Below, one piece after another: positions 1 through 29,096 of a stretch of 29,096 bases of DNA. The DNA is taken from the IMG/VR virus record IMGVR_UViG_3300022745_000126, positions 1 to 29,096 of that record. The stretch is one strand, 5' to 3'. Position numbers and translations under genes: made by a program. The DNA is from a virus. How positions within the stretch are numbered: the first letter of the stretch is position 1; the number at the start of each line of letters is the position of its first letter. Below the pieces are notes generated by a model that saw nothing but the letters and a program-made list of their open reading frames with translations, did not search any database and was not told where the DNA came from.

Positions 1-105
1 GCTAGCTTGTCCGTTCACTGTGTTGGCAAACTCGTTGATGCTCCACCAAGTAAGCCACCACTGGGCGCCGACACTTAGGTCATATTTGTATCGCTCGGGC
101 GTCAT
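1..105 (-). CDS. hypothetical protein, N-terminal fragment (runs off left edge)
   Basis: An open frame of 35 codons reads leftward from an ATG at 105-103 to the edge of the window without a stop. Its start overlaps the stop of the upstream gene in a TGATG arrangement, which indicates translational coupling. The visible N-terminus (MTPERYKYDLSVGAQWW) is rich in aromatic residues and then continues with more tryptophans. I do not recognise a family. No strong Shine-Dalgarno is seen, as expected for a coupled start. The overlap and the common leftward direction with the next four genes are the support for it being real. Confidence 0.5.
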   Translation of the reverse strand, partial: MTPERYKYDLSVGAQWWLTWWSINEFANTVNGQAS

Positions 106-341
106 CAGAACGGCTCGACGACACGGGCGGGACGACGCTCAGCCAGTGTATGCGCGATACCCGACAGGGTAGCTTGCGATTTGACATGTGCGATATCGCG
201 GCCGGGGTGGTTGTTGCCCGGCTTGGCGCGCCACTGATGGCGTTCCTTGTAGACACGCCACGGGTTACCCTGCCCGTCATAGGCGACATACTCGCCATGG
301 TGGTAGGCAGAGGGTTCGACATTGGGGGGAAGAGCGGCCAT
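105..341 (-). CDS. small phage protein of unknown function
   Basis: A 78-residue leftward gene. The start ATG (341-339) is preceded by AAAGG about seven bases upstream, and that Shine-Dalgarno is the right half of a copy of the window-wide TTACC/GGTAA palindrome (346-361). The protein has a hydrophilic, aromatic-rich core (YHHGEYVAYDGQGNPWRVYK) that looks like a small beta-rich domain and resembles short accessory proteins of other tailed phages. It is followed by a basic segment and a short tail. The stop overlaps the start of the next leftward gene. Function unknown; it probably belongs to the early accessory operon. Confidence 0.6.
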   Translation of the reverse strand: MAALPPNVEPSAYHHGEYVAYDGQGNPWRVYKERHQWRAKPGNNHPGRDIAHVKSQATLSGIAHTLAERRPARVVEPF

Positions 342-345
342 GATG

Positions 346-361
346 TTACCTTTCGAAGTAA
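346..361. repeat. dispersed palindrome, at a leftward start codon
   Basis: TTACC TTTCGA AGTAA, one mismatch in the right half. On the minus strand its GGTAAC half is the ribosome-binding region of the 105-341 gene, with ATC between it and the ATG. Confidence 0.8.
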
Positions 362-374
362 GGGCCGTGTGTGG

Positions 375-533
375 TTACTTGGTAATGGCGTAGATCAAGA
401 ACGCCACAGCGTAGACAGCAACCGCAGCAGCATACCCGATCATGATAGCGGCACCGATAGGTGCGCCCAAGGAGCCGGCGATGAACGCGGCGATGAACGC
501 CACAGCGCCGGAAATAACGAACGCAATATCCAT
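375..533 (-). CDS. small two-segment membrane protein
   Basis: A 52-residue leftward gene starting at ATG 533-531. Translation gives a very hydrophobic, alanine/glycine/isoleucine-rich protein with two predicted membrane segments: roughly residues 4-20, a short turn with a conserved-looking GSLGAPIG stretch, and residues 26-49, ending IYAITK. The start has a strong Shine-Dalgarno (GGAGGG) lying inside a palindrome copy at 538-553. The stop codon at 375-377 lies in a shortened version of the same palindrome (TTAC TTG GTAA, 375-385). It could be an early membrane protein, for example a superinfection-exclusion or host-takeover factor, or a holin-like protein. Nothing in the sequence decides. 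Confidence 0.65.
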   Translation of the reverse strand: MDIAFVISGAVAFIAAFIAGSLGAPIGAAIMIGYAAAVAVYAVAFLIYAITK

Positions 534-537
534 GATG

Positions 538-553
538 TTACCCTCCGGGGTAT
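538..553. repeat. dispersed palindrome, at a leftward start codon
   Basis: TTACC CTCCGG GGTAT, one mismatch. The minus-strand reading contains GGAGGGTAAC, the Shine-Dalgarno of the 375-533 membrane-protein gene, three bases before its ATG. Confidence 0.8.
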
Positions 554-601
554 ACAGGTGTTATGGTGCAGCGGTGGTTTCGTGTATGCGCGGATAGTCA
601 A

Positions 602-624
602 TGTGCAGCGCTGCGCGCTGCACA
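602..624. repeat. perfect 10-bp inverted repeat with 3-nt loop
   Basis: TGTGCAGCGC and its exact complement GCGCTGCACA are separated by three bases, in the gap between the leftward genes 653-1396 and 375-533. It would form a strong hairpin in the leftward transcript. There is no U-run after it on either strand, so a Rho-independent terminator is doubtful; an RNA-processing or stabilising hairpin is as likely. Confidence 0.6.
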
Positions 625-637
625 ACTGGAGAGCCTG

Positions 638-653
638 TTACCCTACTGGGTAT
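638..653. repeat. dispersed palindrome, at a leftward stop codon
   Basis: TTACC CTACTG GGTAT, one mismatch. Its last base is the last base of the stop codon of the leftward gene 653-1396. Confidence 0.75.
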
Positions 654-1396
654 CAGTTGCGCGGGGCGGCGAGGGCGTGCACCGGCACCATCCCGCGCTT
701 GGCGAGGAACGCCATCGCTTGTGCCGCTTCCTTCTCGTCCTTGGTCATGGCCGGCACTTCGCCACCTGCCTCGACGATCGCTGCTTTGAGATCCGCCAGC
801 GCCAAGTCAGTCTCCGGCCGCGGGTAGTCGCTGGCAATCTTGTGGAGCGACTTGTACGCAGCGGCGAGCTTCTCAATCTCACCCTTGTCAGCCTTGTCGG
901 GTTTGCAGACGCACGCCGTGATCTGTTCGTCCGTCAGCTTGGTGTCGGGCGTCTCCAGCTGGGCGCGAGCGACGTCCAGCATAGCATCAAAGGGCGACTT
1001 GACCTTGGGGCCATCCTCGTTACCCTTCAAGGTAAGGGCAATCTCAGTGGCGCGCTTGAGCATGCCAGCGGCGCTGTCAAAGGGATCGTTGAGGATCGGC
1101 AGCGCGCCCATCTTGATGACCTGACGAAACTTGCTGACCTGCACCTTGGTGCTGTTGTCCACCAAGGACGCGTCGGGCTTGGGGCCAGACTTGTTAATCC
1201 CGACGGACTTCACGCCATCAAGGTAGACGGCGTACATCTCCTTGGCGTCGTCTTCATCGACGACACCCTCACGCTCCGCCAGCTGAAGGGCTGCTTTGCT
1301 GCGTGACATGCTGCCTTCCCCCTCACTTGCGCCGAGCTTCTTCATGGTCGCCAGCGCTGCGTCATACAGGGGCTGGATGTTGCTTTGATTGGTCAT
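653..1396 (-). CDS. hypothetical early protein, 247 aa
   Basis: A leftward gene. Two ATGs in one frame lie six bases apart (1402 and 1396). GGAG is only two bases from the first but about seven from the second, so I place the start at 1396 (MTNQSNIQPLYDAALATM). The product is charged and mostly alpha-helical, with many Ala/Lys/Glu residues. A two-cysteine stretch ACVCKPDK is followed by a helical region rich in lysine and glutamate. I recognise no domain. A perfect copy of the dispersed palindrome lies within the gene (1020-1035) and encodes L-T-L-K-G-N. Another copy ends at its stop codon. The product is probably an early, non-structural protein. Confidence 0.65.
   Translation of the reverse strand: MTNQSNIQPLYDAALATMKKLGASEGEGSMSRSKAALQLAEREGVVDEDDAKEMYAVYLDGVKSVGINKSGPKPDASLVDNSTKVQVSKFRQVIKMGALPILNDPFDSAAGMLKRATEIALTLKGNEDGPKVKSPFDAMLDVARAQLETPDTKLTDEQITACVCKPDKADKGEIEKLAAAYKSLHKIASDYPRPETDLALADLKAAIVEAGGEVPAMTKDEKEAAQAMAFLAKRGMVPVHALAAPRN
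1020..1035. repeat. dispersed palindrome, within a gene
   Basis: TTACC CTTCAA GGTAA, both halves perfect. Read in the leftward gene it encodes T-L-K-G-N. The same codons recur at the copy in 1482-1907 (T-L-K-G-S). Confidence 0.85.
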
Positions 1397-1425
1397 GGTC
1401 ATTCTCCGGTTTGGGTTGTGAATGC

Positions 1426-1450
1426 GCGTGGCGTCTTCGTGTCGCCACGC
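1426..1450. repeat. 8-bp inverted repeat (hairpin)
   Basis: GCGTGGCG (1426-1433) and CGCCACGC (1443-1450) flank a 9-nt loop in the gap between two leftward genes. On the plus strand it is followed by TGTTTT, so it looks most like a weak terminator for rightward transcription. No rightward gene ends here. Confidence 0.4.
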
Positions 1451-1468
1451 TGTTTTGAATCTGTGTAG

Positions 1469-1484
1469 TTACTCCGCGAGGTTA
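1469..1484. repeat. degenerate dispersed palindrome, at a leftward stop codon
   Basis: TTACT CCGCGA GGTTA has mismatches in both halves. Its last three bases are the stop codon of the leftward gene 1482-1907. It is counted only because the same placement occurs at three other early stop codons. Confidence 0.4.
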
Positions 1485-1907
1485 CTCGGGAATATCTTCG
1501 ACTGGCGCAGGATCTTCGTCATCCTTTGCCTTGGGGAAAGCTTCTTCGACGAACGCGTCAAACGCGTCGCCCAGTGCTGTCTTTTCAAAAACAGGCGGGA
1601 TATACCGCTCACCGAAGGTCGGCATATACTCCTGTTCGGCAGGTGCCTGCATGCTACCTTTCAAGGTAAGCGACACTCCACGCATGCCATCCAGACCGCC
1701 AGCGGAGAAAAGCTGATCCACTGATGCATCGTTTGCGCCGCGCCGATGCCGCATGACATAGGATTTACGCAGCTTTTTCATACCCGCCACGAGTAGTTCG
1801 GCTTCCACCAGAGCGGCAGAAACAGCACGAATCCCCTGTACAGGCTCCAAATCGAACAGTTCCTTATTCTTCAATCTTACGATTGACAGCTCAGTTGACG
1901 GCTTCAC
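1482..1907 (-). CDS. hypothetical early protein, 141 aa
   Basis: A leftward gene with a GTG start (1907-1905). GAGGTAAC, four bases before the GTG, is the Shine-Dalgarno and is the half-site of the palindrome at 1913-1928. The N-terminal half is basic and helical (MKKLRKSYVMRHRRG around residues 43-57) and the C-terminus is strongly acidic (KAKDDEDPAPVEDIPE). I recognise no family. A palindrome copy at 1654-1669 encodes L-T-L-K-G-S. It is the first gene behind the leftward promoter at 1944-1972, so it is expected to be transcribed early. A charged bipartite protein of this kind could bind nucleic acid or another protein, but that is a guess. Confidence 0.65.
   Translation of the reverse strand: MKPSTELSIVRLKNKELFDLEPVQGIRAVSAALVEAELLVAGMKKLRKSYVMRHRRGANDASVDQLFSAGGLDGMRGVSLTLKGSMQAPAEQEYMPTFGERYIPPVFEKTALGDAFDAFVEEAFPKAKDDEDPAPVEDIPE
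1654..1669. repeat. dispersed palindrome, within a gene
   Basis: CTACC TTTCAA GGTAA, one mismatch, inside the leftward gene 1482-1907, in the same codon phase as the copy at 1020. Confidence 0.75.
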
Positions 1908-1912
1908 TTATG

Positions 1913-1928
1913 TTACCTCGCTAAGTAG
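1913..1928. repeat. dispersed palindrome, at a leftward GTG start
   Basis: TTACC TCGCTA AGTAG, two mismatches in the right half. It lies in the 5' leader between the leftward promoter and the GTG at 1907, and supplies the GAGGTAAC Shine-Dalgarno. Confidence 0.65.
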
Positions 1929-1943
1929 TGAAGAAGTAACGCC

Positions 1944-1972
1944 TAGATATGCTTTTCATGAAAGCATGTCAA
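1944..1972 (-). promoter_or_regulatory. leftward sigma70-type promoter with palindrome in the spacer
   Basis: On the minus strand there is a perfect TTGACA (plus-strand 1972-1967), exactly 17 bases, then TATCTA (1949-1944). The spacer is filled by a perfect inverted repeat ATGCTTT/AAAGCAT around TCATG, placed where a repressor would block polymerase. Transcription would start near 1937, just upstream of the palindrome and GTG of the 1482-1907 gene. This is the best promoter match in the window and probably drives the early operon. Confidence 0.65.
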
Positions 1973-2075
1973 GATGTTACGATGTTATTTGTTGTCTTGA
2001 GGGGGTGAAAAAGGCTGTTTTAAAGAATAAGCATCGAGCGGGTAGGCTAAGCCATTGATATTACTGTATATTGTC

Positions 2076-2240
2076 TTATTCTTTATTCTTTAACATTATT
2101 GTACGCTGACAGCTATCAAGTGGAGGGTTAAAGTGAAAACATGATATTTGAGGGGATGATAGGATCAAGTGGAGACTTGACATAGGTTACCTATCGGCCG
2201 CTGGCTGCTGTTGATATATGAATTAAAGAATAAAGAATAA
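2076..2240. repeat. perfect 18-bp inverted repeat, arms 129 bp apart
   Basis: TTATTCTTTATTCTTTAA (2076-2093) recurs as its exact reverse complement at 2223-2240, which itself continues into a third AAAGAAT unit. Both arms are pure A/T plus a few G or C. Possible roles are an origin unwinding element or protein-binding iterons. Confidence 0.7.
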
Positions 2241-2270
2241 AGAATAAGAAAAGGAAAACCCTCCGGCGCC

Positions 2271-2346
2271 CTAACCCCTTGATCTCACTCACTTTTCTTC
2301 TGGCGGCTCTTTTCTGCGGCGTTGCCCTGCCTGCTAACCCCTTGAT
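2271..2346 (+). repeat. 13-bp direct repeat pair
   Basis: CTAACCCCTTGAT occurs exactly at 2271-2283 and 2334-2346, 63 bp apart (start to start), in the gene-free control region. Confidence 0.65.
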
Positions 2347-2474
2347 ATTACATCATTTTATTTTTCGCGGGTGTTAGCTGTGCTCTTGAATGCGCGTTTC
2401 GTGCTGACACACTACATCTTGTGGCGCTGTCTATAGGTAGACCCCCGTGGGGTAGACGATCACTATATGTAGTG

Positions 2475-2490
2475 TTACCCCCTCAGGTAC
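2475..2490. repeat. dispersed palindrome, at a leftward stop codon
   Basis: TTACC CCCTCA GGTAC, one mismatch. The stop codon of the leftward gene 2483-2749 lies inside the spacer (2483-2485). Confidence 0.75.
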
Positions 2491-2749
2491 GCGACCATGC
2501 GAACTTGGTGCGCTTGCCCAAGGCTTCACGGGTGGCGAGTGCAAGCGCGCGTTGGGCGATGATCTTGGCTGCGTGGTCAGCTTTCAAGCTTTCCAGCGTG
2601 ACAGGAGCGGGGCGAGGCACGAGCTTGCCACGGATCATCTGATACTCGCCACGCGGTGCAGCAAGCTCAGTGTAGCTTGCCTGTATAGCATACTCAGTTG
2701 CTTCAGCCTTGGCCTTTACGACCTTAGCTTGCATTGCACGGTTAGGCAT
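2483..2749 (-). CDS. small basic hypothetical protein, 88 aa
   Basis: A leftward gene. I place the start at ATG 2749-2747 (MPNRAMQAKVVKAKAEATEY), because TGGAGGTAAC sits immediately before it; the upstream extension of the frame has no such site. The protein is alanine/lysine/arginine-rich and predicted helical, with a central loop (PRGEYQMIRGKLVPRPAP), and ends in a basic tail. No family is recognised; its size and charge would suit a small nucleic-acid-binding phage protein. Palindrome copies sit on both its ribosome-binding site (2752-2767) and its stop codon (2475-2490), so the gene is bracketed by them. Confidence 0.65.
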   Translation of the reverse strand: MPNRAMQAKVVKAKAEATEYAIQASYTELAAPRGEYQMIRGKLVPRPAPVTLESLKADHAAKIIAQRALALATREALGKRTKFAWSRT

Positions 2750-2751
2750 TG

Positions 2752-2767
2752 TTACCTCCAGAGGTAG
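2752..2767. repeat. dispersed palindrome, at a leftward start codon
   Basis: TTACC TCCAGA GGTAG, one mismatch. On the minus strand it reads CTACCTCTGGAGGTAA and supplies the GGAGG Shine-Dalgarno of the 2483-2749 gene. Confidence 0.8.
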
Positions 2768-2854
2768 GGCCTTACATGATAACACCACCAACCTTCGCAA
2801 GCCTTGCCTAGCGGGTTAGCCCCTACTGTCGGAGTGTTATCGTGAAAGGCCCTA
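2765..2854. repeat. long imperfect inverted repeat (21-nt arms, 2 mismatches)
   Basis: The left arm 2765-2785 begins TAGGGCCTTACATGATAAC. The right arm 2834-2854 is its reverse complement apart from two positions. The arms flank a 48-nt interior that contains smaller repeats (GCAAGCCTTGC). It lies directly upstream of the leftward gene 2483-2749 and overlaps the palindrome at 2752-2767 by three bases. It could form a cruciform or a structured leader in leftward RNA. Confidence 0.7.
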
Positions 2855-3097
2855 AGCACATCGCGGATCAAGTCCGGCTGCGTTGGCGCAGATTGCACCT
2901 AGGGCAATTCCGTTTTCCCATGCGATTTTTCCGTAAGTAATTCCCGCCGTGCAGTCCTGACAATCAAGTCAGCGACCCTCAGCGGACGGCTGTGCAGGGT
3001 AATATCCCCCTATGAGCCGACTAGCATGGCATGATCAACGCATGTTGTGATCACCTAAAGAGCACAGGCCTAGCAGTCGGTGGCCGTCTTACCGTTG

Positions 3098-3173
3098 CAC
3101 CCTAGACTTGGGGGGCGCTGTTCCCGTGTCATGATCTGATGTTTTGATCATCCACACCCTAGACTTGGGGGGG
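3098..3173 (+). repeat. 18-bp perfect direct repeat pair
   Basis: CACCCTAGACTTGGGGGG occurs at 3098-3115 and 3155-3172, with one further G in the second copy. A GATC-centred dyad (ATGATC ... GATCAT, 3131-3151) lies between them. The unit looks like a protein-binding site; its role is unknown. Confidence 0.65.
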
Positions 3174-3174
3174 T

Positions 3175-3190
3175 TTACCCGGCCGGGTAC
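3175..3190. repeat. dispersed palindrome, intergenic
   Basis: TTACC CGGCCG GGTAC, one mismatch, with a fully palindromic spacer. It starts two bases after the second direct repeat. Confidence 0.7.
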
Positions 3191-3329
3191 CCCCACCCCC
3201 ATATGGACATGCCCCCACCCCACGGGGGGTTCTTCTTTCAGGTACCTTACAAGCTTACATGCTATAAAAAACTAAATACCCCACATATACCCGCTTGATA
3301 TATACCCCACACTATAGTACATCTACTCT

Positions 3330-3872
3330 ATGAAAACATATCAGCTCAGCACCCCGCCTCGAATGCCAGGTATTTACCTTATCCGGCATAAACCCACAGA
3401 CCGGCTATATGTCGGCCGGTCGCTAGACCTGTTTAGGAGATACTCAGATTGGAAGTTATCGCTTACAACCCATCTCGGGATACGCTCCTCAGCGATAAAG
3501 GAACTAGCCAAGCAAAGTTGCATCGACGATTGGGAGTTTAGTACTCTTATCGTTTACCCTGGAGCAACAGACGAGCAGCTTTCTGAGTACGAAAACCGGG
3601 CTGTTTCTAAGATAGGGGGCAGCTCGCCAGACCGGCTCTTGAACACTATTATGCCTAGTACCCCGCAAACGCCGCGCCCCCCTGGCGGTACGACGTCGCC
3701 AAAATCAGTGATTACCCTTGAAGGTAAGCCTACCACATACTCGTCTGCTGCAAAGATTTTAGGGTGTACTCCTAAGCAAGTGCAGAAGCGCATGGCACGA
3801 TACAGAGGGCGGGGGGTTTACGAAGTGGAGGTAGAGGAGCTGAAAACCCTTTCCGAAAAATACCGGGCATAA
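3330..3872 (+). CDS. GIY-YIG endonuclease (homing-type candidate)
   Basis: 180 residues. The N-terminal GIY-YIG nuclease fold is visible: G14-I-Y16, then Y27-V-G29 with the following R30, a basic helix (LFRRYSDWK), and a later SEYENRAV segment providing the usual acidic residue. After a proline-rich linker (about residues 107-125), the C-terminal part looks like a NUMOD-type DNA-binding module (SAAKILGCTPKQVQKRM), as in phage homing or Seg-type endonucleases. It lies alone between the control region and the tail module. No Shine-Dalgarno precedes the ATG; TATAGT at 3313-3318 would place a transcript start almost at the ATG. A palindrome copy (3712-3727) sits in the linker to the DNA-binding part and encodes I-T-L-E-G-K. 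A non-homing repair or restriction nuclease is possible. Confidence 0.8.
   Translation: MKTYQLSTPPRMPGIYLIRHKPTDRLYVGRSLDLFRRYSDWKLSLTTHLGIRSSAIKELAKQSCIDDWEFSTLIVYPGATDEQLSEYENRAVSKIGGSSPDRLLNTIMPSTPQTPRPPGGTTSPKSVITLEGKPTTYSSAAKILGCTPKQVQKRMARYRGRGVYEVEVEELKTLSEKYRA
3712..3727. repeat. dispersed palindrome, within the GIY-YIG gene
   Basis: TTACC CTTGAA GGTAA, both halves perfect. It reads I-T-L-E-G-K and falls just before the C-terminal DNA-binding module. Confidence 0.85.
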
Positions 3873-3907
3873 AAAATGACATGGTAACATAACAGCAACA
3901 TAGTAAC

Positions 3908-3936
3908 TTGACATCCGACTACCCATAAAATAAAGT
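3908..3936 (+). promoter_or_regulatory. rightward sigma70-type promoter candidate
   Basis: Perfect TTGACA (3908-3913), a 17-bp spacer, and TAAAGT (3931-3936, four of six matches) in an A-rich context. It is followed by a strong hairpin (3973-4000), a palindrome copy and then the tail module, so it probably transcribes 4078-7624. Confidence 0.5.
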
Positions 3937-3972
3937 GCCCGCGTCACCTGTACCAAGCCTCGCCTCTACCAG

Positions 3973-4000
3973 ACGCCAGCAAGGCCTCCCTTGCTGGCGT
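3973..4000 (+). promoter_or_regulatory. 12-bp perfect stem-loop in the leader of the tail module
   Basis: ACGCCAGCAAGG (3973-3984) and CCTTGCTGGCGT (3989-4000) enclose the loop CCTC. There is no U-run after it; the next base pairs start a palindrome copy (4000-4015). It could be a terminator for the GIY-YIG transcript, a leader attenuator or an RNA-processing site. Confidence 0.6.
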
Positions 4001-4015
4001 TACCCACCCAGGTAA
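4000..4015. repeat. dispersed palindrome, intergenic
   Basis: TTACC CACCCA GGTAA, both halves perfect. It abuts the stem-loop at 3973-4000 and lies about 60 bases before the tail-module start. Confidence 0.85.
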
Positions 4016-4077
4016 TAACACTGGCGCACCCCCAAAAATTCCAGTATAACTGCGGGGACAATCCATAGGAGCTCCCC

Positions 4078-4332
4078 ATGGCGGATAACTTCGTTCAGGT
4101 TTCCAAGAGCATGGAGTCGCCCGCGACGCGGCACTTCTCGATTACTGCTAACGACTCTGTCCCACTGGCGGTCCGACCCCGAGCCCTGTATGTGCTGACC
4201 ACGGGTAACCTGGTTATCAAGGACGAGTCCAACGTCACCCTTACATACCCCGTCGTGGCGGGCCAGGTGGTGACCTTCCGGGCGATGTACATCACGACAG
4301 CATCTACGGCTACGGTGGTTGGCTGGGAATGA
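4078..4332 (+). CDS. small virion-associated protein, 84 aa
   Basis: It starts at ATG 4078 behind AGGAG. The protein is a single small beta-rich domain (SITANDSVPLAVRPRALYVL, then repeated short strands with Gly/Thr/Val) of the type often found beside tail fibre or spike genes of tailed phages. Examples carry the same order of motifs: a D-S/T residue pair, R-A-L-Y-V, then V-T-F. Its stop overlaps the start of the 978-residue tail gene (ATGA), so the two are co-translated. The exact role is unknown; a fibre-base, decoration or chaperone role is possible. Confidence 0.7.
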   Translation: MADNFVQVSKSMESPATRHFSITANDSVPLAVRPRALYVLTTGNLVIKDESNVTLTYPVVAGQVVTFRAMYITTASTATVVGWE

Positions 4333-7265
4333 TTGGGTTCGGGCTCTCTCTGTGGGATAACAGCTCCGGCGCTGGCGCCTCCCCTCTGGCGCTCTACGCC
4401 AATGGTGAACCCGGTCCGTGGATCTCTCCGTCCAATATTATGAGCCTGTTTCAGGACTCCATCGGTACGACGCCCGTGACGGCCTACGGCCAGCAGGTAG
4501 GCCTCGCGCTGGACCAGTCCAACACGATGGCGCTGGGACCGGAACTGATTTCCGGCTCGTGGACGCTCACTGTGGCGGGGACGGCAACGGCAACGGAAGT
4601 TCCTGCAGGGACGCTCAACCTGACTGGCGATGGGACAAACAGCGCGATTGCGGACATGTCCATCGCGACGGTCATTGGTGCGACTTACAAGCTGACTGCT
4701 TCAGGGTCAGGTTCCGCTGCTGGTTTCCAGATCGGTCCTACGCAGGGCAGTAGCGCTATTGCTAACGGGTTTTTCCCCGCAGGGCCAAATACTTCGACTT
4801 TTGTGGCAACCTCAACAACCACTTGGTTGCGCTTTAATCGGTCAGCAGTCGGCACTGCTGTCGTCACCACCATCTCCGCCCGTCAGGTCACGCACCTCGG
4901 CAGCGAGCGGATCACCAACGGGGCGTTCCCGACTGACCTTAGCGGGTGGACGCAGGCCAATACCGGGGCTTCGACTGTCACTTGGTCGGCTGGCGTGGCG
5001 CTGTTCAATACGAATGGCGTGGATGCTGCGCGACTTCGGCAATCCTTTCCCACGGTTGTCGGTGGAACCTATCTAGTGTCAGTTGGTGGCACTGGAATTA
5101 ACGTTGGTATAGGAACGATAGCCGGGGCAGTTGATATTGTAGGGGCTGTAACAACCCCTACTCAACCAACCTTTACCTTCGTTGCGACTACCACTACGAC
5201 TTGGTTCAATACGTCTTCCGCCATCAACGGCTCCACACTCGACAACGTAACCGTCCGCCAGATCATCCGCGACGGCTCGGAAATGAACTCCATCCTGCCG
5301 TGGACCCTGACTGTCGCAGGCACCGCCACCGCTACGGAAAGCCCGACCGGGACGCTCAACCTCACGGGGGATGGGACCAATTCCGGCAACGCAGACAAGT
5401 CGTTTTCGACTGTCGCTGGGGCAACGTACAAGGTCAGCTTCACGGTCGCAACGACAGCAATTTTTGCATCGGTCGGCGTCACGCAGGGCGCGTCAGGTAT
5501 CGTCGCGGCCACGTCTTTCAGCGCTGGCGCTGGCAGCTTCTACTTCCTCGCAACGGGTGCGACTTCATGGGTGCGCTTTGCCAAGACGGGCGCGGCGCTA
5601 TCCATCGTCTCCAACATCTCCGTCAAACTCGTCGCTGGCGCTCACGCCTCGCAGCCGACCTCGACCAAGCGCCCCTACTACGGCCAGTGGCCCGCGCAGA
5701 AGGCACGGAACCTCGCGCAGTATTCCAGCGATCTGAGCAATGCCTATTGGATCAAGCAGGCTGGTGCCTCTGTGGCTGCTGCTGGTGTGAATACCCCGCT
5801 GGGCAACCCGGCGTGGACGATCACCTACAGCGCGATTGACGGAACTGCGCAGGTAAAGTCAGCAACGCGCACGGTCGTCGCGGGTGAAGTATATACTGTC
5901 TCGGCGTGGATTTCAGCCGGAACATCTCCCGCTGTGTCCTTGCGGCTTTTTGATGGTGCAGGAACAGTTGTTCCCGGCGCACCTTCCATAACCCCCACGG
6001 GGTCAATGGTTCGCTATACCTTCTCAGCGGCAATGCCGAACGGCGGGTCTGGGGCTTTCTTTGACATTCGGGGTTCGTCAGTCACCGCAGGCACCGTCAT
6101 CGTCGGGGATATTCAGTGGGAGTTGTCCTCCACCGCCTCTGCCTACCAGAAGCAAACCGGGGCCGGGGTCTACTCCGATCCGCTCTACCGGAACTTGGCG
6201 AACGGGTCGGCTGATGTGGGGAACACGACCTATTGGTACGGATCGAACGCGAGTGCTGGGATCACCTACACCAAAATTGGATCAGGTATTGATATTGATG
6301 GTCTACCTTATGGTGATTTTACTATTTCGGGCACGGCCTCCACAACCGCCTCTCCCGACCTATACGTAATCACTAACTCTCGCGCGCCTGCGGCCCTCAA
6401 TCAAGTCTATACATGCTCCGTTATTTCGCAGGTGATAGCAGGTACACCACCCCCCGGTGGAAGTGGGACGAGACTTGATGTGGTTGGGGAAACGGCACCC
6501 TCTACAATAGTAGAAACTTCTTTTGGGTCAGCCGGGGTAACAGGGACTGCCTCCACTAAGTCCACTACTCTTACTGTGGCAAATGCAGCAACAAACCAAG
6601 TCCGGTTGCGTGTTACGGAAGCAATCGCCAGTGGAGTGACGGTCAACTACACCGTTCGCATCAAAGCCCTCCAGTTCGAACTCGGCACCGCCCGCACCGC
6701 CTACCAAGCCAACTACTCGCAGTACCAAGTCACGGAGGCTGGGCTGCCCTCACCGGCGGGGCTGCTGTTCGACGGCGTGGATGACTTCCTTGTGACGCCG
6801 ACGATCACGCCGGGGACGGATAAAGGACAGGTGTTCGCTGGGCTGCGGAAGCTGTCAGATGCGGCTCGGGCTATATTTGCTACGCAGCAAGGGACGGCAT
6901 CGCGGCTGTCGCTTGAGGCTCCGGGTTCGGCGCTAAACAACTACACAACTACCTCCGGTGGATCAACGCTTGCGGGAGCAAATAGCGGAGCCATTCCTGC
7001 CCCTATCGCGTCCGTTGTCACTGCACTGGACGATATTTCGGGTGTGTCGCTGACTCTTCGCGTCAATGGCGCTCAAGTGGCCTCCAGTGCGGCAACGCAG
7101 GGTACTGGCAATTATACTGCTGGCGCTGTAACCCTCGGGACTAATGGATCAAGTCCCTTCAATGGCGTCATGAACGAGTTCGTCATGCGGTTCGGGCCAA
7201 ACCTCACCACTGGCCAGATCACGTCGACCGAGTCCTACACCAACTCGAAAACCGTCGCATACTGA
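4329..7265 (+). CDS. large tail fibre / receptor-binding protein with carbohydrate-binding-like repeats
   Basis: 978 residues. The N-terminal segment (about 30-65: WISPSNIMSLFQDSIGTTPV, then a GLALDQS-like stretch) is a signature seen in phage tail proteins. It is followed by several Gly/Thr/Ser-rich beta-sandwich repeats resembling carbohydrate-binding modules. Two are close copies: one around residues 75-118 and one around 318-365, both containing WTLTVAGTATATE and GTLNLTGDGTNS. The C-terminal ~180 residues (after LLFDGVDDFLV) look like a concanavalin/LamG-type lectin domain. These features support surface glycan recognition. It is co-translated with the gene before and the protease-like gene after. 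No palindrome copy occurs in its 2.9 kb, and no enzymatic motif was seen. Confidence 0.8.
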   Translation: MIGFGLSLWDNSSGAGASPLALYANGEPGPWISPSNIMSLFQDSIGTTPVTAYGQQVGLALDQSNTMALGPELISGSWTLTVAGTATATEVPAGTLNLTGDGTNSAIADMSIATVIGATYKLTASGSGSAAGFQIGPTQGSSAIANGFFPAGPNTSTFVATSTTTWLRFNRSAVGTAVVTTISARQVTHLGSERITNGAFPTDLSGWTQANTGASTVTWSAGVALFNTNGVDAARLRQSFPTVVGGTYLVSVGGTGINVGIGTIAGAVDIVGAVTTPTQPTFTFVATTTTTWFNTSSAINGSTLDNVTVRQIIRDGSEMNSILPWTLTVAGTATATESPTGTLNLTGDGTNSGNADKSFSTVAGATYKVSFTVATTAIFASVGVTQGASGIVAATSFSAGAGSFYFLATGATSWVRFAKTGAALSIVSNISVKLVAGAHASQPTSTKRPYYGQWPAQKARNLAQYSSDLSNAYWIKQAGASVAAAGVNTPLGNPAWTITYSAIDGTAQVKSATRTVVAGEVYTVSAWISAGTSPAVSLRLFDGAGTVVPGAPSITPTGSMVRYTFSAAMPNGGSGAFFDIRGSSVTAGTVIVGDIQWELSSTASAYQKQTGAGVYSDPLYRNLANGSADVGNTTYWYGSNASAGITYTKIGSGIDIDGLPYGDFTISGTASTTASPDLYVITNSRAPAALNQVYTCSVISQVIAGTPPPGGSGTRLDVVGETAPSTIVETSFGSAGVTGTASTKSTTLTVANAATNQVRLRVTEAIASGVTVNYTVRIKALQFELGTARTAYQANYSQYQVTEAGLPSPAGLLFDGVDDFLVTPTITPGTDKGQVFAGLRKLSDAARAIFATQQGTASRLSLEAPGSALNNYTTTSGGSTLAGANSGAIPAPIASVVTALDDISGVSLTLRVNGAQVASSAATQGTGNYTAGAVTLGTNGSSPFNGVMNEFVMRFGPNLTTGQITSTESYTNSKTVAY

Positions 7266-7624
7266 TGATCATCTGGCATGACATGGGCGGGTCAGTCGAT
7301 GAACGGCTGGCTCAGATGCAAGCCCTCGCCTACACTCATGTTGAAATCCGTGGTACCTGCGTTTCCGCCTGTACGCTCTTCCTCGGCTTGCCTGATGTCT
7401 GTGTATGGCCCGAAGCCATATTAGGTTTCCACGGTCCCCGCACAGCCCTCCCGGGCATACCCCTACCGCGCCGGGACTGGGAGCGCGTGACAACGCAGAT
7501 GGGGCTGGAGTACCCCCTTGCCCTGCGCCAGTGGTTCATGGAGGTCGCTCGGTACCACACAGGGGACTATCTCGTCTTGAGCGGGGCGCAGGTTATCGCA
7601 CTGGGAGCTAGAGCCTGTGACTAG
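7265..7624 (+). CDS. ClpP/SppA-fold protease-like protein (COG3904-like)
   Basis: 119 residues; the start overlaps the stop of the tail gene (TGATG). A G-G-S loop near residues 8-10 (an oxyanion-type position) is followed by GTCVSACTLFLG with Ser34 where the nucleophile of ClpP/crotonase-fold peptidases sits, and then GFHGP with His56. The order G-G-S, C-x-S-A-C-T, x-F/V-H is that of small predicted periplasmic ClpP-like proteins. No signal peptide or membrane segment is visible. Linked to the fibre, it might cleave or mature a tail component, or act on the cell surface or periplasm during entry. This is inference. The third catalytic acid is not obvious. Confidence 0.6.
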   Translation: MIIWHDMGGSVDERLAQMQALAYTHVEIRGTCVSACTLFLGLPDVCVWPEAILGFHGPRTALPGIPLPRRDWERVTTQMGLEYPLALRQWFMEVARYHTGDYLVLSGAQVIALGARACD

Positions 7625-7694
7625 CTGGTGGATCTTACCCTGTGTGGTAACTGGAGCAGTCGCTTGGATACTGCTCCTGGGTCACTTCTTCTAG
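7617..7694 (+). CDS. possible 25-aa membrane micropeptide
   Basis: A GTG-initiated frame overlapping the end of the protease-like gene encodes 25 residues, MTSWWILPCVVTGAVAWILL then LGHFF, which would form one membrane segment. It ends four bases into the convergent TerL stop region. It carries a perfect palindrome copy (7635-7650). No clear Shine-Dalgarno is seen, so coupling would be needed. It could be chance. Confidence 0.25.
   Translation: MTSWWILPCVVTGAVAWILLLGHFF
7635..7650. repeat. dispersed palindrome, between convergent genes
   Basis: TTACC CTGTGT GGTAA, both halves perfect. It is placed between the end of the tail module (7624) and the end of TerL (7691), and is the first copy after the 3.6-kb copy-free tail module. 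Confidence 0.85.
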
Positions 7695-9133
7695 GTCCAA
7701 GCCCGAGACGTCACTTGCTCGCGTGGCGCCCTGTTCCTCGGTCTCAGCCGGTTGGCGACCATATCACTCATACCACCATGAGAAGCTACACAGGCGTACT
7801 GGAACGCGTCTGCGACGTGGCTGTACTCATTCTTGTCCGGAGTGGGCTTACGCACCCCGCCGCGCGTCTTACCGAAGCGGTAACCCCCAGAGAGAGCGCG
7901 CACTAGCATAGGACAGCGTGACTCGTCGATAAGTACCGCCGGGCCACCTTCACGAGACCCCAGGAGCCAGCTCTCCACGGCGTTGAGGCGCTTGCTGATA
8001 TCGTTGGTGGGGGCAGGGTAGGCAAGGAGCCCGTTGCGCTTGATGAGGTCGAACGACGTCTCTTCGTAGAGTGTCGATCTCTGGTTACCTGCGGGGTCAC
8101 CCACGATATAGAGTGCCTTACCAAGATACCTCGGGTTCATCAGTACAGGACGAATCGCGCGCTGCAGTTGGAGCTCAAGCCCGATATCCTCGGCAATAAT
8201 CTCTTCGAGAACGAGCAGCCGGCCGCGGTGATCGGGCTGACAGATTACAGCACAAGGATCTCGGCCGAAGTCGAGTCCGACAATGATAGGCCAACCCGAA
8301 ACTGGCGTGAGATCATTGACGCAGTGCCAGTGACGATTGAAGCTCTCACGGAATACCGCCGTACCCGAGGGGTCATCGCCATACTGAGCATGCACATAGC
8401 GCTTGCACCATGTTGGGGAGTTAGATCGGATGAAGCGCTCATAGTACTTTCTACCTTGCCCCCTGCGGACCTCGTCTGTTACCGGAAGCTTCAGTGTTTC
8501 CGGAGTCTGTGTAAGCCATTCTAGGTTCTCTGCATTATCTTCCATACCGCCAGGCTGAATAAAGATCTGGGCGTCTGGCGGCGGCATAGACATGAACTTA
8601 TGCCAGGGGGTACCTTCTGACGGCATGTTTGTGTCGCAGATAATACCAGACCAAGAGCAGCCACCTAGGGTAGCGCCGGGATAACGGCCGCAGCGACCTG
8701 CAAGCGGGGACATTAGGTCCACGTTCATCTCAATGGCTTCGGACATCCAGGCCCCGGTAAGCTGGAGCGACAAGAGACGGGCTTGATCTTCAGGGTTATC
8801 GAGTGGGATTAGGAGCCATTCACTCCGCACATCTCCGACTTCGATGTATATTGTGCTTTCTGAAACCTTATAGCTTGCAACATGCTTCAACCAGTCTTGA
8901 ATATCCTTTAACACAGTGTCACGCAGCTGTTTTAATGTAGATCGCACCACAGCAAACCGGGTATATCTATATCCATCTGGGGACGGCGCCTGCTCCAGCG
9001 CCCTACGAAAAAGTTCAAAAAGGCATGCAGTGGTTTTACCAGAACCAACAGGACCTGCAATTAACCTAGTGAACGACTTTGACCGCATAAATGCTGCGCA
9101 AGTCGGAGGAGCTGTATAGTTAATCGCTGGCAT
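7691..9133 (-). CDS. terL: terminase large subunit (packaging ATPase/nuclease)
   Basis: 480 residues, leftward. Walker A is GPVGSGKT (residues 27-34). The Walker-B-like segment is LTGAWMSEA around 128-136, followed by the GRCGRYP stretch typical of this TerL branch. The C-terminal RNase-H-like nuclease is shown by GLDFGRDP, then VGDPAG, and HVADAFQYA near the end, which supply the metal-binding acids. It converts ATP hydrolysis into DNA translocation through the portal and cuts the concatemer. The start at 9133 is two bases after the stop of the upstream gene, whose GAGGGATAAC serves as the ribosome-binding site. The operon faces away from the portal gene. Confidence 0.93.
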   Translation of the reverse strand: MPAINYTAPPTCAAFMRSKSFTRLIAGPVGSGKTTACLFELFRRALEQAPSPDGYRYTRFAVVRSTLKQLRDTVLKDIQDWLKHVASYKVSESTIYIEVGDVRSEWLLIPLDNPEDQARLLSLQLTGAWMSEAIEMNVDLMSPLAGRCGRYPGATLGGCSWSGIICDTNMPSEGTPWHKFMSMPPPDAQIFIQPGGMEDNAENLEWLTQTPETLKLPVTDEVRRGQGRKYYERFIRSNSPTWCKRYVHAQYGDDPSGTAVFRESFNRHWHCVNDLTPVSGWPIIVGLDFGRDPCAVICQPDHRGRLLVLEEIIAEDIGLELQLQRAIRPVLMNPRYLGKALYIVGDPAGNQRSTLYEETSFDLIKRNGLLAYPAPTNDISKRLNAVESWLLGSREGGPAVLIDESRCPMLVRALSGGYRFGKTRGGVRKPTPDKNEYSHVADAFQYACVASHGGMSDMVANRLRPRNRAPREQVTSRAWT

Positions 9134-9135
9134 AG

Positions 9136-9357
9136 TTATCCCTCATCTACGATACGAAGCAGCTTCAGCTTAGCTCTTTCGAGTAGCCATAGGTTGTTGG
9201 GTCCGTCGGACATCGAAGACGCGAAGTACTCGCTGCCGTCTTCCATCTCTCCGAGAACCAACACGCTCGATAGCTTACCCAGTGCAGCCTTTAGAACTCG
9301 ATCCGGATCAAGATCCAGAGTAGTAATCCCGTTGAAATTTACGACATTCTCAGTCAT
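9136..9357 (-). CDS. small acidic protein between TerS and TerL, 73 aa
   Basis: Leftward; the start ATG overlaps the stop of the preceding gene (ATGA), and the end is two bases from TerL. The protein begins MTENVVNFNGITTLDLDPD and has an alternating strand/helix pattern with a central LGEMEDGSEYFASS and a C-terminal helix LLERAKLKLLRIV. This resembles the small proteins encoded beside terminases in many phages (an N-F-x-G-x-T-x-D-x-x-x-D start). The function is unknown. Position and coupling suggest a packaging or early-late accessory role. Confidence 0.7.
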   Translation of the reverse strand: MTENVVNFNGITTLDLDPDRVLKAALGKLSSVLVLGEMEDGSEYFASSMSDGPNNLWLLERAKLKLLRIVDEG

Positions 9358-9614
9358 TTCAGCCTCGCACGATTGGTAAACTGGTTGTATTTGAACTCGG
9401 AGGCCTTGTGACCGGATGCCTTAGCTGCCCGGTCCTTGGCGCGGCCGGCCGCACCCATCGCCTCACGAGTCTTACCCTTCGAGGTAAGTTCCTTGGTCCC
9501 GGGCTTGAGATCCCCAGCGCGCTGCAGCTGCTTGCTGGCGACGGCATAGGCCTCCTTCTCAGGCATTCCCTTGGCTTTGAGTTGGGATACCAGTCGGTCA
9601 TAGAGCTTCTGCAT
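9354..9614 (-). CDS. small basic helix-rich phage protein (DUF7218-like), 86 aa
   Basis: Leftward; I place the start at ATG 9614-9612 (MQKLYDRLVSQLKAKGMPEK), since it overlaps the previous stop (TGATG) and follows GAGGATG. The sequence pattern (MPEKEAYAVASKQL, then LKPGTKEL, GRAKDRAAKASGHK and a final YNQFTNRARLK) is that of small basic proteins common near phage and plasmid packaging or structural genes. A C-terminal lysine/arginine-rich stretch would suit nucleic-acid or virion interior contact. A perfect palindrome copy (9472-9487) lies in it and encodes L-T-S-K-G-K. The precise function is unknown. Confidence 0.7.
   Translation of the reverse strand: MQKLYDRLVSQLKAKGMPEKEAYAVASKQLQRAGDLKPGTKELTSKGKTREAMGAAGRAKDRAAKASGHKASEFKYNQFTNRARLK
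9472..9487. repeat. dispersed palindrome, within a gene
   Basis: TTACC CTTCGA GGTAA, both halves perfect, in the leftward packaging operon. It encodes T-S-K-G-K in the same codon phase as the others. Confidence 0.85.
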
Positions 9615-9817
9615 CAGTTCATCCTCACAGGTTTGTTTCCAAGGGATATCGTAAACCACTTGCCGTCTTTATCCGGACCAGCGACGACTACAGTAGCCTC
9701 TTCAAACTCGCAGTCTTCACCATCGCAATCGAACATCTGCGTAACAGGGAGCCGCTCCTGATCCACAATAGCCACGATGCCATCAGCAGTATCCATCACG
9801 CGAACATACTCAGGCAT
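9614..9817 (-). CDS. small acidic hypothetical protein, 67 aa
   Basis: Leftward; the start at ATG 9817-9815 is supported by AGGAGGAAGG just upstream, inside the end of TerS (8-bp overlap). It begins MPEYVRVMDTADGIVAIVDQ, has a cysteine/acid cluster (FDCDGEDCEFEEA) and ends in a beta strand pair. The two cysteines four residues apart could bind metal, but no partner cysteines are present. No family is recognised. It is tightly coupled between TerS and the basic small gene, so it is expressed with packaging functions. Confidence 0.65.
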   Translation of the reverse strand: MPEYVRVMDTADGIVAIVDQERLPVTQMFDCDGEDCEFEEATVVVAGPDKDGKWFTISLGNKPVRMN

Positions 9818-10337
9818 CGCCTTCCTCCTCGGTCCAAGAGAACTCAATATCCGGATCATCTTCAGCAGGATACTCGCCGACGGTTACCTTGGGGGTAATA
9901 TCCCGCTCAACGCGAAGCTGCTGGTCTGCGCCCAGATTGATCGTTACGGTGAGCTTCTCACCGGTGCCGACATCCCCTACGGTCCGCTCAAGTCCGGCTA
10001 GCTTGGTAATCGTCTTGAACACTTCAGTCTTGTGCTGCAGCGCCTCCTTAGAGTCGTGCATGCGAGTGTAGAACTCAGGGAGCGCCTCTTCTACCATTGA
10101 GAGGGCCTTCATCTTTACCCGCTCCTTGGTATTGATAGCGCTGTTCCACTCTTCGAGGGCGCCCTTCAGGTATGCCTTGAAGGTATAGCTCTCTTTGATG
10201 CTCTGCCAGCTATAGTCGTCAACCTCATACGTAGCCAGGATGTCGCCGATTTCTCGGATGTCCATGGCAATTTCTCTGGCCAGTTTCAGCAATACTGCAT
10301 CGTTGAAACTAGGCTGTTGCACGGCGGTGGTAGCCAT
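9810..10337 (-). CDS. terS: terminase small subunit candidate
   Basis: 175 residues, first gene of the leftward packaging operon; the start ATG 10337 follows AAGGAAA. The N-terminal half is helical (LKLAREIAMDIREIGDILAT, residues ~16-35) in the manner of a small-terminase DNA-binding domain. A long central helix (TFKAYLKGALEEWNSAI) with charged repeats would suit the oligomerisation core, and the acidic C-terminus (PDIEFSWTEEEGDA) would suit the portal/TerL contact. The call rests on size, helical pattern, acidic tail and operon with TerL; there is no diagnostic motif. The 15-nt palindrome at 9884-9898 lies in it. Confidence 0.72.
   Translation of the reverse strand: MATTAVQQPSFNDAVLLKLAREIAMDIREIGDILATYEVDDYSWQSIKESYTFKAYLKGALEEWNSAINTKERVKMKALSMVEEALPEFYTRMHDSKEALQHKTEVFKTITKLAGLERTVGDVGTGEKLTVTINLGADQQLRVERDITPKVTVGEYPAEDDPDIEFSWTEEEGDA
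9884..9898. repeat. dispersed palindrome, 15-nt variant
   Basis: TTACC TTGGG GGTAA, perfect halves with a 5-nt spacer, inside the small terminase gene; it encodes I-T-P-K-V-T. Confidence 0.65.
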
Positions 10338-10424
10338 AAAGCTTTCCTTCCCACGAGGAACAGTTGCATTACCCCCTACTTATACTGTATCTATAGGCAA
10401 GTCGTCGAGAGTCAGGATATTTCA

Positions 10425-12512
10425 ATGGCAGAAGCACTTGGCGCAGTCTTGCGCGTTGTAGGACCCAATCAGCTCGATGCAGCTATAAAGGCTCGCGACG
10501 AGGAGGCCGCCGCTGTCCAAGATGCAGCTTCCTCAGGTAACCAAGGTTACCCCGCTCTGTCGAGCCATATTCGCGGTGAGTTCGATATGATGAAGCGCCA
10601 CCGCAACAACGCAGTGGCCGGCTGGTCTGACCGGCTCCTCAGTGCGCTCAGGGCCTTTAACGGCCAGTACGACGCCAACAAACTGAACGAAATCCGGAAA
10701 TTTGGCGGTTCTGAGACCTATGCGCGTATCATTGCGATGAAATGTCGCGGTGCCAGCTCACTTCTGCGGGATGTTTACCTGTCTCCCGATCGCCCATGGG
10801 GGCTTGATGCTAGCGACGATCCCAAGATTCCGCCGGAGATCGCACAGGCAGTGACCCAGCTGGTTCAGAGCGAAGCCCAGTCTATGTCTGTCATGGGGCA
10901 ACCCCCGGATATTGCCAAGATCCGCGACCGAACTATGCAGTTGATGGAGGCCGCACGCCAAGCTGCCAAGAAAAAAGCCGAGAAAGGCGCCCAGATCGCC
11001 GAGGATAAGCTCGATGAGATCCTGAAAGAGGGTGGATTCTACAAGGCTCTGGCTGAATTTCTGGTCGATTTGCCCCTTTTTCCGTTTGCAGTGATCAAAG
11101 GACCGGTTGTCCGGATCATGCCAGTAGTTACCTGGGAAAGTAACCAAGCCAAAATCCAGCAAATCCCGCGCCTGACTTGGACGCGGGTATCTCCATTCGA
11201 TGTTTGGTGGACCCCCGGGGTCTCAGATATCGAAGATGCGTCGGTTATCGAGCGCACAAGGCTCACACGAGCCGATCTGAACGACCTTTTAGACCTTCCG
11301 GGGTACGATCAGGACGCTATTCGGTCGGTTTTGGACCTCTACGGGCGCGGAGGACTCAACGATAGCGTTGATGTTACCGATGCAGAGCGCGCGTCGCAGG
11401 AATCTCGTGAAAACCCGACACTGAACCAGTCCGGCCTGATCACATGCCTTGAATTTACAGGGAATGTGCAGGGGAAAATGCTCCTTGAGAATGGCATGGA
11501 TGCAAAAACGATCACTGACCCACTTCGCGACTATTTCGTGCAGGCTTGGGTGATCGGGCAGTTCATCATCAAGGTCCAGCTGGCGCCAAGCCCGCGTAAA
11601 CGACACCCTTACTATATCACAAGCTTTGAGAAGGTACCGGGTACCCCAGTAGGTAACGGTCTTCCGGACATCCTGTCTGATATCCAAGAGGCTGGTAACG
11701 CCACCCTACGCGCCCTGATTAATAACTTGAGCATAGCGTCAGGCCCGCAGGTTGTTGTGAACGACGACCGACTAGCGTCCGACGAAGATGGCGAAGAAAT
11801 CTATCCATGGAAGCGCTGGCATGTTCAGAGTGACCCGATGGGAAACAATAGTTCCCAGAAGCCGATCGACTTCTTCCAGCCTCAGTCTAATGCCCAAGAG
11901 CTGCTCGGCGTATATCAGCAGTTCGTCAATATGGCTGACGACCTCTCGGCCATTCCCAAATACCTATCAGGGTCCGGTGCCTCCGGCGGGGCGGGGCGCA
12001 CTGCCTCGGGCCTGGCTATGCTCATGGGTAATGCCTCTAAGATCCTCCAGACGGTGGCTGCGAACATCGACCGCGACGTACTTGAGCCTCTTCTGAGCGC
12101 GTTGTTTGATATGGTGATGCTTACTGATCAGTCTGGCATCCTGACCGGCGAAGAGAAAGTCCGCGTCCTTGGCGTTTCTGTGGCCGTCCAGAAAGAAACC
12201 CAGCGGGCTCGCCAACTTGAGTTCCTTCAAACGACTGCTAATCCAATTGATGCTCAGATCATCGGACCCAAGGGTCGAGCTGCTATCCTTAGAAATGTTG
12301 CAACTACCTTGGGTCTTCCCGGAGAGGAGATTGTCCCCTCAGAAGACCAGCTCGATGCTATGCAGAAGCAAGCTCAGGCCATGGCGCAGTCTCAGGGCGT
12401 ACCCGGGCATGCAGGTGTTGGACAGCAGGCAGCAGAAGCCCAAGGGGCACAGCCTGGACCTCTTGGGAAGGATATGGGTCCTCGTACAAATATCGCTGGC
12501 GGGGTGGGCTAA
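10425..12512 (+). CDS. portal protein
   Basis: 695 residues from ATG 10425 (MAEALGAVLRVVGPNQ), chosen because AGGATATTTCA precedes it; the frame remains open upstream but lacks a site. Its length and plan fit short-tailed-phage portals. A helical N-terminus is followed by a long basic coiled-coil (AARQAAKKKAEKGAQ) and a wing/stem core with WTRVSPFDVWWTP. SGSGASGGAGRTASGLAML follows in the region where portals of this type carry a conserved Gly/Ala stretch. The C-terminus is Gln/Gly/Pro-rich. It forms the dodecameric head vertex for DNA entry and tail attachment. It is transcribed divergently from the terminase operon across an 87-bp gap. It contains palindrome copies at 11128 and 11641. Confidence 0.85.
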   Translation: MAEALGAVLRVVGPNQLDAAIKARDEEAAAVQDAASSGNQGYPALSSHIRGEFDMMKRHRNNAVAGWSDRLLSALRAFNGQYDANKLNEIRKFGGSETYARIIAMKCRGASSLLRDVYLSPDRPWGLDASDDPKIPPEIAQAVTQLVQSEAQSMSVMGQPPDIAKIRDRTMQLMEAARQAAKKKAEKGAQIAEDKLDEILKEGGFYKALAEFLVDLPLFPFAVIKGPVVRIMPVVTWESNQAKIQQIPRLTWTRVSPFDVWWTPGVSDIEDASVIERTRLTRADLNDLLDLPGYDQDAIRSVLDLYGRGGLNDSVDVTDAERASQESRENPTLNQSGLITCLEFTGNVQGKMLLENGMDAKTITDPLRDYFVQAWVIGQFIIKVQLAPSPRKRHPYYITSFEKVPGTPVGNGLPDILSDIQEAGNATLRALINNLSIASGPQVVVNDDRLASDEDGEEIYPWKRWHVQSDPMGNNSSQKPIDFFQPQSNAQELLGVYQQFVNMADDLSAIPKYLSGSGASGGAGRTASGLAMLMGNASKILQTVAANIDRDVLEPLLSALFDMVMLTDQSGILTGEEKVRVLGVSVAVQKETQRARQLEFLQTTANPIDAQIIGPKGRAAILRNVATTLGLPGEEIVPSEDQLDAMQKQAQAMAQSQGVPGHAGVGQQAAEAQGAQPGPLGKDMGPRTNIAGGVG
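11128..11143. repeat. dispersed palindrome, within the portal gene
   Basis: TTACC TGGGAA AGTAA, one mismatch; encodes V-T-W-E-S-N in the common codon phase. Confidence 0.7.
11641..11656. repeat. dispersed palindrome, within the portal gene
   Basis: GTACC CCAGTA GGTAA, one mismatch; encodes G-T-P-V-G-N. Confidence 0.65.
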
Positions 12513-12697
12513 TGCTGTACCCCGAGTGCCCTCCTAACCGCCGCTTCAGCATCGAGAATATTATCAAAAGTCCCTACGCGGATGATCACAGAGACGATAT
12601 CGACGAACCTGGCAAACCTAAGTTCAACACCCCAGAATACGGGTACGAGCTTCCAAGTATGCAGGATCGTGCAACAAGGAAGGCGAGGAACACATGA
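12512..12697 (+). CDS. hypothetical small protein, 61 aa
   Basis: Starts in the stop of the portal gene (TAATG overlap) and ends overlapping the next start (ATGA), so it is translated as part of a coupled chain. The product is polar and basic/acidic mixed (FSIENIIKSPYADDH near the start, and RATRKARNT at the end), probably mostly disordered. No family is recognised. Short linker proteins in this position often act in head assembly, but there is no direct evidence here. Confidence 0.6.
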   Translation: MLYPECPPNRRFSIENIIKSPYADDHRDDIDEPGKPKFNTPEYGYELPSMQDRATRKARNT

Positions 12698-12933
12698 AGG
12701 CAGCAGTTCGCCAGATCAGAGGGCCGGGCATGAACCTGGGACTAAAGAAGCCCCGGGTTAACTTTATTGCCAAGCCCAAACCGTATAAGCAGCCCATGGC
12801 CATCAAGAAGGCCATGGAGTCTACCCCAAGTTCCTACTTGAGCCCGAGCTCAGCTGGAAAATCGCAGAAGCTCCCCAAGGCCCCTAAGGCCCCTAAGGCG
12901 CCGAAGCTCCCGAAACCAAACTCCTACCTTTGA
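12694..12933 (+). CDS. basic lysine/proline-rich small protein, 79 aa
   Basis: ATG 12694 overlaps the preceding stop. The protein is strongly basic and low-complexity: MKAAVRQIRGPGMNLGLKKP, then KPKPYKQPM, then a terminal run of K-A-P repeats (about residues 57-72). That composition suggests binding to packaged DNA or a disordered capsid-associated tail. The repeat run is encoded by CCCCTAAGG-like units, so slippage may have made it. No family is recognised. Confidence 0.6.
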   Translation: MKAAVRQIRGPGMNLGLKKPRVNFIAKPKPYKQPMAIKKAMESTPSSYLSPSSAGKSQKLPKAPKAPKAPKLPKPNSYL

Positions 12934-12941
12934 GGTTCAAC

Positions 12942-13274
12942 ATGAAAAACTCTAATTCGGCCCCGAAGGGCAAGGAAAAAACCGACAAGTCGGGCTCCTT
13001 CGCTAAGGGCGGCACTACCAAGATGTTCTCGAAAATGGGCGCTGCTCCGGATACTGCCGGAACGGCTAGCGCTACCACGGCTCCCAAGTTTGACAAGAAC
13101 CCTGCTAAGGGCGGAACCGGCCGCATGTTTGGCGAACAGAGCTCTGATCCGTCTCTACCCGGCACTTCTTCACCCAACAATGGTCGCCATGCTCCGAGCA
13201 ACAAGTTCGGCGCCAATGGCGGTAAGGGTAAAATGTTCGGTAACACTGGCTCCACTCCGGCTCGTGCCAAGTAA
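12942..13274 (+). CDS. small virion protein candidate with three K-G-G...M-F repeats, 110 aa
   Basis: The start at ATG 12942 follows GAGGTTCA. The protein has three copies of a short motif: FAKGGTTKMFSK (about residues 20-31), PAKGGTGRMFGE (about 54-65) and NGGKGKMFGN (about 95-104), separated by Ser/Pro/Gly-rich linkers. Small proteins with repeated K-G-G-x-x-x-M-F motifs are seen in structural clusters of some podoviruses. The repeats may act as docking peptides for capsid or portal subunits, but that is inference. The glycine and lysine content suggests disorder. Confidence 0.6.
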   Translation: MKNSNSAPKGKEKTDKSGSFAKGGTTKMFSKMGAAPDTAGTASATTAPKFDKNPAKGGTGRMFGEQSSDPSLPGTSSPNNGRHAPSNKFGANGGKGKMFGNTGSTPARAK

Positions 13275-13293
13275 TCATAGAAGGATATGAACC

Positions 13294-13665
13294 ATGTCTG
13301 TACGTAAGCTTTTTCTCGACCCCAACGACTACCCGGGGGCAATCGCTGATCTCAGCTCCGTTACCAACGCTATCACGGCGGCTGCCGGCGGCGGTCAGGC
13401 CAACGCTGTCGCTCTGGTCTCGACCTATAACCGCGTCACGACCGTGGCTAGCGCCGCGGATTCTGTGAAGCTTCCGGCCGCAGTGGCTGGTTCGCGCGTG
13501 GTTGTGTTCAACAAGGCCGCGTCGAACTCACTGAACGTCTTCCCGTCTACTGGCGACATCGTCAACGCTCTGTCGGCAAACGCAGCCTATGCGCTGGCCG
13601 CCACTAAGGGTGTTGAATTCATCTGCATGGTCAACGGTACCTGGGACACCATCCTGACTGCCTAA
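13294..13665 (+). CDS. capsid decoration / head-fibre-like protein candidate, 123 aa
   Basis: ATG 13294 behind AAGGATATG. An N-terminal extension (MSVRKLFLDPNDYPG) is followed by a compact beta-rich domain rich in Ala, Val, Asn and Thr: SRVVVFNKAASNSLNVFPST, then a NAAYALAATKGVEFICMV strand pair, ending in TWDTILTA. The pattern matches small surface or decoration domains of tailed phages (a V-x-N-x-x-A-N-S-L-N-V-F-P-x-x-G core). A related architecture appears in 16216-16650. Its location upstream of scaffold and capsid genes supports a head role. Confidence 0.65.
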   Translation: MSVRKLFLDPNDYPGAIADLSSVTNAITAAAGGGQANAVALVSTYNRVTTVASAADSVKLPAAVAGSRVVVFNKAASNSLNVFPSTGDIVNALSANAAYALAATKGVEFICMVNGTWDTILTA

Positions 13666-13676
13666 GGAGGACTAGC

Positions 13677-13835
13677 ATGGAAGATCCAAACTGGCAGCGC
13701 ACTGACTACAAGAAGACAGCTGCTCCGAAGCCTGCGCAGGCTAAGAAGCAAACCCTGGTCACTACGGCCAAGATGGGTAAGGCTCTGAACTCTGGATCTA
13801 TGGATATTCTCCATATGGGAAAGAAAGCAAAGTGA
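13677..13835 (+). CDS. small basic protein, 52 aa
   Basis: A short gene behind a very strong Shine-Dalgarno (AAGGAGG, 13664-13670), starting at ATG 13677. The product begins MEDPNWQRTDYKKTA, is lysine-rich in the middle (PKPAQAKKQTL) and ends DILHMGKKAK, with no predicted membrane segment. Its stop overlaps the GTG start of the next gene (GTGA), so it belongs to the coupled chain. No family is recognised. The excellent ribosome-binding site suggests high expression, as for a structural component or assembly peptide. Confidence 0.65.
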   Translation: MEDPNWQRTDYKKTAAPKPAQAKKQTLVTTAKMGKALNSGSMDILHMGKKAK

Positions 13836-14074
13836 GCCTAGACAATGATTTGATCCTCGCATCTGCGAGGCTTGCAAGGAGCGCCCCCGACAGCTGGAGA
13901 CAGTTTTCGGAGGCGCTATCCGCCTACTCTTCCAACCAAATATCCAACTGCGTAAAGTCCCCCCTCGAAGAACTGCCCAGAGCCCAAGGACGTGCCCAAG
14001 CAATTGCGCACCTCTATGGCCTCTTGGCAGAATGCCTTACGAGCGCGGACAAAATCGAAGGAAAACGCAAGTGA
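13832..14074 (+). CDS. hypothetical helical protein, 80 aa
   Basis: GTG start at 13832 overlaps the stop of the 52-residue gene. The product (MSLDNDLILASARLARSAP at the N-terminus, then QAIAHLYGLLAECLTSAD) is predicted helical with conserved-looking W and L positions, of the type encoded just before scaffold genes in some podoviruses. Its stop overlaps the GTG of the scaffold gene (GTGA), so the three genes are translationally chained. The function is not known. Confidence 0.65.
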   Translation: MSLDNDLILASARLARSAPDSWRQFSEALSAYSSNQISNCVKSPLEELPRAQGRAQAIAHLYGLLAECLTSADKIEGKRK

Positions 14075-15123
14075 GTGTAACGCTTCAGGACGATCCGAAT
14101 ATCAAGCTTCCCCGGTCTGTACGCGAAGCTGCGGCAAAAGCCGATCAGATGTTCCATTCGTATCGGGACTTCCCAGTAAACGAACCGACGAAAGAGGGCA
14201 CTGACATTACCCCTCAGGTTACCCAGGATGGTAACCCCGAGCTGGCCGCTACTACCTTGACGGCCGATGTTCAAAACCCTGCACAGGTTACCCAAGAGGT
14301 AACGCAGCAGCCTACCGAAGACGACCAGTCTTGGGAGCACAAATATAAATCCCTTCATGGGCGGTTCCTCCAATCTCAGGGGCAGAATCGCAGCATGGCG
14401 GATCAAATCCGTGATCTGCAGGGTGTCATTGCTACTATGCAGGCTACGGCAGCGGCAGCTCCGGTTCCGCAAGTTTCCGACTTCAAGTTCGAAAGCCAGT
14501 TGACTCCAGAGGAGATCAACGACTACGGCGCGGATCTTCTGACCGTCGTCGGCAAGAAAGCTCGTGAGGAGTTTGCCCCGATCGCGAAAGCGTATGAGGC
14601 GAAGATCGCTCAGCTTGAGAGCCGGCTGGAAGGTTTCTCTGGGTTCGTCCAACAGGACTCGCACCAGAAACTGGTGTCCACACTTGATGCTCGGTTGCCA
14701 AATTGGCGCGAAATTAACACCAATCAGCAATATCTCGATTGGTTGAGCTTGCCTGATCCCTATTCAGGTGCTATTCGTCATGATATGCTGAAAGCAGCAT
14801 ACGCTCAGGGCAACGCCCCCCGTGTTCTAGCTTTCTTTAATGGCTTCCTCGCTGAAGAGGCTGTTGTGGACCCCGTGGCTAAGGAGCCGGACCAAAAGAC
14901 GGTAACCGTCGATAAGGTCCCGCTCGCGACGTTCGCGGCACCCGGCAGAGCAAAGACGGCGGCATCCGCCCAGGCGCCCGCTGAGAAGCCCATCTTCACA
15001 CGCGCTCAAATTGCTGGTTTTTACGCGGACATCTCGCAGGGCAAGTACCGCGGCAGAGATGACGCGAAGAACAAAGCCGAAGCAGAGATCTTCGCAGCAC
15101 AGCGTGAAGGGCGCATCCGTTGA
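14071..15123 (+). CDS. scaffolding protein
   Basis: 350 residues from GTG 14071 (an in-frame upstream ATG at 14032 lies inside the previous gene and has no site). The product is acidic, Gln/Ala/Glu-rich and mostly alpha-helical, with a coiled-coil around residues 150-210 (KARE, AKAYEAKIAQLESRL). It ends in a basic segment (KYRGRDDAKNKAEAEIFAAQ) of the kind that binds the coat subunit. Composition, size and position directly before the capsid gene are the classical signature of a phage scaffold. The core is expected to be lost or expelled on maturation. Palindromes at 14219 and 14288 lie in its N-terminal region, which is rich in T-Q-D/E residues. Confidence 0.82.
   Translation: MSVTLQDDPNIKLPRSVREAAAKADQMFHSYRDFPVNEPTKEGTDITPQVTQDGNPELAATTLTADVQNPAQVTQEVTQQPTEDDQSWEHKYKSLHGRFLQSQGQNRSMADQIRDLQGVIATMQATAAAAPVPQVSDFKFESQLTPEEINDYGADLLTVVGKKAREEFAPIAKAYEAKIAQLESRLEGFSGFVQQDSHQKLVSTLDARLPNWREINTNQQYLDWLSLPDPYSGAIRHDMLKAAYAQGNAPRVLAFFNGFLAEEAVVDPVAKEPDQKTVTVDKVPLATFAAPGRAKTAASAQAPAEKPIFTRAQIAGFYADISQGKYRGRDDAKNKAEAEIFAAQREGRIR
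14219..14234. repeat. dispersed palindrome, within the scaffold gene
   Basis: TTACC CAGGAT GGTAA, both halves perfect; encodes V-T-Q-D-G-N. A degenerate 15-nt copy (14207-14221) overlaps it by three bases, making a small cluster. Confidence 0.8.
14288..14302. repeat. dispersed palindrome, 15-nt variant
   Basis: TTACC CAAGA GGTAA, perfect halves with a 5-nt spacer; encodes V-T-Q-E-V-T. Third copy in 95 bp of the scaffold gene. Confidence 0.7.
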
Positions 15124-15148
15124 TAACCTTCATCTGAGGAACTGAAAC

Positions 15149-16150
15149 ATGGCACTTCCGACTTCTGGCTTCCCAATTTCCACCGGTGTCTCGTCCCCGT
15201 CGATCTATCCGACTGGCGGTACGGGTAACGCCTTCCAGAGCAACGGTTTCATCCCGGAAATCTGGTCTGGCAAACTGGTCGAAAAGTTCTACGCCTCGAC
15301 TGTTCTGTCGGCTATCTCGAACACCGACTACGAAGGCGAAATCAAAAACCAGGGCGACCGCGTTAAGATTCGCACCAAGCCGACGATCACCATCCGTGAC
15401 TACCGCGCTGACGGTACGCTGGCTCTGGAACGCCCCGAAGGCTCGAACATCGAGCTCTACATCGGTAACGGCAAGTACTTCAACACGATCATCGACGACG
15501 TGATGGATACCCAGTCCGATCTGAACGCTTTGTCTATTTGGTCTGACGACGCTGCGCAGCAGCTGAAAATCAAAGTCGACACCGATGTTCTGGGCGGTAT
15601 TCTCGGCGGCATGAACGCCAAGAACAAGGGCACCACCGCTGGCGTTATCACCAGCTCGATCAACCTTGGCGCCTCGGGCACCCCCCTGACCACTGTAGCT
15701 CGTTCGCCGTCGGCCGGTCAGGTTGAAATCTTGGACGTTATGCTCCGCTTGGGCCAGTCCCTTGACGAACAGAACATCCCGGAAGAAGGCCGCTGGATCG
15801 TGCTGCCGACTTGGGCCATCGCTCAGCTGAAGTTCTCGGAACTGCGCCAAGCCTACCTGACCGGTGACTCGGTCTCGCCCATGCGCAACGGCCGTGTCGG
15901 CATGATCGACCGCTTCACGATCTACTCGTCCAACCTGCTCCCCACCGGTGTCGCCGGCGGTCTAGCAGCTGGCGAGTTCGCAGTCTACGCTGGCCATGCC
16001 CACGGTCTGACCTTTGCATCGCAGATCTCGAAAGTTGAGACCCTGCGCTCGGAGCTGACCTTCGGTACGGTCCTGCGCGGCTTGCAGGTCTATGGCTACC
16101 AGATCGTCGACGGTACCGCTCTGGCGCAAGCTGTCGTCGTCAAAGGCTAA
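15149..16150 (+). CDS. major capsid protein
   Basis: 333 residues; ATG 15149 follows CTGAGGAACTG. The N-terminus MALPTSGFPISTGVSSPSIY is followed by a P22/HK97-type coat pattern: WSGKLVEKFYASTVLSAISN, a hydrophilic loop with RVKIRTKPTITIRDY, then NKYFNTI-like and KIKVDTDVLGGILGGM helices, and a C-terminal GTVLRGLQVYGYQIVDGTAL. It builds the procapsid with the scaffold before it. No dispersed palindrome is found in this gene. Its codon use favours a restricted set of codons ending in C or G, as for a highly expressed late gene. Confidence 0.9.
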   Translation: MALPTSGFPISTGVSSPSIYPTGGTGNAFQSNGFIPEIWSGKLVEKFYASTVLSAISNTDYEGEIKNQGDRVKIRTKPTITIRDYRADGTLALERPEGSNIELYIGNGKYFNTIIDDVMDTQSDLNALSIWSDDAAQQLKIKVDTDVLGGILGGMNAKNKGTTAGVITSSINLGASGTPLTTVARSPSAGQVEILDVMLRLGQSLDEQNIPEEGRWIVLPTWAIAQLKFSELRQAYLTGDSVSPMRNGRVGMIDRFTIYSSNLLPTGVAGGLAAGEFAVYAGHAHGLTFASQISKVETLRSELTFGTVLRGLQVYGYQIVDGTALAQAVVVKG

Positions 16151-16159
16151 GGAATAGCT

Positions 16160-16179
16160 AGGGGGCCTAACGGCCCCCT
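16160..16179 (+). terminator. hairpin after the capsid gene, terminator candidate
   Basis: GGGGGCC (16161-16167) pairs with GGCCCCC (16172-16178) over a TAAC loop, with A16160-T16179 extending it to eight pairs. TTCTCC follows, a weak pyrimidine tract. It sits ten bases after the major capsid stop, suggesting partial termination that sets the ratio of capsid to downstream proteins. Confidence 0.65.
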
Positions 16180-16215
16180 TCTCCACAACCTCTGGTCCAT
16201 ACGGAAGGATCTAAA

Positions 16216-16650
16216 ATGGCTCGTTTTGCTGCCTCTCAGACTAACCTCGGCGACTCGATCAACGTTGCGGTTGACGTCGCTAATGCCGGTCACCAGCGCA
16301 CTGTTACTGCGATTGCGACCAACAACCCGACCCTGACCGCTGCTCAGCTGGTGAACGGTATCGTTCAGCTCTCTGGTCAGACCGCTGCTCAGAGTGTTAC
16401 CACGGATACTGCGACCAACATTATCGCAGCGATTCCGAATGCTCAGGTCGGTCAAACTTTTGAGCTGATCGTCCAGAACGGCCACACGTCGGTCGCTACG
16501 GCGACCATTGTTGCTGGTTCCGGTGTTACGGTGACCAACACCTACGCCTCTGCTGCTCAGCCGATCACCACGACCCGCCAATATCGCGGCGTGATCACCA
16601 ACGTCGGTACTCCCGCCGTCACGATCTACCCCGTCGGCCAAGTCGCGTAA
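16216..16650 (+). CDS. capsid decoration / head protein candidate, 144 aa
   Basis: Starts at ATG 16216 after AAGGAT. The protein is a beta-rich domain, high in Thr, Val, Ala and Gln: residues 1-60 contain NVAVDVANAGHQRTV, followed by LIVQNGHTSVATATIV and TRQYRGVITNVGTPAVTIYP at the end. The alternating strand composition and its place between the capsid and head-tail adaptor genes suit a decoration or head-stabilisation protein. It shares the general N-x-A/G-x-x-S/T-V strand plan with 13294-13665. Hairpins lie before and after the gene, so its transcript may be separately stabilised. Confidence 0.6.
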   Translation: MARFAASQTNLGDSINVAVDVANAGHQRTVTAIATNNPTLTAAQLVNGIVQLSGQTAAQSVTTDTATNIIAAIPNAQVGQTFELIVQNGHTSVATATIVAGSGVTVTNTYASAAQPITTTRQYRGVITNVGTPAVTIYPVGQVA

Positions 16651-16652
16651 TC

Positions 16653-16680
16653 TAATGGGGGGCCTTACCGCCCCCCATTA
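16653..16680 (+). terminator. 11-bp perfect stem-loop, terminator-like, overlapping a palindrome copy
   Basis: TAATGGGGGGC (16653-16663) pairs exactly with GCCCCCCATTA (16670-16680) over the loop CTTACC. No U-run follows. The last three bases are shared with the palindrome at 16678-16693, and the loop itself contains TTACC. Confidence 0.6.
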
Positions 16681-16693
16681 CCTCATGGGGTAA
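16678..16693. repeat. dispersed palindrome, at the start of the adaptor gene
   Basis: TTACC TCATGG GGTAA, both halves perfect. GGGGTAAG forms the only Shine-Dalgarno-like sequence ahead of ATG 16698, so here the motif serves a rightward gene in the same way as the leftward ones. Confidence 0.8.
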
Positions 16694-16697
16694 GAAG

Positions 16698-17051
16698 ATG
16701 GCACTCGATACAGTCCAAGATTACATCGACCGCGCCAGGGTACTTCTGCTAGATCAAGTCGACCCTTATCGGTATCCAACGCTTGATCTTGTCGAAGCTC
16801 TCAATCTCGGGATTCTTGAGGCTCGCCGGCTTCGCCCTGATCTCCTCAAAGCGTACTTCGATACTACGCTGCCTGACTTTGACGGTTCAAATATGACCCT
16901 CACTGTGCCTATTGACCCAATGTACAGGGTAGCGTTTGTATACTATATTTGCGGCCAAGCGCAGTTGCGTGACGACGAGAACACTCAGGATAGCCGCGCA
17001 GCGGCCTTCTTGAACAAGTTTGTGGCTCAGCTGACTACCATTCAAGCGTGA
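16698..17051 (+). CDS. head-tail adaptor protein (DUF6682-like)
   Basis: 117 residues; starts four bases after the palindrome copy. The N-terminal helix pair DYIDRARVLLLDQ and YPTLDLVEALNLGILEARR, followed by RPDLLKAYFDTTLP, is the pattern of small phage adaptor proteins that bind below the portal. The C-terminal half continues with LTVPIDPMYRVAFVYYICG and charged residues ending in QLTTIQA. Position between decoration and tail genes agrees. It probably forms a ring connecting portal to tail. Confidence 0.75.
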   Translation: MALDTVQDYIDRARVLLLDQVDPYRYPTLDLVEALNLGILEARRLRPDLLKAYFDTTLPDFDGSNMTLTVPIDPMYRVAFVYYICGQAQLRDDENTQDSRAAAFLNKFVAQLTTIQA

Positions 17052-17058
17052 GGGGATC

Positions 17059-17688
17059 ATGACTAGCGTAGATATGACTCGCCTGATCAATCACGCTAAA
17101 ATTCGCCTCCCCGGCGCGCTGGATGCGGCTATCCAGATGGAACTGTTTGCTCTGATGAACGAGTTCTTCCAGAGCACAAATATCTGGTTCCAAGATATCG
17201 CATTTGCTGTGACTCCAACATCAGATGCGTACATTGATAACCCCGCAGCCTATACATACACGCTGACTCCAACTCTGGGGTCTATCAGTCGTTTGGTGGG
17301 GGTGATCGACTCTGCAGCTATCCCGCAGCGGGCATACATGCCAATCCTCGGGAGTGTGGTGCTTGCCAACTCGCCCAACATATCGAGCACCTATACGGCG
17401 CGAGTGTCCCTTACGGTCACTGATCCGGTGACTGTTGATGGATATCCGGATTTCCCTGCATGGATCTTGAACAAGTACGGCAACGATCTCCTCGAAGGCC
17501 TTCTCGGCCGGATGATGTCGCAGATTGCTAAGCCCTACTCCTCGCCCCAGATGGCGATTTTCCATACCAAAAACTTCAAGCAGGCAGTAAACCAAGCCCG
17601 GGCTGAAGCAATGCACCAAAACGTATACCGTGGGCAGAATTGGCGGTTCCCGCAGACGTTCGCCAATAGCCGCCACCAACGCCGCTGA
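17059..17688 (+). CDS. head-tail joining / tail tube-like protein, 209 aa
   Basis: ATG 17059 follows GAGGGGATC, eight bases after the adaptor stop. Helical at the N-terminus (MTRLINHAKIRLPGALDAAI, then MELFALMNEFFQSTNIWF), it then has a beta-rich middle (TPTSDAYIDNPAAYTYTLTP) and a long C-terminal helix with QAVNQARAEAMHQ. This helix-sandwich-helix arrangement is typical of podovirus tail tube or joining proteins next to the adaptor (T7 gp11-like role). The exact family is not certain. Confidence 0.65.
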   Translation: MTSVDMTRLINHAKIRLPGALDAAIQMELFALMNEFFQSTNIWFQDIAFAVTPTSDAYIDNPAAYTYTLTPTLGSISRLVGVIDSAAIPQRAYMPILGSVVLANSPNISSTYTARVSLTVTDPVTVDGYPDFPAWILNKYGNDLLEGLLGRMMSQIAKPYSSPQMAIFHTKNFKQAVNQARAEAMHQNVYRGQNWRFPQTFANSRHQRR

Positions 17689-17696
17689 GGTACATC

Positions 17697-18116
17697 ATGG
17701 CAGTCACGAACAAGTTCTACCAGTTCACCAAAGACCTGATCGACGGGAAGCACATCTTCTCAACACATACCTATAAGATCATGCTGACCAACACGGCGCC
17801 CGTAGCTACGAACCAGGTTAAGGCAGATATTACCGAGATCGCAGCCACCGGTGGGTATACCGCAGGAGGTAACACCACGACGATCACGGAGAGCACCACT
17901 TCTGGCACGGCCAAGATCGTGGGCTCCAACGTGGTGTTCACTGCCACCGGGGCTCTCGGTCCGTTCCAGTACGCTGTGATGTACAATGACACCCAGACGG
18001 TGCCGGCAAAGCCGCTCGTCTGCTGGTGGGACTATGGCTCGTCTATCACCATGGCAAATACGGAAACTCTCACCGTGGCGTTCGATGCAGCCAACGGTAT
18101 CGTGACAGTCGTCTAA
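17697..18116 (+). CDS. tail/virion structural protein, 139 aa
   Basis: ATG 17697 is preceded by GAGGTACATC. The product (MAVTNKFYQFTKDLIDGKHI at the start, then THTYKIMLTNTAPVATNQVK, TEIAATGGYTAGGN, and PLVCWWDYGSSITMANTETL) is a compact beta-rich virion protein. Homologous-looking proteins are widespread beside tail and fibre genes of many phages. It begins a subset of fibre-linked genes that continues in 18126-19121. Probably a tail base or decoration component. Confidence 0.7.
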   Translation: MAVTNKFYQFTKDLIDGKHIFSTHTYKIMLTNTAPVATNQVKADITEIAATGGYTAGGNTTTITESTTSGTAKIVGSNVVFTATGALGPFQYAVMYNDTQTVPAKPLVCWWDYGSSITMANTETLTVAFDAANGIVTVV

Positions 18117-18125
18117 GGGGGAAGC

Positions 18126-19121
18126 ATGACAATCCTAACCAAACATGTGTTTCAGTCTGCCAAAGCTGATGGCCCTGATTCAACGATTGTTCAACCTTCC
18201 GACTGGAACGACACCCACAATATCACCCTCGCAGCCGGCAAAGTTATGGGCCGCGACGCTTCCGCTGGCGGCGCTGTACAAGAGCTTCCGCTGGCCTTTG
18301 ATGCGACTCTACAGTCGATGGTGCCTCCAAGCGGTACTACGGCGCAGCGCCCGTCTGTCCCTGTTGCGGGCATGCTTCGCTACAATACGACTCTGGCGCA
18401 GTTTGAGATTTACCGTAACGGAGCCTGGCAGCCGGTAGGTAGCAGCGCCTACTACAACTCTATCTCTCCTACCAACCCCAAGGCGGGTGATCTATGGTAC
18501 GACTCCGTAGGCGGGCTCCTGATGACTTATACGGGGGCTGCATGGGTCGCTGCGGTCATCACTTCCGCCGTCGGCCTCTCCATTGTTCAGGCATCTACGC
18601 AGGCTGCCGCTCGCACGGCAATGGGTGCTCAGGCTCAGGATGCTGAGCTAGATGCAATTGCAGCTCTCGGAAGCACGGGATTTGTTACGATCACCGGTGC
18701 CGGTACGGCCGCATCGCGGAACATGGTTGCCGGTACCGGTATTACGGTCACTAACGGAAACGGTTTCTCTGGTAACCCCACCATCGCGATCAATAGCGCG
18801 GCATCCATCACTGGATCAGCCAACTATCCGACAGACGCAGCTGTGAAAACCTATGTGGACGGTCTGACGAGTACATCGGCTATCTTGACCGCGACAGCTG
18901 CGCTAACCGCTGGCGGGGTCGGAACTTATGGATTCTTTGATACGGTGCTGGCTGCGACTACCTACGCGCTTGGCGGTACTGTAGCCGGATCGTCATTGAT
19001 CTGGGCTTCGGTTGGCCCCGGCGGCGAAGATATCTCCGGAAACCCTTCCGGCACTTGGCGGGCTCTATCTGTTAAAAGTAGCGCAGCAGCGAGAGCCGGA
19101 CTTTTTGTGAGGACTGTCTGA
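18126..19121 (+). CDS. tail fibre/collar-type protein, 331 aa
   Basis: ATG 18126 follows AAGGGGGAAG. The protein begins MTILTKHVFQSAKADGPDST and has a linker with NTTLAQFEIYRNGAWQPV and PKAGDLWYDSVGGLLMTYTG, short repeated strands seen in fibre proteins. An alpha-helical segment (ARTAMGAQAQDAELDAIAAL) follows. The C-terminal part, rich in Gly, Ser and Thr (VAGTGITVTNGNGFSGNPTI), is typical of a trimeric fibre shaft with a globular tip. The stop overlaps the next gene. It is likely one of two receptor-facing proteins, the other being 4329-7265. Confidence 0.7.
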   Translation: MTILTKHVFQSAKADGPDSTIVQPSDWNDTHNITLAAGKVMGRDASAGGAVQELPLAFDATLQSMVPPSGTTAQRPSVPVAGMLRYNTTLAQFEIYRNGAWQPVGSSAYYNSISPTNPKAGDLWYDSVGGLLMTYTGAAWVAAVITSAVGLSIVQASTQAAARTAMGAQAQDAELDAIAALGSTGFVTITGAGTAASRNMVAGTGITVTNGNGFSGNPTIAINSAASITGSANYPTDAAVKTYVDGLTSTSAILTATAALTAGGVGTYGFFDTVLAATTYALGGTVAGSSLIWASVGPGGEDISGNPSGTWRALSVKSSAAARAGLFVRTV

Positions 19122-19300
19122 TGGAAAACGACGTCAACATCCGCAACTGCAGAGCTATTGTAGATGGACGAATTGACTGCGAAATTGAGCATCCGGTCTT
19201 TGGCTGGATACCCTTTACCGCCGATGCAAACGACGTGGAACCACACGGTAGAGCAATCCATGCCGCAGCGCTGGCCATGCTTCTCTCCGGAAAAGCTTAA
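19121..19300 (+). CDS. small protein downstream of the fibre gene (chaperone-like position), 59 aa
   Basis: A 59-residue gene whose ATG overlaps the fibre stop (TGATG). The sequence MENDVNIRNCRAIVDGRIDC continues EIEHPVFGWIPFTADAND, which resembles short phage proteins encoded directly after fibre genes and thought to assist or decorate the fibre (H-P-x-F-G-W-I-P-F-T-A motif). Its C-terminal helix is Ala/Leu-rich. Co-translation with the fibre suggests a matched partner or assembly helper. Confidence 0.65.
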   Translation: MENDVNIRNCRAIVDGRIDCEIEHPVFGWIPFTADANDVEPHGRAIHAAALAMLLSGKA

Positions 19301-19324
19301 TGCGTACTGATACGGGAATTGAAT

Positions 19325-19636
19325 ATGGCCGACGAAACCTCTTGGCATCTGGATAAAAAAGTGCCCATAGCATTCATATTTACCATCATCCTGCAGACCG
19401 CCGGAGTCTCGTACTTTATCTCGGGATTAAGCTTTGAGGTCAGCGAGGCCATCAACCATAACACCACGCAAGACAACCGACTGGATGCCTTGACGACTAC
19501 GACGCAGAGCCAGGCAGTCCTGACAGCTACTGTCACCCAGCAAATCGCTGGGCTGAAGGACACTCTGGAACAGGTACGCGAAGACCAGAAAGAAACAAAC
19601 TCACTGCTTAGGCAGTCGCTCGGTAAGCAGCCGTAG
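19325..19636 (+). CDS. single-pass membrane protein with coiled-coil (lysis-linked)
   Basis: 103 residues; ATG 19325 is chosen as the first with a protein-like N-terminus (MADETSWHLDKKVPIAFIFT). One membrane segment spans about residues 13-33 (VPIAFIFTIILQTAGVSYFI). It is followed by a long Gln/Thr-rich coiled-coil (TATVTQQIAGLKDTLEQVRE) ending in a basic tail. The topology (short N-terminus, one membrane pass, long helix) resembles accessory membrane proteins in phage lysis cassettes such as class III-like holins or antiholins. It is immediately upstream of the lysis promoter candidate and the endolysin. Role uncertain. Confidence 0.6.
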   Translation: MADETSWHLDKKVPIAFIFTIILQTAGVSYFISGLSFEVSEAINHNTTQDNRLDALTTTTQSQAVLTATVTQQIAGLKDTLEQVREDQKETNSLLRQSLGKQP

Positions 19637-19644
19637 CGCAACAG

Positions 19645-19673
19645 TTGAACCGCTTAGTCATAAGTGTTATAGC
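19645..19673 (+). promoter_or_regulatory. lysis-cassette promoter candidate
   Basis: TTGAAC (19645-19650), a 17-bp spacer, and TATAGC (19668-19673), four of six matches in each hexamer. The next 16 bases are a perfect palindrome copy that would cover the start of transcription, and the endolysin ATG follows at 19705. Confidence 0.4.
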
Positions 19674-19689
19674 TTACCTACTGCGGTAA
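19674..19689. repeat. dispersed palindrome, at the predicted start site of the lysis promoter
   Basis: TTACC TACTGC GGTAA, both halves perfect, beginning directly after the candidate -10 box. If the promoter is real this copy is placed as an operator. Confidence 0.8.
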
Positions 19690-19704
19690 CCTTTAGGGGA
19701 TAAC

Positions 19705-20109
19705 ATGACCAGAACTTGGGATGCAGTCAGTGCTGAACGCCTCAAGGGAGTCCACCCCGACCTAGTCACCCTTGCAAATGCCGTACTTCAAAAGGCCCCG
19801 TGGCCCCTTCGCGTTACAGAAGGTCTCCGGACGATTGAGCGCCAGAAACAGCTCGTTGCCGGTGGGTTCTCCAAGACTATGAACAGCCGTCATCTTACGG
19901 GGCATGCGATTGACATCGTCCCCTACTTCGACGTGAACCACGACGGCAAGATTACAACCGAAGAGATGTATCGGCGCGATGGGTTCAAAATCTTGATCCC
20001 AATCGCGAAGCACTGCGCTGATACGCTCAAGATCGAAGTTACTTGGGGCTACGACTGGGGCTGGGATATGCCCCACTGGGAATTGAACCGCCGGGTATAT
20101 CCGGCTTAG
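19705..20109 (+). CDS. endolysin, M15 (VanY-type) peptidase with EF-hand-like loop
   Basis: 134 residues; ATG 19705 follows AGGGGATAAC. The M15 zinc peptidase signature S-x-H-x-x-G-x-A-x-D is SRHLTGHAID (residues 61-70), giving His63 and Asp70, and the third ligand is His124 in DMPHWEL. These enzymes cut the L-Ala-D-Glu or D-Ala bond of peptidoglycan stem peptides. Between the first and second halves, residues 76-87 read D-V-N-H-D-G-K-I-T-T-E-E, an almost ideal EF-hand loop (D, N, D, K, T and E at the calcium positions), so the enzyme may be calcium-regulated as described for phage T5 endolysin. There is no signal peptide, so it depends on the holin. Confidence 0.9.
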   Translation: MTRTWDAVSAERLKGVHPDLVTLANAVLQKAPWPLRVTEGLRTIERQKQLVAGGFSKTMNSRHLTGHAIDIVPYFDVNHDGKITTEEMYRRDGFKILIPIAKHCADTLKIEVTWGYDWGWDMPHWELNRRVYPA

Positions 20110-20117
20110 GAGGAACT

Positions 20118-20294
20118 ATGAAGGCTGAAGAAGTTTGGGGCATTATCCGTACTGTTCTCGCTGCCCTTGGCGGCGTTGCTGTCGGTAAAGGCTGGATCGA
20201 CAATGAGCTGCTCACTGCGATCCTGGGCGGCGGCGGCACGATCTTTATCGCCGTATGGTCGGTTCTGTCTAAGCGGGCAAGTAAGGCAGGGTAA
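20118..20294 (+). CDS. holin (Pam3_gp28-like)
   Basis: 58 residues from ATG 20118, with an excellent AGGAGG seven bases upstream. The protein has a short N-terminal helix MKAEEVWGIIRTVLAALGG, a conserved-looking GVAVGKGWIDNE turn, and one long hydrophobic segment LLTAILGGGGTIFIAVWSVL, followed by a basic tail KRASKAG. This matches the small Pam3_gp28-type phage holins that form membrane lesions to release endolysin. Its stop overlaps the i-spanin start (TAATG). Confidence 0.8.
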   Translation: MKAEEVWGIIRTVLAALGGVAVGKGWIDNELLTAILGGGGTIFIAVWSVLSKRASKAG

Positions 20295-20512
20295 TGCTCA
20301 GCTTTGCGCTTGCCCTCATACAGGCGGCTTCCGCGCTGTTTCGCTACCTGGAGAGGTCAAACCTTATCCATGAGGGGGAACAGCTGCAAATCGCAAAAGA
20401 ACTGGAGGCCGCTGCTCGGGCTGCCTCCATCAGCAAAAAGATTCGGGAACAGGTAAATGCGCTATCCAGTACCGAAGTTGACTCTCGTCTTTCTGGTGAT
20501 TACCGCAAGTAA
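20294..20512 (+). CDS. i-spanin (Rz-like)
   Basis: 72 residues, coupled to the holin by a TAATG overlap. One N-terminal hydrophobic segment (MLSFALALIQAASALFRYL) as an inner-membrane anchor is followed by a helical, charged periplasmic part (EGEQLQIAKELEAAARAASI). That topology, with the overlapping lipoprotein gene in another frame, defines the inner-membrane spanin partner. It acts last in lysis by fusing inner and outer membranes. Confidence 0.75.
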   Translation: MLSFALALIQAASALFRYLERSNLIHEGEQLQIAKELEAAARAASISKKIREQVNALSSTEVDSRLSGDYRK

Positions 20513-20678
20513 CGGATGCACCCCGACGACTCGGGACGCTTCTTTGCAGTCTATGCCAAGCCTATGCGCCTCGTTTGAGGTCATTCATCCGTCTAGGGAA
20601 GATATGTTGACCACAGATACCAAGCGTCAGATCTTGGCACATAACGAAGTTTACCGGGCTATGTGCCCCATTGCCTAA
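20457..20678 (+). CDS. o-spanin lipoprotein (Rz1-like)
   Basis: 73 residues; ATG 20457 lies inside the i-spanin gene in another frame, overlapping it by 56 bases. A short basic start (MRYPVPK) and hydrophobic stretch (LTLVFLVITASNG) end in Cys21 as a lipobox-like site (S-N-G-C), so it should be lipidated and carried to the outer membrane. The remainder is small and polar (TPTTRDASLQSMPS onward), in line with Rz1 proteins. The pair indicates a Gram-negative host. Confidence 0.75.
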   Translation: MRYPVPKLTLVFLVITASNGCTPTTRDASLQSMPSLCASFEVIHPSREDMLTTDTKRQILAHNEVYRAMCPIA

Positions 20679-20687
20679 GGTGGTAAC

Positions 20688-21053
20688 ATGACAAAAAGCT
20701 CTGGTTTTGCAGCGGAATTTGCCAAGCAGCGCGCTGCACTTGGCGCGGGGAAGACGTTTACCTACAACGGTAAGTCATACTCTACCAATCGAGCAGACGA
20801 CGCCAAGCAACCAAAAGTACCCAAGCAGCCGGCTGCGACCCCGATTAAGCCACCGGCAAAGATATCGGTGAAGACTCTCGGTCCATCGGGTCCGCAGATC
20901 GCACAAGACACGATGCGGGCGCTTGGAGTTAAATCTCCGTCCGGCCCAAGCCCCGCTCAGAAGAACCCCTCTCTGGCGACGTACCAACCGTCCGGCGGTG
21001 ACTTCCGTAAGGGCGGCATGGTTCGTAAGCCCACAGCAAAAGGAAAGAAATGA
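20688..21053 (+). CDS. hypothetical lysine/proline-rich protein, 121 aa
   Basis: ATG 20688 lies directly behind GGTGGTAAC, a half-site-containing ribosome-binding region. The product begins MTKSSGFAAEFAKQRAALGA and has a T-F-T-Y-N-G-K-S-Y-S strand, encoded by a palindrome copy (20758-20773). A Pro/Lys-rich linker (KQPKVPKQPAATPIKPP) follows, and it ends FRKGGMVRKPTAKGKK. The K-G-G-M tail resembles the repeats in 12942-13274 and is common in phage virion-associated small proteins. Its stop overlaps the next start (ATGA). No family is recognised. Confidence 0.6.
   Translation: MTKSSGFAAEFAKQRAALGAGKTFTYNGKSYSTNRADDAKQPKVPKQPAATPIKPPAKISVKTLGPSGPQIAQDTMRALGVKSPSGPSPAQKNPSLATYQPSGGDFRKGGMVRKPTAKGKK
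20758..20773. repeat. dispersed palindrome, within a gene
   Basis: TTACC TACAAC GGTAA, both halves perfect; encodes F-T-Y-N-G-K. Confidence 0.85.
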
Positions 21054-21307
21054 TTATGGGAAGACCTCGTAAAATCGTAGCTGATACCCTCGCCGCAGAA
21101 GACGGCGAAATGACCATCGTTGCTCCTCTGACCGAAGAAGAGCTTGATGCTACTGAAGCCGAAGAGCTTATTGAGGAACCCGCCGCAGAAGAAGTTCCGG
21201 TCCCGGAGTCGACGCTGCTGGAAATGCAGGCCGGCGCTGCTGCTGTCCGCCGCTACCAGGCCATGGCTGATCTGGCCGCTGCTCAGACTGCCGAATCCAA
21301 GGAGTAA
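21050..21307 (+). CDS. acidic hypothetical protein, 85 aa
   Basis: ATG 21050 overlaps the previous stop and follows AAAAGGAAAG. The product begins with a basic MIMGRPRKIVADTLAAEDGE and becomes strongly acidic (a Glu/Ala-rich helix around residues 28-50), ending with a helix EMQAGAAAVRRYQAMADLAA. The G-R-P-R-K start is a plausible nucleic-acid or protein contact. Small acidic proteins at this position often chaperone tail proteins, but nothing specific is visible. It is coupled within the tail operon. Confidence 0.6.
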   Translation: MIMGRPRKIVADTLAAEDGEMTIVAPLTEEELDATEAEELIEEPAAEEVPVPESTLLEMQAGAAAVRRYQAMADLAAAQTAESKE

Positions 21308-21312
21308 CTCTA

Positions 21313-23475
21313 GTGCCGCCATTGAAGCTATCCAATTTTGGCGGCATGATCCCTGCAGTGGACCCTAACCTGCTGCCGGAAAACCAAGCGCAGCGCGCAG
21401 ATAACGCCTGGGTATATCGCGGGACTGTAGAAGGGTTTCGAGCTCCTGCTCTTGTGCATACCCTCACTGATCCTCTGGCTACAAAAGTTTACCGGATTCC
21501 GATCGAATACTATGACAAGGATCACATCCCGGACTCGTACTGGCTTGAGTTCGAGAACACCGATGTCGACGTCATCAGTACACCAGTAGTCAACGATACC
21601 TACGACCGCTACTACTGGGCATTCTCCCAGACTGGTGGTGGCGGTGTCCCACAATATAACACGAAAGCTCGGATCGCTGCAGGACAAGCGTCGTTCACGC
21701 TAGGCATTCCTCGTCCCAGCTCTGCTCCGCTTGTCACCCGGATTGCCGGGAAATACTTCATCAATGCCTATGGCACGAGCGTAAAGGTGACCCAAGGCAC
21801 TGGCACGGTCATCTATTACGGCCGTTCTTTTGGGCAGGATAGCGACTCATTTGGCACCGGGGGCGTCAATCCTACCAACCCGTCTCAATACGGCGCCACG
21901 CAGGCTATCTCGTCTACCCGCGGCAATATGGATCAGTCTCCGATTGCGTCTGGTAGCTCTACCCCACGCAACCAAGTCTCTGTACTTGGGAAGCATGTCG
22001 AGCTTCGGTATGGCACCGTAACTGCTGGCAAGCGCATAACGATTACAGATACCTCGCAGGTAACTCTCGGAACTCCTCCGACGATCGACCCGGTTTACTC
22101 TACGCCTATCTACACTGGCAGCGGAGTAGCCGAGACGCGGGCCTATGTATACACCTGGGTAAGCGCCTATGGAGAAGAGGGGCCACCCTCTCTGCCGACC
22201 ACCTATGACGGCTGGAGCGGAGACCCATGGATCATCCAGCTGACCGCCCCTCTGAGCGGCGATACGACTAACCGCAACCTATCCAAGACGCGCGTATACC
22301 GCACCGTCACTGGCGTCGGCGGCTCTACCACGTACTTCTTTGTGGCGGAGCTAGATATCGCCATTACCACCTATACCGACACGACTCCAAGCACTGAAGT
22401 CGTCGGCAACAACCTCCTGCAGTCATACTACTACGAGGCTCCTCCTACCGATCTGGAGGGGTTTGCCATGCTCCCCAACGGCATCGTGGCAAGCTGGAGA
22501 AAGAACGAGGTATGGTTCTGCGAGCCTTTCCTTCCGCATGCTTGGCCGTCGCCGTACACCATCGCAACAGAGTATCCTATTGTCGGTATGGGAGTGATCG
22601 GTCAGTCCCTCATCGTGTGTACTTCTGGCTCACCTTACGCCATTTCAGGCATTAACCCTGCTACAATGTCGATGTCTCGGATTGCTGCCAACGAGCCGTG
22701 CATGTCTCGGGGGTCAATCATCTCAACCCCGCAGGGGGTCATGTATGCTTCGCCCAATGGACTTGCCGTAGCAGTCCCCGGAGCTGTCAGCATCATCACG
22801 CGAAACATGATCACCAAGGATCTATGGCTAGATCAGACGAGCTATATTTCAGTCCCCACGCTGCGGGCTTCGCTCTTGAACGGCAACTACTATGCTTGGG
22901 GTTCTGTTCGCTCTGGCGGGTTCCAAGCCGACACGTTCCAGACAGACTCGTTCGCTCAGACGGACTATACCGGGTCGTATAGGGGCGCCCTTATCGACAT
23001 TACAAATCCGCGCGTGTCGTGGATCAACCTTACAAACGACACCCCGATATACAATTGCTTCACTGATCAGGTTACCGGAGAGGTACTTCTCATCAAGGAC
23101 GGCGGTGTGTATTGGCTCGATCTGGCTAAATCACGTACCCACCAACCGTACATCTGGCGGTCCAAGATTTTCGAGTCCGTGAACAAGCGGAACTACGAAG
23201 CCATGCGAGTGTACTTCTCTACATTCGATGACACTCCGCCGCTAAGCACTGTGGCAGTTACAAGTCCGACCACGCTCGAATCGAACATGTACGGCATCGT
23301 TCGCGTTTACGCAGATAATGTGCTAAGGTATTCCAGAGAGATCAGATCCTCCGGCGAGTTCTTCCGCCTGCCGTCTGGGTTCAAAGCCCAGTATTGGGAA
23401 GTGGAGGTTGAAGCCCGGGTAAAACTGATCTCTGTTGAGATGGCTATGACTGCGAAGGATCTTGCTAATGGCTAA
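21313..23475 (+). CDS. tail nozzle/tube-type protein, 720 aa
   Basis: GTG start at 21313 behind AAGGAG. The N-terminus (LKLSNFGGMIPAVDPNLLPE, then NQAQRADNAWVYRGTVEGFR) is the signature of a tail protein class widespread in podoviruses, where it forms the distal tail (T7 gp12 / P22 gp10-like role). The remainder is almost entirely beta, with repeated Gly/Ser/Thr turns and FAMLPNGIVASWRKNEVWFC, then TPQGVMYASPNGLAVAVPG, suggestive of a beta-propeller. A weak 15-nt palindrome (23072) lies inside. It probably forms the channel for DNA ejection. Confidence 0.75.
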   Translation: MPPLKLSNFGGMIPAVDPNLLPENQAQRADNAWVYRGTVEGFRAPALVHTLTDPLATKVYRIPIEYYDKDHIPDSYWLEFENTDVDVISTPVVNDTYDRYYWAFSQTGGGGVPQYNTKARIAAGQASFTLGIPRPSSAPLVTRIAGKYFINAYGTSVKVTQGTGTVIYYGRSFGQDSDSFGTGGVNPTNPSQYGATQAISSTRGNMDQSPIASGSSTPRNQVSVLGKHVELRYGTVTAGKRITITDTSQVTLGTPPTIDPVYSTPIYTGSGVAETRAYVYTWVSAYGEEGPPSLPTTYDGWSGDPWIIQLTAPLSGDTTNRNLSKTRVYRTVTGVGGSTTYFFVAELDIAITTYTDTTPSTEVVGNNLLQSYYYEAPPTDLEGFAMLPNGIVASWRKNEVWFCEPFLPHAWPSPYTIATEYPIVGMGVIGQSLIVCTSGSPYAISGINPATMSMSRIAANEPCMSRGSIISTPQGVMYASPNGLAVAVPGAVSIITRNMITKDLWLDQTSYISVPTLRASLLNGNYYAWGSVRSGGFQADTFQTDSFAQTDYTGSYRGALIDITNPRVSWINLTNDTPIYNCFTDQVTGEVLLIKDGGVYWLDLAKSRTHQPYIWRSKIFESVNKRNYEAMRVYFSTFDDTPPLSTVAVTSPTTLESNMYGIVRVYADNVLRYSREIRSSGEFFRLPSGFKAQYWEVEVEARVKLISVEMAMTAKDLANG

Positions 23476-23770
23476 CTTCTCCTCGATCCCAGACTTTACG
23501 ACCGACATTGTCAGCATGGCAGCGTCGTTACGTATCATGAAGGATGTTGTCGAGCAGCTTGCCGGCTTGCGTCAGGGGGGTTCTGTAGGTTCGCCCCTGA
23601 TGTATATCCAGTCCTATGAACCTGTTCAGTCGTACCAGTCCAAGTTCCGGAAAGGGGATCTATGGATCAGTGCCGAGAATGTAAATCCGGCCGGAAGTCA
23701 GGTAACCTCTAAAGGTAACCTATACTATTGGACCGGGTACTCATGGCAACAGATCACTTTCGTGGTGTAA
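23468..23770 (+). CDS. hypothetical tail-associated protein, 100 aa
   Basis: I place the start at ATG 23468 (MANFSSIPDFTTDIVSMAAS), which overlaps the previous stop by eight bases. The first 40 residues are a helical, Leu/Met-rich segment; the rest is beta-rich and aromatic (KFRKGDLWISAENVNPAGSQ, then NLYYWTGYSWQQITFV). The C-terminal pattern G-D-L-W-x-x-x...W-T-G-x-S-W is found in short phage fibre/tail proteins. A palindrome copy (23703-23718) encodes Q-V-T-S-K-G-N just before the final strands. Function unknown; likely a tail component. Confidence 0.65.
   Translation: MANFSSIPDFTTDIVSMAASLRIMKDVVEQLAGLRQGGSVGSPLMYIQSYEPVQSYQSKFRKGDLWISAENVNPAGSQVTSKGNLYYWTGYSWQQITFVV
23703..23718. repeat. 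dispersed palindrome, near a gene end
   Basis: TAACC TCTAAA GGTAA, one mismatch, flanked by GG and CC so that GGTAACC appears twice in direct orientation; encodes V-T-S-K-G-N. Confidence 0.7.
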
Positions 23771-23772
23771 AT

Positions 23773-24210
23773 ATGATCACCGTAAACAATGCAGAGCATG
23801 GATTCAGGATCGCCATGGAGGCGGGCTGCACATTCAACCCTGCTGTTGATCAGGTTATCGCACGCACGGAGGACAACGAACTCTACGGCGGGAACATCTA
23901 TACTGGCTATACGGGGTCTAGCATCCAGCTCCATACGGCAGGTTTTCGGCCGAACTGGGCTAACCGAGACTTCCTCTGGACGGCGTTTGATTACCCGTTC
24001 AACCAGTTGAAATGCACTAAAGTGTTTGGACAGGTTCCAGAGACCAACTCGAAAGCACTTGAAATCGACCTGAAACTTGGGTTTAAGATTGTCGCACGGA
24101 TTGAAGACGTTTTCCCCGACGGAGCCTGTATCGTTCTAGCTCTCGCCCGCGAAGACTGCCAATGGCTGAAGCTCAAACCTCGCGCTGTAAAACCCGGAAT
24201 GGAGACTTGA
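23773..24210 (+). CDS. GNAT-fold acyltransferase-like virion-associated protein, 145 aa
   Basis: The start is placed at ATG 23773, two bases after the preceding stop; an alternative in-frame ATG at 23743 exists, and neither has a strong site. The protein shows the GNAT plan: a first beta-alpha unit (MITVNNAEHGFRIAMEAGCT), a beta-hairpin GNIYTGYTGSSIQLHTAG, FDYPFNQLKCTKVFGQVPET for the cofactor-binding strand and following helix, then SKALEIDLKLGFKIVARIED as the final strands. Homologous GNAT proteins sit in tail clusters of podoviruses. Whether it acetylates something or is structural is not known. The usual Q/R-x-x-G-x-G/A cofactor loop is not clearly present. Confidence 0.72.
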   Translation: MITVNNAEHGFRIAMEAGCTFNPAVDQVIARTEDNELYGGNIYTGYTGSSIQLHTAGFRPNWANRDFLWTAFDYPFNQLKCTKVFGQVPETNSKALEIDLKLGFKIVARIEDVFPDGACIVLALAREDCQWLKLKPRAVKPGMET

Positions 24211-24213
24211 GAC

Positions 24214-25326
24214 ATGGGCGGTAAATCAAAAGCACCTGCGCCACCGGATTACACGGCTGTAGCCGCCGCGAGCGAAGCAGCAGCTAAGTACAATTTTCAA
24301 CTTGGGCAGGATCAGCTGGCCTGGGCCAAGAGCCAATACGCTTCAGACAGCAACATCGTTAAGCAGGTTGTTGATGCATCTCTTAACCGGCAAGCTGTGA
24401 GCGATCAGAGCGCTGCATCCGACCGAGCTCGGTACGAGAGGCTGTATCAACCACTCGAAGATCAAGCGATCAACGACGCCAACTCGTATTCTTCGCAGGG
24501 TCGCCAAGACTATGAAGCCGGCCGCGCGGGCTCTACAGTCGCACAGCAGTTTGACAGTCAGCGGAAAGCAGCAGCGCAAAACCTTGAGGCCTTTGGTGTC
24601 GATCCATCGAGCACTCGTTTTGCTGCCCTGGATGCCAACTCGCATATCCAGCAAGCCGCCGCGACCGCCGGTGCCGAGAACCAAGCTCGCACGCAGACAG
24701 ATGCTATGGGGCGCGCGCTGCGTTCCGAGGCCATCAACGTTGGTCGGGGCTACCCCGGGCAGATTGCTGGTACTTATGGCACTGCCCTGCAGTCTGGTGC
24801 TTCCGCTGCCAACTCTGCGCTAGCGGGCACTGCTTCTGGCGCATCTATTATGGGAACGAATACGCAGTATCAGGGTCTCGCTAACCAAGCCGTTGGCCAG
24901 TGGGGCAATACCCTTAACAACAGTTACAACAATCAGTTGAACCAGTTCAACGCCAACCAGCAAGCTAGTTCAGGGATTGGCAGCTTGCTTGGCGCCGGCC
25001 TTGGAATGGCAATGAATTTTGCTGAGGGCGGAGCAATCGGTGCGGGGGATGTTGTTCCTCCGTCGGCTTCTCCCTCGCGCGGTGCTGCTATTGACGATGT
25101 ACCTGCAGCTATCGGGGGCGGTGGAAACGCTCGGATCAACGTTGGCGAGTTCATTGTTCCTCAGGACGTAGTCAACTGGAAGGGCGAGGAGTTTTTCCAG
25201 AAGCTTATTGAGGGCTCTCGTAAATCTAAAGTGGAAGCTCCAGCCAAACCAAGCTATGCTCTTCCGAACACGGGTACGCAGAATCCCCAACCTCGCCCCT
25301 CTAGCGGCGCCATTCCCACGAGGTAA
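24214..25326 (+). CDS. internal virion protein (ejection protein candidate), 370 aa
   Basis: ATG 24214 follows GGAGACTTGAG. The first 270 residues are an Ala/Gln/Ser-rich helical region with many small repeats (SASAGAAQ-type composition, NNSYNNQLNQFNANQQASSG near the end). Then comes a Gly-rich FAEGGAIGAGD, and NVGEFIVPQDVVNWKGEEFF toward the C-terminus. This G-G-x-I...G-E-x-I/V-P...F-F pattern is typical of internal core or ejection proteins of podoviruses. It is followed by two further large genes of similar composition. Probably injected with DNA. Confidence 0.72.
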   Translation: MGGKSKAPAPPDYTAVAAASEAAAKYNFQLGQDQLAWAKSQYASDSNIVKQVVDASLNRQAVSDQSAASDRARYERLYQPLEDQAINDANSYSSQGRQDYEAGRAGSTVAQQFDSQRKAAAQNLEAFGVDPSSTRFAALDANSHIQQAAATAGAENQARTQTDAMGRALRSEAINVGRGYPGQIAGTYGTALQSGASAANSALAGTASGASIMGTNTQYQGLANQAVGQWGNTLNNSYNNQLNQFNANQQASSGIGSLLGAGLGMAMNFAEGGAIGAGDVVPPSASPSRGAAIDDVPAAIGGGGNARINVGEFIVPQDVVNWKGEEFFQKLIEGSRKSKVEAPAKPSYALPNTGTQNPQPRPSSGAIPTR

Positions 25327-25329
25327 GCG

Positions 25330-27132
25330 ATGAGCTTTTCGCAAGAAATGAAAGACTTCGTCTCCGGGTGGGGCGCTGTCAATGATATGGTCAACAAGAA
25401 GAAAGAGATCGAGCTCCACAAGCAAGAACTTGAGGATATGAAGCAGTATCGCTCCGATACTATTGATCTCCAGAGGCAAGAGCTCGACCTGAAGCGTGAA
25501 GCCCAAAGCCGCCGCCTTGCTCTGGCCGGATCAGGATCAACCCGTGCATCTGACAAGGCTGCCGCTGCCGTCGCAGAAGCGGTGCTTAAAGGGGTAGATG
25601 TGTCCGGATATACACCAGAGGGTGGGGATACCTCTGGAGGTAACACTGATACAGTGGATACTGCTCCAGATTACCCGGCCGACGCTGCCATCCCTGAAGA
25701 CCCGGTTTCGATGAATTATCGCGGAGGGATGGTTCAGCGCTTTGCCGCCGGCGGCGTAGTTGATCCTGCTGCAAATGATGGGTTGATCGTACCTAAAGAG
25801 GATACCGCTCCGGTAATCCCAAAGCTTCCAGCTAGATCAGCAATCCCTACTCAGCCCGCTACTTCTGCTGCTACAACTGCTGCGCCGCAACAAACTGAAG
25901 CTGCTACGGCTGCACCGAAGACGTCGCTCGTACTAGATGCCTCTCTGCAGGCCATGAAAGATGCCGCTCCGTCTCTTATTGCCGATGCCAAAGCTGCTCG
26001 TACTGGTACTGGAAACCCAGCAACTGACATTGCTACAAATAAGGGTGGACTCTCTACAGAGGAGTGGCAGGCTGCAGTTAAAGCGATCGACCCCAACGGT
26101 GAGATCCCGTCGTACATGCAAGGCGCTGCGGTCCTCGGTTCAACTTATCGGTATTTTGTCGAGCATGGGCAAATGGACAAGGCTCGCAAAATTGCCAAGG
26201 CGATCATCATTGCAGACAAGCAAATGACCCAGACCCTGGGCGCACTGGCGGTCAACGCTATCCAGAATGGCAACGAAGACGCTGCGATCAAGCTCATGGG
26301 CGACGCGTTCAATCGGTTCCCCACGGGCCACGAGGTCAAAGTTGTCAAACAACCTGACGGTAGTATCGGGTATGTGGTTACCGAAGGGGGTAAGACTGTT
26401 CAGCAGGGTTCTCTGAATACTCAGCAATTCTGGCAATTGGCGAACAAGGTACAGGACGGCTCGCTTTATATTCAGCAGATGGGGTCTGTGGCTTCTTCTG
26501 GAGGCCAGAAACAGGGCGGCAGCTACGCCGAGTCTCTGCAAGCTGTATCTGATGCGGCAGCGCAAACTCGTGCTGCAAAGCAGCAATACGATGCCATTAC
26601 TACAGAAGGCGCCAATGGCGATGCTGAAGCCGCTTTGAAGGCCTGGCGGGAAGCAGATGTAGCCGAGCGCGCTGCCAAAGCCGCTGCCCTCAAAGCTGGC
26701 CGCCAGACCTACACTGAAAAAACCAATGTAACCACCGCAGATGCGGAGCTGATGCGGTCTATTCAGAGCGCAGCCGAGTCGAAGAGTCAGGCTGTACCGG
26801 CAGCCCCCTCTGGTGAGACTGCCAGCGCCAGCGCTGATGGCGGTCAGGGGTGGGGCGAGTGGGCACTCAATAGAGCTACGTCTATTACAAACCCGGTAGC
26901 TGCTGCCATCAATGCGGTCGAAGACGCTAAATCTGTGTACAATTACCTTGGCGGTAACCAGCCCACGTCAGCGATCCCTGATGGTCAATCGGCAGCACAG
27001 CCCCAAACGCAGCAGCAAACGCAGCAGCAAGATGCGCCGCAGATCAACGAGATTGTCCCCTACCAAGGAAAGAACTACCGTTTCCTTGGCGGAGACCCCT
27101 CTAACCCTGATAGCTGGGAAGCTGTTCCATGA
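25330..27132 (+). CDS. internal virion protein, large Gln/Ala-rich, 600 aa
   Basis: ATG 25330 follows a GAGGTAAGC half-site-like site. An N-terminal coiled-coil (KKKEIELHKQELEDMKQYRS) is followed by a YRGGMVQRFAAGGVVDPAAN segment related to that in the 370-residue gene, then an Ala/Thr/Gln-rich linker. A more ordered central part (AYAVxx-poor, with LGSTYRYFVEHGQMDKARKI) precedes a long helical repeat region. It ends YQGKNYRFLGGDPSNPDSWE, a short C-terminal domain seen at the end of several phage internal proteins. Palindrome copies at 25628, 26378 and 26943. Probably an ejection protein. Confidence 0.7.
   Translation: MSFSQEMKDFVSGWGAVNDMVNKKKEIELHKQELEDMKQYRSDTIDLQRQELDLKREAQSRRLALAGSGSTRASDKAAAAVAEAVLKGVDVSGYTPEGGDTSGGNTDTVDTAPDYPADAAIPEDPVSMNYRGGMVQRFAAGGVVDPAANDGLIVPKEDTAPVIPKLPARSAIPTQPATSAATTAAPQQTEAATAAPKTSLVLDASLQAMKDAAPSLIADAKAARTGTGNPATDIATNKGGLSTEEWQAAVKAIDPNGEIPSYMQGAAVLGSTYRYFVEHGQMDKARKIAKAIIIADKQMTQTLGALAVNAIQNGNEDAAIKLMGDAFNRFPTGHEVKVVKQPDGSIGYVVTEGGKTVQQGSLNTQQFWQLANKVQDGSLYIQQMGSVASSGGQKQGGSYAESLQAVSDAAAQTRAAKQQYDAITTEGANGDAEAALKAWREADVAERAAKAAALKAGRQTYTEKTNVTTADAELMRSIQSAAESKSQAVPAAPSGETASASADGGQGWGEWALNRATSITNPVAAAINAVEDAKSVYNYLGGNQPTSAIPDGQSAAQPQTQQQTQQQDAPQINEIVPYQGKNYRFLGGDPSNPDSWEAVP
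25628..25643. repeat. dispersed palindrome, within a gene
   Basis: ATACC TCTGGA GGTAA, one mismatch; encodes D-T-S-G-G-N in a linker. A weaker 15-nt copy lies at 25802-25816. Confidence 0.7.
26378..26393. repeat. dispersed palindrome, within a gene
   Basis: TTACC GAAGGG GGTAA, both halves perfect; encodes V-T-E-G-G-K. The spacer begins with a purine, unlike most. Confidence 0.75.
26943..26957. repeat. dispersed palindrome, 15-nt variant
   Basis: TTACC TTGGC GGTAA, perfect halves with a 5-nt spacer; here read in a different phase (N-Y-L-G-G-N). Confidence 0.65.
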
Positions 27133-29096
27133 GTGAAGGTCCGTGGGTTAAGTATGGTCAGGCGGCTCAGGATGCGCCAGCGCCTGAAGCCAGTGGACCG
27201 TGGGAGTCTTATAAGACCTCAGATAAGGCACAACCTGATAAACCGATGTCTCTTCTGGAGGAAGCATCCGTTCCGTTCAGGAGCGCCGCCGCCGGTTTAA
27301 ACTCAGTCAATGAGGGTGTGTACAATATCGCCTCTACTGCGGCAGCGGCTCTAGGGTCTAAAGGTCAGGGATCTTGGACCGATTACTTTCGCCAGCAAGC
27401 AGATGCTAGCCATGCATTGAGCGATAAGATCGAAGGGAAAAAAGCTGATAGCTGGCTTGGGCAGCAGATCCAGAGTTCATTCAGGTCAGTCGGCATGGCG
27501 GCGCCCGGTATTGCCTCTGCAATTCTGGCTCCTGAAGTAGCAGGACCTGCAGCGCTTTATACGTCCATAGCCCCCGGCGCTATTGTGCAGGGAGGCGACT
27601 CTGTACGGAAAGCTACAGATGAGGGTGCAAGCCCACTTCACGCCCTTATTTACGGCTTTACTGATGCTGCTGCTGAAGTTGCCTTCGAAAGACTTCCCCT
27701 GACTAAGCTCTTGAAGGATGTCCAAGAAGGTACTGGCATCGGCAAGACGCTGCTTCATCAGATCATTACGGAAGTACCTTCTGAGGTAGCCACTACGCTA
27801 TTTCAGAACCTGAATGAGTACACTTCGCTACACCCTGATAAGTCGTTCATGGACTTCTTGAAGGAACAACCTGCTGCTATACGTGATACTGTTGTCCAGA
27901 CACTGATTATGTCTGGTACGATGACTGGCGGCGCTAAGGCAGTTCAGCATGTGGCCGGTAAATTCGGCGCTGAACAGATCCCCGAGACTGGCCCTGACAA
28001 AGCTCAGGCAGATGCACTAGCTGCTACGCCTATCGCTACGCCGAATGCCAAGCCTGCTACCGGCGTCCAGATGTCTCCGGAAGTCGCCGCTGCATTGGCG
28101 GCTGTACGGGCTAAACGCGAAAATCCCAAAGCCCCGGTTACCGAGCAGGGTAATGCACCCGCTACCGAAGCACCCGCTACCGAAGCACCCGCTACCGAAG
28201 CACCCGCTACCGAAGCACCCGCTACCGAAGCACCCGCTACCGAAGCACCCGCTACCGAAGCACCCACTGACCAGAATGCTTCTGGGGATACCCAAGAGAC
28301 AGTACCGGAGACGCCGGATACTCTGGCGGAGCAAAACAAGTCTTTGCTCGACCCTGCCAGTTCTCGGAGAGCTGTGTACATCCCTGCGGAGACAATCGCT
28401 CAGGGCAACGTGGATCTTCCGACGGGAGCTAGGATTGCATCCTACCGCACCCCCGATGGCGGATTAATCTTCTGGAACCGAAAGAAAATCGACTTGGGCG
28501 CAAGGGCTATTGCCGCGTTCTACAAAGATGGCTCGTTGGGTAAACTCCTGGGACTCGGCGACTTCACCAAGGCAGACGTGGCACAGAGCGCTGCGCAGGG
28601 TAATACCCCTGTCGCCGTCACGGAACGTACCCCCAATGGTACGGAGGTTAAGGCGGCTGCAGGGACGACTGAAACCGCGCCGGACCAACTGGCAGCACTG
28701 ACTGCTCAGAAGGACGCCGGCAATACGGTGCAGGTGGAGTCCCCGGCTGCGGTATTGAATGCGCGCGTGGCTAATCAGGACATCACGGCAAATGTGGATA
28801 CCCCACCGGTATCTAACGGCTCTGTGCTATCTAAGATGACACCAGAACAAATTGCAGCAATCGAGGCTAGGTCTTCTAAACCGGCGACGGTAGCACCTGT
28901 TGCCAATGCGCCTGTGCAGGGACCTGTCTCTACTCCTGCACAAGCCCCTATCCCGCTTGTAGAAGAGCAGAAACCTGCAGAGATGTCGCTGCCGGTAGAA
29001 ACACCTAAAGCAGAGGAACCTAAGGTAGTCGTTACCCCCGAGGGTAAGCGTCAGATTTTTCTGCCTACTTCGCAGGAGACTACAGATCTCATGGAT
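27129..29096 (+). CDS. very large virion protein, N-terminal part (runs off right edge)
   Basis: ATG 27129 overlaps the previous stop (ATGA). The frame stays open to the window edge: 656 codons. The N-terminus MSEGPWVKYGQAAQDAPAPE repeats an S-G-P-W-x-x-Y/S phrase. Residues ~40-280 form a hydrophobic helical domain (SVGMAAPGIASAILAPEVAG, then HALIYGFTDAAAEVAF) that may insert in a membrane. A seven-fold A-P-A-T-E repeat follows (about 343-378), then Ala/Pro/Thr-rich linkers around a domain with IPAETIAQGNVDLPTGARIA. The size and linker-domain plan match giant polyvalent phage proteins that are ejected with the genome. No catalytic motif is visible in this part. Five palindrome copies lie in it. 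Confidence 0.72.
   Translation, partial: MSEGPWVKYGQAAQDAPAPEASGPWESYKTSDKAQPDKPMSLLEEASVPFRSAAAGLNSVNEGVYNIASTAAAALGSKGQGSWTDYFRQQADASHALSDKIEGKKADSWLGQQIQSSFRSVGMAAPGIASAILAPEVAGPAALYTSIAPGAIVQGGDSVRKATDEGASPLHALIYGFTDAAAEVAFERLPLTKLLKDVQEGTGIGKTLLHQIITEVPSEVATTLFQNLNEYTSLHPDKSFMDFLKEQPAAIRDTVVQTLIMSGTMTGGAKAVQHVAGKFGAEQIPETGPDKAQADALAATPIATPNAKPATGVQMSPEVAAALAAVRAKRENPKAPVTEQGNAPATEAPATEAPATEAPATEAPATEAPATEAPATEAPTDQNASGDTQETVPETPDTLAEQNKSLLDPASSRRAVYIPAETIAQGNVDLPTGARIASYRTPDGGLIFWNRKKIDLGARAIAAFYKDGSLGKLLGLGDFTKADVAQSAAQGNTPVAVTERTPNGTEVKAAAGTTETAPDQLAALTAQKDAGNTVQVESPAAVLNARVANQDITANVDTPPVSNGSVLSKMTPEQIAAIEARSSKPATVAPVANAPVQGPVSTPAQAPIPLVEEQKPAEMSLPVETPKAEEPKVVVTPEGKRQIFLPTSQETTDLMD
28138..28153. 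repeat. dispersed palindrome, at the left edge of the A-P-A-T-E tandem repeat
   Basis: TTACC GAGCAG GGTAA, both halves perfect; encodes V-T-E-Q-G-N. It ends two bases before the 15-bp tandem repeat, whose unit resembles it. Confidence 0.8.
28156..28260 (+). repeat. seven exact tandem copies of a 15-bp unit
   Basis: CACCCGCTACCGAAG is repeated seven times without a mismatch, followed by a partial CACCC; it encodes A-P-A-T-E repeats in a flexible linker of the large virion protein. Exact identity at all positions, including wobble bases, indicates recent slippage expansion. Confidence 0.95.
28627..28642. repeat. dispersed palindrome, compensated copy
   Basis: GTACC CCCAAT GGTAC: both halves differ from the consensus by the complementary change, so the dyad is intact. 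Encodes R-T-P-N-G-T. A second compensated copy (ATACC CCACC GGTAT) is at 28798-28812. Confidence 0.65.
29032..29047. repeat. dispersed palindrome, within a gene
   Basis: TTACC CCCGAG GGTAA, both halves perfect; encodes V-T-P-E-G-K. Confidence 0.85.

Follow-up and report, generated by a model that had tools for sequence, protein, structure and literature searches.

The left end of the viral sequence studied here (IMG/VR record IMGVR_UViG_3300022745_000126; the whole stretch of 29,096 nt is called the window) carries a short palindrome around several leftward early genes, which raises the question of what these copies do. In a sequence-only reading the palindrome was described as bracketing the early genes at their start and stop codons. 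A copy does lie before each of the four start codons named (genes 105-341, 375-533, 1482-1907 and 2483-2749), one of them with two mismatches. At the four stop codons, three copies overlap or touch the codon, again one with two mismatches (Table 1), but the fourth (375-385, TTAC-N3-GTAA) has a spacing unlike that of the family. The palindrome itself is real and far above chance: perfect TTACC-N6-GGTAA occurs 12 times in the window and the same pattern read backwards 0 times, and with up to 2 mismatches there are 40 copies versus 7.5 expected, a number reached in 0 of 100 shuffles. A second spacing class, N5, accounts for 4 perfect copies, and perfect dyads with an N4 or N7 spacer are absent from the window. 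However, copies run through the whole late region, and two of the early genes also contain perfect or near-perfect copies. Of 32 dyads with at most one mismatch between positions 1 and 27,132, 22 are coding and 10 intergenic, in a region with a non-coding share of 8.5%. The bracketing of early genes is a local view of a genome-wide dyad array and is not special to these genes.

Table 1. Dyad copies in the window and the gene of the candidate site-binding protein (N5 and N6, spacer lengths).
Feature	Position	Strand	Remark
Candidate site-binding protein, early gene, 249 aa, all-helical	653-1402	-	family in 20/20 dyad-bearing, 0/3 dyad-free genomes
Degenerate dyad N6	157-172	.	2 mismatches
Dyad N6, upstream of 105-341 start	346-361	.	
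Dyad N6, upstream of 375-533 start	538-553	.	
Dyad N6, at 653-1402 stop	638-653	.	
Perfect dyad N6, within 653-1402	1020-1035	.	
Degenerate dyad N6, at 1482-1907 stop	1469-1484	.	2 mismatches
Dyad N6, within 1482-1907	1654-1669	.	
Degenerate dyad N6, upstream of 1482-1907 start	1913-1928	.	2 mismatches
Dyad N6, across 2483-2749 stop	2475-2490	.	
Dyad N6, upstream of 2483-2749 start	2752-2767	.	
Dyad N6, intergenic	3175-3190	.	
Perfect dyad N6, within GIY-YIG gene 3330-3872	3712-3727	.	
Perfect dyad N6, intergenic	4000-4015	.	
Perfect dyad N6, intergenic	7635-7650	.	
Perfect dyad N5, within large terminase gene	7869-7883	.	
Dyad N5, within large terminase gene	8085-8099	.	
Perfect dyad N6, coding	9472-9487	.	
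Perfect dyad N5, coding	9884-9898	.	
Dyad N6, within portal gene	11128-11143	.	
Dyad N6, within portal gene	11641-11656	.	
Dyad N5, overlapping site 14219-14234	14207-14221	.	
Perfect dyad N6, coding	14219-14234	.	
Perfect dyad N5, coding	14288-14302	.	
Perfect dyad N6, shortly before start at 16698	16678-16693	.	
Dyad N6, coding	17857-17872	.	
Perfect dyad N6, shortly before start at 19705	19674-19689	.	
Dyad N6, shortly before start at 20688	20671-20686	.	
Perfect dyad N6, coding	20758-20773	.	
Dyad N5, coding	22049-22063	.	
Dyad N5, coding	23072-23086	.	
Dyad N6, coding	23703-23718	.	
Dyad N6, coding	25628-25643	.	
Dyad N5, coding	25802-25816	.	
Perfect dyad N6, coding	26378-26393	.	
Perfect dyad N5, coding	26943-26957	.	
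Perfect dyad N6	28138-28153	.	
Perfect dyad N6	29032-29047	.	

The same dyad is dominant in a clade of podophages of about 60 kb from soil and water, with roughly one site per 0.6-2.0 kb. In an unbiased 5-mer scan of the clade genomes it ranked top or near-top, and the top dyads were TTAC-based in nearly all records. The sequence drifts across the clade (GTTACC, GTTACT, TTACCG, TNACTAT) while the geometry is nearly constant. Among 80 related records found by terminase, 50 were scanned and 39 of these had the dyad (the 30 excluded were mostly short; all 80 loci were counted separately); it was also present in 11/11 records found via the 653-1402 family and in 13/15 found via an unrelated gene. 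Runs of N were skipped in the Rollin dyad scan. In the pooled set, 88 of 844 sites lay 0 to 20 nt before a called start, versus about 18 expected; across the clade the sites are indeed associated with gene junctions, but this applies to a minority of them. Dyads inside genes use both stop-free reading frames and avoid the stop-containing one. In three genome pairs the ten half-site bases were 89-96% identical and the flanks 75-86%, with the centre near the flanks. In a clade member integrated in Bradyrhizobium (sp. 139), the dyad sites end at the prophage borders. The phage family keeps the dyad under selection, probably for a DNA-binding protein of its own.

The interpretation that we favor, and consider reasonably probable, is that the array consists of double-stranded DNA sites for a phage-encoded dimer, with the 653-1402 protein as the likeliest binder, and that it does a job like that of the stoperators of Cluster A mycobacteriophages, which are bound by the phage immunity repressor (the L5 repressor). 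Each copy would be the site for one dimeric protein, and the array would span the whole genome. Judging from the geometry, half-sites 10 or 11 bp apart would be separated by one helical turn and lie on the same face of the DNA, and this would account for the use of N5 and N6 spacers and the near absence here of N4 and N7. Dispersed bound dimers may then hold back or pace transcription, also where one gene meets the next, either in the prophage or in early infection, or in both. The sequence-only reading had also suggested that copies bound as DNA could block elongation; this is compatible with all of the findings and close to the explanation given here. A tyrosine integrase was not detected in 9 of 16 members, which nevertheless keep their dyad sites, so a role in lysogeny only would not explain them. 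Since a CI-like HTH_3 repressor was found in 0/16 records, a repressor role for the candidate is something that we infer. Partition (parS/ParABS) sites were considered and rejected, as ParB_N and AAA_31 were each found in 0/16 records.

It is quite possible that the same protein-DNA array serves instead to organize, compact or shield the phage genome, with the MoxR and VWA proteins described below as loader or remover, and not to control transcription. Sites are found across early as well as late genes and within long ones (six in the 6.9-kb gene of Rhizobium phage RHph_TM3_14A), the arrays are kept in members without a detected integrase, and combined over 24 genomes the gaps between sites vary less than random ones (z -5.7). 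This evenness is strong in TM3_14A, G054, G016, G003 and G049, but it is missing in others, among them G032, G045, G009, G039 and the window itself (CV 1.03 vs 0.95). The preference for gene junctions fits a transcription role, although weaker coding constraint at junctions would fit it too.

The candidate binder comes from gene content. When 168 genes were profiled across 20 genomes with the dyad and 3 without it, only three families were found in 20/20 and 0/3, respectively: the 653-1402 family, that of a MoxR ATPase and that of a VWA protein. The three genomes without the dyad may represent just one or two evolutionary events. In the clade the 653-1402 gene forms a cassette of fixed order and strand with those of the MoxR AAA+ ATPase, a small protein and the VWA (DUF2201) protein. 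The MoxR gene (phrog_1297) lies near the vWA gene (PF13203/PF09967) on the same strand in clade genomes; the pair is not visible in the window, which is truncated. The families are all absent from four outgroups, and the nearest thing to an exception to their co-occurrence with the dyad is one genome with a diverged dyad. Among loci of at least 10 kb found through MoxR, a strong dyad was present in 51/69, compared with 0/28 control segments; the score cut was set at 16, which none of the 28 controls pass, because 3/28 score above 12. Nine of the 49 MoxR loci encoding the 653-1402 family lacked a strong dyad.

The 653-1402 protein has no match in Pfam, PHROG or PDB, and relatives were obtained by an alignment search where a single-sequence search gave none. 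The family has a conserved motif, G.KAN.SKLRQ (STKVQVSKFRQ in the window), and no recognized DNA-binding fold. In RHph_TM3_14A the orthologue is encoded at 18372-19100. With the structure model (pLDDT 82), a Foldseek search of PDB gave no match with E of 0.001 or better, VIA gave Z of at most 5.7, the chance level for helical models, and the viral matches were two uncharacterized proteins. Correlation of motif with protein distance (Mantel r 0.66 for the 653-1402 family, 0.63 for terminase, 0.66 for primase and 0.73 for VWA) singles out no binder, because motif divergence mostly follows general phage divergence. The 653-1402 protein is the best candidate for the binder, and the MoxR ATPase, small protein and VWA protein may load or remove it. 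More tentatively, the four genes (the VWA protein being metallopeptidase-like) could form one widespread system that builds a self-specific nucleoprotein array on the phage's own DNA at a dyad found about once per kilobase, a phage chromatin with ATP-driven loading and removal that silences, shields or sorts the genome, its dyad having drifted in each lineage.

The sites could also be real DNA operators of another phage protein, either a MoxR-VWA complex or the small winged-helix-like tm062 family, but we regard this as rather unlikely. MoxR and VWA share the profile of the candidate, and tm062 weakly matches Trans_reg_C/HTH. However, N4 and LUZ7 have MoxR and VWA without a dyad in their first 25 kb, and the small protein tm054 was not found in dyad-bearing G050. 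The tm062 protein was rejected as the binder, being missing from dyad-bearing G046 and G057; it was also not found in G040, where the record is apparently incomplete. Similarly, MoxR was rejected as a sole marker of the dyad, as a MoxR-type ATPase without a strong dyad occurs in Roseobacter phage CRP-7 and Thermus phage phiFa (30 kb each) as well as in N4 and LUZ7 (25 kb each).

That the copies mark boundaries at which gene cassettes are exchanged, as the sequence-only reading had proposed, appears very unlikely. In one genome pair (G037/G038) a fraction of 0.113 of the similarity breaks, or 11%, fell within 30 nt of a site versus about 3% of random positions, but in two other pairs the values were 0.020-0.089 versus 0.030-0.038 (2-9% and 3-4%), so that support for exchange at the sites is weak and inconsistent. 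A half-site is included in the 17-bp sequence common to both ends of the Bradyrhizobium prophage. Sites favor gene junctions in any case, where breaks are expected, and purifying selection on half-sites within conserved genes needs another cause.

The same reading had proposed an RNA stem that masks the ribosome-binding site and switches translation. Half-sites often cover the Shine-Dalgarno position, in keeping with the excess of sites just upstream of starts, and hairpins appear in several minimum-energy folds of the leaders. Nevertheless, the two arms change independently of each other: compensatory double changes numbered 48, versus 48.6 expected without pairing. There was no wobble bias either, with 54 left-arm C>T changes (G-U allowed) versus 68 right-arm G>A changes (A-C mismatch). 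The four window leaders folded no more stably than shuffled versions (z -0.70, 0.51, -0.10 and 0.56), and most sites are intragenic. Changes in the left and right halves are balanced, as for a symmetric dyad of equivalent halves with no orientation. The independent halves, the unremarkable leader folds and the conservation of the half-sites only all argue for a double-stranded DNA site for a dimer, and an RNA switch is extremely improbable. Phages often borrow host regulators, but a host regulator's site is hardly credible here: the dyad changes in sequence along the phage clade, it goes with phage genes, and in two Bradyrhizobium genomes it is no commoner outside phage DNA than the reversed-pattern control. 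Of the perfect sites in these two genomes, 11/13 and 9/12 are on the contigs that carry the phage (control, 10 and 9).

Dispersed dyads were already described in 2015 for the Cluster O mycobacteriophages (the Corndog group). According to passages of that description, their 17-bp dyad TGTTCGG-N3-CCGAACA is present in more than 30 copies per genome, about a third of them intragenic, and is predicted to bind a dimeric protein; no integrase was found and no stable lysogens were recovered (PMC4351075). As far as these passages go, the two arrays are alike in being dyads that are dispersed and partly intragenic, but the Cluster O arms are near-invariant with one spacing, whereas the clade dyad is TTAC-based and drifting, with two spacings. 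None of the four cassette families is encoded in the 44-71 kb region of Cluster O phage Firecracker. Stoperators of the L5 type, in the portions of the reports cited, are asymmetric sites of 13 bp that follow the direction of transcription, with a role in its termination and in silencing (PMC4351075, PMC3203893). On that account they share with the clade dyad their many copies dispersed over the genome, but the sites here are symmetric, 15-18 bp, of two spacings and mostly intragenic, with a putative binder, and a CI-like HTH_3 was found in none of the 16 records. The Cluster K SAS is, in extracts from its description, a repeat of 13 bp, asymmetric and linked to starts, with 11-19 copies per genome, and for the associated ESAS inverted repeats RNA hairpins were rejected, since changes in the arms do not preserve pairing (PMC3203893). 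Going by those extracts, these too are short repeats at ribosome-binding sites, but nearly all SAS copies are at starts, whereas about 10% of the clade sites are tied to them. A literature search, made largely outside subscription journals, returned among the matches listed none that we recognized as concerning this dyad or these Rhizobium phages. The clade described here is large, includes cultured Rhizobium members as well as one integrated in Bradyrhizobium, and has dyads that are measurably selected and drifting and are gained or lost together with three gene families; this co-occurrence names candidate proteins and makes the role of such arrays directly testable.

A MoxR AAA+/vWA-metallopeptidase pair has been proposed, in part of a report on group 2.2 jumbo phages, to act in virion assembly (PMC7824862). 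As presented there, the proteins are of the same types, phage encoded and with the metallopeptidase part at the N-terminus of the vWA protein, but in the clade the pair is accompanied by the 653-1402 family and by a DNA dyad throughout the genome. Synechococcus phage MinM2, with no recognizable 653-1402 relative, has MoxR, a DUF3150 protein and VWA together with a strong but different dyad, GTTCA-N3-TGAAC, in 21 copies in 40 kb.

The dyad in the window is a 16-bp palindrome, TTACC-N6-GGTAA, accompanied by a second class with a shorter spacer, TTACC-N5-GGTAA. There are 12 perfect N6 and 4 perfect N5 copies, and no copy of the perfect pattern read backwards. When one mismatch was allowed, 25 N6, 9 N5, one N4 and no N7 copies were found; with up to two mismatches, N6 copies numbered 40 versus 7.5 expected. 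The sequence-only reading had proposed that this palindrome brackets the early leftward genes. Copies do precede all four start codons it named, and three of the four stops it listed also have one; the element at the fourth, 375-385, has the wrong spacing. The same early genes also contain internal perfect or near-perfect copies, and further copies are scattered across the late region. Between positions 1 and 27132, 32 copies have at most one mismatch; 22 of these are coding and 10 fall in the 8.5% that is non-coding.

The window record, 29,096 bases long, is a fragment of a podophage-like genome that encodes a large terminase, an SU10-type portal, a major head protein and tail genes. Its first 8 kb had no DNA match among 50,697 phage records. 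The nearest named phages by terminase protein are four Rhizobium phages, for example RHph_TM3_14A (60.9 kb, 53% identity); relatives are also encoded on IMG/VR contigs, in their hundreds. From 80 related records found by terminase, 50 were scanned, and TTACC-N5/6-GGTAA was present in 39. An unbiased scan for dyads of any 5-mer ranked the same dyad first or close to first in almost every genome of the clade. Among records with few or no copies, the dyad has shifted to TTACT in two (G009, which has one TTACC copy, and L015); in G050 it is TNACTAT with the register unchanged. All 11 records reached through relatives of the protein encoded at 653-1402 hold TTAC-N7/8-GTAA (6-64 copies; 0-2 for the reversed control), and it likewise occurs in 13 of 15 records retrieved with an unrelated gene of the replication region. 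Four of the latter (G069, G070, G075 and G077) have TTACCG with N5 dominant, and G077 also uses N4. No such array was found in the outgroups BcepC6B, Hodr, Mx8 and Rollin.

RHph_TM3_14A has 64 sites, 18 of them intergenic, in a genome that is 10% non-coding. Pooling 20 genomes gave 844 sites. Of these, 88 precede a called start by no more than 20 nt, where about 18 would be expected, and 69 N6 sites follow a stop within 20 nt, against 13 expected; these counts are approximate because starts outside RHph_TM3_14A are longest-ORF calls. N5 sites rarely fall outside genes; in RHph_TM3_14A, 1 of 20 is intergenic. Mean gaps between sites range from 0.6 to 2.0 kb. In 9 of 24 genomes the sites were spaced more evenly than under a compositional null (p 0.02 or less), and the combined z was -5.7; the window and the relatives G032, G045, G009 and G039 showed no such evenness. 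Site positions near the terminase gene differ between relatives.

It had also been suggested that the copies could fold as RNA stems that switch translation, which the following results do not support. Among 729 sites with at most one mismatch, the two halves overall agree no more often than expected if each were drawn independently; a small excess at two inner N6 positions is, in our reading, due to pooling genomes of different consensus. There is no wobble bias on the sense strand (54 left-half C>T, 68 right-half G>A), and compensatory changes, scored with one pair free to vary and the remaining pairs intact, numbered 48 versus 48.6 expected within genomes. Predicted folds of the four early leaders were no better than those of shuffled sequences, and the same held for two intragenic copies. 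Identity across the ten half-site bases is 89-96% in three pairs of related genomes, compared with 75-86% in the flanks, and the central 5-6 bases are close to flank identity. Intragenic sites use the two stop-free frames (N6, 266 and 105 versus 29; N5, 112 and 72 versus 13). Selection therefore acts on DNA half-sites, whose centers, 10 or 11 bp apart, would fit one helical turn.

A phyletic profile of 168 genes of two relatives (G075 and G037) was drawn over near-complete genomes, 20 dyad-bearing and 3 dyad-free (G071, G072, G078). The 653-1402 family, a MoxR AAA+ ATPase and a metallopeptidase-VWA protein were found in 20/20 and 0/3, respectively, and tm054, a 75-aa protein, in 19/20 and 0/3. 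Gene order is fixed on one strand (653-1402 family, MoxR, tm054, VWA), and the four outgroups yielded no member of any of these families. In the dyad-bearing genome G066 the 653-1402 homologue is broken up over two overlapping frames, through either a frameshift or an error in sequencing. Locus L014 has the family and no TTAC dyad; it carries TWACT-N6-AGTWA (5 versus 0.2 expected). A MoxR search found 80 loci, 69 of 10 kb or longer and some in genomes already used; a strong dyad was present in 51 of the 69 versus 0 of 28 control segments. Of the 49 loci where the 653-1402 family lay within reach, 40 had one. These dyads vary widely (TTGATC, TGTTCC, AACTAT and others). N4 and LUZ7 have MoxR and VWA genes and no dyad in 25 kb. 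By elimination, the 653-1402 family is the best candidate for the binder. Counting against a firmer claim, family distances track the motif no better than those of other proteins, and there are few dyad-free genomes, some of them related to one another. The protein is modeled with confidence as entirely helical (pLDDT 82), with a conserved motif in helix 85-99; structure searches with the model found no known fold. Separately, genes lying between those for DNA polymerase and a RecB-type exonuclease encode small proteins with a weak resemblance to winged-helix proteins of the CtrA/PhoB kind.

Features of the window and of related loci
Feature	Source	Coordinates	Strand	Basis or remark
Large terminase gene	window	7691-9133	-	
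Candidate binder gene	window	653-1402	-	249 aa
MoxR AAA+ ATPase				phrog_1297
Metallopeptidase-VWA protein				PF13203, PF09967
Dyad copies inside early genes	window	1020-1035, 1654-1669		
GIY-YIG-like gene	window	3330-3872	+	Pfam below cut-off, E 0.0004; perfect dyad site within, 3712-3727
18-bp exact direct repeat, CACCCTAGACTTGGGGGG	window	3098-3115, 3155-3172		57 nt apart, in a long non-coding stretch
22-nt inverted repeat, TTCTTTATTCTTTA type	window	2071-2092, 2231-2252		around 138 nt, non-coding; unrelated to the dyad
134-nt repeat in 978-aa tail-region gene	window	4558-4691, 5299-5432		72% identical
ORF with short tandem repeats, by right end	window	28004-28381	-	GASVA; opposite frame with PLPKH
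Split 653-1402 homologue	G066	L233:2213-2982 (G066:C1:62213-62982)		
Winged-helix-like small protein	L125	34654-34968		weak Trans_reg_C match; has relatives
Strong other dyad, GTTCA-N3-TGAAC	Synechococcus phage MinM2 (L334)	25000-65014		21 copies; the phage has genes for MoxR, DUF3150 and VWA
Large serine recombinase	Bradyrhizobium sp. 139 (L185)	3435-5165		

On the favored reading, dimers of the phage protein would sit on the sites about once per kilobase, and the MoxR-VWA pair would load or remove them. By analogy with stoperators, occupied sites would hinder transcription of the phage genome. Nearly as likely, the array would serve to organize or shield phage DNA. As far as the available portions of the published descriptions go, the closest known systems are the dyads of Cluster O and the stoperators of Cluster A (both in PMC4351075), the SAS/ESAS of Cluster K (PMC3203893) and a jumbo-phage MoxR-vWA pair (PMC7824862), and those portions contain no combination of a drifting genome-wide dyad with a 653-1402/MoxR/tm054/VWA cassette. 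Ternary MoxR-vWA conflict systems (PMC7159879) were also considered as possible relatives.

Two Bradyrhizobium assemblies carry members of the clade. Phage-bearing contigs hold 11 of 13 and 9 of 12 of their perfect sites, and the remainder are no more numerous than the reversed control. The element in Bradyrhizobium sp. 139 is divided between two contigs: C166 begins with the replication genes, and C111 ends with the structural genes. One border carries a gene for a large serine recombinase, and both borders share a 17-bp sequence that includes a dyad half-site. When one mismatch is allowed, the element contains 38 sites, and the rest of the host sequence examined contains 1. This element is probably an integrated prophage of the clade. 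Among 16 other members, none has a serine-type recombinase or HTH_3, and 7 have tyrosine integrases.

Follow-up and report, generated by a model that had tools for sequence, protein, structure and literature searches.

Genes and dyads in the window

The stretch of DNA analysed here (the window) is 29,096 bases long and is listed in IMG/VR as a virus record. It is a linear fragment that carries a head-and-packaging module as well as genes for internal virion proteins, and it is dotted with copies of an inverted repeat, TTACC-N6-GGTAA or TTACC-N5-GGTAA. The features are listed below. Dyads are given without a strand, and 'both' marks those recovered by the motif search as well as by the matrix.

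156..173, dyad, diverged N6; matrix score 14.9
345..362, dyad, 1 mismatch N6, intergenic; both
537..554, dyad, 1 mismatch N6, intergenic; both
637..654, dyad, 1 mismatch N6, on the stop of gene 653-1402; both
653..1402 (-), F27 family gene, conserved early protein with a predicted all-helical fold, leading candidate dyad binder
1019..1036, dyad, exact N6, within the F27 gene; both
1468..1485, dyad, diverged N6, upstream of F27; matrix score 14.8
1653..1670, dyad, 1 mismatch N6; both
1912..1929, dyad, diverged N6, 4 nt ahead of the start of gene 1482-1907(-); matrix
2474..2491, dyad, 1 mismatch N6, on a stop codon; both
2751..2768, dyad, 1 mismatch N6, covering the ribosome-binding site of a leftward gene whose start is at 2749; both
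3174..3191, dyad, 1 mismatch N6, G-rich non-coding region; both
3711..3728, dyad, exact N6; both
3999..4016, dyad, exact N6, intergenic; both
5790..5807, dyad, diverged N6; matrix score 12.8
7634..7651, dyad, exact N6, immediately downstream of the terminase gene; both
7691-9133 (-), terminase gene
7868..7884, dyad, exact N5, within the terminase gene; both
8084..8100, dyad, 1 mismatch N5, within the terminase gene; both
9471..9488, dyad, exact N6; both
9883..9899, dyad, exact N5, within gene 9810-10337(-), position kept in relatives
10317-12512 (+), portal gene
11127..11144, dyad, 1 mismatch N6, within the portal gene (codons V T W E S N)
11640..11657, dyad, 1 mismatch N6, within the portal gene; both
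14218..14235, dyad, exact N6; both
14287..14303, dyad, exact N5; both
15149-16150 (+), major capsid protein gene
16677..16694, dyad, exact N6, ending 3 nt ahead of the start of gene 16698; both
17856..17873, dyad, 1 mismatch N6; both
19673..19690, dyad, exact N6, upstream of endolysin gene 19705; both
19705-20109 (+), endolysin gene
20670..20687, dyad, 1 mismatch N6, adjoining the start of gene 20688; both
20757..20774, dyad, exact N6; both
22048..22064, dyad, 1 mismatch N5; both
23071..23087, dyad, 1 mismatch N5; both
23702..23719, dyad, 1 mismatch N6; both
25311..25327, dyad, weak N5, 2 nt ahead of the start of gene 25330; matrix score 11.7
25627..25644, dyad, 1 mismatch N6; both
25801..25817, dyad, 1 mismatch N5; both
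26377..26394, dyad, exact N6; both
26942..26958, dyad, exact N5; both
27773..27790, dyad, diverged N6; matrix score 14.8
28137..28154, dyad, exact N6; both
28797..28813, dyad, diverged yet symmetric, N5; matrix score 15.4
29031..29048, dyad, exact N6; both

The first-pass annotation had reported twelve exact N6 copies and four exact N5 copies, and each of these was recovered at its position. When up to two mismatches were allowed, the N6 pattern matched 40 times in the window; dinucleotide shuffles gave 7.5 ± 2.7 matches, and all 100 of them stayed below 40. A matrix with 8-bp half-sites returned 40 sites (30 N6 and 10 N5) versus 1.5 in second-order Markov sequence. According to the shuffles, the chance level is higher than the 0.03-0.06 copies first proposed, but the enrichment still stands. 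It also withstood the refutation test set by the first-pass annotation, a codon-preserving shuffle: the window carries 12 in-gene exact copies, the shuffles a mean of 0.80 (maximum 3 in 100). Of two diverged copies thought to have kept their symmetry, the one at 28798 passes the matrix with a score of 15.4, whereas the one at 28627 is absent from the matrix matches. The consensus is [G]TTACCY-N4-RGGTAA[C], a two-fold symmetric site of 16-18 bp. The earlier impression that spacers are edged by a pyrimidine and a purine holds, as the sixth base of the half-site is C or T in 78% of half-sites (206 exact sites from 12 genomes).

Dyads across the phage clade

Among 50,697 deposited phages, no near DNA match to the window was found. 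By portal protein, the closest isolates are four near-identical Rhizobium phages (the RHph_TM27A group; MN988461 and three others), which belong to the same clade and share the dyad and the F27 gene with the window, although their portal protein is only 64% identical. HMO-2011-like and other podovirus-type phages follow at 21-28%. IMG/VR is rich in relatives of the window terminase, and two terminase relatives are located in Bradyrhizobium assemblies, on contigs of 60.6 and 61.0 kb. The clade consists of podovirus-like phages, and the isolates known so far infect rhizobia. Most relatives are metagenomic fragments with genes called in this analysis; the sequences compared share ancestry, and site counts across genomes are not independent.

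Enrichment in relatives, which the first-pass annotation had proposed to check, was observed. The complete genome of RHph_TM27A (TM27A) carries 26 exact N6 and 8 exact N5 copies (34). With the matrix, 971 sites were found in 20 genomes or fragments, 20 to 87 in each versus 0 to 2.2 in simulated sequence, and the near-complete contigs of 56 kb or more hold 31 to 87 sites each. In-gene copies exceeded synonymous-codon shuffles in 7 of 7 genomes tested, for example 20 versus 1.4 in TM27A and 32 versus 1.0 in G007.

A search for inverted repeats without any assumed sequence returned the TTACC dyad, or a lineage version of it, as the commonest repeat in most genomes. G004 and G005 carry GTTACT-N6-AGTAAC, G022 uses the half-site GTTACCG and G024 the half-site TTACCT. 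A TAACTAT half-site is found in G029 and others, the repeat in G029 being TAACTAT-N2-ATAGTTA. Further loci carry CTACTT-N4-AAGTAG, TTACTCA-N2-TGAGTAA, TTACCC-N3-GGGTAA or, at lower counts, TTACGCC-N3-GGCGTAA. One half-site version is common to a whole genome. In G015, G016, G017 and G010, exact dyads are barely commoner than other inverted repeats, and the sites become visible only with the matrix.

The dyad is not a general trait of the wider portal family: HMO-2011, phiM6, RHph_N3_19, CHOED, Rollin and vB_Pun_Y3 are without dyads, the first 50 kb having been scanned for several of these six. A host regulator motif was rejected as well, since the host chromosomes have no dyad excess; each of the two Bradyrhizobium assemblies has most of its exact dyads (7 of 9 and 5 of 6) on a single phage-sized contig. 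A scan of IMG/VR by DNA alone (GTTACCTN4AGGTAAC) gave mostly single chance matches. Clade genes are present in 11 of the 13 loci that have at least three dyads. The statement that the repeat matches no known motif agrees with the literature searched, in which no description of the dyad was found.

Location of the sites relative to genes

Sites are strongly associated with gene starts. About one fifth (186 of 971) have a start codon 0-7 nt beyond their end, compared with 10.5 expected, an 18-fold excess that strengthens the analogy to start-associated sequences drawn in the first-pass annotation. The gene caller used rewards Shine-Dalgarno sequences, and the test was therefore repeated with the deposited TM27A genes, where 13 of 61 sites lie 0-7 nt before a start versus 0.74 expected. 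Tandem junctions hold 375 of the 971 sites (116 expected). Gene interiors hold 538 (55%; 827 expected), and sites occur at convergent and divergent junctions as well. Sites within genes favour one reading frame (134 of 169), in which neither arm adds a stop codon. Within 5 kb of F27 the density reaches 1.89 per kb compared with 0.78 elsewhere, and it is higher around 17 of 17 F27 copies.

Conservation by position, another check proposed earlier, was seen in near relatives at the best conserved spots; more distant relatives lost or never had those sites. The site in the portal gene (11127..11144) is kept in about ten of the closest relatives. It reads GTT ACC TGG GAA AGT AAC in the window, GTT ACC TGG GAA GGT AAC in close relatives and GTT ACT TGG GAA AGT AAC in L015 and G005, where both arms equal the half-site of that lineage. 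One change in the shift to the GTTACT lineage is non-synonymous. The alignment is free of indels at this site in 89 of 91 relatives, and the site was reached by substitution. A second conserved site lies near the end of the gene adjoining the terminase (9883..9899, gene 9810-10337(-)). Here ATT ACC CCG CAG GTA ATC stands against ATT ACT TCG AAA GTA ATC, both arms again being changed in the GTTACT lineage.

Independent variation of the two arms

Agreement between the arms was assessed in 206 exact sites. The arms carry the same base at position 6 in 89 sites (103 expected), at position 7 in 45 (70 expected) and at the outer position in 102 (101 expected), which does not exceed chance. Within the half-site, positions 3 and 4 (A and C) are near-invariant and positions 1, 2 and 5 tolerate change; directly beyond 18 bp the information content falls to background. 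With C replaced by T in one arm, one strand still gives a U.G pair, which is tolerated, whereas the opposite strand has a C.A mismatch. One-armed C5>T changes, read on the sense strand, gave 29 U.G and 33 C.A, with no strand preference. In 32 two-mismatch sites, both arms are changed at one and the same half-site position; the changes are complementary in 13 of them and non-complementary in 19, close to the one third that chance would give. No Rfam match to the dyads was found.

Because the arms vary independently and regardless of the transcribed strand, a DNA-binding protein is favoured over an RNA hairpin. Arm independence together with sharp edges is, as far as sequence can indicate, the signature of two protein subunits that each read their own half-site. 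Among the roles suggested at first, operators of a dimeric protein are supported by the independent half-sites, the sharp 18-bp edges and the lineage half-sites shifted on both arms. RNA hairpins are not supported: pairing at positions 6-8 is not in excess, and U.G is not preferred to C.A when the sense strand is read.

A proposed dispersed operator system and its alternatives

The best explanation is that the dyads are operators of a phage-encoded dimeric protein that acts genome-wide by blocking transcription; we consider the chances of this reading as a whole to be evenly balanced. That a dimer binds the dyads is very probable, and that its main effect is on transcription comes close to an even chance. 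A two-fold symmetric, phage-encoded dimer would dock on a duplex of the GTTACCTTTCGAGGTAAC type, with one subunit per half-site [G]TTACCY and 5 or 6 bp between the TTACC cores. Accumulating early, the binder would fill sites at gene starts (ribosome-binding site/5' end) and within genes. The bound protein may then silence or road-block transcription, the early region most and the remainder more weakly, so that early genes would be shut down as the binder builds up, or in a carrier state. The occurrence of two spacer lengths, uncommon for a rigid dimer, speaks against this reading, as does the location of more than half of the sites in genes, where a role in transcription is assumed.

The strongest rival is a genome-organising role, in which the sites would be bridged or coated by a protein serving condensation, protection, segregation or packaging. 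This would suit the density of about 0.5-1.5 sites per kb, which extends over whole genomes and takes in the structural genes as well as the giant ejection gene. It would also suit the presence of sites in gene interiors and at junctions of all three kinds (convergent, divergent, tandem). In TM27A, G003, G007 and G028 the sites are spaced more evenly than random (CV 0.34-0.63; 0 of 4000 simulations as even), but spacing is not significantly even in most other genomes. A purely structural role would not predict the 18-fold excess at start codons or the density peak at the early gene F27, and we regard genome organisation as unlikely.

It is improbable that the dyads act in the mRNA, as hairpins that would cover the ribosome-binding site (AGGTAAC) and that a regulator would open or bind. 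This reading would draw on the 186 sites located 0-7 nt before a start, where the right arm covers the Shine-Dalgarno position, and the changes on both arms in the GTTACT lineage would preserve pairing too. On the other hand, paired combinations are not in excess at positions 6-8, mismatches are indifferent to the transcribed strand, double changes at one position are more often non-complementary (19) than complementary (13), 55% of sites lie well within genes and Rfam gave no match.

The same 18-bp word, GTTACC-N6-GGTAAC, was also encountered in two elements unrelated to the dyad clade. In L269, a phage replication-O gene (Pfam Phage_rep_O, E 2.6e-26) contains four copies; L318 carries two copies right after a TTGACA box, before a RepL-like gene. 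Because unrelated elements carry the same word, its role as a protein-binding site is supported, and an initiator-like binder is kept possible.

This occurrence at replication genes would also suit replication iterons of a winged-helix initiator, with the clade's dyads as scattered initiation or handcuffing sites. We consider this very improbable, as forty to sixty origins per genome are implausible and no Phage_rep_O or RepL-like gene was found among the best 25 of 44 Pfam families in TM27A or the best 25 of 42 in G015. Furthermore, the L269 and L318 copies are clustered, 2-4 at one gene, unlike the dozens dispersed over each clade genome. A self-spreading palindrome, or a by-product of codon use and Shine-Dalgarno sequences, could draw on the Shine-Dalgarno-like right arm and on the favoured reading frame (134 of 169), yet it is hardly credible: codon-preserving shuffles do not generate the dyads, flanks are unrelated between copies, with neither identical flanks nor target-site duplications seen, the portal-gene site was reached by substitution and is indel-free in 89 of 91 relatives, and the favoured frame is one without an in-frame stop codon.

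Comparison with known dispersed sites

Dispersed phage operator systems are best known from actinobacterial temperate phages. In Cluster A mycobacteriophages such as L5 and Bxb1, stoperators are tens of short dispersed sites, many of them away from promoters, with a motif that shifts by lineage (PMC6550527, PMC9283540). The repressor, bound at 20-30 dispersed stoperators, blocks elongation (PMC6550527). Stoperators are asymmetric sites of 13 bp, mostly oriented with transcription, and are bound by the monomeric immunity repressor of temperate phages (PMC6550527, PMC9283540). The dyads resemble them in the many repeated short sites per phage genome (31-87 in near-complete genomes versus 0-2.2 simulated), but they are 16-18 bp long with equivalent half-sites, strand-neutral and about half within genes. 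The stoperator motif changes in step with the repressor; the dyad differs by lineage, and F27 tracks it best, though not uniquely. Stoperator phages are temperate, with an immunity repressor and an integrase or parABS; no repressor, integrase or partition gene was recognised among the best 25 of 44 Pfam families in TM27A and the best 25 of 42 in G015, and a lysogenic repressor is therefore not evident. A carrier state would be compatible with the phage-sized contigs of the two Bradyrhizobium assemblies.

Start-associated sequences (SAS) of Cluster K phages are repeated sites just upstream of start codons whose role is unsettled; extended SAS (ESAS) include inverted repeats with a consensus that differs between subclusters (PMC3203893). 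The SAS consensus is GGGATAGGAGCCC, and 6 of 125 lie inside ORFs (Cluster K; PMC3203893). The dyads likewise abut starts (186 of 971 versus 10.5 expected). Unlike in SAS, the repeat itself is the dyad, 538 of 971 sites lie in genes and the consensus is [G]TTACCY-N4-RGGTAA[C] rather than GGGATAGGAGCCC. We file the dyad system in neither group, because defining features of both were tested and do not apply to it. It also differs from mRNA hairpins such as the T4-type promoter early stem-loops, since pairing on the transcribed strand is not kept, and it is like the operator sets of dimeric DNA-binding proteins in its equivalent half-sites, sharp edges and independent variation.

What would be new is a dense, symmetric and strand-neutral version of dispersed operators, in a phage clade with Rhizobium isolates. 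RHph_TM27A and its near-identical relatives make binding, immunity and effects on transcription directly testable. Since the site sequence differs by lineage while some positions stay, the clade offers a natural experiment in which a DNA-binding specificity and tens of its sites would change together.

Candidate binding proteins

F27 (653-1402 in the window, EVB29_028 in TM27A) is our tentative candidate for the binder. All clade contigs of at least 56 kb carry it, and it occurs in 16 of the 20 genomes or fragments in total; the four that lack it are shorter fragments. Among deposited phages it was found in none beyond the TM27A group, and searches based on F27 returned no loci beyond those already known. 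F27 and dyads are both missing in the six more distant phages; outgroups that share other genes with the clade, for example Rollin, are without F27. Of 34 families compared, F27 is the one whose sequence distance agrees most closely with half-site distance (partial r 0.70; permutation P below 0.002). This correlation is a lead, not a proof, because two unrelated families, an ejection protein (0.67) and a VWA protein (0.63), correlate almost as well.

An AF2 model of an F27 homologue (44 sequences) reached pLDDT 93 and is all-helical; it gave no fold match in the PDB and two relatives only in BFVD. An earlier AF2 model (14 sequences, pLDDT 80) gave no fold match either. F27 carries no recognisable DNA-binding domain. 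The leading candidate has neither a structural match in the PDB nor a known relative outside the clade. That an all-helical F27 with such a fold binds dozens of symmetric sites, controls its own genome as a unit and has its specificity renewed by lineage is a rather doubtful proposal; if true, F27 would be the phage counterpart of a chromosome-wide regulator. A one-residue specificity rule (after the SK motif, H/Q/N with GTTACT and L/F/I with GTTACC) applied to near relatives, but L195 and L214 break it.

A HTH_17 (MerR-like) gene was rejected as the universal binder, as it was not found in TM27A, G004, G022 and G025, all of which have dyads. The runner-up, also a possible binder, is a PhoB-like winged-helix protein (alignment A4; TM27A 34663-34977, EVB29_062) with a weak likeness to response-regulator domains (E 0.005). 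It was not found in G025 and is present in 12 of the 13 genomes that have the relevant region.

Dyad-associated genes and other repeats

One gene family with a dyad upstream of the start codon is represented by G004:23120-23908 in a clade member with a GTTACT half-site and is found in 10 genomes; it comprises a gene of about 235 codons, whose predicted product has no assigned function. The dyad centre lies 10-36 nt upstream of the start codon in all 10 members. Clustered GTTACC-N6-GGTAAC dyads were also observed in two elements that are unrelated to the clade, within a replication-O gene in one (L269:2232-2386) and upstream of a RepL-like gene in the other (L318:4983-5021). In three loci (L200, L201 and L202), a second repeated dyad, TTTCCC-N3-GGGAAA, accompanies TTACC-N6-GGTAA, with 6-9 exact copies per locus. 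A tandem repeat, (ATEAP)n, runs in frame through window positions 28200-28330, within the large virion gene at 27129-29096.

Early region and replication genes

Two paralogues of F27, a conserved early-gene family, are separated by a few kb or less in the loci L052, L179, L195, L204 and L214. The closest isolate, Rhizobium phage RHph_TM27A, carries about 12 small early paralogues (L085:21659-37734) that share the pattern 'AMLLG...Y' and 'D..T(M/L)EP'. G-rich runs occur in a long early non-coding region of both phages (window 2800-3340 and L085:17560-18170), and Rfam gave no match for this region in either. The window additionally carries the following gene:

3330-3872 (+), GIY-YIG homing-type nuclease (PHROG homing endonuclease; Pfam match slightly under cut-off)

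The RHph_TM27A gene deposited as 'integrase' (L085:42248-45331) probably encodes a DUF927/primase-type replication protein, and a Pfam DUF927 match is present in the RHph_TM27A set. The annotated attL and attR of this phage are therefore doubtful.

Contigs in Bradyrhizobium assemblies

Two contigs of 61.0 and 60.6 kb, L231 and L232, were found in bacterial genome assemblies of Bradyrhizobium sp. 139 and B. genosp. SA-3, respectively. Both have no chromosome attached and approximate a complete phage of the clade in size; they might represent an extrachromosomal carrier state or contamination.
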